Shown: positions 1 through 64,000 of the stretch, one piece after another
Position numbering within the stretch: the stretch's first letter is position 1
Layout of the letters: every line of letters begins with the position of its first letter
Assembly (NCBI GenBank): GCA_947650365.1
Contig: OX393551.1
Coordinates: 8,221,041-8,285,040 of the forward strand
Source of the DNA: Chamaelirium japonicum
Taxonomy: Eukaryota > Streptophyta > Magnoliopsida > Liliales > Melanthiaceae
Length of the DNA: 64,000 bases
Direction: 5' to 3'
Notes under the pieces: generated by a model
What the model was told of the DNA's origin: nothing
Seen by the model: the letters and a program-made list of their open reading frames with translations, nothing else
The model's database searches: none
Translations under genes and position numbers: made by a program

Positions 1-390
1 CTATACACATGACTGTAGGTTTATATGATTAACAATCTCAACTACCATTCTCGTTTGTTCACTTGTTATTTCATGTCATAAAACTTTACATAATTGGATT
101 TTGGATCTCATGGGTAGAGGATGAAATTTTCCACCTGCACAGAAGGATCATGATTGGAAGTCATCATTATATTGTGCATTTTGGTTGGTCAATTTCTAAA
201 AATTTGGTAAATCTAGCCTAATCCGAAGTGTTATGATGAAATAAGATTACTATTTGAATCATGGTTGTGATCACTGGACATTAGTCTACCTAAAAACGTA
301 TAAGGGTCCTGCGAATAGTGCTCAAATCGGACGGGAGTGGAAACATAACACATACTACTGTTCCAACAATTGGCACACATTGACTCATCT

Positions 391-952
391 ACTTAACTTT
401 GTCAATGCACACAACTAAAGGTAAAAAAAAGATGCCCAAGAAACCTTATTTTTACAAAGGCTATTTTGAATAGCTTTATGCTGATGGATAGACCATTTTG
501 AACTTTTAAAATTTACGTTTGCTCCTTATATAGAAATACCAAATCTTATGAATTTTTCGGATTGCCATTGTTGCTTAAAATAAATCGTTGGAAATTCACA
601 TGCTACATAGACTGAGGACATCTGAATAAACATTATACAAGTTCGTATGCGAAAGAAAATTTTACAGAATAACTTAACTTTGTCAATGCACACAACTAAA
701 GGTAAAAAAAAGATGCCCAAGAAACCTTATTTTTACAAAGGCTATTTTGAATAGCTTTATGCTGATGGATAGACCATTTTGACCTTTTAAAATTTACGTT
801 TGCTCCTTATATAGAAATACCAAATCTTATGAATTTTTCGGATTGCCATTGTTGCTTAAAATAAATCGTTGGAAATTCACATGCTACATAGACTGAGGAC
901 ATCTGAATAAACATTATACAACTTCGTATGCGAAAGAAAATTTTACAGAATA
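391..952. repeat. Two-copy tandem duplication, unit 281 bp
   Basis: The stretch 391-671 is repeated almost exactly at 672-952, from the shared start acttaactttgtcaatgcac to the shared end ttttacagaat. The copies differ at only a few bases (for example gaactt versus gacctt, and acaagttcg versus acaacttcg), so the duplication is recent. No coding frame is supported in either copy. It probably lies in the first intron of the GTP cyclohydrolase gene downstream. Confidence 0.9.
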
Positions 953-1037
953 ACTCAACCGGTTCTTGCTAGTTTATTTCATCGGCTGAATTGGTCTTTG
1001 TATTATTCTCAAGAAGCCTAAAGGCTCCGGCTGATAG

Positions 1038-1167
1038 GTTCTATGTTGAAGATTCAAGGGGACATGAAGATCTACCAGCGGTCCAGCACATGATAGTTGT
1101 TGATAATACGACCCCTGCCACATCAAGAGCCCAAGCAGCCCTAGTTCATAATCTATTAACCAATTGA
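1038..1167 (+). CDS. Possible terminal exon of an unidentified gene
   Basis: After a possible acceptor (gctgatag before 1038) a frame reads 42 codons with protein-like composition, including FYVEDSRGHEDLPAVQHM and PATSRAQAALVHNLL, and ends at TGA 1165-1167. I do not recognise the family. The segment is too short to be certain. It could be the last exon of a gene whose body lies to the left of the window, a captured gene fragment, or a chance frame. If it is a real terminal exon, GTP cyclohydrolase exon 1 must lie between it and 2158 or be nested. Confidence 0.25.
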
Positions 1168-1252
1168 TGTGTTTTAATATTTTTTTTGTGAAATATTGAC
1201 AATTAATTCATGAAATATTCACCATGTATTCATGAAAGGCTGATATATGATA

Positions 1253-1673
1253 TAGTTACCAAGTCGGAAAACGGAAAAAAAACGGCAAGGGAAAAAATCG
1301 GAAAGATACGATGAAAACGGAAAAAACGGGAAAAAAACGTGAAAACATCGGAAAAACAAAAAAAATCTTAATACTTATACCAAGTATGTATATATGTCAT
1401 TTTTCAATATTAAGTAATCAAAAGTTCAAAACATATAGCATATGCGTTTATTACGCACGAACAAAATAAAACCCGAACTCAATTTAAACCCGAACCAAAC
1501 CCGACGTGTTTTATACGCGTTTTATACGTGTTTTTTCCGTTTTAAACGCGTATAAAACGTGTATTGACGTTTTTTTCAAAAAAACGAGTTTTTTTCCTGT
1601 TTGCTACGACTTCGGATCGATACGCGTTTTATACGCGTTTTTTTCAAAAAAAAAACGCCCGATTTGGTAACTA
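1253..1673. mobile_element. MITE-like element, 15-bp terminal inverted repeats
   Basis: The left end TAGTTACCAAGTCGG (1253-1267) is the inverse of the right end CCGATTTGGTAACTA (1659-1673), with one mismatch. The 421-bp interior has no ORF. It is built of short CpG-rich blocks such as aaaacggaaaaa on the left and tttatacgcgttttt on the right, so the element can fold on itself. I could not fix a clean target-site duplication, so the superfamily is open. Confidence 0.65.
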
Positions 1674-2157
1674 GGGATATATCATTGATTTACAAAGGCA
1701 TGTCCTTGTTACTTTTATTTGATTTATGTCACCTTTCCTATTCTTCCTTTTTTTTTGCATGACCAGGATATAAATAGTCTTTTTTATTTATAATTATTCT
1801 ATTATTTTTTTATTTTTTAGGGTAAGTTACATGAAACCCCCCTGAACTATTGTCCTTTTTCATATTAGCTCCCAGGACTAAAAAAGCGACCAAAATACAC
1901 CCTGTACTATGAAATATCTTCACTTAACCCCCTCCGTACAAGTTCAATTTAATCAGAAAATGCAGCAGATATGTTTTCTTCTCAATATGCATCATATCAG
2001 ACAAACACATCTTTTGCGCCCCTTCATATACCACATGGATTTTGTTTCTGCTAGTAATGTGCCCTAGGAGGTGGATCAATCCTTGAATACCCATTTTGAT
2101 CGATCTTTGAGAACTTTGCAGTTTGCACCTGTAACACTTAACTTCTTTTACTTCCAG

Positions 2158-3389
2158 GTTACAGACAGAAGGTGAAGGACATCATACACGGTGCTTTGTT
2201 TCCGGAGGCTGGTCTGGAGAATGGGATTGGCTATGCCGGAGGATCCGGTGGGCTTGTGATTGTTCGGGACATCGACTTATTCTCATACTGCGAGTCCTGC
2301 TTGCTTCCATTCAGAGTCCAGTGCCATATTGGTTATGTTCCATCAGGGCAGCGGGTCGTCGGCCTCAGCAAGCTCTCCAGGGTGGCGGACGTCTACGCCA
2401 AGAGACTTCAAGATCCACAAAGACTGGCTGATGAAGTCTGTTCAGCACTGCACAACAGCTTCCAGCCAGCCGGTGTGGCCATCGCCCTGCAGTGTTGGCA
2501 CATCCAGTTTCCGGAAGCTTTGAGGAGCAATTCCATCACAAAGCATCCATCTAAATTCGATATGGAAGGCTGGGTTCGGGCTTCCGTATGTTCTAGTTCC
2601 GGAGTTTTTGATGCTGAGAAAAGCTCATTATGGGATGACTTCTTGGCTCTCTCGAAGTTCAGGGGTATGAACCTCGAAGGGGGCAATACAAGGCGCTGCT
2701 CCATTCAGTCTTGGTGCCCATCAAGGTCTCTGGAGGTACCTCATTGCAACGGGCATAGCACAAGGAATCCCTCGAATGGTAGGATTCGCTCCAAGTCTGG
2801 AGCCACTCAGTCTGCCATGATTGCTGCAGTATCTTCGATTCTCCGTTCACTTGGTGAGGACCCAACGAGGAAAGAGCTTGTGGGCACACCGTATCGGTAT
2901 GTGCAGTGGCTGATGAACTTCAAGACGTCCGATCGAGAAACGAAGCTGAATGGTTCGAACCTCAGCACGGCGGGTTCTGGTCTTGGTCATGGACGGATCG
3001 AGATCCAGTCCGAGCTAAATTTGGCCTTCTGCTCTCAGTGCGAGCACCATCTCCTGCCATTTCATGGAGTGGTACATGTCGGCTGTCTCAACAAAGGCGG
3101 CGGAGCTATTGAGAGGTCTGATTTGCAGGCATTGGTTCGTTTCTACGGTTGCAAGCTCCAGGTGCAAGAGAAGCTCACAAGGCAAATTGCCGAGGCAGTC
3201 CATTCGGTCGTCGGCGGGGGAGTGATGGTGGTTGTGGAAGCCAACCATGTCTGCATGATATCGAGAGGGATCGAGAAGTTGGGGAGCAGCACGGCAACTA
3301 TTGCTGTGATGGGTCAGTTCTCAACTGACCCTGAGGCCAAGGAAATGTTTCTTCAGACCATTTCTGCAAGTACTGTTTCAAGAGGGTAA
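2158..3389 (+). CDS. GCH1: GTP cyclohydrolase I, last exon (5' partial)
   Basis: GTP cyclohydrolase I makes 7,8-dihydroneopterin triphosphate from GTP, the first step of the pteridine branch of folate synthesis; in plants this is cytosolic. Plant enzymes are fusions of two GCHI modules, and both are visible. The first reads ALFPEAGL, SYCESCLLPF and GYVPSGQRVVGLSKLSR. The second reads CSQCEHHLLPFHGVVHVG and HVCMISRGIEK, with the CEHHLLPF and HxCM zinc/catalytic residues. The exon follows acceptor cttccag at 2151-2157. Its first two bases complete a Gly codon, then YRQKVKD, so it starts in phase 1. The GTG at 2172 is internal and not a start. The frame runs to TAA 3387-3389. About 70 N-terminal residues, usually a first exon in this family, were not found upstream in the window, so the intron exceeds 2.1 kb. 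Confidence 0.93.
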
Positions 3390-3860
3390 TCTCTTTACTT
3401 ATGCCTTTTAAAAATTTTGGTCTATGATTATATTCACCATCCCTTTCCAGTTCAAATTTCTGTCAGCATGATCGGAATTATTTACGATCCATGATTATCT
3501 CTACCTTGCATTATTATTGGGTGGAGAGATGAATTTTCATAATGTTTTGGTCGATACAAGCCGGATATTATCGGTGGCTATGACCTGTTGTGTCCGAAAT
3601 CGATATACAAGAATCATGTATAAGTTCCAGATTTTGCACCCGATGTATTAATTTCTTCCCCAATTGATGATTCATCATACATAAGAATTCAAATAAATGT
3701 TTTAAGGCTTCAATTTTTTTTATTATTTTATGTCAAGATTTTCTTCACATTTTTCCTCGTACAAGGAGCGTGTATCGGTTGTATTGACTGTTATCCAACA
3801 GTTGTCGAGAACATCAGGGGTTCTTTGCTAATACAATGACTTTGTTCTTTTTTTTCGGGG
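3390..3860. other. 3' flank of GTP cyclohydrolase gene
   Basis: AT-rich sequence following the stop codon, presumably 3'UTR and spacer. No ORF, RNA gene or clear repeat was seen. It ends at the next foldback element. Confidence 0.5.
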
Positions 3861-4258
3861 GGCAAATTGCAAAAACCTACCCTGCACTATGCACCTCATT
3901 TCGTATTGGTCCCTCAAATCTTTCTTTGAACAATTTGAACCCTGAGCTATACTCCGTCTGCAGTTAGCCCTCTCCGTCAACTTTTTATCCTGAAAATATC
4001 CTCATCAATTTCCAACAAGGCTCAAATATTTTTAGAATAGTCAAGTTATCCTCACTAGAACAAGGGCATTTTCGGAATAAAATTTGAAGTAGGGGGCTAA
4101 ATGTAGTTGGAGCATAATTCAGGGTTCAAATTGTTCAAAACAATAGATGACAGACCAATATGAAATGATGTGCATAGTTCAGGGTTTAAATTGTTCAAAA
4201 CAAAAACAATAGATGAGGGACCTATATGAAATGATGTGCATAGTTCATGGGAGGCTTT
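3861..4258. mobile_element. Foldback element, family 1, copy 1
   Basis: The two ends are imperfect inverted copies: the left reads gcaaaaacctaccctgcact then gcacctcatttcgtattggt; the right, inverted, reads gtacaaaagcctcccatgaa then gcacatcatttcatataggt. The interior contains the related phrase gaacaatttgaaccctgagc and its partner. A second copy of the family is at 22252-22594. It has no coding capacity. End points are approximate and no target-site duplication was resolved. Confidence 0.65.
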
Positions 4259-4424
4259 TGTACTTCTCTTTTTTTGTTTTTGTCAACATAGATAAAGATG
4301 TTAAGCTCTTATACATTATCTTCCAGTGCTCTTTGTTTGCTTTTAGAAGTTTAAGTGTTGCAACAGGTTACCTCTTTCGAAATTAAAGCTTGGTCTCCTA
4401 AGATTGTCCCTATAACCCCCTAAA

Positions 4425-4715
4425 AATTGATATTATAAATAACACCCTCACGTTTTAAATTTTATGAATACCCCCCTCACAGATTGTGATATTTAGACTA
4501 TTTAGTAAGATCCCCCATACCTTTTTGCCCTCAAGTTAAATGAATAAAACTTAATAGTGACTAGTGAGGGGCAAAATGGTAACTCTGGAGGATTAATAAA
4601 TGTCAGAATATGTGAGGGTGTTATTCACAAAACTTTGGGAAAATTACAAGGGGTCTATGTGTAATTTATCCTAAAACTTAAAAAATGTGGGGGTTATTTG
4701 TAATATTAATATTTG
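4425..4715. mobile_element. Foldback element, family 2
   Basis: The left arm (gatattataaataacaccc, tcacgttttaaattttatga) pairs with the right arm near 4670-4713 (ttaaaaaatgtgggggttat, ttgtaatattaata). An inner pair, gaatacccccctcaca versus tgtgagggtgttattc, also folds. No ORF. The boundaries are approximate. Confidence 0.5.
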
Positions 4716-4810
4716 ATATATGGTTGTATGCAAAAATCCAAAATTTTCTCCATGATTAAGTTTTAATCATCAGAATATAAGTGTAAATGAACTCTTAACT
4801 TATTTGTAAT

Positions 4811-5161
4811 TATGTTACAGTTCACGAATCTCGACCTCTTTCACTACTAAAAAAAAAAATCTGATTTTCAGTTTATATTTGGAAATTTAATGTAATTGAT
4901 CGATTATATGAGGAGGGGGAGTTGGTCACGCCGAAGGCGTCCGTTTCGTGCCAATCGGCATGGGTGTCCCTATGAATGCTGCTGTTGTCGTTGAAAGTGT
5001 TTTTTTGTCGAAGGCGTTCAGGTGTGTTACTGCCGAAGACGGCTGCTGCAGTGCCGACAGGCACGGGTATGCACTAGTTATGTTACAGTTCACGAATCTC
5101 GAACTCTTTCAATACTAAAAAAAATCTGATTTTCAGTTCATATTTGGAAATTTAATGTAAT
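4811..5161. repeat. 84-bp direct repeats around a 184-bp GC-rich block
   Basis: The segment beginning tatgttacagttcacgaatc occurs at about 4811-4894 and again at about 5079-5161 with few differences. The 184 bp between them is GC-rich, unlike its surroundings, and contains the paired phrases gtgccaatcggcatgggtg and gtgccgacaggcacgggta. It could be an insertion with an unusually long target duplication, or a tandem duplication containing an insertion. No ORF is supported. Confidence 0.7.
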
Positions 5162-5372
5162 ATCTAATTTCTTTCAGACTTTACACACAAACATGCATGA
5201 CAAGAGAATAACAAACATTTCATTTCAATTTCATAAGAACTACCTAATTATAAATGGCTCATACAAATTAGCCTTGTAAATGCAAAAAAAAAAATACAAA
5301 TTAGCCTTGTAGAGAACTGCAGGTGCTAAAATTCTCCTCTACATAACTATTATTATTTATTTATTTATTTAT

Positions 5373-5540
5373 TTTGATATCGGCTGGTGTCCCGAAACCT
5401 TTTGGGTAATGGCCCACTTCAAGCTCTGACTAATCCCACTGGGAGAAGCCCTATCAACTCGGCAAAAATTTTCACTTCACTCCTGGGTAAATCGAGGGGA
5501 GGAGTCGAACCCACAACCTCCTCACCAAAGCACATCTTAA
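5373..5540 (-). mobile_element. SINE-like retroposon (minus orientation)
   Basis: On the minus strand this reads ggaggttgtgggttcgactc, which includes a tRNA-type B box (GGTTCGACTCC), and ends in an A/T-rich tail (aaataaataaataaataata). A related copy lies in plus orientation at 11515-11705, sharing the stretches tcctcccctcgatttacc and gtgggccatt-cccaaaaggttt. The A box was not clearly identified, so tRNA origin is an inference from the B box, the tail and the dispersed copies. Confidence 0.55.
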
Positions 5541-6179
5541 CATACACCTTAAAAGACTTAAATACCCTTATAGTTTTAATGTTTAGTATTGTTTAAGATT
5601 TGAGGTAGGGGCAGCAGGGGTATCGGTTGGTTTCAGCCTTAAAATCCCAATTCTCTTTATATAGTAGAGATAATCCTCCTTAATCCATCAACTCTACAAC
5701 CTTTTCTTATATATAACATACGCCTTAATTACATTCATATCTGGATACCTTACTACATATGGTTTGAAATAAAATTTAAGGTGATTAATTGGAACTTGGA
5801 AGCTTATCAAAATAATAAAAATAAAATGTTTAAAGTATTATTTGTGGTTTGGTGGATGGTCCGATGACCGACGATCAATGACGGTTCGGTTGTCGAAGGT
5901 GATGGTCCGGCAGTGCTCTGATGGCGATCAACAGTGTCTAGGTTATTGGAGGAAAAGGTCTGTCGGTGGTACCATGGTTGCATTGGGATCGGGAGCAACG
6001 GGTAAGATCCAATATTTGCCTTGCAACTGATTTTGTGTTATTGGAATACTTAAGTCATGAGGTATCTGGGGCACTTAATATAAGTTGAATACTTTACCTC
6101 AAAGCGACTCACTCCAAACCAAATCAAACCAAACCAGAGTAAGTCGCGTGAGGTGTTCTGAATACTTACCTCAAAACAT

Positions 6180-6660
6180 TATTTTAAATAGCAGTTCGGG
6201 CGCCCGCCTAGGCATTTTGGAGCTTCAAACGCATCACCTGAGTTGAGACCTGCTTTTCTCGATGTCTATAAGAGAAAGGCAGTCGATGTTATCGTTGAAG
6301 GCAGTCATTCTTAAGTTTTCACTCTCCCGTTTGTCTCCTTCATTTTTTTCATTTTAATCTTTTTTTTTTTCTTTTTTAACTAGTACACTGGTGTATAGTG
6401 GCTCCCATGACGCATTGTGACCCCCTGAAAGAATGATGTTAGCGGCACCTTTGGCCCATTATGAACTCCTGGAAGGAGAATGATATTATAAACATAATAA
6501 TTATGCAAATTCTAAGTAAAATATTTTATAAAATTTTTGTCGTATCAATCTTTGGGCGTCCGCTTGGGCATCCGCCTTCCGCTTTACCGCCTTGGAACTC
6601 CCCTACTGCCTTATGTCTGCCTAGCGCTTTTTAAAACATTGCCTCAAAGCAAAGTTACCG
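6180..6660. other. Unassigned repeat-like spacer
   Basis: It contains short paired phrases such as gcgcccgcctaggcattttg near 6200 and gggcgtccgcttgggcatcc near 6555, in direct orientation, suggesting an old decayed repeat. No coding frame or RNA gene was seen. Confidence 0.3.
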
Positions 6661-6842
6661 CACCACATCAGATACTTCGAACCAAATAGAGCCATAGTGG
6701 ATTTAAAAGAGAGTCCTTTTATCCGACTAGGCTTGGATCTTCTCTTTCACTCATGACTTATTTTTGAGAGAAATTCTTCTGAATACAAAGAGGTGGTAGC
6801 TAATGCTTTTATTTTAGAGAGAATACGTATGAATACAAAAAT

Positions 6843-7050
6843 GGTACTAGCTAGCATAGGAGATCTTGGAATGAATTCCGCCTTTTAGACCCTTATTGGA
6901 TAGTATTCTGATTCTGGGATTCTAGGAGCCAAGAATCCCAAAAATGGGTACTAGCTAGCTTAGGAGATCTAGGAATGAATTCCGCCTTTTAGGCCCTGAT
7001 TGGATAGGATTCTGATTCTGGGATTCTAAGAGCCAGGAATCCCAAAAAAG
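6843..7050. repeat. Tandem duplication, unit 104 bp
   Basis: The segment ggtactagctagcataggag through aagaatcccaaaaatg is repeated directly after itself with few changes. The second copy forms the left end of the MITE-like element described at 6986-7239. Confidence 0.8.
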
Positions 7051-7239
7051 GGCTCTAGAGCCGGGAGCCTCGATTTTGGGCTCCAAAAAATGGCTCTCAG
7101 AAGTACATTTTGGGCTCTCCACATAAACACTTTTTTGGGATCGGGTTGTATCTAAACAGGCTCTTTGTCTTTTTTAAGGATTCTGGACTTTCAGAATCCT
7201 AGAATTCTGGAATCGGAGTGTTATCCAAACAGGCCCTAA
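6986..7239. mobile_element. MITE-like element with GGCCCTG-type ends
   Basis: The left end aggccctgattggataggat is an imperfect inverse of the right end atccaaacaggccctaaa, and the next inner segments also pair (gattctgggattct with agaattctggaatc). There is no ORF. The target-site duplication is not clear: TTA on the left, TAA on the right. Confidence 0.5.
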
Positions 7240-7489
7240 ATAACTAGTAGGGACACGCCTCTTTGATTTTTCCCAGTCATCTATTTGGATTTGGGTCCGG
7301 TTTGGCCTATTGTAGATCCGGTTTTCCCTAGTTCGGTATCGGTTTGACCAAGTCGGATTCGAACAAGGCCCAATCAGACCCGATTCAGCCTCACAAATCT
7401 GAATCGAGTTCGAATGGCCGTACCGAACCCGAATCGTCTGAATCAAGCCAGCATATCAATTTTTGAAGGGTTACCGTTCGAAATTCTGA

Positions 7490-8267
7490 ATCAAGCCAGA
7501 ATTTTTCGAGGATGACGTGAAACAAGCAGAGTTCAGCAGATGCATCAGAGGAGGTAGGGGTGCAAGTCGGTTCGGTTCGGTTTGGCCTCAAACCAAAACC
7601 AACCCAACCTAGGGTCGGTTTCAACTTTCTCAACCCGGAACCAAACCATTGACCTATTGAACCAACCCATAAAAAGTTCGGGTCGGTTCGGGTTTAAGAC
7701 TTTTTTTTGGGCAATCCGAAATCAAACGAAGGAAAACAAAAATAATGTACCCAGCATCTAAAAAGTGGAAACGGTTCAGACAAAGGCATCGTGAAAAATG
7801 GGACAATCAGACACTTGCATCAAGAAACAAACAAGAAAGCATAGTAGTGACTCCAGCAAATCTATTGCAAAGCTTTTCAACAAGACCATTCATTTACTTA
7901 TCCTAAAGATGGATTAGAAACAAAGTGTTTAAGTGATCAGTATAACATGTATTTGAATCAACACCATTAGTAAGCTGAATGCATATCTTACCAAAGTATT
8001 AAGTAATACAAAGTCGGGTCGGGTCGGGTCATACAAACCTTGATCCATAACCGAACCGATTTAGATCGGGTCTGCTAATAACGAAACCGGATCCAACCCA
8101 TTATAAACTAGAAAACCGATCCAAACCAACCCAATGTGGTCGGGTCGGGTCGGTTCTCGGTTTGACCCGGACCAAGTTGCACCCCTAAGAGGAGGTGGCC
8201 CGCTCGATAAGCAATTCCTTGAAATTCTCTGCCTCATCAGTCTACTGAGCTCGCCGTGAAATGCCAT
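7490..8267 (-). pseudogene. Broken copy of the first coding exon of the GRP gene
   Basis: The minus strand from ATG 8265-8267 reads MAFHGELSRLMRQRISRNCL SSGPPP. This is clearly the start of the RNA-binding-protein gene at 12959-13644 (MAFHGKLGSLIRQSISRNSL). The similarity stops at 8188, where a 633-bp hAT-like element begins, and resumes at 7546 with LMHLLNSA. After that the frame is lost, apparently by a small deletion, before the position of MSSKLFVGG. RRM exons 2-4 are absent downstream. A matching 5'UTR-like segment lies upstream at 10540-10685. The locus therefore looks like a partial, dead duplicate. Confidence 0.85.
7555..8187. mobile_element. hAT-like non-autonomous element, 633 bp
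   Basis: Its ends are TAGGGGTGCAAGTCGG and, inverted, TAGGGGTGCAACTTGG. It is flanked by perfect 8-bp target duplications AGAGGAGG at 7547-7554 and 8188-8195. An 8-bp duplication with TAGGGGTG-type ends is typical of hAT transposons. The interior has no transposase frame and contains inverted ggttcggttcgg/aaccaaaacc motifs. It interrupts the duplicated first exon of the RNA-binding-protein gene. Confidence 0.9.
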
Positions 8268-8383
8268 TGCCTCTTTAAAGATCTTTAGGTCTGTCCAGAG
8301 ACTTGTGTTAGCAAATGTAAGTTATCATAATTTTTTCTATTTTTAAAAACAAAATGTACAGTTTTTTTTTTTTTTTTTTTTGT

Positions 8384-8460
8384 GGGGGGGGGGGGGGGGG
8401 GGGAGGGGTAAAAAAGAGCAAATTATAAAACCTCCCATAAACTATACATCGCATTACATA
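8384..8460. repeat. G20 homopolymer beside a one-armed foldback end
   Basis: A T run is followed by twenty G at 8384-8403 and then by agcaaattataaaacctccc and aaactatacatcgcatt, which resemble the left arm of foldback family 1. No partner arm was found downstream. The long G tract sits where the terminal bases of the element would be. Confidence 0.6.
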
Positions 8461-8859
8461 GAGAAACAAGCTGTGTAGAGTCCACACCCCAAGAGAGTAG
8501 CAATGCAATTTAATTTACCCAAAGTATATATCTATGATAGATTTATGACTATCTAGAGTTTTACTGAAAAATTTTATTAAAAAAAATAATATTTTTATTA
8601 TTTCTATAAAACTATAATGTTTCCATAATGTCAAAATATTTTTCCTAAAAAATGTCGAAATAAAAATTTCGAACCTTGGCCCAAACATGTAGCAGCAAAT
8701 AGGTTTCGTTGTTTCTTTCTAATCAAGTAAGGTATAGTAAGGTTGGAAATGGCTGATTGGCTAGTTGGTAAGAACATAATATCTCCAAATAACATAGGCT
8801 AATTAATTCTTGACTGTAGCAGTAAGTTTATCATCATGTATCAATTCAAGTTATCAATT

Positions 8860-9590
8860 CAAGGCCCAGAGTAAGCTCTGTTGTTTTTCCCCTTCTCCCC
8901 CTATCGGAGCTAGGGTTTCAGAGCCCCATCTTGGACTCCTAGGACGCCGACGACGGCTCCGGGGAGGCAGGGAAATCGGTGGTGTTGCTTTTGGGGAAGG
9001 GATCTGGCCCCCTTCATCCCCTTTGTGTAAATAGGGGCTCCTCCGACAACCAGCTTTTTGTGATCGTCAAGTCGGAGATGCACGGCGGCCATCAACCTTG
9101 TTTGACGGCTCACACACGGCATCGGGGGCGCGATTTCTCGCCGGAGGAAGTCGAAGGAGCAGATCTGGCCCAGCACCCCTGTTGGCTACCGTGGTTTTCC
9201 ATATCGGCCTCCGATGGACGGCGATGCGGGTCTCGGAGTTGCGATGGCGGCGTTGATCGAAGGCGGCGGTTGGTGCTGTGGTTTACTCCTACAATTTGGT
9301 CGGGTTGCTAGAGCTGAAGGTTGTGGTTTGCCTTATTTTGGTCTTTTTTTTTTTTTTAGAGCGCAGGTGGTGGTGTTGTCTCCGGCCAGTGGGCGGGGTG
9401 GTGTTTGTTTCACCTTTTTTTTTAGGTTTTTTTTTTTTCCGGATGCATTCTTGCATCTTATTGTATACCGGTGTGGTGTCTAGATTGTACACTGGTTGGC
9501 GCTTCCCCTTTCGTCGAAGTGGCGACTCTCTGCTGCTTGCACCAGGCTGTGGTGCCTCCTGAGATCCCCTTCAAAGTACCAAAAAAATAT
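8860..9590. other. GC-rich block of unknown origin
   Basis: This stretch is clearly richer in G+C than its surroundings, starts near ccttctccccctatcggagc and ends before an A run (gtaccaaaaaaat). Frames through it are short and carry no motif I recognise. A truncated retroelement end or a processed gene fragment are both possible. I do not call a gene. Confidence 0.35.
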
Positions 9591-9593
9591 ATT

Positions 9594-9745
9594 AAAAGGC
9601 CTTTATAACTGAAGGGATCACTCCCACACATATTATTTATACGCCACACGGTGTAAGACATATCCGATATGGCGGTATTTGATCATGCGACGTCTCGAGA
9701 GGGAAACAATGGGCTAACCACAACCTTCAGCTATAAAGGCCTTTT
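9594..9745. mobile_element. 152-bp hairpin MITE
   Basis: The left end AAAAGGCCTTTATAACTGAA GG (9594-9615) and the right end CCTTCAGCTATAAAGGCCTT TT (9724-9745) are inverted repeats matching at 21 of 22 positions. The 108-bp interior has a smaller palindrome, gccacacggtg. No ORF. A target duplication was not resolved. Confidence 0.75.
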
Positions 9746-10133
9746 TTGTTGGAATTGCGGCTACAAGGTTTTTTTTGGATTCGCTTCAAACTAACAAAAG
9801 AACTACAACTCTTAACAAGGGTAGCCACTTGTGAACCTCTAGTTATGTACCACAGAATTATATAGTGAGGGACCAATTTGAAACCAGATCTACGTTCAAG
9901 GGTCGAATCACAAATATTGAAAAACATGTGGATATAGGGGATCTCACAAATTGGGAGCACAAATAAATCCAAAAATTGATGGAACGCACATAACAAGAAA
10001 CATGTGTGATGAATCCAGACCCTTGAATACCCATTACTGATATGGGAGGTCCAAGGCAGGTATATAAATGGCTCATCACCTGCTCCCATTACCAATATGA
10101 GACTAACACGTGTGAGGCATGACCATCTCAACA

Positions 10134-10156
10134 CCCCCCCCCCCCCCCCCCCCCCC
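10134..10156. repeat. C23 homopolymer
   Basis: Twenty-three consecutive C, in otherwise AT-rich sequence. It is one of four long G/C runs in this window; two of the others adjoin foldback-element ends. Confidence 0.95.
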
Positions 10157-10539
10157 TTTACACGGGACATGCGTGGCAATGACACACTATCGGCATGTGA
10201 GATCCTATATAAATAGGGGTGTGTTTCTATTTGTTACAAATAAAACTTCATGTTTGGTTGTTGTTTTTTTAGATGTGCAACTGATTGTACACATTCAAAT
10301 ATGTGCCGCTAGTCTTTTGAGAATTCATCTCACTCCATGAATAAATAGAAATCCATCACTTATTTACATTTATGCTCCCCCGTTTAGATACAAACGCATC
10401 ACAAATATGTACAAATGACAAAAATAGACAAACACGTGTAACTATGAACATGTGTTTTTTTACATATGCATTACAAGAATGCATATACAAAAAAACGCAC
10501 ATCATATATACGCAATATCCAAACAAACCCTAAAGGAGC

Positions 10540-10685
10540 AAAAGAACCCATTTGGTCGTTCAATACGAGAACAGATAAAGGAGGGATATTTTGAGGAGAA
10601 GCAGAAAGAAAAATCGAGTCAAGGGGAGGGGAGGGGAGGGGAGGGGAGAGGGATCTTACCTCCAGAAACCGCAAAGAGATAGGAT
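10540..10685 (-). other. Duplicated 5'UTR-like exon with donor site (GRP copy B)
   Basis: Read on minus, a leader ends in gcggtttctggag followed by gtaag at 10659. The same arrangement with similar flanks occurs at 18655-18830. The shared phrases include atttgrtc, ttttgagg-gaggagaagcac/g and cctccagaaacc. This copy also has a (GGGGA)n expansion. It lies upstream of the dead first-exon copy at 8267, just as the 18.8-kb copy lies upstream of the intact gene, so it is probably the leader exon of the dead duplicate. Confidence 0.5.
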
Positions 10686-10836
10686 GAGAGGCTCATGTGA
10701 CGAGGATTTTTGCTTGGAGGTGGGGCAAGGGTTTAAGCCTATCGCTAGCTCGACAACAAAATATGGCATTTTTATGTGGGTATACTTCTTTTATGCAGAC
10801 ACCTCTATTATGCGGTCAGGGTTCGGGATATGTGCA

Positions 10837-11300
10837 ATGCACACAAACCCGAGTTGGCTTAATTGGCAAGCCAAGCTTTGGTCTGTTTGAGCTTGACTTG
10901 GTTAAAAACTTGATTGTTCAAGCTTGGGCTTGGCTTGATTAGTAATCGAGCCGAGCCGAGGTTTGGTTTGGTTGAGCTTGGCTCGTTTAATAAACGAGCC
11001 TACTCGAACAAGCTCGGTAACTAAACTCAATCTTAAGTCAAATCTTGGGCTATATATTTAGTTTATTCATGCCTTTTATAAACTAATTCAAAGGCCTATT
11101 CACGAGCTTGCTCATGATTCCTAAACGAATATGTTCACGAGCCCAATCAAGCCGAGCTTTAGTATGTTTGAGCTTGACTTGTTTGTTAAACGAGTCTAAA
11201 CTCTAGGCTTCGGCTTGGCTCAAATAGTAATCGAACAAGTTCGAACGAGAGTTTGTCTACGACCTACTCATGATCAACTTGATTCATTTGCAACCCTAAG
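10837..11300. repeat. Dispersed repeat rich in gagcttggctcg motifs
   Basis: Many short direct and inverted copies of aagctt-, gagcttg- and cgagcc-type words fill this stretch, for example gagccgagccgag and cgaacaagctcg. The right end ttgcaaccctaag resembles hAT-type ends, but I found no matching left end. No ORF is supported. Confidence 0.45.
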
Positions 11301-11514
11301 TATACTATGATACATGGTATAAGGGCTTTGAGTTGAGGAACAACATGAGGTCGCACTGACTCTGCTTGTGATATTATTAGCAAAAGCTCTAGGCAGCCTT
11401 ACCAATGAATCAGATACATTGGCAAAAGCTCTAGGCATCCTTAGCATTCATACCCCGGTGCACCGAGGGTTCGGACACCAAGATAGACTTGCGATAACCA
11501 ACCAGGGGATAGGA

Positions 11515-11705
11515 GAGTTGGCAAGCAACTGATGCTTGGCCGAGGAGGTTGTATGCTCGACTATTCCTCCCCTCGATTTACCTAGAGTGTGGTGGGAAAT
11601 TCTGAGTCGAGCGGCCTCCACTTCTGAAGGGATTACTTTGAGCCCAAAGTGGGCCATTGCCCAAAAGGTTTCAGAGACGGTTGCGGATCTCAACAAAAAA
11701 AAGAC
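11515..11705 (+). mobile_element. SINE-like retroposon (plus orientation)
   Basis: This is a relative of the copy at 5373-5540. It reads gaggaggttgtatgctcgac then tcctcccctcgatttaccta, then aaagtgggccattgcccaaa, and ends with an A run after gatctcaac. The B-box region is degraded (tgctcgactat instead of ggttcgactcc), so this copy is probably older. Confidence 0.5.
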
Positions 11706-12304
11706 CGGCAAAAATTTCCGTGCTATAAAGTGGTGCAAGATTGATTAAATATTTTCAACAAAAAGGGGGAATTTTGTGAAAAGTCATTTTTAAGGGATGG
11801 TTTTGAGCTGCAGTCTTGTAAATCTTTTCATTTTAGTTCAAACTCCTGTGGATGAAAATACCCCCCACCTCACTTCGAATTTATGCTTTTATGTCATTAT
11901 TCCTAAAACTAAATCTAACCCTAAACACTAAGATCTATAGGCCATGGAATGAACCCTAGATCTAGAAATCCCGAGTCTAAAATCTAAATCTAAACTGAGC
12001 CCCTACATCCCCCTATGGCTTCTTGTCTCCGTCGCTGGGACGGCAATCAACTATGACTCACACTGTTGAAGCCTACGTCTCTGTGGTATAAGGTGCAACC
12101 TGAATTCACTAACACTTGAAATGCAGTGATCTCGACAAGCCGAGTATCCCGTCTTCGAGCATTGAAAGAGAGAGAGGGATGTCGAAGCTCTGATTTTTCG
12201 AAAGTCGGAATTGAAAATCAGATTATCGATATGGAATACACATCTAGTCTGCTATTTATAAAGGTTTGGAAAATATCCGAGGTCTGGAGCGATTTCTGCA
12301 GTCG

Positions 12305-12435
12305 CTTCGACAGGCTCCAAGCAGGGTTGGCGAGTCCCATCATCATCATTGTGGACCCCCAAGCAGGGCTAATGGATCCCGTCGTCATCATCGTGGACCC
12401 CCAAACAGACCTAGTGGGTCCCGTCTTCGGGTGTT
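12305..12435. repeat. Three short tandem repeats, about 41 bp each
   Basis: The word order catcatc-ttgtggaccccca recurs: tcccatcatcatcattgtgg, tcccgtcgtcatcatcgtgg and a decayed third unit. The frames through it are repetitive and not taken as genes. Confidence 0.6.
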
Positions 12436-12910
12436 GGCCAAATTCTACCCCCACAGTTATCTAGGGACTTTCGCTAAAACCGATCTTTTCGCTGTCCTTT
12501 AGGCTAAGCCGATCTGCTGTCAGGGACCCATACGCACATTACCCTCTCTAAAAAAAAATAATTTGTGACCAATGCCATGATGCTCATGGGCAGCTTATCT
12601 GTAATTGGAATCTAGCTTCTCTGGACTTACGTCATGGCGCCATAGGCCCATAGCCAACCCTCATGCCGACTCCTGCACCACTGGCAGCACATTTTGAAGT
12701 AACAGAACACAGTAGGGGTATGCAGTTCAAAAGGTTCTTTCATTCTCTCTAATTGCAAGCCACAGCACGAGCAGCAACAGAACCAGCACAAGGCAAGAGT
12801 TGCCCTCAGTAATCCACAGACAAAACTAGCTACTACAGCAGCAATCAGCAATTCCCTACACATCCAACGCAGATCCCCACTCATCATCCGCTTCTCTTCT
12901 CAGAATCTCC

Positions 12911-12958
12911 TCAGTAGTCACCCTGACCCGCGGATCCGCTGCCGTAACCGTCATCGCA
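12911..12958 (-). pseudogene. Stranded C-terminal tail of the GRP gene
   Basis: Fifteen in-frame codons rich in Gly, Asp, Tyr and Ser lie beyond the TGA at 12959-12961 and end in their own stop. They look like the original end of the RNA-binding protein, separated from it by one nonsense change. They would be translated only by readthrough. Confidence 0.65.
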
Positions 12959-13644
12959 TCAATACCCGCCGCCGTAACCGCCACGACCCCCACCACCACC
13001 GGCAGGCCTCTCGTTAGCATAGCTCACACGAATATTCCGGCCTTGCAGTTCCTGGGAGTACCAGAACGGAACGATGAACGGCAATCTACGGTTCGAGAGA
13101 AATCGGACGGTGTAGATGGAACGAGAGATGAACAAACCTGACCATCCATGCTAGACTGTGCAGTTTTGGCTGACTCATCACTGTCGAAGCCAACGAACCC
13201 AAATCCCCTCGATCGTCCAGTGTCTCTGTCCGTGATAACCTTTGCTGCATATGTAACAAGGCATTTGATGTTAATCATTTCTTCACTGTTGGGTTTCACT
13301 TCAGTTGTACACAGTGAGAACAAGGTGCAGACTTCAACACTTACCTTCGACCACATTACCGAAGCAATCAAATGCCTCCTTGAGCGACCGGTCATCGGTA
13401 CCGAAAGAGAGACCTGATAACCACAAGCATCTTGAGGAAAACCTCCAGTGAAGAGCACAATATGTGGCTCAGGAATGTTGTGAATTAGCATGGAGGAAAA
13501 GGAAACTAAACCTCCGACAAAAAGCTTTGAGGACATGTAGCGGGCAGAGTTCAGCAGATGCATCACCGGAGCTGGTCCGTTCGATAAGCTGTTCCTTGAA
13601 ATGCTCTGCCTGATCAGGCTACCAAGTTTGCCGTGAAATGCCAT
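12959..13644 (-). CDS. Glycine-rich RNA-binding protein, mitochondrial type, truncated tail
   Basis: This is a single-RRM glycine-rich protein like plant GR-RBPs of mitochondria, which bind organellar RNA and affect editing and stress responses. There are four coding exons: 13512-13644, 13345-13413, 13138-13244 and 12959-13051, all with GT-AG introns in consistent phase, giving 133 aa. The N-terminus MAFHGKLGSLIRQSISRN is Arg/Ser-rich, as in a mitochondrial presequence. RNP2 is KLFVGGL and RNP1 is RGFGFVGF; the exon-4 motif NIRVSYANERP precedes the Gly-rich tail. The tail stops at TGA 12959-12961, but the same frame continues for 15 codons (CDDGYGSGSAGQGDY) to a second stop at 12911-12913, so the tail was probably longer. 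A leader exon, 13645-13691, follows acceptor ttacttag, and a distal 5'UTR exon is likely near 18.8 kb. Confidence 0.88.
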
Positions 13645-13703
13645 TACCTCCTTCAGATCTTCGAATCTGTCCAAGACTTCCAGCAGCACATCTAAGTAAT
13701 CCT

Positions 13704-13838
13704 ATTTTTTATTGTTTCGAGAACAAAAAAATAGAGTACAACAAAAAATACACAACCAAACATGGTAGCACTTTTTATTGTTTCGAGAACAAAAAAATAG
13801 AGTACAACAAAAAATACACAACCAAACATGGTAGCACT
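13704..13838. repeat. Two-copy tandem repeat, 66 bp, in the GRP 5' intron
   Basis: The segment tttttattgtttcgagaaca through aaacatggtagc occurs twice in a row with almost no difference. It lies just upstream of the acceptor that begins the GRP coding exon. Confidence 0.9.
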
Positions 13839-14209
13839 TTTTTCCCCATAAAATTCGAGCTTTAAGATCGCATAATATAAGAAAATAAAACCCAAGCGTG
13901 ATACTCGCAACAAAATGGGAAGTTGGAAAATGGTGTTGTTCCTCGCAGTAGCGTGAGAATCACGAGGAAGTGAGAGAAACGATGTCATACTCTTATGGTC
14001 CATACTAAAAATGGAAAATAACACTTGAACACACAATGTGCTGAGCAAAGGTATGATGCATGCCACATAGGTCCAACTCAGCCGAGTTTTAAAACAGTGG
14101 TTGCAATCATTAACACGAAAAGGAAGAGGTCAATTACGGGCCAAGACATCTTTTTTTTTTTTGAGAAATCCCTCTGGACGGGTCCATACTCCATATATCA
14201 TTCAACCAA

Positions 14210-14635
14210 TTGCATGCCCACCTAAGCGCATAACATTAAATAAAGTTCAAGCTGACTCATAAAGCATTTAAATGATCATCCTATATATGATCTTGATAAC
14301 TCAGGAATTAATTACCAATTTTTTTCTATCCGTGTTTTTTTAAGAAATTGTTTGCAATCATATAATCACAGATATTCATAAACAAAACTGTAAAATGTAT
14401 AAGCCTTTATACAACCAAGCCACCTTTATGTGGACAACAAACACCTCGGTCACCCAAATCACAAAACAAAAGCAAAAAAAAAAAGTAATGGTAAATACCT
14501 TAATTAAATTATATCAACTTGGAAGTAGTACAACTTTGATATGGAAAATAAATTCAAACTAAAGATTGAGAAGATAAGTGAAAATTAGGATTTGACATTA
14601 TTCAATAATCTTATCAATTGCTAGATTTTTAAGAG

Positions 14636-14721
<86 letters not shown>

Positions 14722-15400
14722 CCACACCCACACCCACCACACGGGGCTTGTCAATCCAAGTCCAAACTCCAAAGTTGGTTTGGACAGTAAGGAGTAGTGC
14801 TTTGATACTTAATCATATTACAACATTAAGGTACATAAATAAATAAATAAATAAGCCACAAAACCACAACAACCAACTTAATTTCATCTTTAAAATAAAT
14901 ACCACAAATCCCAATAATCCCACTCAACTATTTCACCTAACAGACAATATTCAATAGAATTGGATGAGGAGGGCCCACATGGCGATTTGCATGGGATAGT
15001 CAGGATGAGTGGATTACTCATTTGAAAAAGGCCCACTATCTTCACTCCAATAATAGCCAGAACTCAAATAGTCTTTAAAAGGTTTGCTCAACAGCAATAT
15101 TCTACCTCTTTATTTGTAAGTAAAAGAGAAGGCATGGCTAGTGTTACATGTTAGAAGAGACATGAATCCAGATCCAATTTAAAAAGCCATTGCAGGATCT
15201 TCGCCTAAGTTTGAACAATTTCAAAAAAAAAAAGTTCAAAAGTCAGGGACGACAACAATTGATTTAATTGAGCCACAAATTGTGAGGCAATGCGTGGTGG
15301 ACTGGTCTTGCCACATGAGGCGAGGGGTTGGGGTTGCAGAAGAAGACGCATGTCAGTGAGGAGTAAAGTTGGTAAAAAATAAGGTGCGATGTGAAACCAA
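14210..15400. other. AT-rich non-coding spacer
   Basis: Apart from the microsatellite, the sequence is AT-rich with no supported ORF, RNA gene or clear transposon end. If the candidate leader exon at 18.8 kb belongs to the GRP gene, this is intron. Confidence 0.4.
14638..14720. repeat. Compound (TC)n-(CA)n microsatellite
   Basis: About 17 TC units are followed directly by about 25 CA units. This is simple sequence, probably length-variable. Confidence 0.97.
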
Positions 15401-15612
15401 GCAATATAAAAGGGATAAGGATGGGGTAGTAAGTACACTGTCCAACTTGATAATCCATTGAATCCCTAGCAATATAAAAGGTACGAGGATGGGGTTGTGG
15501 GTACAATGGTACATTGTCCAAGTTGATTATCTATTGAATCCCTAGCAATATAAAAGGAATGAGGATGGGGTTGTAGGTACACTGTCTGAGTTGATTGTCT
15601 ATTAATCCCATT
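15401..15612. repeat. Three tandem repeats of 68-76 bp
   Basis: Units starting at 15401, 15469 and 15545 all begin gcaatataaaagg and run through gaggatggggt, gtacactgtcc and ttgattgtctattgaatccc. Lengths vary by small indels. Confidence 0.85.
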
Positions 15613-15619
15613 TTCAAGA

Positions 15620-16490
15620 TTCATACCCAGAAATTCAGGTTTGATCTAATTCGAGCATGTGTGTGCCAGTGTGTGTATATGTGTGTGTGTGCGTGTATTG
15701 ATAAATTTATTTTCTACTTCTTTACGGCTTAGAATGGTTCTTAGAAACTTTGAAGCTTGAAGTTTACGGGCTAGTCTTGTTTACATACACAGTGTGTGCG
15801 ATCGTGATACGGTTTATGCAAATTAGGTTGAGTATGATCAAGTTAGGTCGAATCTAATTCGATCGAATAGAAGTCTTGACAAAAAAGAGCTATTCCAATA
15901 TAATCAAATTGAGTTTAGTGACTTTAGTCTTGACGTGACCTTTATCCAACCTACTTAAATGGGTTTTATTAGGTTTAAACAAGTTGTAGTTGTGTTGTGA
16001 ACATGTTTCATTGTTTGGTTCTAATCAAGTTAGGTATAATACGGTTGGGTCATGTCTAGTCTACTCGTGGGTATATTGACAACCTACCATCACACAGGCT
16101 GCCAGGCCCATGCATCCCACAATCTTTAGTAGTTGTCTATTCATATCAAATCAGAAGCATCCAAACAAGGATGTCGAACATACGCACATACAAAAACATT
16201 AGGCGCTGATCCCTAATCCCTATTACAACATATAATTCTACAATAATCTAAGACATTGTGTAATGTGAGTCTAATACTGAGCCTACTTACCAAGTAACAT
16301 TCCAAGGGTTCAAGTATCTTTTGTGAAGTATCACTGCCTGACTAGTAAGCATCAAATGTCAATTATCAACTATCTCACAAAGTATCAACAATAGTTAAAT
16401 TGAAACAAAAACTGTGATCAGTAACAATTAACAATTAGCAACTACTAGTGTAGCAAATAATCAAATATCATCAAAACTAATATATTATAG
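15620..16490. other. Non-coding spacer with a (GT)n patch
   Basis: It includes a short GT-rich patch near 15660-15700 and sequence of the gttaggtcgaatctaattcg type also seen in dispersed repeats of this window. No gene is supported. Confidence 0.35.
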
Positions 16491-16492
16491 GG

Positions 16493-16745
16493 TAAATTGC
16501 ACCTTACCCCCCTGAAGGTTAGCCCAAAATCACTTAACCTCCCCTGAAGTTTTTTTGGTTCCAAATCGGTCCCCATAGTCTTAAATATTAGAACAATACC
16601 CCTTTTGCGAACTACTAAATTTCCTCTTTTGGTAATCTCTATCTAATCAAAACTGAATTGGTGGGGGGCAACATGTGGTTTATTAACTATAGGGGGGGTA
16701 AGTGATTTTGGACTAACACATAGGGGGGTAAAGTGTAATTTACAA
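16493..16745. mobile_element. Foldback element, family 3
   Basis: The left arm gggtaaattgcaccttaccc with aaatcacttaacctcccctg pairs with the right arm aagtgattttggactaacac and ggggggtaaagtgtaattta. Related left ends occur near 1820 and 55145. It is about 250 bp, with no ORF. Confidence 0.6.
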
Positions 16746-18590
16746 GTCAAAACTCAATTCACTGAAGACAAGAAAAGCATATAGTAAAATTTACTAAATC
16801 AAACCCTAAAGATCCCTAATATGAGAAAAGGATGGCCTTTAGCAGAAAGTCAATCAAAGTAGCTTCAAATGGCCTTTGACTGAAGATTCCATGACCCATA
16901 ACTTATGTTAGCCTACCAATTTGGCACTAAGAATTATGAAAAACAAGGTTTGATCCTTTGGTGGCATCCCTAATTCATAAATATCAAAGACTGCAGAAAA
17001 AAATTTCGTATAGAAATTATGAAACAGTAACCCCTCCCTTCTTAAATTCCCATTTGAAGAGATTTGGGTTAAGGTATACGACTAAATTATGTTTGGAGGG
17101 GGTAATCTCTTATCTTAAAACTTAAAAGTAAATATCAATCTTTAATATTTTTTTTAGCATCTCTATTTACAAAGTTGTAAGGAGATAAAAGCCAGTTTTT
17201 TGAATTAGATGGACAGGTACTTCGGCGATTCCAAACAAATTACCAAGAGGAACATCAGAACCAAACAATTCCACAAGTTCAATTGCTTTCGGTCTTTGGC
17301 ACAACCAAAATAGACTGTAACCAACAGAAACCTACTTTAATAACTTAGGCAGAAGCTTCAAACCATAAAGGTAAACAAAAGATTAAGAACAAATGTTAAC
17401 AAGGTTAACCAATTATGCATCTCTAGTTGTCTAGCACATGACTATATAGTGTGGATTCAACTGAAAACCTAACCTACTTGCACTGATTTGGAAAAAAAAT
17501 GTGAGGAGGGTGGGGCTTATTATTGAATTCCCTCCCCTTTTTCCTTGTCAAACATGGCATCACCAATCCTATTTCTTCTTAGTAAGTAGAGCCCTTGATT
17601 AGGGCTCGATCACTCTCAAGACCTATTTAAGCAAGAAATTCCCACCACTTATACTTAGATGTACCTTTCATAGTAAGACTATTTTCATTCTCCACCATAT
17701 TCAAAGGTTTACAATAACCACTCATGGTCCACTAACTACCATCATATAACTAAATCAAAACATGATGCAGATGTTCAAATAACCCCTTCAAAAAAAAAAG
17801 TAAAATCTATATAACATGCTACGGCTGTTCACAAGCTGACTAAGACAAATAGGCACATAATAGATCTAGCCGTCGATCAAGATCTGAAGGGAGAGAGAGA
17901 GAGACATGAAGAGAGAGACTTCAAATGAAGCCCTCTCTCCCATGTGTGAATACGGCTCTCTCATAAACCCTATTAAAAACCTACTATAAAGATGATAAAT
18001 ACCTATTCAATGGGATTTAATGGCCATTTAATATTAATTAATAATTTTTTTGGAAGGTTAATTATTAGTCTCTCTCTCTCTAACAAGTGAATCACATCGC
18101 GACTGGCATTGGAATTTACTAGTTCAAAACCTCCTATTACCAAAAATCGAAGTAAAGTTCATCATTTCTTCTCACTCTTGTGACCATATGATCCTCTCTT
18201 CACTATCTTCACACTGTATTTGACATGAATCACATCCAACTACACTAGTAGCTAAGTAAAATATAGCCAACAAATAGGTTTCAATCTTGCTGTTAAGAAA
18301 TGTATTCTTTTAAATATTTTCTTCTTTTCCATCGACATCAACGGTCAACAGCCGATATGATCATTTCATCATCATCTTCTTGATCGCTGAATTCATCATA
18401 ACATCCAAGATCAAAACCTTCTGCCCATTTTTATACTGATTCAACATCTCCTACAAACAACTAATTATGTAATTAATTCAATTTTTCCTCCAGGTTATTC
18501 CTCAAGATGTCCAAACATGTCATCCAACATCACGAAAATCAACCAGTATTACCACAATAATACCAATATTAAATATTTTGGTTAATTAAC
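16746..18590. other. AT-rich non-coding stretch
   Basis: Only short frames, short GA/CT patches near 17890 and 18070, and no recognisable gene. It may be intron of the GRP gene. Confidence 0.4.
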
Positions 18591-18654
18591 ACAAATTACA
18601 TCTAAAAATCGATCGAAACGCAGAAAAGAATAATGAGAGAGCGAGATCCAAAAT

Positions 18655-18900
18655 GAGCAAACGAATCCATTTGATCTTTTCCTTCCAAAAAAAAAATTCC
18701 GTTTGATCTTTCAGTACGATAACGGATACAAAGAGAGATCTTTTGAGGCGAGGAGAAGCACAAGCACAGAGAAATCGAGGGAAAGTTTGCGATTACCTCC
18801 AGAAACCACGCGGAGATCGGAAGAGAGGATGAGGGTTTAGGGTTTCGGTTTGGTGGGTGGGGGCTGTAATCGACTCCTTTGTATGCCGGACTTTGCGGCC
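18655..18900 (-). promoter_or_regulatory. Candidate 5'UTR exon and promoter area of the GRP gene
   Basis: On minus, the leader-like cctaaaccctcatcctctct continues to gcgtggtttctggag and a donor gtaatc at 18796. Such a CT-rich leader with a 5'UTR intron fits a plant housekeeping gene. The nearest minus-strand acceptor before a coding exon is ttacttag at 13691, which opens the GRP coding exon, so I infer a 5.1-kb 5'UTR intron. The duplicated arrangement at 10.6/8.3 kb supports the link. The exact transcription start is unknown. Confidence 0.5.
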
Positions 18901-19258
18901 TGACGGTACCACAGCCGTCCGATGGCAGGCATCCGGATAGGCGAGCACCCTCGACCCCAAGGCCCACTCCCCGGACGGCTCTGATTCTATCGGACCCCAA
19001 TCCGGGAGACTACAAGACATCGATGGTCCTGATCGTGGGAGGTAGGGTTTAAGACTCACCCCTCACACAATTGGGTTGTGGGGGCCACCCCAACGCTCAC
19101 GAAAGAGTAATGCTATTGGGACAATCTAAAAAACAAACCAGACTCAAAAAAAAAAAAAAAAAAAGTGATGGCTGGACAGTGCTTGGTGTGAATTCGGATG
19201 CACTAACCCTTGGATCCTACCATCATTTTTTGGGTTTGGTTTGTTTTTTTAGATGAGC

Positions 19259-19433
19259 AATGCTATTCAGCTCAAAGGTTTGTCTCGAATTCGCCGGCCT
19301 GAAAGACGTGGCAGCGTGCAACTAGTGTTGTTAAAGATTTTAAAATCACTAGTGGATTTCAGCCACCAGTTGCTCGCTGCCACATCTTTCGGATCGGCGA
19401 ATTCGGGATAAACCTTCGGGCTGAATCGCATTT
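19259..19433. mobile_element. Long-hairpin MITE, arms about 70 bp
   Basis: The left arm (aatgctattcagctcaaagg, ctcgaattcgccggcctgaa, agacgtggcagc) is inverted on the right (gctgccacatctttcggatc, ggcgaattcgggataaacc, ttcgggctgaatcgcatt). The loop also contains paired cactagt/aactagtg. It could form a long stem if transcribed. Confidence 0.8.
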
Positions 19434-19740
19434 CTCTTTTTAGATTGTATGAGTATAATTACTCCTGGGGAAGATACTATTTAGCTCGAATGATCAACCC
19501 CATCGACATGTCCTGATCACAACCGTATGTTGCACCCAACCCGCCCCACGTTGATGTGCATTAAGAGCATCTTCAACGATACCCTCACGCCAACCTCATA
19601 TTTGAGCGTTGAGGGATGCCAATTGCCAAATAAGTTTTTTTTTTTTATATGAGTTTGTCTTTGTTTGATTTGGTATATAGTTTCAGTAGGGTAACCTGAC
19701 TGATAGTTTTTTCTTTTCTTTTCTTTTCTTTTTTTTAGAA

Positions 19741-19776
19741 GGGGGGGGGGGGGGGGGGGGGGGGGGGGCGGGGGGG
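19741..19776. repeat. G28 homopolymer (plus G7)
   Basis: Twenty-eight G at 19741-19768, one C, then seven G, following a pyrimidine-rich tract of ctttt repeats. Proline-rich frames across it are artefacts of the run. Confidence 0.95.
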
Positions 19777-19794
19777 TTGGGTTGTAACAAATGC

Positions 19795-20230
19795 CCACTG
19801 GCTCGAACCTGGCCCAGCCTGATCAACGGCTCGACCCAACCCGGCCCAAAAACACAATGGATTGGCCTCGGGCCGCCACCTTGAGCCCGTACCTATTCGT
19901 ACCCGAAAACCCAGCCCAACCCGAAAGGAAGCCCGTCCTGAGAGCTGGATTAAAATACTGTGGTTGGAGGGTTTTGTAAACTCTATGAGATGCTGTGTTC
20001 AAACCCACACAGATGTTTTTTTGTTAAAAAATGCATAAGTTTTAGCCAAACCCGGCTCAGCCCGACCCGACCCGACCCGATCTGAAATTCCAAATATATG
20101 TATACACGGGCCAGCCCGGGCTTAGGCCCTTCTAGACGAGCCACTCTAGGCTTAGTATCTGGCCCGGCCGGAGGTATATACACCCGACCTGACCCACCCG
20201 GCCCTGCCCGGCCCGTTTTACTATCCTAGG
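19795..20230. repeat. Dispersed repeat rich in cccgaccc/gggtcggg words
   Basis: Arrays of gacccaacccggccc, gacccgacccgacccg and cggccctgcccggccc fill both ends of this stretch. Such word-rich blocks recur near 7600, 8000 and 50340. It has no gene and is probably the decayed interior of hAT-like elements such as the one at 7555-8187. Confidence 0.45.
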
Positions 20231-20445
20231 GAGGGACTCTCACTATGTGTATTCCACCTGTCCTATTTTTTCATTAAATTTACAAGCACACCCCTTAGAC
20301 TTTCATGATTTACACAACAACATCACTTGTGCAACGGTCCAAATTTTTTTGGATTATTAACGTTAGCTCCTTAAAAAGATTTACGTTTAACGCTATGGAT
20401 ATGTCAAGTTTGAACTTAATGTTAAGTCCTGTAGTTGGACTTTGG

Positions 20446-20705
20446 CTAACGTGAGCTTCTTTCTCCTGCGTACATTTAATAACAAGATATTTTAAATGAT
20501 AATTTTACCCCATAGATAAAGTGTAACAATTGTAGCAAAAGAGTAACAATTCGTAAAAAGTAAAAATATGTTAGTTTCGGCTAACGCGGGCTCCTTCTGT
20601 CGCGCACGTGTAATAACGAATCTTTTTAAATAATAATTTTACCCAAAAATATGATGTATAACAATCGTAGCAAAAAATAACAATTGGTAAAGAGTAACAA
20701 TCTGT
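20446..20705. repeat. Two diverged tandem copies, about 130 bp
   Basis: The unit gctaacgtgagcttctttct through attttacccca and gtagcaaaagagtaacaatt recurs 132 bp later as gctaacgcgggctccttctg and following sequence, clearly diverged. Confidence 0.7.
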
Positions 20706-21332
20706 TAGCAATGAGTAACTATTTAATAGTAAAATGTCTTAATTGTCGATTGATTGTAACGGTATTTCTACTCATTTGGTCACAATATGATTTTTTTTTT
20801 GGTGACAAAAAATGCTTTTAACTATGTGAAACCAAACTGATTCTATCTCTCTCTAATGGCAACACGCCAAACAAATTTTTAAAGTTGTAGTTATTTTTCA
20901 ATTATTTTTGGTAAATTTTGATGCTCACGAATGTTAACCGAATAATTTTCCAACATTTAAACCTTTTGTTTAGAAGAGTGAAGTTCTTTTTGAAAAATAA
21001 CTACACATAATTAACAAAGTCTAGAATTGAATAAATAATGTATTTGAAATATAATAGACGGATATTCAAGGAAAATATTAATCTGACCAATCCTCTTGGG
21101 TTGGGTTGAGAATCCCCAACACAAGATTAGATTAGGTCAGGCTTAGGGTTCACAATTTGAAAATTATTTGTCGATATGTACACCGAAGTCTCTTATTCAA
21201 TCTGTCTGTCAAATTATATAAGGAAAAAAAAAACTGTCCTTTACAATTGTCAACAATTAATCAGAAATTATTGGATCATCTCAGATGTAACAAGGAGAAG
21301 ACAACTGAGTAGCTTGAAGCAAGAAGTATTTA

Positions 21333-23444
21333 CTAAAAGAAACGGCGCTGCTGGATCGGTGAGGAGACAGTCATCAGAGGTCCAAACGAGCAGCTGTCCA
21401 GTAGATTTGGATGCAGTGTCGAGATGAACGCAGAGGATTCCGAAGCCCCAATGGGCCGGGAGGCTTGGCTACAGACGAAAGAAAAAAATCAGTGGTAATT
21501 ACCTGTTGGGATCTAAACCGAAGCTCACAGTGTGCCGATGATGGAGATGTGTTCGTATTACCCGTTCACCCTATAGGATGATGGCAGCGAAGGCTCGTGG
21601 TGCATATCGTGGTTCGGAGATATCATGGGCCAAAAGACTATAAAAAAGAAAAGAATGAGCTCAAGGAGATTGGTGAAGCAGTGTGAGTGCAAAGATACAT
21701 ATGCATACATCACAACAATTCACACATAAAGACAAGTCATACGATTCACATGAAATTTTGGGCACCATTCGGACTTTGATTAAGCCAGATTTGGATCTGA
21801 TTTGACCAAATGGGATATGAACTAGGCTGGTCTGATTCAGCCAAACCGGGGGCAAATCGGGGTATAGTTATGGTTCGGGATCTTCAGTTTGGATTGGTTG
21901 AGATCCGAACTGATTCGGTGAACCGGTTTGGATTCAACCGAAACCCCCAAACCATGGCACACAAACACACTACGAATTTTCAGAATGGAAAAACATGTAG
22001 AGATGGAGAGCGGACGAATAACCTGATTGCCTAGAATGGCTTTGATATCCGGAGCAAAACATAGTTTCCTGCACATCAAAAGCCTCCTCAGGAACATACA
22101 CAATTCAACAAACATACCTATACTCAGCCATCACCAACTCACCTCTTTCGGATGCTGTGCAACATGATCAACAGCATCTGCAGGTAATAACATACAGTTA
22201 GAAAGCTACGTTTATATGGGGAACATCAAAGACAGCATCAATGTATTCTTGCCCCCCCCCCCCCCCCCCCCCCCCCCACCTCATTTCATATTGGTCCATC
22301 AGCTTCTTTTTTTTTTTTTGAACAATTTGAACCCTGAACTGTGCTCCGCCTGCATTTAGCCCCCTCCGTCAACTATCCCCAAAAATACCCTTATCATTTT
22401 CCAATAAGACTCAAATGATTTTTGAATTATTTAACTTTTGCTTACTAGGACAGGGTAATTTTCAGAATAAAAGTTGACAAAGGGGGCTAAATTCAGACAA
22501 AGCATAGTTCAAATTGTCCAAAACAAAAAAGTTGAGGGACCAATATGAAATGAGGTGTATAGTACAGGGGAGGTTTTTGTAATTTGCCCTTAGTTATATA
22601 GTTATTCCTACCCTGTGCTTGATAATGAAATTCACACAATCAGTCGTCAAATTTTTTGAATCTAACGGTAAATTACCTGAATTAGGAACACTAGGCTTGA
22701 CTGCCAGTGTTAAACCAAGAAAGGAATCATCTGATTCGCCAAAATCCCACAGATTCAGCTCAAGCTTCGGCTCTGCTCTTGCAAAGGTCAGAGTACCTTA
22801 GTTTAACAAGATAACATATATGGATAATGTATGCAGGTCTACGAAGTAAAAGCCCAACAGCTCACCAATGGGAGTTGTCTTTGAATGGAAGGGATTCTGG
22901 AGAGGGCATGGAACCCATTTTCCCACCTGAACCAAAGTATGCAATTTGGTGAGAACCATCTCCACAAAAGAAATGAAGATTAACTAAGTATACAAATATG
23001 GGATTACATGGAAAAAGGGATGTTGCAGTGACTGTTCCGCGGTGGGCCTCTTTAGTGGGTCCCAGGAGCAAAGTTGCTAATTGTTGATTATCATGACCAA
23101 ATACATAAATTCATAATCAGTAACAATTTCAATCAAGATTAGAGGGAAGTATAGCCTATGTAATAGAGCATTCATGGACGCACCATGATCAAATCAATCG
23201 CCTCCAAGCTAGCATTAGGAATAATCTCCTGTAGATTGGCTGGCGGAATCTTTAAACGAAGAAGAAAACAGTCAATGATAAACTAAACATCATGAGGGAT
23301 CGACAAATTGCAAGTCTTGCAAGTGAAACTCCTACCTGAAAGAACCTGAAATTGACCGAACGTGAAAGCTCCATCCCTTGTGGCCATGTGCTCGTATCTG
23401 GAGACCCCAGAACAGTGCATATTTTGTACATTTGATCTAGTTCA
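21333..23444 (-). CDS. MHK: MHK exons 9-17: kinase C-lobe and plant-specific tail
   Basis: Exon 9 encodes [19 protein letters not shown], exon 10 [20 protein letters not shown], and exon 11 [20 protein letters not shown], ending the kinase fold. Exons 12-17 give a roughly 150-residue tail with [30 protein letters not shown] and the end QQRRFF before TAG 21333-21335. Intron 16 uses donor gtaata at 21561. If it is retained, a TAA follows almost at once and the last 45 codons are lost. Intron 13 contains foldback copy 2. Confidence 0.9.
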
Positions 23445-26400
23445 CTGTACAAAGAAAATGAAAACTAGTCAATAACCTGAACACAAGAAAAGTCTCAAAC
23501 AAGTATCCACATCGGTATTATAGCAAGATATGCAAGGTATTAGACAAAAACAAGTATCAGCACCTCATAATATTCAGCAAATCTAAAGAGTACTACGGAA
23601 TCAGTTTGCATGTGGTTATATAAAAGACATTGTAACAAACAGAACTAAAAACTAATTTTAAATATAGCTCTGGACTTTGTTTCAAAGTAAATTCCAAACA
23701 GGACCGTACATGACCATAACTTTATTTAATAATTAGTTTATTAAATGAATTATCAGCATTATCTGGTGCAGGATGGGATCGTCGCCTTCACTAATAGATA
23801 AACACACAAAGAGGGGGAGGGTTGCTTCACGCACAGACGAAGGGAGGGAGAAACCGAGCATCTCTCACGCGGATGAAATGAAGGGGAGAAGGGGAGGGAT
23901 TCCCATCGCAGAAAACTGAAAACTCTTATTCATTCATCATAATTCGCTCCTTACAGTAAGAGATTGGTCCTCCTTAAATAACCAAAACAAAATAATTATT
24001 GTCCCTTATAATGTGGGCTCACAATCTTTTGAATTTAAAACCAAATCTTACCTAATTAACTTCCTAATCCATCATATCCCCTATTTTAAAATTACCCATA
24101 AATAGCCATCCGAAATTAGGACGGGATCGTCACCTTCGCCAATAGATAAACACACAAAGAGGGGGAGAGAGAGGGTTGCTTCATGCACAGACGAAGGGAG
24201 GGAGAAACCGAGCGTCTCTCACGAGGATGAAATGAGGGGGAGAAGGGGAGGGATTTCCATTGCGGAAAACTGAAAACTCTCATTCATTCATCATAATTCG
24301 CTCCTTACAGTAGGAGATTGGCCCACCTTAAATAACCAAAACAAGATAACTGTTGTCCCTTATAATGTGGGCTCACAATCTTTTGAATTTAAAACCAAAT
24401 CTTACCTAATTAACTTCCTAATCCATCATATCCCCTATTTTAAAATTACCCATAAATAACCATCCGAAATTAGGAAGTAAATAAAGAAAAAAACCTAATT
24501 TAAATTACCCTAATAATTAATCCAAAATTAATTATTTTATTTTGAATTCCCGCTTTGAGATGTGTGCTGGGTTGGCCAGATGGTAGAGGCGATCCACTAG
24601 TGTGGCGAGATGCACGGGTGGTACAGATGCGTCCGCATCATTATCCTTTATAAGTTAGTGTCGGTGGACATTGGGTGGGAGAAGCTATAGCGGGCATTGA
24701 TCGATAAGATATTCGCAGAAAGGAGGAACATTTCCAAACTTGGTGCGTTTCTCAATCCAATCTGGAATGGATCCAAGACAATGAGGTTTCCAAGTCCCGA
24801 AACTTCATCTATAGCATCCGGCCATGGAAGTGATTGTGGGACAACACCAGCTCCTGCATGCCCAAGGCTCCGCCGACACGGACGGTGGGGATGGTGCCGG
24901 TGAGGAAATCGATGCTCAAGTTCAAGCTTCTCAATTTGGGCAGCCCATCCAACTCGGTACTCACAGGTCCGTCAAATAAATCATAGAACAAATGGGCTCC
25001 AGAGCAGTGAAACCCAAGAGGTTGGGTAAAGAACTGGTTAGTGTATTGGAGCTGAGGTTGAGGGACCTCAATCAGGCCAGTCCGGTGCAGTCGGAGGGGA
25101 GGAGGGTGAAGAGGCTTCGAGAGAGGTTAAGGGAGCTAAGGGAGTCAAGGCAGCAGAAGAGGGCAAAGAAGGTGGCGGCGATGAAAGAGTTGTTGGGAGA
25201 CAGGGTCACGTGGTAGGAAGGGCCTAGGGAGAAGGTGACCCCATCCCAGAGATAGGGGTTGGGTCGGTGCTATTTCACCTCCGGTCGAACAACGAGGTTG
25301 GAGGTTTCATGGAGAGAGTCTGCAAAACTTTGGATTGGTTTTGTGGGAGATGAAATACACCCAAGGTTCGAAATTTCCATTTCGGTCAATATTTCGACCT
25401 CCTGGAAAATGGAAATATTTCGTGGAAATATTTCGACAGTGTGGAAATATTGTGATTTGATAGAAATGGTGGAAATATTGATTTTTTAATGGAATTTTTG
25501 AATGAAACTCTGGATAGTCATAAACTAAGTATAGATACACGTTTTAGAACACTCAGATAATATTTATACCCTATCTACGGGTGTAGAGCATCACAAAGCA
25601 TGTATTTAGTATTTGAGTCTGTGAGTCTTGTGCAGTCTTGTTTGGTCCTGTTTTGATCTATGTTTTTAAAATGCTTTTTAATCGTTTTTGTGGAGAAAAA
25701 TATTTCTAAAATAAAGATTAGTTGATTGTTAAATTAATGCTTCAAACGATTTTGAAAATGAACTTAAAACAAGAAAGTTGTGCAAGTTTGAAATCGTGCA
25801 AAAATTATGCTGAAATGCAAAACACTGTTTTTTTACTAAGTCTGAAAAAATGAGTTTTTATAAAGAAAAGTTTTTATACATTCAAAATTTTCTTTGACGG
25901 ACCATAGTTTTCTAGATGTACTTGTAGTTCTACATCTTGTGGAATTTTTTGAGCTAAAAATGAGTTGATTTAACCACTTTTCTCAACATACAAATTTTAT
26001 GAAAAACCGAAAAAACTGTTTTCTCCTACTAAAACTGAAAACCTACTTTTTGATTCACTTGGTTTTTGATTTTTTTGATATTTTTATTGAAATCAAATGG
26101 GGGGGTATTTGCTTATTTACATATAATAACTTAAAGTAAATGGAGAAAATAAAAATTAAGTAAGACGACATTTACTTAAATGTTATTATATGTAAATAAG
26201 CTGCTGAAACCGAAACCCCCAGTCCCCTTTCATAACCAGTCGGTCCCAATATTTCGGTGTTAAAATCCCGAAATTTCCCGAAATGTCTCGAAATTTTCCG
26301 AAATGTCTCGAAATATCCACGAAATATCGCGATATTTCGTGGCAACAAATATATCGCACGAAATATCGCTATATATCGCGATATTATCGTGATTCCTATT

Positions 26401-29400
26401 TCGTTCGATATCACAATACAAATTTCGTGCCGAGGTTTGAGAAAACCGAAATATTTCGCGATATTTCGCGAAATATGTCGAGATTTAGTACCTTGAATAC
26501 ACCACCCGCTGCATGGACAATGGAAGAAAAAGAAGACTGGCACACTTCATTATTCATTTGTTGCTCTCTTGGTCAGAACTAGCAACTTGGGCCTTGTGCA
26601 GTGATCCCGTGATCCTCAGGGTAAATCAATTGTATATAGGACATTTTAAACGCTTAACATAATTCTAAAATATTGTAATATCCTATATGCCATATTATGT
26701 ATTTATTTTCAAAACTAGTCATATGTGGCAGTTTTAAAAGTTAGGTGGTCCCACCCAGTAGTTTTCCCTTATATAAATATATGATTAAGTACTCACCGTC
26801 ACATTTGTTCAGAGCCATGATGTAGGCTTCATAATTATTGTATGTGGTTGGATTGTAACCATGTGGAGAAACATGAATTATACAAGCTAGTGATGTATGA
26901 TCAGTGGGCTTCATACTTGTTCGTGTTCCAATTATTACCACCACCATATGCATCGAACCTATCCATCTTTGCATTTCACATTTAGGATCAAAATAATATT
27001 GACAGTGCATGTTATAAGATCTGTATAGGCCTCATTAAAGGATTATATATTTTGTACACATGAATAATTTCATGCAAACATGCATTGATACGAAGGTACA
27101 CAAGCAAAACATTCATACAACAAAAGAGAGGAATGATGAAGGCATATGAAAAATGAAGCCCATTAGATCCCAAGGCTCATGTGATAATTCATATAGCCCT
27201 AAACTGTCCATTGAACATCTATTGAATAGTGAAGCAAATTAAGTTTCCCTCTTAGAGTAGAGAAAATTAAAGCATAAACATTTTCTAAGGATCTGAACTT
27301 ACTGAACAAGTGATCAAATTATAAATGCGAAGGCAACCACTAGAAAAGTAAAAAATTCATTTAACAAGTGCAACTATTAAACAACTTGCATTAGAATCAA
27401 AATTTAAGCGACATATTTTCTTGTCATCAAGACTTCAAAACATGGCACCTATTTGGAACTTATGTCCAAAGAATTCACTATGTACGCTTTGTATCAAAAT
27501 AAGCCATTCACATTTACTCAATAGTCCAATAAAACTAACATGGTAATACCAGAAAATAACAAAAGCTCAGATGCCTCGTCTTGAACGAGAGGCATGTACC
27601 ATGATCAGCTGAGCTTTTTCTTCATTTTCATAATACATCTATACAAACATGTCTTGCTCATTAAGGGGGATACGACAGTCTCAGAACTGTTGAGGTGTAA
27701 CTCTCTACTATTAAGCAAACCTATTAGCGAGATTAATCAAAAGTCACAAGACTAAAAAATGAAAGTACTAGAAAGAATAGTATATTCACAAGTAAAGAGG
27801 TAGAGAATCAAGATAACTAATGCTAATGCATACCCCTAGAGAAATCAGTCAATAAAATATGAAGACACGTAATGAGTAAATCATAATACAATGTGAGGAT
27901 GCTGTGGTAATTTTATAAAGATTTTCTAATTGTTCACATGTCCAAGATGACAATTTATCAAAGATATAAGAACTTCATATTTTCTTCTTCAATGGTTGTG
28001 AGATTTCAATTTTTACCTTTCACCAGGAAAAAGTGGAGATTGTGTAAAAAGCTCCGCTAAAATTGCACCAACAGCCCACATGTCTGTAAAACTTTTAGCT
28101 ATTAGCGAACACATCATGGAAATAAATCCAAATTATTCTATGTTAAATTTCTGGATAATATAAAAGCATCTCTCTGGCTGTATTGCTAGTGACTGAAACA
28201 TGTAAACCTTGAGAGAGATAAATTTACAGTATGCATTTTCAGTAAGTACTCTCTCTAAATTTTCATGACATTTGAGTATTTGACACAAGAAGATTGGCTA
28301 TTCGGGCATGGCTCTACCCGACCCAGACCCTTATTAAGTTCAGTGACATTAAAAGAATTTATATTCAGTTAAAACCAGACAAGCCGGGTCAATCCATTCA
28401 ACTTTCATAGGATCTATTTATCTTACTTTTTAAACTTTATTCGCCACATAATTCTCATCATGTATTCTTTGTACTCTTATGTTCACTTCCAATTTGATTC
28501 ATCATGTTCAAGCTACCCTGATAAATATTAGTGGTACTAACCGTTTGATTTAGGAGTGGCCTGCATCAAAGTAGTAAATATTAGTAGACACTACATACTT
28601 CTATGATCAAGGTTAGTAGTGCTTTTGAATCAGAGTGAAGATTATAGACCACTTCTCGACAAATTTGTTGTTTTAATCTAAAGAATGACCACTCGTCTTT
28701 CAAAAGTTTTTCAATTCAAATTTTCTTTGGACTGCTTGAACCAAGTGGGAGATTGTAGGAGTTCTAACCCAGCGTGCAATTGATTAGGTCAGTCGTACTC
28801 GCTTCAAACTCAATGGTTCAATGCAATCCACTTCGGTTTTCAAAATTTTCATTAAATATTTGGATTGGGTTTGTTGTCACAGGAGATAATAAGGATAAGG
28901 ATCCCACTAAGGAATTGTAATTGACATAGAATTCTAAGTGACCTTATCCAGTTTAAAACGATTAGGGATGGTGACTGTCAGATCATTGGTGAGCTTTCTT
29001 AGCCCTTGTAATGCTCAAGATGGGTAGAGTTGATAGGCATCTGGTTGCTGCCTATAAATACAAGCAGAACACTCCCTCCTCTTTCTCACACTTTTGGAGC
29101 CCATCGAATCGGCATGAGAAGATAAAACTTCCTCAATCAACATCTCAGATGAGGTAGGAGGTACGTCTGTAGTCATTCCGATTTAAGCAATATACATGCA
29201 AATCTAATATACCTAACTAGATTCGATCCTAAAGGTTTGTGGTTTTCTTCATAAACCTAATGATGGCTTAAATATTTAGCATTATACTGCCCAAACCTAC
29301 CAAAATAATATTTCTGAGTTTTAAAAGTGATATTCATGGAGAACATTGTAATGTACAAAACATACTAATGAAATGACAAATTATTATAAGCACCAATTTA

Positions 29401-32400
29401 GACACAACTTCACAAGCAGCATATGTAAAAGGATCAATCGGATAGATTGCTTACACATCACTCGGTTGTTTATAATGTGTGAATTTTGTATAAAATATAC
29501 AATAAAAGGCAGAGGATTGTGCCTTAAGTTACAAGGTCAATACATACTAACAGTGGATTAGGAACAAACAATAGTATACCTATTGCAGGAGTATATGATG
29601 AAGAATGCAATAGCACCTCTGGAGCTCGATACCTTTTCAGAAAAAATAGTCATGCTTTAGTAATATTTTATGTCAATCCACACAATAGTAGCCATTGACA
29701 TTTGCAAGAATGTAAGTTTGGTAAAGCAGACAAAATAACTCACCATCTTGTAGAAACATAATCAGTATACGGAGGCATTGACATTACTTCTCTTGCCAAT
29801 CCGAAGTCAGCTATTTTAATTATGTCATTTGTCACTAGCAGATTCTCTAAATGAGCAGAATAACATTAATATAAGTATATAACAATAAGGCAAAAGGCTT
29901 TTTATCTAATATCATATGATAGACAACAAAAATTGACTTATCAACCAGGTTTCAAGTCCCGATGAAAATATCCATTGCTGTGCATATATGCGAGTCCATG
30001 CAAAACTTGGGACATAAAGCTCCGAATCTCGGCCTCGGAAATAGCACTTTGGCGTTCTCTCATGATTTGAAATAGATTATACTCCTAAACAGATAATCCC
30101 AGAAGCAATAAGAACTCAAAGTAGGGCTTTGCATATCCGAACAAAAGGCAAATAGATAATGATCATATTGTGTACATAATAGTTCAACAGAAATGCACAA
30201 TTTATGCAGTTAACATCAAATCTTGTACATAGATATACATAATGAGCATCAAGACAAGAAGATGTTAATGGAAGATAGACCTACTTGTAACGATAAACCC
30301 TTCATCCAAAACTAATCCTCTTAAGGTGAGGTCAACTAGGGAAAACAAATCTAATCGGGAAGGTTCCACAAAAAGAATAAACTTTCTGGATGGCTGTCAA
30401 CTCTGTATGGCCTAAAGTACATGCATAACAAAAGCTCCGCCACACTTCTTCTTATAGTTAACAGCAGCACTAGTCCTCCAACATGGCACCTAATCCTCTA
30501 CTAACCTTGGCGGTCGACTAACAATGCAAGATGTTCTGCATTTTTCTAATCTTATAGTTTAGGTCTACTAGATAGCCAACTTGTATATACCGTCTCATTT
30601 CCTCTTCTTACTGTGTAGGACCCACATATGTGCTAGAGGATCAAGCAATGTTCTAGTTATAAGAGAGGGGATTGTGTCAGATTGAGCATTTGCCATCATC
30701 TGCAAAGTCTGTGTACCTTATGGAGTTTAAAAAGGGCAAGGAAATGCACAATTCTCGTCCATGCCTTCACGACACACTTCACCCCAAGATACCTTTGGGG
30801 TAGCATTAATAATCTTCTTCATGTTGCATTTTGTATCATAAAGTGGAGAGAGTTTTCAACACAAAGATAACTAATAGATAATGCATGTACATCCCCCCAC
30901 CCCCATCACTAAAAAAATGAAAATGGATGGAAAGGATTCCGCAACGGATATGAGCATAAGGTGAAAGAATATAAGTAGACATGCGACTCTCATCAATGTT
31001 ACAAATGCCCTGAGATCATGTATGGCTCAGTCTAATACCATGGCGGCAGAATTATTGTCATGATTCCTTAAACAAAACTCTTAATGTGTTTGTTGTCCTA
31101 CAGATATTACAATAGTCCTTTAAAGGACAAGTAAAAAAAATGTATGTTTATATTTGTGTATTTGTATATGGAAGGTATGCCATAGTTCTAAAAGTGAGGA
31201 AATTAGAAGAGAGAGAGAGAGAGGATGCATGGACCAATCCTCAAGATGTGTTATCCCTCTTCTTATTCAGAAGATAGAAGATCAATTATGAGGTGAACAT
31301 GATAACCATCATGACCCTCATAAGTGGATAGCTACTTACAATACGTTGGGTCCAAATACATGAATCTGATTACACTGAATTAACGCTTAAAAATGCCCAA
31401 AGGCCTACAATACACATAAAAAACTGGAAAAAATTAGCAGCAGAACAAAGGATCTTCAGAATAACGAAATGACATATTATAACAATATTTGTCATCCTAT
31501 CATGTTCGTTATGTTGGAACTCCGCCTTTTCTTTTAAAGTATGTGCACATGGCTTAGACCAACTCTTCCTCTCACATAGCCACTTACTTCCATCTGACTT
31601 AATTAAACTTTAACAGTTTAACCCCTAGGAAGCACGGATACGCCATATGTCCTCATGTATCTATATCCAATACATATCATTTATGGATACGCACCGTATA
31701 CACCTTGATATGTATCAGATACGACAAATAAATATACTTTAATAAATCAATAAAATATAGTCTGGATACGTCCCGGATACGTGTGGTTATGTTCATATAC
31801 GTATTGGATCAGGTTTAAACATAACAAGATATATTAAAAGAGTGATTCAATTCTTAAACCCTCGACCCATCCAGTAGACTTCTACACGACCATGAATGAG
31901 GAAGCCCTAGGCCCATGTCGTCATTGTCGTCAGCCATGCTCTCTGCCACCGGTGCCTTCCAACGAAGTTCTCGTCTGACGCAGTCGCTTGCCTCAAGCCC
32001 TCGACCCACCCCCATCGTCCAGCCCTCGAGATCTTCAGAGCCACCAGAATACGAGCAAAGAAGCCATAGGCACGTCTGCCGCCGGTGCCATCTGACATAG
32101 CTTCCGCCGCCATCTGACATAGCTTCCGCCGCCAGTGCCTTCCAACAAAGTCGCCGCCCCCGTCAAACCTGCAATAAGTTCTTCCCCTCTTTCTTTCTCA
32201 TCTCTATCTTTAATTTTTCTTCTTTCCTCTGTTAGATTTCTTATTGTTGGATTGATTTCTTTCTTATTGCATATAATTAAATTATTAATATAAGTGTTTT
32301 GAATTGAAATAGAAATTAATCATATTTTTATTGTATATTATATATATTATATAAAAAAATTCATTATATCATTGTCGTACCTGTGTCCTAGTTTTTCAAG

Positions 32401-35400
32401 ATTTGTCATGTCCCGTCACTCCTGTGTCCATATCCATGTTCGAGCTTCCTAGTTTGACCCATTACGAGGCATCACATTCCTCATCTATGCATGCTTACCT
32501 TCCCTTCACGTCTTGTCAACACCACAATGATTGGCGCTGCCATCCCAAGACAAATTCACCAGCCATTGCATCCTCGTTTCACACCACTAGTGTTGTGAGA
32601 CTTAGAACAGGACACCAGAGCTTACTTTACCTTGTTACAAACCTATCCGCCACTATCAAGCACATTGGCACATAGACTCATGCAAAGGCCTCCATCGCCA
32701 CATCAACCTTGGGAAATAAAAGCATAAGGATCCTAGAAGGGGGCAACAAGGATAAAATCTTCAAATAAGCTGGAGAAATTTTGTGAAGGATAAGGATTCA
32801 TCAAGGGGGCTAAGGCGAGTCAAGGTTTTGGGATCAAGGTTTTGGGAGGCAAGAGGGGAATGACTCGTTAGTGTTCGGCATAGGATCTAGGAACTTGGGT
32901 TGTTAGAACTCAAGGCCAAGTTGAAAATTGTTGGCGAGTGGCAGTTTTATAGGCAAGAAGTATGATGTATAATGTATTCATACAACAAGAATGATTGGAA
33001 AACAAACATGAAAAAGAAAAAAAACTTCTCAAAAGTAGGTAGTGCATCTATGTAATGACAGTGCTCATAAGACGGCAATTGTTTACACTCAGGCTTCAGT
33101 TCGGGCTTGGACTGAACCCTAAAAAAAATGTTCCGACTAGTTCGGTCGTTGTGGTCTTGGGTTTGCCATTTGAGTCAAACATGTTAACCAAGTAATGAAA
33201 AACCTTAATTGGCAAAAAAATATAAAAATAGAAAAAAACAGACAAACAAACAAAAAAGTGAAGTAAAAGAAATTAATCTTGTGCTTTATGGAGAGTAACT
33301 ACACATTTAAATCTTAATTGACGAATTAGACATGTCTCTTATATTTACTTGAATAACTATGTTACATTTTCGATATTCGAATTACATTCTACACCATCAC
33401 AAAGGACCATCCATCTAAACATAGAACATAGACTAACACAATCTATCTTACAAAATTATGCTCGAGTCTATTGACGGGTACATTTGCAAGTTGCATGCAT
33501 CAGATATGAATAACAATTTGTAGACATTGAAATATTGCCTAAAGCTAGAGAATCAGAAATTTGGCTAAGTCTGAAAGACTTTATTTCCCTGATGATCAGG
33601 GAAATTTTGCTTCCTTACATTCTGAAATTTGGCTAAGTCTGGAAGACTTTATTTCCCTGATGACCAGGGAAATTTTGCTTTCTTATACTTCATTTCCCTG
33701 ATGACCAGGGAAATTTTTCTCTGCACTCAGAAATTTGGCTAAGTCTGGAAGACTTTATTTCCCTGATGACCAGGGAAATTTTGCTTTACACTCAAAAATT
33801 TGGCTAAGTCTGGAAGACTTTATTTCCCTGATGACCAGGGAAATTTTTACTTCCTTACACTTTATTTCCCTGATGACCAGGGAAATTTTTCTCTATACTC
33901 AGAAATTTGGCTAAGTCTGGAAGACTTTATTTCCCTGATGACCAGGGAAATTTTGCTTCCTTATACTTTATTTCCCTGATGACCAGGGAAATTTTTCTCT
34001 ACACTCAGAAATTTGACTAAGTCTGGAAGACTTTATTTCCCTGATGACCAAGGAAATTTTGTTTTACACTCAAAAATTTGGCTAAGTCTGGAAGACTTTA
34101 TTTCCCTGATGACCAGGGAAATTTTTGTTTCCTTACACTTTATTTCCCTAATGACTAGGGAAATTTTTGTCTACACTCAGAAATTTGGCTAAGTCTGGAA
34201 GACTTTATTTCCCCGATGACCAGGGAAATTTTGCTTTACACTCAAAATTTGGCTAAGTCTGGAAGACTTTATTTCCCTGATGACCAGGAAAATTTTTGTT
34301 TCCTTACACTTTATTTCCCTGATGACCAGGGAAATTTTTGCCTACACTCAGAAATTTGGCTAAGTCTGGAAGACTTTATTTCCCCGATGACCAGGAAAAT
34401 TTTGCTTTACACTCAAAATTTGGCTAAGTCTGGAAGACTTTATTTCCCTGATGACCAGGGAAATTTTTGTTTCCTTACACTTTATTTCCCTGATGACCAG
34501 GGAAATTTTTGCCTACACTCAGAAATTTGGCTAAGTCTGGAAGACTTTATTTCCCTGATGACCAGGGAAATTTTGCTTCCTTATACTTTATTTCCTTGAT
34601 GACAAAGGAAATTTTTCTTGCTTCCTTACGCTCTGAAATTTGACCAAGTCTGAGAGTAAGGAAAGTACTATATCCCTATCGTCCAAAGACTATATCTAAG
34701 TCAATAGAATGATACTTAGAGATGAGCATCCTTCGACAAGCCGATATACAAGGCCGAAGAATAATCAAGCTTAAGCTCCTACAAGTAAGCTTACGCTAGA
34801 TTTTGACAAACTCATTGAACCTACCAAGTCAGAAAGGACCGGATCAAGAGTTAACTTGGTTAAAATCTAAGTCGCAGTAAGTCGATTCGGATTTAAGACC
34901 CGAACCACAAGTCGTTTTAATCAGACTGGTTCACTCAAACTCAAAAGGATTAAGCTACCAGTGGAAGTTACAAAACCACTCGAATATGATCCTAACCATA
35001 AAGGAAGTTATATAAACCACCTGGAAGTTTCTCTAACCATCCAAGGGAAGTTATAAAAACCACCAGGAGGTTGCTTCAACCACCCGAAGTAGTTATTCTC
35101 TACAATAACTACTTCGACCCTTATAAAAGGAGGGACAAGAAGAGAAGAAGGGATCTTTGGCCATAGCAACAAGATCCTACAAAGCTCCCGATTGAAGATA
35201 CTTCAAAGCTCCAAGAAATCCCGGAGAAGAAGGATCGAAGATCGAAGCAAACCAAAGAAAATCGAAGACCGAAGATCGAAGATGGAAAATTGAAGATTCA
35301 AGTCCAAAGCAAGTCGAAGAACAAGCGAAGAACAAGTGAAGATTCTAGGAGAAAAAGAGTAAAGCAAAGCCCCTAGCCGATCACGCGCAAAGCCCGGAAG

Positions 35401-38400
35401 GATCAAGCACCGCAACGCTCTTCTCTTTTCATTTTCTCACTTGTTGTAATCTTTGTACTTCGAAATCGAGTATCAAAGGATCAAAGACGGATTTCCCCGC
35501 AATCTCCTGATATACATTTTGTACTCCGCTCCCTCGAAGCGAGTCTTTGAAATTTGTACTTGAGTGAAAAATCAAATATTTGCTCATACAAATATTTTGG
35601 CACGCCCGGTGGGACCTCCGTCTCCTTTCATCCCTCCATTTCGTTGGTTCTCATACTCGAAGTTTTCTTCCTTACGAAGGATTCTTCTAATTCAAACTTT
35701 CAACATGGTCGGTATCGGCGATGCTATGGTTGTTCCCGTCACTATGCCTTTTGTTGAGTCAAATACAGTCCAACAAGGCAACCAGGAGAACGTCACCACG
35801 AATGCTAATGTTTCGGCATCCGAGGAGGCCCCTGCACTACGTGTCTACACTAGGCGCAAGAAGACTACTTCAGTTCTACCTGAAGTCGAAACCGAGGGAG
35901 ATATCCTATGCACTAAGGAACTCGGGGTGAGAGACGAAGTAATCTTCAATCCAGATGGTCATGTGGACGCTGTTGTTCATCATGACTATGTCTCGGAAGA
36001 CGACGTTGAGACTCTCGAGGCACGCCAGGAAGTTCGCCCAAATTCTACTAACTCCACAATGACTAAACTTGAGGAGGAAGTACGACAAATGAGCCAACTC
36101 ATGGCTCAGATGGTCCAGACAATGGCAGAAAAGGATCGTCAAATCAACAGTCTTCTCAAAAAAATGGATACTAAGGAAGAGGCTTTGGTTCCTGCAACAA
36201 CCAAGGCCCTCCCCACGACTACTCGGACTTTGATGCCGCCGATGATCACTTCTCCAGAGATAGGTGCAATCATGCCTACATCTTCACCTATGACTGTTGA
36301 ACAATTACAGTCTATGGTCGCAAGTATGATCCAAGCAAGGGGAGACGGATTTTCTAAGTCCACAGTAGGGTACACCAAGCCTTACTCCCAACGTATCCAA
36401 GACTTACGCTTTCCGGCAGGATACAACCCACCCAAGTTCCAGCAATTCGAAGGAAAAGGCAATCCAAAGCAACATATTGCCCACTTCATAGAAACTTGTA
36501 ACAATGCTGGCACTTATGATGATGAAATGGTCAAACAATTCGTTCGGTCTATCAAAGGGACCGCATTCGAATGGTATGTAGACCTCACTCCGGGGTCTAT
36601 CGATAGCTGGGAACAATTAGAACGGGAGTTTCTCACTCGGTTCTACAGCACTCGGCGTGTGGTGAGTATGGTGGAACTTACTGCTGTCAAGCAACGCAAA
36701 GATGAGAAAGTCATAGACTATATCGATCGATGGAGAAACCTTGCTCTCAACTCACGGGATCGACTCTCCGAGTCTTCAGCAATAGAGATGTGCATTCAAG
36801 GAATGCATTGGGGATTACTCTACATTCTCCAGGGAATCAAACCCAGCTCCTTTGAAGAGTTGGCCACACGAGCTCACGATATGGAGCTTAGCTTGGCCAC
36901 TCACGGAGATTCCAAGCCAAGGGACTTTTCGAAGTCTAAGGCAGACGGTAAAGAAAAAATGTCAGCTCCAAAAGCAAAACAAACAAATGTTGTAAACATT
37001 GCTTCTTCTTCCAAACCTTTGAAGATGAAAGAAAAACCAGACAACACCAAGCCTACTACTGAGTCTTCACAGCAAAGGCCACCCCGGATGACTTTAGAAG
37101 AGCTCCAAGCGAAGAAGTATCCCTTTCCAGACTCAGAAGTTTCAGCTATGTTTGACCAACTCTTGGAGGAGAAGATGATCGAAATACCTTTATCCAAGAG
37201 ACCAGAAGAAGCAAATAGAGTTGATGATCCTTTATATTGCAAATATCATAGGGTCGTGAGTCACCCTATCGAAAAATGTTTCGTGTTCAAAGAGAAAATC
37301 ATGTCGTTGGCACGTCAAGGAAAGATTGAGTTGCCTTCAGATGAGATAGTCGCAACTAACATGACATCCATTGTCTTCGGTTCTCTCCCACCAGTTCAAA
37401 TTCCAGCAGCAAGGAAGAGGCTAGTTTTCAAGATAAAAACTTCAGCCCTCCTCAGCAAGCAACATTCTTCAGTAAGGAGGCATATGCATGTTACTCAGGT
37501 TGCAAGCTTGGGGGCACCAGAACTCAGAATCCAGATGCGCAAAAATCAGATCAAGAGTCGTGAAAGTCTACCAACGAAAGAAGCCCCCTTGCCTCCAAAA
37601 GAGAATGACTATTCCCTTGAAAAAGAGAATTCGGAACAGAAGGACGGATGGACCTTGGTGGTTCGAAATAAAAGAACCCCTCGAGCCCCTCTCCGTAAAG
37701 TCTCTCCCATAATCTATGATAAGTCTAAGGGAAAGAGAGAAAAGACTTACGTCAAGAAGTCTTTAAAGAAGAAAGGCCAAAAGAAAAGTATGCCTAAAGT
37801 TGTTACAGTCAATGATGAAGAAATACTACATCAAGCCGTCCGGCGACCTCTTACACTAAGAGACTTCATTCCTGAAGATTTCTTCGAAAATGATTTATCC
37901 TCTTCGTCAACTTGCTATACGGCAGAAGTCCATGAGAAAGAATCAAATGAGGAACTAACTCTTCAGTCTCCAGAAATGTCAGATAATATACCTCCTGTTG
38001 AGCCGATAGAAGGAAACCTCGCAGCTACTTCTGATGAAGCTATGTTACATTTGCCACTTATAGAGGCTTTCCATCTTTCGGAAGATGCACGCCACGCTAT
38101 GGCTGCGGCATTAACCGACCCAGAAAGTTATCAAGTGAAGACTAATGAAGAAAAATCAGTCCAATGTGATATGACTATCTCCTTCTCTGACGAAGATTTG
38201 CAGCTGGGAGCACGGTTGCACAACCGACCTCTTTATGTTTCTGGTTATATCAATGAAAAACCAGTAACTCGCATATTGATAGATGGCGGATCGGCTGTCA
38301 ATATCATGCCTAGTCAAACCATGAAGGACTTGGGCATAAAAAGTGATCAACTTTCCAGAAGCAAATTGGTCATTCAAGGCTTCAACCAAGGGGCACAGTC

Positions 38401-41400
38401 AGCTGTCGGCATCATACGCTTGAAGTTGTCAATCGGAGAACTTGACACTATGACTCTGTTCCATGTCATAGACTGTCAAACCTCTTATCGACTCTTACTT
38501 GGAAGACCTTGGCTACATATGAATAAAATAATGCCTTCAACATTACATCAATGTTTCAAATATCACCAAGGGGGCATTGAGAAGTGCGTTCTGGCAGATG
38601 ATAGACCATTTAATGAAGCAGAAGCTTATCTCGCCGACGCCAAATTCTACCACAGTAAAGGCTCTGTTATCAAGGAAACGTCACCCAACAAAGCTACAAA
38701 TTCTCTCCAAGAAACAGAGGCAAAAGAAGTGACTCCATCAGTCAGGGTCTCTCCAAATCCTCCAACCCAACGTCATACGATGTTTGGTGATTGCGAATGT
38801 GACGAATGCCTTGAAGAGGCTCTGGAATTGGAATACGAAGATGATGAAGATCGGCGAAGGAAAAACAAGAAGTCATCACAACAATCTCTCAAACAAAGAT
38901 ATGAGAACGGTGACCCAGAAGTAGGTTTACTTGGCCAACCTTCAGGGAAATTCGATTTTTATGTCCTTTATCCGAAGAAATCAAACCAGCAAGCGGTGTC
39001 AGTTCAAATGAAGAGTATAAAAGGAAAACAGAAGGTTAATAAATATCCTACAAAAATGGCTGAATCTGCTCCGGTGTTAAGTTTCGTACCACAGAGAGGC
39101 CGAAAGATAGGACAGCCACCATTCACTCCTATGCATACAAAGACATCCACCTCTTTTACAGATGCTAATTTGGTCACTTTAAAAGAAGACTTGGTATTGC
39201 CGCTGCACAGCCTAACATCAGCTACTAACTCAAGTAAGGGCAACTCTACATTCAAACCAGAAGGAACATGGGGAAGCGAAGCATCAAGTCTCCTGAGCAA
39301 AGCTGGATTCACTCCAAAAGATGTTGAACGTTTAGGTACATTACCACCACGAACAGCCCCTTACGGTTTAACTAAAACCCAAGAGCGGCTCTTCTTGGCT
39401 GGAGAAAATATACCACAAACTCGACCTGGCATTGGAGCCAAGCAAATCCCCATTGTGCTCAAAACAAGCACAAAAGAAACTATGTCCGCAAACTTCATTG
39501 AAGCCCAAGATGAAGAAGACTATACAAAAGCTTTATATGATGCAGATGATGACACAGTAGAAAAGAAGTATCTCGGTAACACAGATGAAGACTTTCAGAC
39601 ATTGTCTAAGTCAGCAAAAAGAAGGCGACGACGTGCAAAGAAGAAAGAAATACTCATGGCACAATATGAGATGCCCGATGTACATCACCAGTTAAAGCCA
39701 AATCAAACTTCAGTCTTTGAGAGGATAAAGAAACCAAGAATCAGATCTGAAATCGTCAAAAATAATCATCCACGACAATCAGTCTTTGACAGACTTGAAC
39801 TTGGTTTCGCAAAGCCCTCCCGCCCACCCAGGTTTGCTCATTCTCGACATGCCAAAATCTCCTATGGTCACAGCGGGTCTTTTCAGCGACACAGTCTCAC
39901 CTGGCATCGAGTTCCGCCTCTTCAGGATGCTCCTTTGACAATCAGTATCGATGCTACTTCTGACTCTACTACCAATTCAGCATATTTGAACGCATCTTCT
40001 TCCTCTGGGTCGAAAAAGAACATCGTTGTATCTGTCAATCATATTTCTACTGAGTACATCGATTGCTCGTCTTCTTCTTCGGACAGTGACTTAGCTGATG
40101 CACCTCCAGTCCTTGAAGAAGGGGGGCAGTCCACTGTGGATGATTTAAAAGAAATTAATCTTGGCACTGAAGAAGAACCACGACCGACATTCGTCAGTTC
40201 TCTCCTAACAACGAACGAAGAAGTCGAGTATGTCAAGCTTCTCCAAGAATACAAGGACGTCTTCGCTTGGTCTTATAAAGAAATGCCAGGTTTAGACCCC
40301 AAAATTGCTGTTCATCAGCTTGCCGTGAAACGTGGTGCTAATCCTATCAAGCAAGGCCAAAGAAGATACCGCCCAGAACTTATTCCACAAATTGAAGCCG
40401 AAGTGAACAAACTGATTGAAGCAGGGTTCATTAGAGAAGTTAAGTATCCTACTTGGATCTCTAGTGTTGTACCCGTGAAGAAGAAGAATGGGCAAATCAG
40501 AGTATGTGTCGACTTCAGAGATTTGAATAATGCATGCCCCAAAGACGATTTTCCTTTACCAATCACCGAACTTATGGTGGATGCTACAATGGGATATGAA
40601 GCTCTATCCTTCATGGATGGCGCTTCAGGATACAATCAAATCCGAATGGCACCAAAGGATGAAGAACTCACAGCTTTCCGCACGCCTAAGGGCATCTTTT
40701 GTTATAAAGTAATGCCTTTTGGACTGAAGAACGCAGGAGCTACCTACCAACGAGCCATGCAGCGGATTTTTGATGACATTCTTCACCAAAATGTAGAATG
40801 CTATGTTGATGATCTAGTCGTGAAGTCCAAACAAAGGTCTTCACATCTGGATGATTTGCGTGCTATCTTTGATAGATTAAGAAGGTATCAACTACGAATG
40901 AATCCGCTTAAATGCGCCTTTGGAGTTACATCCGGAAAATTCCTCGGTTTCATCGTAAGGCATCGAGGCATTGAGATAGACCAATCTAAAATTGATGCTA
41001 TTCTCAACATGCCCGACCCTAAGTCACTTCATGACCTTAGAAGCTTACAAGGTCACTTGGCTTATATCAGGCGATTTATCGCCAACCTCTTCGGGAGATG
41101 TCACCCTTTTCACCAGCTCATGAAAAAGGATGCTATTTTCAAATGGGATGAAGCATGTCAAAAGGCTTTCCAAGATATTAAGGACTATCTCTTGAAACCA
41201 CCAGTTCTGACAGCACCCATTCCAGGGATATCCTTGATACTTTACATAAGCGCACAAGAACACTCTCTGGGGGCATTGCTTGCACAAGAAAATGAATTCG
41301 GAAAGGAAGTGGCTTGTTACTATTTGAGTCGTACTCTTGTGGGGGCAGAATTACAGTATGCTCCTATAGAAAAGATATGCTTAGCCCTTATTTTTGCCAC

Positions 41401-44400
41401 AAAAAAGTTAAGGCATTATATGTTGGCTCATACTATTAAACTTGTATCTAAAGCAGATCCCCTCAAATATATTATGTCAAGACCTGTTCTATCAGGAAGA
41501 CTAGCAAAATGGGCTCTACTCCTGTCAGAATTTGATATCATCTTCACCCCCCAGAGAGCAGTCAAAGGGCAAGCCTTAGCAGATTTCTTGGCTCATCACT
41601 CTATTCCTGCGGATTGGGAGTTAACTGAGGAATTACCAGATGAGGAGGTCTTCTTTGTAAACATAATCCCTTCTTGGGAAATGTTCTTTGATGGAGCTGC
41701 AAAACGACAAGCTGCGGGGGCAGGGATTGTTTTCGTCTCGCCAAACTCCGAAACTCTCCCATACTCTTTCTCATTGGCAGAGCCTTGTTCAAACAACAAA
41801 GCCGAATACCAGGCATTAATTATTGGTCTTGAACTCGCTCGGGACATGAAACTTCAAGGGCTACGAATTTATGGTGACTCCAAACTCATCATTCATCAAG
41901 TCTTGGGAGATTATGAAGTCAATAAGGAAGACCTCAAGTTTTATCATGAATATGCTCTTACTTTATTCAACAGCATCGAAGCAGCAAGCATTCAACATGT
42001 ACCAAGAAGTTCGAATCAACAAGCTGATGCATTGGCGAATCTAGCAGCATCGCTTGCTATTCAAGACCTTGAGCAATTAAATATTCCGGTTTGTCGAAGG
42101 TGGATACTCACTCTGGAAGATCAATTCAATCAGGCTATAGGTCAGAAAAATGAAGATCATTCCTATGTCATAGAAGAACAAGACTGGAGACAACCCCTTA
42201 TTGATTACCTCGAGAGTGGCAAACTCCCTAAAGAAGTTAAACACAGAACTGAGATAAGAAGACGAGCCCCCAAGTTCTTGCATTTCAATGGCGAATTATA
42301 TCGTCGAAGCTATGATGGTACACTTATGAGATGCTTGACCGGAGAAGACATCAAGTTTGCTCTCCAGGAGTCACATTCAGGTATATGTGGTACTCATCAG
42401 TCAGGGCCGAAACTTCACTTTCGTATCAAAAGAATGGGATACTACTGGCCTACCATGGTTAAAGATTGCTTAAACTTCTCCAAAAAGTGTCATGCATGCC
42501 AAATCCATGGTGATTATATTCGTCAGCCGCCAGAACCACTTCATCCTACAGTCGCTTCATGGCCATTTGACTCTTGGGGACTTGACATAGTCGGTCCATT
42601 ACCCAAATCTTCTAAGCAGCACCTTTATATTCTAGCGGCGACAGACTACTTTTCCAAATGGGCAGAGGCAGTCCCTCTCAGAGAAGTGAACCGAAATTCA
42701 GTCATGAATTTTATTCAAAATGATATCATCTTCCGATATGGAGTTCCTCGTTGCATCGTTACTGATAATGGCAAGCAATTCAAAAACGCTACTATGGATA
42801 ATTTCTGTGCTAAGTATAAAATCAAACAGAGATGTTCTACAATGTATAATGCTCCCGCCAATGGTTTAGCAGAAGCTTTCAATAAGACCTTATGCAAACT
42901 CTTGGAGAAGGTGGTTTCTAAATCTAAAAGAGACTGGCACGAGCGTATGCACGAGGCTCTATGGGCTTATCGAACATCGTTTCGCACTCCGACTCAAGCA
43001 ACACCATATTCCCTTGTGTATGGAGTAGAGGCGATTCTACCTCTAGAACTTCAAATTCCTTCTCTAAGAATTGCCATCCAAGAAGGTCTTACTACTGATG
43101 AAAATGCTCAACTCCGACTTGTGGAATTGGAAGCTCTAGACGAGAAAAGACTTGAGGCTCAGCAACGACTTGAATGCTATCAAGCTCGTATTTCTCGAGC
43201 GTTCAATAAAAAAGTTAAGCCTCGCTCTTTCCAAGAAGGGGACTTGGTCCTAGCAGTGCGACGTCCCATCATCTTGTCTCACAGAGCAGGAAAAAAATTT
43301 GATGCTAAGTGGGATGGCCCTCATGTCGTCAGAGAAGTCTATACTAATGGAGCATATCTACTTATGACACCAGAAGGAGGACAACTTGGCCCAATCAACG
43401 GCAAGTTCCTCAAGCGATATTATGCATGAAGAAAATCACTCTATATTGCAAATGATAGTCCTGATAGATGTGGGTGCCAACCTAGTTGGGATGCATATCG
43501 ATCAGGGTGATGCAAGCAAAAAAAAAAAATCCAAGGGAACTACGTGCGACTTGATCCCTTGAAAAAGGGTACGTAGGCAGCCTGAGGAAACCCCTCAGGT
43601 TCAGTCCAAACAAAAAAATAATAACCCATATTCAGTAGAACAATCAAGAAGGAAATACCAGGAGAATTCATATTGCATAAATCTTAATGAAGTCTAAAAG
43701 GAAAAAGTACAAAGCTTATTAATCAATATATCGAGCTTAAGTCACGAAGACGCTGCATAAGTTCCTCTCGTGCGCCATCAATAGCTAAGACAGAAGATGC
43801 CCCAGCTTCCTCTTGACCCTTGAGTTCGGTCAGTTCTTTCTCTTTTTCAGTCTTTTGTGCCTTCAGGGAGTTGAGGTAATCATTTTGTAAAGTCACGGCA
43901 TCAGAAGCTGCAGCCAAACGCTTTTCGCAAGAAATAACCAACGCTTTAGCCTCCTCCAATGCTAAACGAGCAGAAGTTTCCTCTGACTTTGCTGTTGACA
44001 GTACAGAATCACCCTCATCCAAGAACTGGGAGAACGACTTCAAAGTCTCTTCTATCTTCGCTATATGGTCCGGACTAACAACAGCCTTTTCCTTGACAAA
44101 CGATGAACGTCGGTTATGATAAGTATGGCTGTCTTGAAGAAGCGATTCGATCTTTTCAACAAAGACAGAATCGTTCACTCCGAATTTTCGAAGACGATCA
44201 CAAAAGATAACACCCATACTGGCCCACCACTTCTCTAGTGCTGAGAATCCCGCTTGATGAAAAGGCTTCAGTGAGCAGTCTATGAATGACCTGCAGGGAA
44301 CCAGCATAATAGCAGCCAAAGAACGGTCCATCTCCTCAACTGAACCATGCACAAATCCAGTTGCCTCAGACATAGTTGGACTCATCCCAGCAATCGATCT

Positions 44401-47400
44401 CGGCTTCTTAAAAACAGGGACTTCTGCCTGAGCTTTCTGACATACCAAAGAAGATTGAACTTCATGATCCACTGGTGTTGTGGAAGGACCTGCAAGCTCC
44501 TCAAACATAGAGTCACCCACTATTTCTTTTCTGGTCATCTCAACGGTTATTGATGCCTCGTGATTTTTTCCAACACCCTCATCTTGCAAATCCTGGAAAA
44601 ATGGGTATGTCGCTTCAAAGGCATCATCCTCCAATAATCCTTTGCCAATCACTTCAGTTAGATCATCATTAGGAATGCAAAGGCCGCCAGCTGAATATCC
44701 TATACAACAAAGTGATAGGGTAAAACATACAGCAATCATTAATATTCAAAGGATTACAAAGGGGACAACTCATACCTGAAGTAGTAATATCAACACCTTG
44801 AGTTGCCATCTCAGCAGGAGAAGCTGCAACAAGAGCAGTCTCCAATATTTGATGCCTCGATCCAGTAGGGGACGTCGCAAGAGGATTAATGATCTCCCGA
44901 ACAGAAGAACTATCCTCTGATGTTCTCGCCCTCTTCCTGGCACCTCTTTCATCTCCCTGTCGCTCGGAAGGCATGGCTGGAGGAACCGGACGCTCAGAAG
45001 TGCCAGAACAAGAAGACTCAACTTCTCTGTCAGATTCTGTTCGGCGATGGCACGCTCGTGAAGAACCAGGACGAGAGTTCTTTTGGAATCGAATCTCCGT
45101 CCTATCTCTCATGCCTTCATCTTTTTTGAACTCAAACGAGCTTTTCTCACTCGATTTCAGCATAGAAGAAGGATACATAGCCAATCGATTCTTGATTCCC
45201 CCTCTTACTAAACTTGAATATGCTGAAGATACGCAGTCTCTGAGGTTTACTCCTTGTAACGGAAGAGCAAAACTAACTCCAGTATGCCTCTCACTGAATG
45301 CTAACCAATAACCAAACGCCAACTTTGGAGACACTTCTTCCTTATAAGGGATAGGTGTTCCAGGTATCGTTTGCATAAAACCTTGTTGACGAGAAAACCG
45401 ATGAGGGCTATACTGTGCTATCTGTACTGTATTACCCCGACGGAATACAAGAAACCCTGGTTTACAACTCAACATTGAGAGGAAGATGGGGTATGGCATC
45501 TTGCCATTATCATAAAAGATACCCTTTTCTCTATCAGGGATCGGCTTCCAAGCTTCATGGGCAAAACGAAAATCAGCTTCTCCCATAGTACGAAGAATCA
45601 TCCTAGCGTCTTGAGCTGACCCTTCCCAAGGCTGATAAGCTGCCAGAGCACCAGATACTGATATGAGAAAAGGAAATCTCTTTTGCCGAAGATTCTTGGC
45701 AAATATCCCTCTCGGAAAGTGAAGTCCAATCCACCCATATAAGTAGTGAAGGGGACAAAAAGAACTAGCCCGACCTAGCTCACCACTGAACTTGGGGCTG
45801 GTAGACAGGCTGCTGTAAGTCCGCGTCAGACCATTGTAGAGTAAGCATAATATGGGAACAGCCAAATTGTATTCGGTACCTTTCACCATATTTACAGCTG
45901 GGATGAAAGTACCAGGACGAATCAAGTCACCACTCCAAGGCAGGGCGAACTTACAAAGAAAAAGAACAATCGCCGTAGACCTATAGACAATCTTCTCCAG
46001 AGTGCTATTGGCTGACAATCCTAGCAAAACGTAAGGGCTGGGTTTCGAGCCAGAAGGTCGTTTCTCTGGAGGCATAAGACTGATTGGCCTATCAATATCT
46101 CCTGATTGGTCAAGTTTAGCTTTGGCTTTCCTTATGATATCAGTTTTCTGAGAATTAACAGCTCGAGGGTACCCACGAAACCAAAAATCAATCCAGTCAC
46201 AATGCCGAACTCGGTCACTACGGCAAGATGCAGCAATAATTGCAAAAGCTTTGAAAAGATAGGAAAGTGCTGAAGGAGTATATACACAGTCGAAAAGCTC
46301 AAAGAGATTAGGGACTCTCTCTTGGTAATATTCTCCACTCATGAGACAACCTGATATCTGGAAGAAGAAAAATGAAGAAAGTAAGTCACACGTATGAATG
46401 TCGCTCAAATTCAATTTCAAGTATGAATATACCTGATAGATCTCCGACAAGGAAATCCCTATTTCCCCAATAGAAGTAAGGAATGTATTCGTTTCCGGAC
46501 ACCAGAGCTCACACAAAGCTCTATACATTCCATCAGGCCTACAATATTCATAACAAGCAGGTTCCAGCATAACAGATATGTTTCTAGTAGCCTCTCGGCC
46601 GCGCAAGGCTTCGAAGACTTCGTGCATCCATTCACCGAAACCATTGAGATACTGGACATCGCCACGACCTCGTATTTCGTCCCCCCATCGAGTGAATCTT
46701 GAAGCAATTTTTGAAGCAATTTGAGGAATGGGAACCATTTCAGCCGTTGTATGATGATACGGAAAAGAAAGAATCGGAGCCTTTTCAAAACGGCTGATGG
46801 GTCCAGCGCTCTTCTCAGCTCCATGACTATCGTTGTCACAACTCTCGTGCTCAACGATTCTCAAGGTAGTCAAAGAGTTTGGGCCATTCTTTTTCAGAGT
46901 TGCCCCATGCTGCTTGACTTTCGCATGAGGAAAAACAAGATAAGTGACCCCTCGTTCTTCTTCTTCTTCTAACCAACCATCTTCTGGCATAGCAATGTAT
47001 TTCTCTGAAGTACTCATACCTACACACAGAAGATTGAGTTAAAAGTTAGAATACATTTTGCAAAAGTTGACCATCGAAAAACATCAAAGATCGAAGATCA
47101 TTGCAAAGGAAGGAAAGAAGATCAAGGAACAAGCAAAATAAAGAAAAGAATCCCGTTTCATGTAAAAGGGGAGTCAAAGGACGAGCTGTACCGTCATAAG
47201 TACCGCTGTCCTTAAAAAAAAAAAAAAAAAATTTGGCCGACCCTGGGGATTGCCTGGCCGGCCCTGGTCAAACCTGGCCGGCCCTGGCAAAAAAAAAAAA
47301 AAAAATTGACCTGGTCAAACCTGGTCAATTCGGGTAGATGAATAGTCAAAGATTATCTAACATCATGCACGAGATATACATAAAAAAAAAAAAAAAAGGT

Positions 47401-47877
47401 AAAAATGAGAGCAAAAAAAAAATCGTTATTACGAAATCTTGAACTAGGGTTTCTAAAAACCTAGTCGATTCAAGTAGATGGGTAGTCAAAGATCATCTAG
47501 ATGCATGAAAGATGATCCAAGAATCAAATATCATATGATTCAAAAAGGTAAAGGAGGAGATCAAAGATCATTCTTGCAAAACCTTGAACTAGGGTTTCGT
47601 TTTTTTTAAAAGGGGCCCACAAAGATCATTGCAAAAGGAGAAACGAAGATCAGAGAGAAAGCAAAGCAAAGGAAAAGATCAAGATTATGATTACCTTGGA
47701 TGATTTGGTCGTCTACTTGCCGAAGGAATCAAGTTTGCGAGATGGTTTTTGCAAAATACCTTGAAGTAGGGTTTTTAGACCTAGCTTCAAGAAATACCGA
47801 AAAATAAGTTAGAAAAGGAGAGGAGACCCCTTTTTATAGACAAAGGGGGGTCAAAGGACGAGCTGTACCGCCGTCCT

Positions 47878-47908
<31 letters not shown>

Positions 47909-50900
47909 GCCGGCCCTGGAGGTTTCTGGCCGGCCCTGGTCAAACCTGGTCGGCCCTGGCAAAAAAAAAAAAAAAAAATCAAAGATTGACTTTTTTCGCT
48001 TTTCGCTTGAAACGTCAATCCTTGAGGGGGCAATTTGTAGACATTGAAATATTGCCTAAAGCTAGAGAATCAGAAATTTGGCTAAGTCTGGAAGACTTTA
48101 TTTCCCTGATGATCAGGGAAATTTTGCTTCCTTACATTCTGAAATTTGGCTAAGTCTGGAAGACTTTATTTCCCTGATGACCAGGGAAATTTTGCTTTCT
48201 TATACTTCATTTCCCTGATGACCAGGGAAATTTTTCTCTGCACTCAGAAATTTGGCTAAGTCTGGAAGACTTTATTTCCCTGATGACCAGGGAAATTTTG
48301 CTTTACACTCAAAAATTTGGCTAAGTCTGGAAGACTTTATTTCCCTGATGACCAGGGAAATTTTTACTTCCTTACACTTTATTTCCCTGATGACCAGGGA
48401 AATTTTTCTCTATACTCAGAAATTTGGCTAAGTCTGGAAGACTTTATTTCCCTGATGACCAGGGAAATTTTGCTTCCTTATACTTTATTTCCCTGATGAC
48501 CAGGGAAATTTTTCTCTACACTCAGAAATTTGACTAAGTCTGGAAGACTTTATTTCCCTGATGACCAAGGAAATTTTGTTTTACACTCAAAAATTTGGCT
48601 AAGTCTGGAAGACTTTATTTCCCTGATGACCAGGGAAATTTTTGTTTCCTTACACTTTATTTCCCTAATGACTAGGGAAATTTTTGTCTACACTCAGAAA
48701 TTTGGCTAAGTCTGGAAGACTTTATTTCCCCGATGACCAGGGAAATTTTGCTTTACACTCAAAATTTGGCTAAGTCTGGAAGACTTTATTTCCCTGATGA
48801 CCAGGGAAATTTTTGTTTCCTTACACTTTATTTCCCTGATGACCAGGGAAATTTTTGCCTACACTCAGAAATTTGGCTAAGTCTGGAAGACTTTATTTCC
48901 CCGATGACCAGGGAAATTTTGCTTTACACTCAAAATTTGGCTAAGTCTGGAAGACTTTATTTCCCTGATGACCAGGGAAATTTTTGTTTCCTTACACTTT
49001 ATTTCCCTGATGACCAGGGAAATTTTTGCCTACACTCAGAAATTTGGCTAAGTCTGGAAGACTTTATTTCCCTGATGACCAGGGAAATTTTGCTTCCTTA
49101 TACTTTATTTCCTTGATGACAAAGGAAATTTTTCTTGCTTCCTTACGCTCTGAAATTTGACCAAGTCTGAGAGTAAGGAAAGTACTATATCCCTATCGTC
49201 CAAAGACTATATCTAAGTCAATAGAATGATACTTAGAGATGAGCATCCTTCGACAAGCCGATATACAAGGCCGAAGAATAATCAAGCTTAAGCTCCTACA
49301 AGTAAGCTTACGCTAGATTTTGACAAACTCATTGAACCTACCAAGTCAGAAAGGACCGGATCAAGAGTTAACTTGGTTAAAATCTAAGTCGCAGTAAGTC
49401 GATTCGGATTTAAGACCCGAACCACAAGTCGTTTTAATCAGACTGGTTCACTCAAACTCAAAAGGATTAAGCTACCAGTGGAAGTTACAAAACCACTCGA
49501 ATATGATCCTAACCATAAAGGAAGTTATATAAACCACCTGGAAGTTTCTCTAACCATCCAAGGGAAGTTATAAAAACCACCAGGAGGTTGCTTCAACCAC
49601 CCGAAGTAGTTATTCTCTACAATAACTACTTCGACCCTTATAAAAGGAGGGACAAGAAGAGAAGAAGGGATCTTTGGCCATAGCAACAAGATCCTACAAA
49701 GCTCCCGATTGAAGATACTTCAAAGCTCCAAGAAATCCCGGAGAAGAAGGATCGAAGATCGAAGCAAACCAAAGAAAATCGAAGACCGAAGATCGAAGAT
49801 GGAAAATTGAAGATTCAAGTCCAAAGCAAGTCGAAGAACAAGCGAAGAACAAGTGAAGATTCTAGGAGAAAAAGAGTAAAGCAAAGCCCCTAGCCGATCA
49901 CGCGCAAAGCCCGAAAGGATCAAGCACCGCAACGCTCTTCTCTTTTCATTTTCTCACTTGTTGTAATCTTTGTACTTCGAAATCGAGTATCAAAGGATCA
50001 AAGACGGATTTCCCCGCAATCTCCTGATATACATTTTGTACTCCGCTCCCTCGAAGCGAGTCTTTGAAATTTGTACTTGAGTGAAAAATCAAATATTTGC
50101 TCATACACAATTATTACATAACGAAGTAAAACTTTAGTTACGTGATAATATAAACTAATGGACATTTTTGGAGAGCAATCTATTGGGTATTTTAGAAAAA
50201 AGTTCAAGCATGACCAATCTCATGAAAGACTAACTGACTAAGTGGATACAGGTAAAGATGAGTCATATTTAATGCTATAAAAATGATTAAGAAATAAAAC
50301 CATAGCAGAAAATAGATACGATCCTACTTTGAGTCCATTTTTGGTCTGGTTCGGCCGAATGGGCCCAAAGAATCTGCCAATCTGGTCAAATTGGGCCAGA
50401 GACAGCTTACATTTGGTTCCGGGGGTAGATTCGGTTAAGTCATGCCCAAATCGGAACCGTTTCAGCCGATTCGGTTCAGACTTTGCGGGATCCTCAAAAC
50501 ATGTGTAGTGTAATATAGTGTGTATACCATGCAATAGATGAAAGTTCCTCAACTACATTAGATTGATATCTGCTGCCGGTATTTTTTTTAAGCCTCAAAT
50601 TCTGAGATTTTCTTTGACCTTGGTATATCCAGATTGAATGCCCATTCACCTTTTAAGTCTAAAAGAAACTGGTATAAGTTAGGCCTTCAGCTCGCAAGCA
50701 CAACAAAAGACCAAATGGAACTATATCAAGTCAAGTTGCAACTCAACCAACTCGATTTCCATACAGTTTTTCACCTTACAGCAATGTTACATGAGTACAA
50801 ACAATTATGCATTTCTTGCAACCCAAGCAGTCTTAAACAACAAGTATAACAAAACCATGAGAAGAACAAAAAAGGGGAGAAAACTAATGAAGGCATCATA

Positions 50901-53900
50901 TCATAACTAAGAAGCTACAGTTTCTCCTAGCAAGCACTGGTATGCTAATTTAAGTTCAAGAAATAGTCAACAAAGATTACATCTTTGAAAATAATTGTTT
51001 ACAGGGAATTCAATCTCACCTCGATGTACAAGTATTGCATCAACAACCTTGGTGTACTCATTTAACAGGGATTCCTTATACGTAATTTTTTAATGAATTA
51101 GGAGTTAAGACATCATACCAAGAGCACAATCAAACCTATTCAAATACTTAGAACTACACAAATATGAGTCAGCAAAAAATATTTGTGAGCTCCAATGTTA
51201 AGATGCATGGTGGATAATGTTTCCGAAGCCAACAAGGTTTAAAGAGACATATCCATACACTATAAATGAAACATATTTTTGCTGTTAATAATTACACTAC
51301 AGCATCAATCACACAAGTTTCTGCATTTCCCTCTCTAATTAATAGTCACAAAACAGTAAAAAGATAGATCAGTGTTTTTGCATTCAAATCGTTACAATCT
51401 GAATTAGTTTATGACTTTGTTGACTGAAACTATGCAGTTCTTCAGTTCCCTTTAAAATTTCGTTATGCAAAGCAAATACAATAATTGTGCCAATGAGATG
51501 AACTACGTGATCAACCCAATTTCCGAATGACAATGACAAAGATAAGAATACCAAATTCCTTACCATGTATTCAAAGATGAAGAAAAGCTCATTGTTTTCT
51601 CTGACAATATCCTTCAACTTAACAATATTGGTATGATTCAATTTACGAAGAGACTGCAAAAGAAACAAAAGAAACTTTCTTATAGGTGACAATGCAGGAG
51701 AAATTCATGATTGATTCTGCAGTCAGAAAGAAAAGAGAAAAAAAATGATCAAGTTTTTTTTGAGAAAAAAAATGATCAAGTTGTCCATCAAGTATCAATG
51801 GAGTAATGAAAAGACATACCTTGACCTCTCGTAGATTCATGCAGTCTTCCCAAAAGTAAAATTTTCTCTTCATTTTCTTGACAGCAACCTGAAATCAGTA
51901 CACAGATCATGTCATCAAGCTCCTTTACCACCAAAAAGCAAAAGTCCACCAAATATTTGTATATACGTCAAATACCTACATAACTGGGTGTGACAGTCTC
52001 ATAATAGCAAAAAGTCAAGTTCAATAGCAGAAATAATGTAAAAACTAAAACCAAAAAAATGTCTACAAAAGCTGTGCATAATAAACAGTTAACCACAATT
52101 ATATATTGTGAATAGGTACATAGTCAACATCATCATGGATATTCAATGATGCACTCAAGAACAAGGTACGGGCCTATCGAAAAGATGGTTTAACTTTAAA
52201 AATAAAGTGTGCTGCATTTTGGAGTTGACACGTTGATTCTTGATAAGTGTTTTGGGACCACATAAACTGATTTGAAGTATTGTTACTCGTCTTTGGTAAA
52301 GGACATGTTAGGTGATAAGCAAGCAAAATATTGTTTTGGTCAAAATAAATAAGAAAGAGCTGAATTATTAAAGAAGGATGCCCATATAAAAAGATCAAAA
52401 ATATCATTTTGATGCCATCATGTATAAAATGGAATATTAAACAGAAAAAATATAAATTATTTTTACTTCCATTCCTAGCCTTCATTATCCACATGTCACT
52501 TCTGCCCAAAATTCAAAAACTCAGTAATGCCCCATATCAGCCGATTAAAAACTGATACGACTCGGCATCATCTGATACCACTTGGCAAGAAAAGGGAAGA
52601 AGGCATACATATATAGGGGCTTGGGCTTCCTAAGTACTATTGCTATACAACATGTACAACAAATGAGCATAGCACATTTGCAACAAGGCAACAAAGTTCT
52701 TACTGGTTGTTGATTCAACTCGGGCGTAAAGGGTCTAACTTGACCGATATTTCAGATTGATTGTGGTCTATCGAAAACTGAGTTGTATCTATCCTTGTAT
52801 CAATTGCGGTCAGGAATATCGATATCGATTCTGTATCGATTGCGGTCTATAGAAGAACGATACGAATAGGTCGATACAACTCAGTACGACCAAGTTTCTG
52901 GAGCATGTTTATGTCTAATGTTTCACTCCTTTACTTTCCCCTATGCAAAAGGTGCAAGATTGCAAAAATGACCATGGTATGGAAGCTCTTGGTCAGTACC
53001 TTTGACTAAGGCCTTGTTTTTCGTTTGTTCGCTTGATTTTTTACTCTTGGCCAAGGTTCGAAATTTCCATTTCGGTCAATATTTCGACCTCCTGGAAAAT
53101 GGAAATATTTCGTGGAAATATTTCGACAGTGTGGAAATATTGTGATTTGATGGAAATGGTGGAAATATTGATTTTTTAATGGAATTTTTGAATGAAACTC
53201 TGGATAATCATAAACTAAGTATAGATACACGTTTTAGAACACTTAGATAATATTTATACCCTATCTACGGGTGTAGAGCATCACAAAGTATGTATTTTGC
53301 ATTTGAGTCTGTGAGTCTTGTGCAGTCTTGTTTGAACCTGTTTTGATCTATGTTTTTTAAATGGTTTTTAATCTTTTTTGTGGAGAAAAATATTTCCAAA
53401 ATAAAGATTAGTTGATTGTTAAATTAATGCTTCAAACGATTTTGAAAATGGACTTAAAACAAGAAAGTTGTGCAAGTTTGAAATCGTACAAAAATTATGC
53501 TGAAATGCAACACTGTTTTTTTACTAAGTCTGAAAAAATGAGTTTTTATAAAGAAAAGTTTTTATACATTCAAAATTTTCTTTGACGGACCATGGTTTTC
53601 TAGATGTACTTGTAGTTCTACATCTTGTGGAATTTTTTGAGCTAAAAATGAGTTGATTTAACCACTTTTCTCAACATACAAATTTTATGAAAAACCGAAA
53701 AAACTGTTTTCTCCTACTAAAACTGAAAACCTACTTTTTGATTCACTTGGTTTTTGATTTTTTTGATATTTTTATTGAAATCAAATGGGGGGGTATTTGC
53801 TTATTTACATATAATAACTTAAAGTAAATGGAGAAAATAAAAATTAAGTAAGACGACATTTACTTAAATGTTATTATATGTAAATAAGCTGCTGAAACCG

Positions 53901-56900
53901 AAACCCCCAGTCTCCTTTTATAACCAGTCAGTCCCAATATTTCGGTGCCAAAATCCCGAAATTTCCCGAAATATCTCGAAATTTCCCGAAATATCTCGAA
54001 ATTTCCACGAAATATCGCGATATTTCGTGCCGGCAAATATATCGTGCGAAATATCGCGATATATCGCGATATTATCGTGATTTCTATTTCGTTTGATATC
54101 GCAGTAGACATTTCGTGTCGAGGTCTGGGAAAACCGAAATATTTCGCGATATTTCGAGATTTTGTACCTTGCTCTTGGCCTTAATGTTGTATTTGGTTAT
54201 AGAGAACATTTAACACAAAAGGAAAGAATGGGAGAGATTTATTTCCCATGGTTTGGTTTTGCAAAAAAAAAAGAAATAAAAGGAAAAAAATGGGAGATCA
54301 TATTAGGCATTACTTTCTTCCATATTCTAAAATATCTATTATCATAAGTGGTGTGAAATATATTAGACAGAAGAATAGATAGATTCTAATTTTCCAAGTA
54401 CACGATGCTTCATAATTTTACGAGTCCATCACAAACACCACCTGTTCCAATGTCATTGTTGTCACTTGCCACCGCAGCTATAGATCATTGTCATTGTCAA
54501 TATGACCACTTCAACCACCAGTCTTTGTCACCATCTCTTCTCCAACATGCCCCATCTTCATTACATCCACCATCAACAACACTAACACAATTCTATATTA
54601 TTTCCTCTCATTAAGCAACAACCAAATATTCTACATTTTGGTTTTTGTTTCTCTAGATATTTTCTCCATGAAGATTTTCTCTTTCTCCTATTTGAGCAAC
54701 CTAGCTTGAAACTTCCTCCATAGGTCATTTTCAACATTCAACCTAATCTCATTTCATTCATCAACATGGTATTGATCATTAACATGCGTATAATTGTATG
54801 TATGAATATGGTAACCTTCCTTCACTTGAGTTCTTTGGTAGTGCGAGTTTACTTAATGAAATATCCTTTACTTTCTAATGACTTGATTAGTTTCAAAAGA
54901 AATTTACTAAGAGTTCAAAACTTACATAATATGTTCGCACATGGTACAACATTGCCAACATGTTCATCTTAATGGACATTAAGTGTTTGTTTCATTAATT
55001 TGTAAGATGTGGTACCTTTAAGAGTATGTAAGGTGTGTGGTCCTATTTAGAAGCATATGTGCAGTGTTATACTTCGATAGCTAATGACCATGGGGCATCA
55101 GAAAAAAGAAAAAAAACTTAAGATTTTTGTATTAAAACAAATGGCAAATTACACTTTGGTCCCGTATAGTTTGGGTGTTGTAACACTCATGCCTCTATAG
55201 TTTTTTTTGTTACACCAACACCCCCAATAGTTTTTAAAACCACCAATCGTTAGCTTGCTTCTGTTAGTCTGGACAAAAATCAAAGGAAATCGACCATGTG
55301 CCTGTCACGTGATAGGGAAAGGAATAAAAGTTGGCAAAAATGCCCTTTAGTGTTCCTTTTAACCCTTGGTCAAGTTGTCCTTCTGATCGGTATGGTATAA
55401 ACGGAGGTATTGCTATTGTTAAGCAGTGGGCGTTGTGATGAGGGTAGTGTTGTGGGTTGAAAGTGGGGAGTTGAAGAGAATGGTGCAGGTGGTGAGTTTG
55501 ATGATGATGTTGTGCGAATGAAGGTGGTGGTGCGAAGTGGTGGCTCAGGTGGTTTGTGCCAAAGTGGGGAGGTTGTGAAGTGGAGATGGTGGTGATGTTG
55601 CGAGTGAGAAGCAAGTGGAGAGGGTGATGATTAGTTTTGAAGGAGATGGGGTGCAGAGGTGATTGAAGATGAGGTGATGATGGTGTTAGGGGTGTTGTGA
55701 TGATGGGTTGATAGTGTTGGTTGAGTGAAGATGGGAGGTTGAAGGTGTGGGGTGATGGTAGGATGTGGAGGTGGTGACAATGGTGGTGGTGCGAAGGTGG
55801 TTTGGTGGGTTGGTGAGGTTGATTTGGTTAGTACATGTGGTGTCCGGAGTGAGAGAAGGTGGTGGGTGATAGGCTAGGAAGCACCGACACTTGTTTGAAG
55901 GCCCCGTGTCCGTGTCCGACACGTGTCGGACACGGACACGTTCCGGACACGTTCGGACACGTGTCGGGTCGAGAAAAAAAAAAAAAACCACTGCTGCGGG
56001 CTCGGACACGTTCTGGACACGTGCCGGACACGTTCCGGCCCGGAACTGACCGACCCGACCCGACCCGACTGTGATTTAAAAGACCCCGACGAGCGATAGG
56101 TTTTCTCCGCTCTGCTGAGGCTTCGGGCGATCGGCTGCTTAGGGTTCGGGGCGATCGGCTGTGACGACGGCCTCCGGCGCTCTTCCGACGCTCCTCCGGT
56201 GAGTCCTCCCTCCTCTCAGTCCCCTCCTCCTCTCAGTCCCCTCCTCCTCTCAGTCCCTCCTCTCGATCCTCCTCCGGTGAGTCCTCCTCTCAGTCCCCTC
56301 CTCCCTCAGTCCCCTCCCTCAGTCCCCTCCTCTCAGTCCTCCTCTCAGTCCCCTCCCTCAGTCCCCTCCTCTCAGTCCTCCTCTCAATCCCCTCCCTCAG
56401 TCCTCTCAGTCCCCTCCCTCAGTTGATGGATGATGATCTATGAGTGTTCTATTTGTTTTGTTTTGTGTTTTGAAAAGCTGAAACCCTGAAGCTATGCACT
56501 TGAATCCTTGATGATGTTATTGTTGTTCACTTGTTTGTTCCTTGTTGGAGACTTTTAAATTAACGTTTAGCTTTATTTTGGATTATGAATCATAATATTA
56601 GACATATTAGTTTCATTATATTATATATATATAATATTAATTCAGCGTGTCCGTGTCCTAATTTTTTTAAAAATGACGTGTCTGCGTGTCTGTGTCGTGT
56701 CGTGTCCGTGTCCCGTGTCCATGTCCGTGCTTCTTAGGTGATAGGTGATGCATGTGGTGAGGTGGTTGTTGTGAAGGTGGAGATGAGGATGTTGGTGAGG
56801 TGGTTGCTGTGAAGGTGGAGATGAGGATGGTAGGTTGGTGAGGCCGTGAGGGTGATTTGGTTGGCCGAGGTGGTGGCCAACTAGGAAGCACAGATACTCA

Positions 56901-59900
56901 TACGGACCCCGAGTATCCGTATCCGACACGAACATGGCCCAGATACAACCGGATACGACATGAATACGAATGGATACAACTTGGGTTTAAATTGACTGCC
57001 GGGTCGGGCTGGATTTATTAAAATCCAAATCAAATACAATTAAACCCAACTACCCTTGTCGCGTAGGTTTTAAAGAGTAATAATGGGACCGAAGTCACCG
57101 AACTCTTGGGGAGGAAACCCTAGAGAGATGGCGGGCAACCAATGCTCTCTCTCCAATCCGTCTCTCCACGGAATCTCAAGCCGTTGTTTCCCCGCCACGG
57201 GTCACTTTCCAATGGACGCCATCCCGCGCCGATGTCTTCCTCGAGCCTAAGGTGTCATCTCGAGCCGTCGTCTTCCCCGAGCCACAGTTGGGTCTCACGC
57301 CAGTGCCGAAATTGGACGCTCGACCGCCACCGGTTAGAGAAAATTGGGCTTTTGTACTAATTTTATGGTTCAAAGGTATGGGACCAAAACCCCCTCTTGA
57401 TTAAATGTTTCGACTACAAATTTCTTCGCATTTTTTTGAATCGATTTCAGAATCACGTAGCAAAACCCATAGATTTTATATAGATCGAGGATTGCAGAGG
57501 ACTCCTCCAATTGCGGAGTCTATTGGAGAAGTAGAGTTCAAATCTCATATAATCGGTCGTCAGGCGCCCCGTCTGAGCTTGACTTACATCATAGCCGCAC
57601 CATAGTAGGCTACCTAACAAGTGAATCGCACTCCAGAAGACCGCACAATAACCATGCGGTTGTGATGCCCACCAGGGCGATGCAGGGCAGACCGACTGAA
57701 AGAGATTTGAACACCAACCAGTAGATCCACATAAGTGTACCAAGGTGGCCTTGACATCATATTGGCACCCATGTTTTCCTTCTCGTATGGAGGTTATAAA
57801 TAAATGATGACTTCTTCGAGATCAGGAGGCCATTATTATTATTATTATTATTATATATTAAAAAATTACCGTATCTGTATCCTAGTTTTTCAAGATTTGT
57901 CGTGTCCCGTATCCGTATCTGTGTCCGAGTCCGTGCTTCATAGGTGACCAGAGTGGGATAAAGTGGTGGAGATGGTGGGTGATAAGTGATGCATGTGGTG
58001 AGGTAGTTGTTGTGAAGGTGGAAGTGAGGAGGACGGTGTGGTGATGATGGGTTGGTGATGGTAGTTTGGTTGACCGAGTGGGGGGGCAAAAGTGAGAGAC
58101 AGTGATGAAGGTGGTGGGTGATGCATGTGGAGAGGTGGATGCTGTGAAGGTAGAGGTGAGGTGGTGGTGGGTTGGTGAGGGTGGTTTGGTTGGCCAAGGT
58201 GGTGGCCATAGTGGGAGAAGGTGAGGAGGTGGTGGGTCATAGATGATGCATATGGTGAGCTAGTTGTTGTGAACATGGTTGTTAGTATCTTACGATACAC
58301 GATACAATATGTACAATACGACATGATAGAGGAGAAAAACGATACGATATGGGTGTGTGTAACGTCTTTCACCGTATCAATCATATGATACATGACACAA
58401 TATATACGATACATGATACGATATGTACGATACAGTAAAAGTGAGGGCTTTGGTTTGTTTTGAAACTTCTAAAATAATTTTTGACTAATTTTTTTCTCTT
58501 AAGTTCCGAAAGAAAGATACACTTCTGTTTGAGTGGAACACCCTTACCCATGAATTTTACAATTAAACTGCATATCTTCTTGATGAGAACAAGTAAACTA
58601 ATATAAACACTACTATGGTGCTTCGAAAACTAATATAAACCTTGAAGGTATAAATGGCATGGTAAAGTGCCCAATAAAAAAGGCCTGTACAACCAAACAT
58701 CTAATATAAAATAGGGACAATAAGACATATTAGATTATTTCAAGTCTACGGACAATAAAAACATGGATGAGAATATTTAAAGACTAGGGACAATAAAAAC
58801 ATAGATGACATTATTTCAAGACATAATTAACCATTGTGAGCCGGATCAAGTTTCTAAACTGCAGTTTTCATAAGCTTACAGAGATGTATTCACCATTGTT
58901 AACCTACAATATTAAACTAAGTACAAAAATAAAAAATTCAGATGATGATGGGATTCCCGAAGGCTTCATCTTGTAAATTGTGTATGCCCAGAAAAAGATC
59001 CGGGTCGTCTTTATTGCGAGCACACGAAGATTACAGATGCCGGGACTCGGGGGCTCGGGGGTGGCGAGTCCGGGTGCGGCGAATATTTAATCAAGAGATT
59101 GTGGGAGAGATCCTCTAGAGGGTCCCTTTGATCCGCGTCTCCACGTGGTATTCGTGCGAGAGCTCTGAAGGGGTTGCCCAGGACAAAGGTCTTTACAGGG
59201 TGAGGGTTTCTTGAGAGGCTAAGGAATATCGGTCATTGATTTTGTCCCGTCCGTGCTTCGTGCCTTCTCGGCTAGGGAGGTTTTGGGCTTCGTTCCTCGG
59301 TCTACGTGTCTTCCTCGATCCTTGCTAGACCTCGGCGTCCTTGATCGTCGGTTCGCGGCGTCGATCGTGCTTTTGGCATTGGTTTTGGCTTTGGCTTTCG
59401 GCTTTGGAGTTGCTTTGGCGTGGCTCTGGCTTTTGCTTTGCTTTGGCGCTTGCGCTTGAACGTAGGCGGGTAGAGGCTTGCGATGCTTTAGTTCTTCCGG
59501 ACTTCGCGTCATATCGGCTAGAACGTGCGGTGCTTTGCTCGTGACCGTCGTAGTTGCTTGGCTTTGGCACGGGCTTTACCGGTGCGTTTGCTTTGGCTTC
59601 TTGCGTTGGCTTTGGCTTTAGCTTTGACTCAATCTTCTTCTCGAACGGCGATGGCTACTTCTTCAAGGCTTCTTTATTCTTCTGGCTTCCTCGACAGTTG
59701 TGGCGTCGGCTTGGTTTCTCTTCTTCTCTGAGCTTCTTTGGCATGATCGGAGTTGAAGGTTTCTTTTGAAGACAGCGGGGGTAGCACCAATCTTCGTGCG
59801 ACGGTTGTAGCGTCGGCTTTTGTTGATGAAGACGGCGCGGGTAGCACCGATCTCCGTGCGACGGTTGTAGCGTCGGCTTTTGTTGATGAAGACGGCAGGG

Positions 59901-61614
59901 GTAGCACCGGCTTCAGGCCTTCTTCTCCAAGCTTTCTTCTTCATGCAAGAATTCGACGCCTTTGTTGAAGACGACGGGTGTTGTCGGCTTCGATCTTCTT
60001 CTCCGGCCTTTGTTTATGGCGTCTTCGGAGTTGATGAAGATCGTTGGAGAAGTCGGGGTGACGACGACTCCGGGTCTTCTTCTCCGGGCTTTCTTCTTCG
60101 TGCGAGGAGTCGAAGGTTGATCTTCGAGTGCAAGGTCTTCACGTTGATGAGGACTTGATGGGCTAAGTGTTCCCGTAGGACGCGCTTGTCGTGCCTCGTA
60201 AAGCCTTCGGTCTTCAAGCGTTGGAGCTCCTTTTTGCTGAGCCCTTTCGTCTTCAGCTTTCGATTCTTGATGCCTTCCCCCACCCCGTCTATTTATAGGC
60301 GACGGGGGGAGGTTGGGATAGATATGGCTGAAATCTTTTTGTTTCATCTAATATCTCCCCCCATAACCATCAAGATGTGGTTACCTTATTTGGGGGAACC
60401 AACCTTGATTTGTTTCCCTATTTTGTGGGGATGGTTATGAGCATGACGTGACTTGATCTTTGAAGATTGAGTTGTCATTTTTGTACTTTCGGATTGCATG
60501 GAGACACGACGTCATCTTGTCCGTCGGTTCGAGGGATCGTCGCGGATCTACGGTTGTGTAGACGTCCCACGCCACCTCCCCCCGCATCGAGGCGGTTTGG
60601 ATTTTTTTTTTTTTTTTATTCTTCCCCTCATGACCGGCCACACCTCCCCATGGGGAGGGGCACGGTTTTCAAGAAGGGGGGGCCGATGGGCCCCTTTTTT
60701 GAGTTCGGGTAGCGGGTCCGGTGGGACCCGTTTTGCTTTGAGTCTGGTCCGTTTTATTTATGGGCCGTTGCGCGAGCTGAGTTCGCATGCGGGCCGAGTT
60801 CGTAGGTGGGCCGTTGTGTGCGGGCCAGGTTTCGCATGCGAGCCATTGTGTGTGGGCCGGGTTTCACATGCGGGCCGTTGTGTGTGGGCCATGTTTGCAT
60901 GTGGGCCGTTGTGTGCGGGCCAATTTCATGTGTGCGAGTCGGGTTCGACCCGTGGGCTAATTTCGGTGCCCACAAATTGTAATAACTTCTAGGTAACATT
61001 TGATATCTTGATTGCTGAGTGTCTTCAATGAGCGCATCTAATTCATTATCATTGATAGGTGTCCTAATGTTTTAATAGTTAGTTTCTTCATTTTTACCGG
61101 CTTAAGCATCACTGACTAGCTTCACTTTTTATATATGCTAATATGTTCTGTGTTGATGTTTCAATTGATTCATAAATTGTCTACTTGATCCATATGCTTA
61201 TTCAGAATTCAATATTGTGATGAGTTTATTAAGAACTTGAATTTCTAAGACCATCTAAGATCTATCATGGTCATGCACATCTTTCTTGTACACAACACGG
61301 TACATGCAATCCTTCCAAAATACATCAACAGCAAAAAATAATGCACATCATTCTTCACTAAAAATAAAACGATGTACCACCTGATGCAACAAAACAAAAG
61401 AGCAAGGTTCTTTAGTCCCAAACCCAAGTATCAAGTTCAGTACTTACTATTTCATTTATTTTCAGATCAAGTGCCATATAGACACTTCCGCAAGTTCCAT
61501 CTCCGATCTCCTTCATGATTCTATATCTACAAATTGGCAGTGTAAGAACAATTAGCCCTTCCTAACAACATCATTAGATATGAGAAAATAACCCTGATTA
61601 ACCCACCTTTCCAT
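21333..61614 (-). CDS. MHK: MHK-type serine/threonine kinase, 17 coding exons over 40 kb
   Basis: This matches plant MHK, a kinase of the RCK group related to animal MAK/ICK/MOK. All 17 coding exons join in phase across GT-AG introns to 433 codons with no stop: 61607-61614, 61448-61526, 51820-51888, 51564-51653, 29946-30084, 29744-29846, 29580-29632, 28017-28083, 23336-23444, 23184-23249, 23008-23076, 22866-22926, 22677-22772, 22143-22177, 22023-22068, 21562-21637, 21333-21468. Kinase marks are [28 protein letters not shown], activation-loop TDY and WYRAPEV. The tail [10 protein letters not shown] and [11 protein letters not shown] is characteristic of plant MHK. Large introns are 2 (9.6 kb), 4 (21.5 kb), 7 (1.5 kb) and 8 (4.6 kb), all transposon-bearing; the others are 74-500 bp. 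Intactness of all exons and sites argues that the gene is functional. Confidence 0.93.
22252..22594. mobile_element. Foldback element, family 1, copy 2, in MHK intron 13
   Basis: The right arm (gaggtgtatagtacagggga, ggtttttgtaatttgccct) is intact, and inverted it matches the left arm of the copy at 3861. The left arm keeps cacctcatttcatattggtc, but its outer part is replaced by 26 C (22252-22277). The interior phrase gaacaatttgaaccctgaac matches copy 1. Confidence 0.75.
23771..24474. repeat. Tandem duplication, unit about 348 bp, in MHK intron 8
   Basis: The unit runs from gggatcgtcgccttcactaa to atccgaaattagg and is repeated at once with small changes, including an added gagaga. Each unit contains a minus-strand TATA-like ggttatttaagg and a GA-rich patch. 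It could be a duplicated piece of an old LTR, but TG...CA ends are not evident. Confidence 0.8.
24680..25215 (-). pseudogene. Decayed leucine-rich-repeat gene fragment in MHK intron 8
   Basis: The minus strand shows successive LRR-like pieces in different frames: [20 protein letters not shown], then [19 protein letters not shown], then [19 protein letters not shown] followed by DFLTGTIP and [13 protein letters not shown] [13 protein letters not shown], then [12 protein letters not shown]. Stops and frame changes lie between them. The pattern (SLNLS.N.L...LP) is that of plant extracellular LRRs as in receptor-like kinases. No kinase part is seen. It is a dead fragment captured or left in the intron. 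Confidence 0.65.
25362..26495. mobile_element. CAAGGT element, copy 1 (hAT-like, 1134 bp)
   Basis: The element begins CAAGGTTCGAAATTTCC and ends CTAAATCTCG-type sequence with ACCTTG. It is flanked by perfect 8-bp duplications AATACACC at 25354-25361 and 26496-26503. Both ends are packed with gaaatattTcg and cgatatttcg words that can pair across the element. No transposase frame is present. A second copy is at 53052-54171. Its 8-bp target duplication and short inverted ends suggest hAT. It sits in MHK intron 8. Confidence 0.85.
26504..28016. other. MHK intron 8, remaining part
   Basis: AT-rich intron sequence with no supported ORF or clear transposon end. It runs up to donor gtaaaaa of exon 8. 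Confidence 0.5.
28017..30084 (-). CDS. MHK: MHK exons 5-8: catalytic and activation loops
   Basis: Exon 5 (29946-30084) carries [18 protein letters not shown] and HRDLKP. Exon 6 (29744-29846) carries ENLLVTND and [20 protein letters not shown]. Exon 7 (29580-29632) carries [18 protein letters not shown]. Exon 8 (28017-28083) carries [20 protein letters not shown]. The TDY activation motif is the dual-phosphorylation type seen in the RCK group. Introns 5 and 6 are about 100 bp; intron 7 is 1.5 kb and holds a copia-like fragment. Confidence 0.92.
28744..29230 (+). mobile_element. Copia-like 3' fragment: polypurine tract and LTR
   Basis: The phrase ccaagtgggagat followed by TGTAGGAG is the usual polypurine tract and LTR start of plant Ty1/copia elements. 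About 290 bp further is ctgcctataaatacaagcag, a TATA box, with CT-rich sequence after it. The LTR end was not fixed and no matching 5' LTR or pol remains were seen, so this is a truncated remnant, within MHK intron 7. Confidence 0.5.
30085..31616. other. MHK intron 4, 3' part
   Basis: AT-rich intron sequence without recognisable genes. Short frames here are not protein-like. It ends at the target duplication of the CTAGGAAGC element. Confidence 0.45.
31625..32452. mobile_element. CTAGGAAGC element, copy 1 (828 bp, hAT-like)
   Basis: The ends are CTAGGAAGCACGGATACG and, inverted, CTAGGAAGCTCGAACATG. They are flanked by 8-bp duplications TTTAACCC (31617-31624) and TTTGACCC (32453-32460), one mismatch. 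The outer parts are AT-rich with ggatacg words. The middle, 31880-32170, is GC-rich and gene-like (ccatgaatgaggaagcccta, tctgccaccggtgccttcc) and may be captured cargo. There is a small direct repeat, catctgacatagcttccgcc, inside it. Confidence 0.8.
32461..33513. other. MHK intron 4 sequence left of the LTR element
   Basis: No convincing gene. A short frame near 32403-32675 overlaps the end of the CTAGGAAGC element and has no recognised motif. Confidence 0.4.
33519..35590 (+). repeat. 5' LTR (2072 bp) with hairpin array
   Basis: It starts TGTAGACATTG and ends GCTCATACA. The U3 part, 33580-34620, holds about 19 copies of a short palindrome, TTTCCCTGATGACCAGGGAA A (8-bp stem, 5-nt loop), spaced by two alternating linkers (aaatttggctaagtctggaa and cttccttacactttatt). 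The TATA box TATAAAAG is at 35122-35129. The 35200-35350 part has repeated gaagatcgaag words. It differs from the 3' LTR at 33574, 34289, 34396 and 35397 by my reading. Confidence 0.95.
35122..35129 (+). promoter_or_regulatory. TATA box of the retrotransposon promoter
   Basis: TATAAAAG in the context cgaccc-ttataaaagg-aggg. It is about 470 bp before the end of the LTR, leaving a long R-U5 leader. The identical site in the 3' LTR is at 49639-49646 and points out of the element into MHK intron 4, antisense to MHK. Confidence 0.75.
35598..35616 (+). other. Primer binding site
   Basis: TGGCACGCCCGGTGGGACC begins seven bases after the 5' LTR and opens with TGG, the complement of a tRNA CCA end. 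I did not assign the primer tRNA. Confidence 0.75.
35705..43429 (+). CDS. Tat-like gag-pol polyprotein, intact, 2574 aa
   Basis: A single uninterrupted frame. I start it at ATG 35705 because the longer frame from 35564 begins inside the 5' LTR and crosses the primer site. Numbering from that Met: retrotransposon gag domain about 245-395; a CCHC-like box C512, H515, H520, C525 (C-X2-H-X4-H-X4-C); aspartic protease [12 protein letters not shown] at about 858-869 (DGGS 860-863); a long linker; RT from about 1580 with [16 protein letters not shown] and catalytic YVDD 1700-1703; RNase H; a second, archaeal-like RNase H starting MFFDGAA (D1996) with NKAEYQAL and GDSKL; integrase with an HHCC-like finger and D2294, D2354, E2390 (35 residues between the last two). 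No chromodomain was seen. All key residues are present, so it may be active. Confidence 0.95.
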   Translation: MVGIGDAMVVPVTMPFVESNTVQQGNQENVTTNANVSASEEAPALRVYTRRKKTTSVLPEVETEGDILCTKELGVRDEVIFNPDGHVDAVVHHDYVSEDDVETLEARQEVRPNSTNSTMTKLEEEVRQMSQLMAQMVQTMAEKDRQINSLLKKMDTKEEALVPATTKALPTTTRTLMPPMITSPEIGAIMPTSSPMTVEQLQSMVASMIQARGDGFSKSTVGYTKPYSQRIQDLRFPAGYNPPKFQQFEGKGNPKQHIAHFIETCNNAGTYDDEMVKQFVRSIKGTAFEWYVDLTPGSIDSWEQLEREFLTRFYSTRRVVSMVELTAVKQRKDEKVIDYIDRWRNLALNSRDRLSESSAIEMCIQGMHWGLLYILQGIKPSSFEELATRAHDMELSLATHGDSKPRDFSKSKADGKEKMSAPKAKQTNVVNIASSSKPLKMKEKPDNTKPTTESSQQRPPRMTLEELQAKKYPFPDSEVSAMFDQLLEEKMIEIPLSKRPEEANRVDDPLYCKYHRVVSHPIEKCFVFKEKIMSLARQGKIELPSDEIVATNMTSIVFGSLPPVQIPAARKRLVFKIKTSALLSKQHSSVRRHMHVTQVASLGAPELRIQMRKNQIKSRESLPTKEAPLPPKENDYSLEKENSEQKDGWTLVVRNKRTPRAPLRKVSPIIYDKSKGKREKTYVKKSLKKKGQKKSMPKVVTVNDEEILHQAVRRPLTLRDFIPEDFFENDLSSSSTCYTAEVHEKESNEELTLQSPEMSDNIPPVEPIEGNLAATSDEAMLHLPLIEAFHLSEDARHAMAAALTDPESYQVKTNEEKSVQCDMTISFSDEDLQLGARLHNRPLYVSGYINEKPVTRILIDGGSAVNIMPSQTMKDLGIKSDQLSRSKLVIQGFNQGAQSAVGIIRLKLSIGELDTMTLFHVIDCQTSYRLLLGRPWLHMNKIMPSTLHQCFKYHQGGIEKCVLADDRPFNEAEAYLADAKFYHSKGSVIKETSPNKATNSLQETEAKEVTPSVRVSPNPPTQRHTMFGDCECDECLEEALELEYEDDEDRRRKNKKSSQQSLKQRYENGDPEVGLLGQPSGKFDFYVLYPKKSNQQAVSVQMKSIKGKQKVNKYPTKMAESAPVLSFVPQRGRKIGQPPFTPMHTKTSTSFTDANLVTLKEDLVLPLHSLTSATNSSKGNSTFKPEGTWGSEASSLLSKAGFTPKDVERLGTLPPRTAPYGLTKTQERLFLAGENIPQTRPGIGAKQIPIVLKTSTKETMSANFIEAQDEEDYTKALYDADDDTVEKKYLGNTDEDFQTLSKSAKRRRRRAKKKEILMAQYEMPDVHHQLKPNQTSVFERIKKPRIRSEIVKNNHPRQSVFDRLELGFAKPSRPPRFAHSRHAKISYGHSGSFQRHSLTWHRVPPLQDAPLTISIDATSDSTTNSAYLNASSSSGSKKNIVVSVNHISTEYIDCSSSSSDSDLADAPPVLEEGGQSTVDDLKEINLGTEEEPRPTFVSSLLTTNEEVEYVKLLQEYKDVFAWSYKEMPGLDPKIAVHQLAVKRGANPIKQGQRRYRPELIPQIEAEVNKLIEAGFIREVKYPTWISSVVPVKKKNGQIRVCVDFRDLNNACPKDDFPLPITELMVDATMGYEALSFMDGASGYNQIRMAPKDEELTAFRTPKGIFCYKVMPFGLKNAGATYQRAMQRIFDDILHQNVECYVDDLVVKSKQRSSHLDDLRAIFDRLRRYQLRMNPLKCAFGVTSGKFLGFIVRHRGIEIDQSKIDAILNMPDPKSLHDLRSLQGHLAYIRRFIANLFGRCHPFHQLMKKDAIFKWDEACQKAFQDIKDYLLKPPVLTAPIPGISLILYISAQEHSLGALLAQENEFGKEVACYYLSRTLVGAELQYAPIEKICLALIFATKKLRHYMLAHTIKLVSKADPLKYIMSRPVLSGRLAKWALLLSEFDIIFTPQRAVKGQALADFLAHHSIPADWELTEELPDEEVFFVNIIPSWEMFFDGAAKRQAAGAGIVFVSPNSETLPYSFSLAEPCSNNKAEYQALIIGLELARDMKLQGLRIYGDSKLIIHQVLGDYEVNKEDLKFYHEYALTLFNSIEAASIQHVPRSSNQQADALANLAASLAIQDLEQLNIPVCRRWILTLEDQFNQAIGQKNEDHSYVIEEQDWRQPLIDYLESGKLPKEVKHRTEIRRRAPKFLHFNGELYRRSYDGTLMRCLTGEDIKFALQESHSGICGTHQSGPKLHFRIKRMGYYWPTMVKDCLNFSKKCHACQIHGDYIRQPPEPLHPTVASWPFDSWGLDIVGPLPKSSKQHLYILAATDYFSKWAEAVPLREVNRNSVMNFIQNDIIFRYGVPRCIVTDNGKQFKNATMDNFCAKYKIKQRCSTMYNAPANGLAEAFNKTLCKLLEKVVSKSKRDWHERMHEALWAYRTSFRTPTQATPYSLVYGVEAILPLELQIPSLRIAIQEGLTTDENAQLRLVELEALDEKRLEAQQRLECYQARISRAFNKKVKPRSFQEGDLVLAVRRPIILSHRAGKKFDAKWDGPHVVREVYTNGAYLLMTPEGGQLGPINGKFLKRYYA
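43520..43610 (+). other. Conserved-looking non-coding motif after pol
   Basis: Just past the pol stop lies gaactacgtgcgacttgatc then gggtacgtaggcagcctgag and a small palindrome cctgaggaaacccctcagg. The paired ctacgtgcg / gtacgtaggcagcc words are known to recur after pol in Tat-lineage elements. Their role is unknown; a 3' processing or RNA-structure role is only a guess. Confidence 0.5.
43723..47017 (-). CDS. Antisense spliced gene in the retrotransposon: plant-mobile-domain-like protein
   Basis: Three exons on minus join in phase: 46433-47017, 44776-46357 and 43723-44699. Introns are 75 bp (gtatatt...ttccag) and 76 bp (gtatgag...tatag), giving about 1047 aa. The first half resembles the plant mobile domain (aminotransferase-like/MAIN family): [42 protein letters not shown], and RGIFAKNL. 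The last third is rich in Glu, Lys, Ala and Leu and looks coiled-coil. Removing the first intron restores the expected IYQISG joint. Antisense genes in this position are known in Tat elements; PMD genes occur both in hosts and in transposons. It shares transcription direction with the MHK host gene. Function unknown. Confidence 0.85.
47020..47838 (-). promoter_or_regulatory. Promoter and 5'UTR intron of the antisense gene
   Basis: A minus-strand TATA box TATAAAAA lies at 47831-47838. About 140 bp downstream is a donor (ccaag/gtaatc, 47694). An acceptor gtgtgtag ends at 47020, three bases before the ATG, so a 675-bp 5'UTR intron is likely. The region holds two copies of a block with a poly-A run and ggccggccctggtcaaacct repeats (about 47180-47305 and 47850-47975). 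These may be regulatory or simply duplicated. Confidence 0.6.
48021..48035 (+). other. Polypurine tract before the 3' LTR
   Basis: cttgagggggcaatt directly precedes the TG of the 3' LTR. The purine core is gaggggg. The last five bases, CAATT, happen to equal the target duplication outside the element. Confidence 0.7.
48036..50107 (+). repeat. 3' LTR (2072 bp) with hairpin array
   Basis: Same length and layout as the 5' LTR, offset by 14,517 bp. The hairpin array covers about 48097-49137 and the TATA box is at 49639-49646. All four differences I found are G/A transitions: G at 48091, 48806 and 48913, and A at 49914 here. Confidence 0.95.
50113..51563. other. MHK intron 4, 5' part
   Basis: Intron sequence. 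50330-50480 holds a ggttcggccgaatggg-type dispersed repeat like those near 7600 and 21800. Nothing else is recognisable. Confidence 0.45.
51564..51888 (-). CDS. MHK: MHK exons 3-4: catalytic lysine and helix C
   Basis: Exon 3 (51820-51888) encodes [16 protein letters not shown] and NLREVK. Exon 4 (51564-51653) encodes [14 protein letters not shown], then [12 protein letters not shown]. Both are complete multiples of three, separated by a 166-bp intron. Exon 4 is followed by the 21.5-kb intron that holds the LTR retrotransposon. Confidence 0.92.
51889..53043. other. MHK intron 2, segment next to exon 3
   Basis: AT-rich intron sequence. 52720-52910 contains gatatcgatat/ctgtatcgattgcggtct direct repeats of an old dispersed element. 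No gene. Confidence 0.4.
53052..54171. mobile_element. CAAGGT element, copy 2 (hAT-like, 1120 bp)
   Basis: Closely similar to copy 1 along its whole length. It is flanked by perfect 8-bp duplications CTCTTGGC at 53044-53051 and 54172-54179. It has the same orientation as copy 1 and lies in MHK intron 2. The end block again consists of cgaaatatcgcgatatttcg-type palindromes. No ORF of its own. Confidence 0.88.
54180..55385. other. MHK intron 2, non-coding stretch
   Basis: No gene is supported. At 55145-55215 there is a left end of foldback family 3 (aaattacactttggtcccgt) without a clear partner. Confidence 0.4.
55874..56737. mobile_element. CTAGGAAGC element, copy 2 (864 bp)
   Basis: The ends are CTAGGAAGCACCGACAC and, inverted, CTAAGAAGCACGGACATG. 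They are flanked by perfect 8-bp duplications GTGATAGG at 55866-55873 and 56738-56745. The outer parts are made of gtgtccgtgtcc-type words. The interior includes a GC-rich gene-like start (gcttcgggcgatcggctgct) and a ctcctctcagtcccctcctc minisatellite at about 56195-56425. Confidence 0.88.
56881..57943. mobile_element. CTAGGAAGC element, copy 3 (1063 bp)
   Basis: The ends are CTAGGAAGCACAGATACTC and, inverted, CTATGAAGCACGGACTCG. The flanks gtggccaa and gtgaccag agree at 6 of 8 bases, a plausible decayed duplication. The cargo differs from the other copies: 57080-57370 looks like a gene 5' end (gagatggcgggcaaccaatg), and 57400-57790 read on minus includes a hydrophobic run ([20 protein letters not shown]) broken by stops. 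I do not recognise either source gene. Confidence 0.7.
57831..57853. repeat. (ATT)n microsatellite
   Basis: About seven to eight ATT units, inside copy 3 of the CTAGGAAGC family. Confidence 0.9.
58263..58980. other. MHK intron 2, non-coding stretch
   Basis: 58270-58435 contains many cgatacgatatg/tacgatacatgatac words, probably the remnant of another element. The rest is AT-rich intron ending at the solo-LTR target duplication. Confidence 0.4.
58981..60974 (-). mobile_element. Solo LTR, 1994 bp, in MHK intron 2
   Basis: It starts TGTATGCCCAG, ends GGTGCCCACA, and is flanked by perfect 5-bp duplications AATTG (58976-58980, 60975-60979). It is GC-rich, unlike the intron around it. On minus a strong TATA box, cctataaatag, lies near 60290, followed by a leader rich in gaag words, so minus orientation is likely, although not proven. 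It is not related to the 33.5-kb LTR by my reading. The many long frames here (Arg/Lys-rich on minus, ctttggcttt-derived on plus) are repeat artefacts. No internal region remains, as expected after LTR-LTR recombination. Confidence 0.85.
59768..59912. repeat. 60-bp tandem repeat inside the solo LTR, 2.4 copies
   Basis: Units start at 59768, 59828 and 59888 with gaagac and contain ggtagcaccgatctccgtgc and gacggttgtagcgtcggctt. The third is partial. Confidence 0.9.
61448..61614 (-). CDS. MHK: MHK exons 1-2: start codon and glycine loop
   Basis: Exon 1 contributes only ATGGAAAG (61607-61614) before an 80-bp intron. Exon 2 (61448-61526) completes [20 protein letters not shown] and ends in phase 0 at a gtaagta donor. 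Such a tiny first coding exon is easily missed by gene finders. The glycine-rich ATP loop is encoded here. Confidence 0.9.
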
Positions 61615-63223
61615 TGTGAGAATTGAACCAGAATACAGCTACAGCTGTTTCACTGGACTTCCAAAGAACTCCGAGTACGAGCGACTATACCGGCTATGCA
61701 GTGTCTTATAGTAGTTTGCACATAGCTAGAGGATGAGAAGAAACTTGTGTCTTTAAACGAAGTCCTGCTCTCATGATATGAGTGATTAAACATTACCCAA
61801 AAAATGATCGACATGCTTAATGCAGCCTCTATAAGCTGTCACCCACAAGAATCATCTGCGTGCAATGAGCCGAATCAGGATCACTTCTGGCATCATGGCA
61901 GCCAGATAGAAAGTTTATTTGACTTAAAGAGCGCCCTGGAAACAATTGAAACTTCGCTCCATTTACCAACGCATATTTCCCAGCCGTTATAAACAGGGGA
62001 ACTGAGCTGGAAATAAAATGACAAAGAAAACAAACATAATTTATATTTCCAAGAAAATGGAAATCTATGAAATAAGGTCATTCCATTAGCAGTGCTGATA
62101 TATATTTGATGAATTTTGCTAAAATTAAATTGTGGAAAAGAATATGCCAAATGGGAAAGCAAAAGTTCATTTTACACATTGTAGTCAAGGAGTCATCTAG
62201 GAAATTTTGGGCCAACAGCCCTGGTAGTAGGTCAGGAGGGTCGAACACATACATACATATAATATAATATATATTACATATATACATATGGATATTATTA
62301 CTCTTATCACCTAGGCATCGCCTAGCTACGTTGACTACTTTGGTTTCCATCATAAAGATAAAATCAACAAAAGTGTTTACTCATACAACCATCAAAAAAA
62401 TCATCATCCATTTCTAACAGATATATACAGATCTTACACGATGGACAGATAGGTCAAAATATCAGTATTCTTCCATAAAATCCAATAACCTTCAAAATTG
62501 AACAAATTTTTTCATGCTAATTCAACTAGCAGCAATTAGTTCACTTCCCGATGTACAAGTTTTGTCATTACAAGCGGGAAGCTTCAGATCTTTGTAGACC
62601 GCTCACATTCTACCTCCTCAAGTTTAGACAACCTAATAGGCCAATCTAGCTAATCTAATTGAATACAGTCCTAAATTAAAATGTAAACCGTTACTTCTGC
62701 ACCTATTTGTTAACAAAGATCACATCTTTAAATACTAACCAACATTCTTCACACTTTATCAAAGATATACAATACTCCATATAGGAGATTGTAATCAATT
62801 ATATTGCGAGTGCACTGGGTGAAAACTTTCTCAGATTTCATTCAAAAAAACCAAAGCAAGAGGCGTGAGTACGGTAACCTCTCCATCCAGACTTGTTCAG
62901 TCTCATAGTTTGTCAGAAACAAGCTCAAAAATCTAGAGCCATTAGTGACACCTTGCAGGAAACCATATAGCGAATGAATCGGAAAGAAAAATAAATAATA
63001 AGGAACGGGTAAGGATCCGTTTCAATCAACTGCATCTATAGGCAGATAAAGATAACTTTCGGGTGGTTGAATCTTTAACAGCCTGGCTGCAACTTAGCCA
63101 TTTTCCAACCTGGTGGGCAGACATTTAGATCATTTTTAATCATCACAAACAAATTGTAAAATACCCACCCAAAAAAAATCCCAATTTTAATAAAATCATT
63201 GCAATCATTCAATCGAAACTTGG
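61615..63223 (-). other. Probable 5'UTR intron of MHK
   Basis: No coding sequence is recognised. If the donor at 63615 is used, this is the right part of a roughly 1.9-kb 5'UTR intron that ends a short way before ATG 61614. 62200-62290 contains a catacatacatataatat AT-rich patch. Confidence 0.4.
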
Positions 63224-63569
63224 TTGGCAATAAGATCAGATGCAATCATTCAATCCCAAGTAACTAACGGTACTCACATTTCTAAGATAATAGGCATCAA
63301 ATTTATCAAAAACCCATGCAAGAATAATCAAGTTCTTGCCATTGATCAACAAAAGCAAAAAATCTTTTTCATCCGTGATCGGGAGAAAGATCAAACTTAT
63401 GATTTCGGGTTTAAAATTAACGGTTCGAGTAGAATAATCTTGGAAAATTCTTTTTTGATTCAATCCAATTGGATTGATACCAAAGAGATCGAAGATGAGC
63501 ATAACATGGCATTACGATTGATCCGCATAGAACTCTTCGATCATCAAGGAATCAATCAAAAATTAATGT

Positions 63570-63571
<2 letters not shown>
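63224..63571 (+). CDS. Plastid-like ORF, probable transferred organelle DNA
   Basis: This 115-codon frame is rich in Ile, Lys, Asn and Asp, with reasonable protein texture: NNQVLAIDQQKQKIFFIRDR, KINGSSRIILENSFLIQSNW and LRLIRIELFDHQ. The style is that of AT-rich plastid genes such as rpoC2 or ycf1, but I could not assign it firmly. It lies between the likely MHK leader and the start codon, opposite in strand to MHK. A fragment of plastid DNA in the nucleus is my first reading; an unrelated AT-rich frame is the alternative. Confidence 0.35.

Positions 63572-63607
<36 letters not shown>
63572..63607. repeat. (GA)n microsatellite in MHK leader area
   Basis: About 18 GA units, reading as CT on the MHK sense strand. 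CT-rich tracts are common in plant 5'UTRs. Confidence 0.95.
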
Positions 63608-63610
<3 letters not shown>

Positions 63611-63615
63611 CTCAC

Positions 63616-63691
63616 CAATGCAACGAGATACCATCAAACGATCGCTGTCTAGAGAGAGAATCCTTAGGTTGAAGACGATCGCGTTGCTTCG

Positions 63692-63737
<46 letters not shown>

Positions 63738-63800
63738 TGGAACAGGTTAAGGGGAGGAAGGAGAGGAGATTGTCCCCTCCGAAAAACCATATAAATATAC
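63616..63800 (-). promoter_or_regulatory. MHK: Candidate MHK promoter and 5'UTR exon
   Basis: On minus a TATA-like run (tatatttatatgg) at about 63787-63799 is followed by a pyrimidine-rich leader with a (CT)n tract (63695-63731). A donor, cattg/gtgag, falls at 63615. This would be a non-coding first exon spliced to the exon with ATG 61614. The acceptor was not fixed and the transcription start is not shown by sequence alone. Confidence 0.45.
63695..63731. repeat. Second (GA)n microsatellite
   Basis: About 18 GA units within the candidate MHK leader exon. Confidence 0.95.
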
Positions 63801-63831
63801 TGTTTGATAATGTGAGTTAATTTCCAAGGCA

Positions 63832-64000
63832 CCCCTAATTTAATTTGGAATTACAAATCCAGCACCGTGGATAGCCTCGATGGCATATTTGTAAATAATC
63901 GCTTGGTTTGGACATATCAAAGTTTGTGCAACGAGGGCCGTTCGATGGAGTCGTTGGGTCCGGCCCGGACCCACAACCTCACCTCTGAGGCATATCCGGG
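63832..64000. other. Upstream flank of MHK
   Basis: Begins with a short AT-rich part and ends GC-richer (tcgttgggtccggcccggac). Nothing else could be recognised before the window edge. Confidence 0.3.

Follow-up and report, generated by a model that had tools for sequence, protein, structure and literature searches.

A 40-kb MHK-type kinase gene model with transposon-rich introns in Chamaelirium japonicum

Organization of the kinase locus

The window analysed here, a 64,000-nucleotide stretch of the Chamaelirium japonicum genome (C3:8221041-8285040; assembly of 1,518,659,071 bases in 3253 contigs), carries on its minus strand a protein kinase locus running from 61614 to 21333. The locus comprises 17 coding exons with borders read by script; all 16 introns are GT-AG, their phases are consistent and the joined frame contains no internal stop. 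With the exon 13 acceptor placed before 22775 the coding length is 1305 nt (434 amino acids), and an alternative tandem acceptor 3 nt further on gives 1302 nt (433 amino acids). These borders and phases bear out the preliminary description, which had proposed 17 exons over about 40 kb and 433 codons without a stop.

A tblastn search of the window with a reference sequence of Arabidopsis MHK (AtMHK) gave colinear matches from 61528 to 22684 at E ≤ 1.1e-6 (best 1.4e-35) and a weak match reaching 21348 (E 0.73); the remaining weak matches, at E ≥ 0.43, are dispersed. Every exon listed below was delimited by border reading, and exons 2-11 and 13 also have tblastn matches, as do, weakly, exons 16 and 17.

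61607-61614, minus: exon 1 (8 nt), N-terminal MERY as in the AtMHK reference
61448-61526, minus: exon 2, glycine loop GDGTCGSVY
51820-51888, minus: exon 3, lysine of VAVKK
51564-51653, minus: exon 4
29946-30084, minus: exon 5, HRDLKP
29744-29846, minus: exon 6, DFG and TDY loop
29580-29632, minus: exon 7, APE
28017-28083, minus: exon 8, DMWAVG
23336-23444, minus: exon 9
23184-23249, minus: exon 10
23008-23076, minus: exon 11, end of the kinase domain
22866-22926, minus: exon 12
22677-22775 (start possibly 22772), minus: exon 13, tail motif LELNLWDF...
22143-22177, minus: exon 14
22023-22068, minus: exon 15
21562-21637, minus: exon 16
21333-21468, minus: exon 17 and stop codon

Ten of the 16 introns measure 74-166 nt. 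The long ones are introns 2 (9,559 nt), 4 (21,479 nt), 7 (1,496 nt), 8 (4,572 nt), 13 (499 nt) and 15 (385 nt).

Elsewhere in the window, an uninterrupted 415-codon stop-to-stop frame on the plus strand (2142-3389) has two GTP cyclohydrolase I domain matches, and part of an RNA-binding protein, an RRM fragment, is found at 13024-13701 on the minus strand. A 164-bp stretch (8191-8354) is repeated 5.4 kb away at 13568-13728 with 77% identity, and two tandem duplications, both near-perfect, occur at 391-959 (281 bp) and 13706-13842 (66 bp). A 125-codon open frame on the plus strand (63194-63571) has a protein-like composition and matched nothing in Pfam or PDB.

Identity of the kinase

The spliced product matches the Pfam Pkinase profile (PF00069) over positions 1-263 of 263 at E 6.1e-74, a complete kinase domain, and the catalytic motifs can be read in the translation. 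Aligned with a single MHK reference, AtMHK, the product is 59% identical over 430 amino acids. Its kinase domain aligns without gaps, and its C-terminal tail follows AtMHK, aligned up to residue 430 with tail motifs in common. Of the reference sequences compared across the kinase domain, AtMHK is the closest at 70.8% identity, followed by an Arabidopsis MAK-like kinase (61.1%), human MAK (60.2%) and CDK2 (39.9%).

CDKs rank first among the best 60 of 2717 PDB matches (top E 2.9e-65). Kinases of the MAK/MHK (RCK) type are set apart from CDKs by a TxY activation loop and the lack of a PSTAIRE helix. The product has the TxY loop, aligned with THEVVTLWYRAPE of a CDK3 chain, and in place of the helix it has NLREV, aligned with STAIREI of that chain. 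A CDK identity was rejected because both motifs differ and the CDK2 reference is about 40% identical.

Sequence comparison thus places the product among the CMGC kinases of MAK/MHK (RCK) type, closest to Arabidopsis MHK (At4g13020), which we take to be the male germ cell-associated kinase homologue. The family name derives from the identities to these reference sequences, among which the higher kinase-domain identity and the MHK-type tail favour the MHK branch over the MAK-like paralogues. The Arabidopsis gene is compact, whereas the introns here reach 21.5 kb. Literature searches returned no paper on the male germ cell-associated kinase MHK or At4g13020 in Arabidopsis, and none on CMGC/RCK/MHK kinases containing the word MHK.

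Copy number in the genome

Searching the genome with the kinase protein gave 102 matches (97 of 581 candidates scored), eight of them in the window: seven at 81-96% identity, and one at 63% that runs into an intron. None of the remaining 94 exceeds 56% identity. The MHK-type gene is probably single-copy in the 1.52-Gb assembly; an incomplete second copy may have escaped the search, since 97 of the 581 candidates were scored and the window's own exons 1-4 are absent among the matches listed.

One relic of the locus is present at C2:97796802-97797124. It corresponds to 30038-30375, covering 47 nt of exon 5 together with 291 nt of intron 4, at 72.6% identity, and no further kinase exons were found in the surrounding 40 kb. 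It may have arisen as a duplicate that has since decayed, or by capture of a fragment.

Insertions in the introns

Nine insertions, differing in age, were delimited in introns 2, 4, 8 and 13. The largest, a retrotransposon in intron 4, is described in the following section; the others are as follows.

58981-60974: solo LTR (TG...CA), intron 2, target-site duplication (TSD) AATTG
56881-57943: CTAGGAAGC element, intron 2, flanks GTGGCCAA/GTGACCAG (6 of 8 agree), ends read from sequence
55874-56737: CTAGGAAGC element, intron 2, TSD GTGATAGG (8 of 8), ends read from sequence
53052-54171: CAAGGT (hAT-like) element, intron 2, TSD CTCTTGGC
31625-32452: CTAGGAAGC element, intron 4, 8-bp flanks TTTAACCC/TTTGACCC (7 of 8 agree)
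25362-26495: CAAGGT (hAT-like) element, intron 8, TSD AATACACC
23764-24640: probable solo LTR, intron 8, TSD TTATC, internal 354-bp duplication
22277-22590: foldback/MITE, intron 13, many copies about 82-83% identical

Elements of hAT type are characterized by an 8-bp TSD and short terminal inverted repeats. The 8-bp duplications AATACACC and CTCTTGGC are exact on both sides of the two CAAGGT elements, and each element end starts CAAGGTWC, features that mark these as hAT-like non-autonomous elements. For the intron 8 copy, 3296 candidates were found in the genome, and the 40 scored (its own included) are 98-100% identical and exactly its length. The five longest relatives of the CTAGGAAGC element in intron 4 are 73-75% identical.

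Long relatives of the intron 2 solo LTR are 83-90% identical (40 of 12134 candidates scored) and include three same-strand pairs 14-16 kb apart, as expected of the LTRs of whole elements. Relatives of the probable solo LTR in intron 8 are 80-89% identical over 24118-24641 (40 of 3742 scored) and include four pairs on the same strand at spacings of 1.8-2.6 kb; its duplication TTATC was the sole one from a small scan and could be chance. No TSD was found for the intron 13 foldback. A relative of it lies at 3860-4265 and matches on both strands for about 300 bp with 72-76% identity. A scan for terminal inverted repeats and TSDs with 9-base exact ends did not recover the hAT-like or CTAGGAAGC elements; the pairs it returned were all chance-like.

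Eight of the insertions sum to 23,923 bp; adding the second solo LTR (882 bp) and 33 bp for a longer end of the foldback gives about 24.8 kb, or about 64% of the 38,977 intronic bases. The inventory of the preliminary description (two CAAGGT elements, three CTAGGAAGC elements, a foldback, a solo LTR and an LTR element) is confirmed by TSDs, genome copies or both, and its view that transposons account for most of the gene's length is supported. An insertion in intron 7 was not confirmed, the matches there being low-copy and 68-72% identical, around 28529-28968. The proposed copia fragment was likewise not confirmed: Pfam detected no retrotransposon domain in 16 uninterrupted frames from intronic sequence other than the retrotransposon (two of these frames belong to a CTAGGAAGC element), the sub-threshold matches being Zn_ribbon_NrdR (0.0032), PIN7 (0.043) and LRR (0.027). 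A decayed copia relic may lie in shorter or stop-broken intronic frames.

Within 24646-26775 of intron 8, the segment 24809-25126 (minus strand, the orientation of the kinase) appears to be a fragment of a leucine-rich-repeat (LRR) receptor gene. Against PDB it matches LRR receptor kinases with a best E of 1.8e-19, a value inflated by repeats, and its Pfam LRR match is below threshold. DNA relatives are found at C8:35040581-35041172 (70%) and, in pieces, at C12:11091869-11092427 (79-82%), and 26523-26751 matches C12:11087671-11087889 at 75%. Because both parts have relatives on C12, the piece may have been captured from that region and since split by the CAAGGT element.

The intron 4 retrotransposon

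Intron 4 contains a long LTR element inserted antisense to the kinase gene.

33519-50107, plus: Tat-type Ty3/gypsy LTR retrotransposon, 16,589 bp
33514-33518 and 50108-50112: target-site duplication CAATT
33519-35590, plus: 5' LTR, 2072 bp
35564-43429, plus: gag-pol open frame, Pfam domains from 35708 on, in three pieces
44669-47038, minus (kinase strand): extra ORF antisense to the element, 789 amino acids, plant mobile domain (PF10536, E 1.1e-12)
48036-50107, plus: 3' LTR, 2072 bp

The LTRs start with TGTAG and finish with ATACA, and the 5-bp duplication abuts these TG...CA ends. The gag-pol frame encodes gag, a protease (below the Pfam cutoff), reverse transcriptase, RNase H, a second RNase H (RVT_3) and integrase, the Pfam order being RVT_1, RT_RNaseH, RVT_3, H2C2 and rve. 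A second antisense ORF (43723-44745, minus, the kinase strand; 340 amino acids) has no Pfam match at E 0.01. CAATT also occurs at 48031-48035, directly before the 3' LTR; this identity with the TSD is probably chance. The TSD at 33514-33518 is in addition the reverse complement of AATTG at 58976-58980, the TSD of the intron 2 solo LTR.

In the angiosperm Tat lineages Ogre and Retand, a second, archaeal-type RNase H is reported between RNase H and integrase, TSDs of the Tat clade are given as 4-6 bp, and a plant mobile domain is noted in 57% of Ogre elements (PMC6317226), while Retand elements are described as typically carrying antisense ORFs 3' of pol (PMC11963269). The intron 4 element resembles both lineages in its second RNase H between RNase H and integrase, its great length and its extra ORF. 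It has the plant mobile domain reported for Ogre, but encodes it antisense and 3' of pol, the arrangement typical of Retand. Its domain order, TSD and LTR ends identify it as a Tat-type Ty3/gypsy element, for which Ogre and Retand are both possible assignments.

The two LTRs differ at 4 of 2072 positions, all transitions (95% range of the count, 1.1-10.2). Rates of 1.3e-8 to 6.5e-9 substitutions per site per year date the insertion to about 75-150 thousand years ago, and rates of 3e-9 to 1.5e-9 to 0.3-0.65 million years ago. The family comprises 837 candidates in the genome; the 40 scored are all 98-100% identical over 941 bases.

The LTRs are rich in AATAAA on the strand of the gene. Intron 4 has 39 AATAAA hexamers on the kinase strand and 11 on the other, and each LTR holds 18 in kinase sense (36 in both) and none in element sense. 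When the mononucleotides of the 5' LTR were shuffled 1000 times, the mean count was 1.6 and the highest 6, a comparison in which the observed copies are not independent because the hexamer lies within tandem repeats of the LTR. In 12 fetched loci of the 40 matching LTR places, the two window LTRs have 18 copies and the other ten 9-16, with none on the element strand in 12 of 12. As the ten other loci share it, the asymmetry is a property of the family and was not selected at the kinase gene.

Constraint on the reading frame

If the kinase frame had been neutral since the intron 4 insertion, about 0.06 nonsense and about 0.06 splice-dinucleotide changes would be expected, about 0.12 in total. 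The probability of no disabling point change is then 0.89 (0.74-0.97 over the 95% range); frameshifting indels would lower this and the following probabilities somewhat. With 4 differences in 2072 LTR positions and so few changes expected, the open frame carries no evidential weight for the period after the insertion and is no evidence that the gene survived it. This is the new point of the analysis: dating by the intron 4 LTRs leaves the frame uninformative about later survival. The preliminary description's claim of one intact kinase gene therefore holds for a single model with one open frame and not for a working gene, since an unused frame would not yet have had time to decay after the largest insertion.

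The older insertions allow a longer view. The 3 mismatches in 24 flank bases of the CTAGGAAGC elements correspond to about 8 disabling changes under neutrality, with a probability of none of 2e-4, an estimate from just 24 bases whose lower 95% bound gives 0.19. Given that about 8 were expected and none is seen in the frame, the kinase gene was probably under selection after the CTAGGAAGC insertions.

Interpretation of the locus

From the open frame, the splice and element borders, the TSDs and the small LTR divergence, we consider it likely that the locus is an apparently single-copy MHK gene of 17 coding exons, with about nine mobile elements in its introns, that is transcribed whole and spliced. 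The entire 40-kb unit would be transcribed, including the antisense Tat element, the largest and among the youngest of the nine insertions, and the long introns, presumably heterochromatic, would be spliced out through masking of the IBM2/EDM2 type, as in Arabidopsis.

Alternatively, the retrotransposon may recently have silenced or truncated the gene, with transcripts of exons 1-4 alone ending in the LTR arrays, so that the locus would be a very young pseudogene. The LTR divergence allows too little time for decay, and the strand-biased AATAAA count of 18 to 0 per LTR, far above the shuffled sequences even if its copies are not independent, is compatible with such an end. Polyadenylation at an intronic LTR is moreover known for RPP7/COPIA-R7 (PMC7529245). 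However, intronic transposons are reported to be masked, with expression in large plant genomes often comparable with and without them (PMC4417168). The terminator of the element itself, being antisense to the gene, should sit on the opposite strand, and among the 97 of 581 scored candidates there is no second kinase copy to cover a loss. We regard the young-pseudogene reading as unlikely.

Plant poly(A) signals are loose, and the LTR hexamers may act as such. In a reading that we hold to be decidedly improbable, the recent Tat insertion made the apparently sole MHK gene a conditional allele: the AATAAA arrays would form a poly(A) trap that is overridden solely while intron 4 is heterochromatic, tying kinase output to silencing of the element. 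In Arabidopsis RPP7/COPIA-R7, the 5' LTR was shown experimentally to act as a proximal poly(A) site, and EDM2 suppresses its use (PMC7529245). That gene and the IBM1 introns covered by the same source resemble the kinase locus in having an LTR element or heterochromatin within an intron, but LTR polyadenylation at RPP7 was established by experiment whereas the kinase locus is known from its anatomy alone. A search for LTR insertion combined with antisense orientation and premature polyadenylation returned no paper.

Two introns are very long, at 21.5 and 9.6 kb, as would be expected if the locus were made up of at least two gene fragments, or of exon-like segments lined up by chance, and not one transcription unit. 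We find this hardly credible. The exons are colinear in tblastn and in phase, the frame is consistent, the Pkinase match is full and the kinase domain is gap-free against the AtMHK reference; intron 4, once the element and one TSD copy are removed, shrinks to 4,885 bp. An assembly error at the retrotransposon, conceivable since so abundant a family (837 candidates) permits misjoins, is the most remote of these readings, as the TSD sits exactly at the TG...CA ends, as genuine integration yields, the 941-bp piece of the 5' LTR has its best other match in the element's own 3' LTR (40 scored), and no element-free copy of the flanks was found (40 of 205 and 40 of 103 candidates scored).

A gene transcribed whole across transposon-filled introns, the reading we prefer, has parallels in grapevine, for which 2,697 introns of 3-100 kb are reported, more than 80% repetitive and enriched in recent LTR insertions (PMC3058033). 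The kinase introns resemble these in being mostly repetitive, expanded by transposons and host to recent LTR insertions. In grapevine, however, copia exceeds gypsy 6.5-fold and ESTs show transcription, whereas the kinase locus has a Tat/gypsy element and is known from sequence alone. The same source counts 188 expressed clusters that each matched more than one annotated gene; as the grapevine annotation thus split expressed genes at large introns, it is plausible that an automatic annotation would split or mask the kinase gene, as the preliminary description anticipated.

Transposon-swollen introns are ordinary for large plant genomes, and this locus adds a further, unusually well-delimited case. 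It also illustrates that an open frame is weak functional evidence where the largest disruption has been in place for less time than a frame takes to decay. An apparently single-copy kinase gene that combines one very young, large insert with older ones would make the tolerance of intronic transposons testable.
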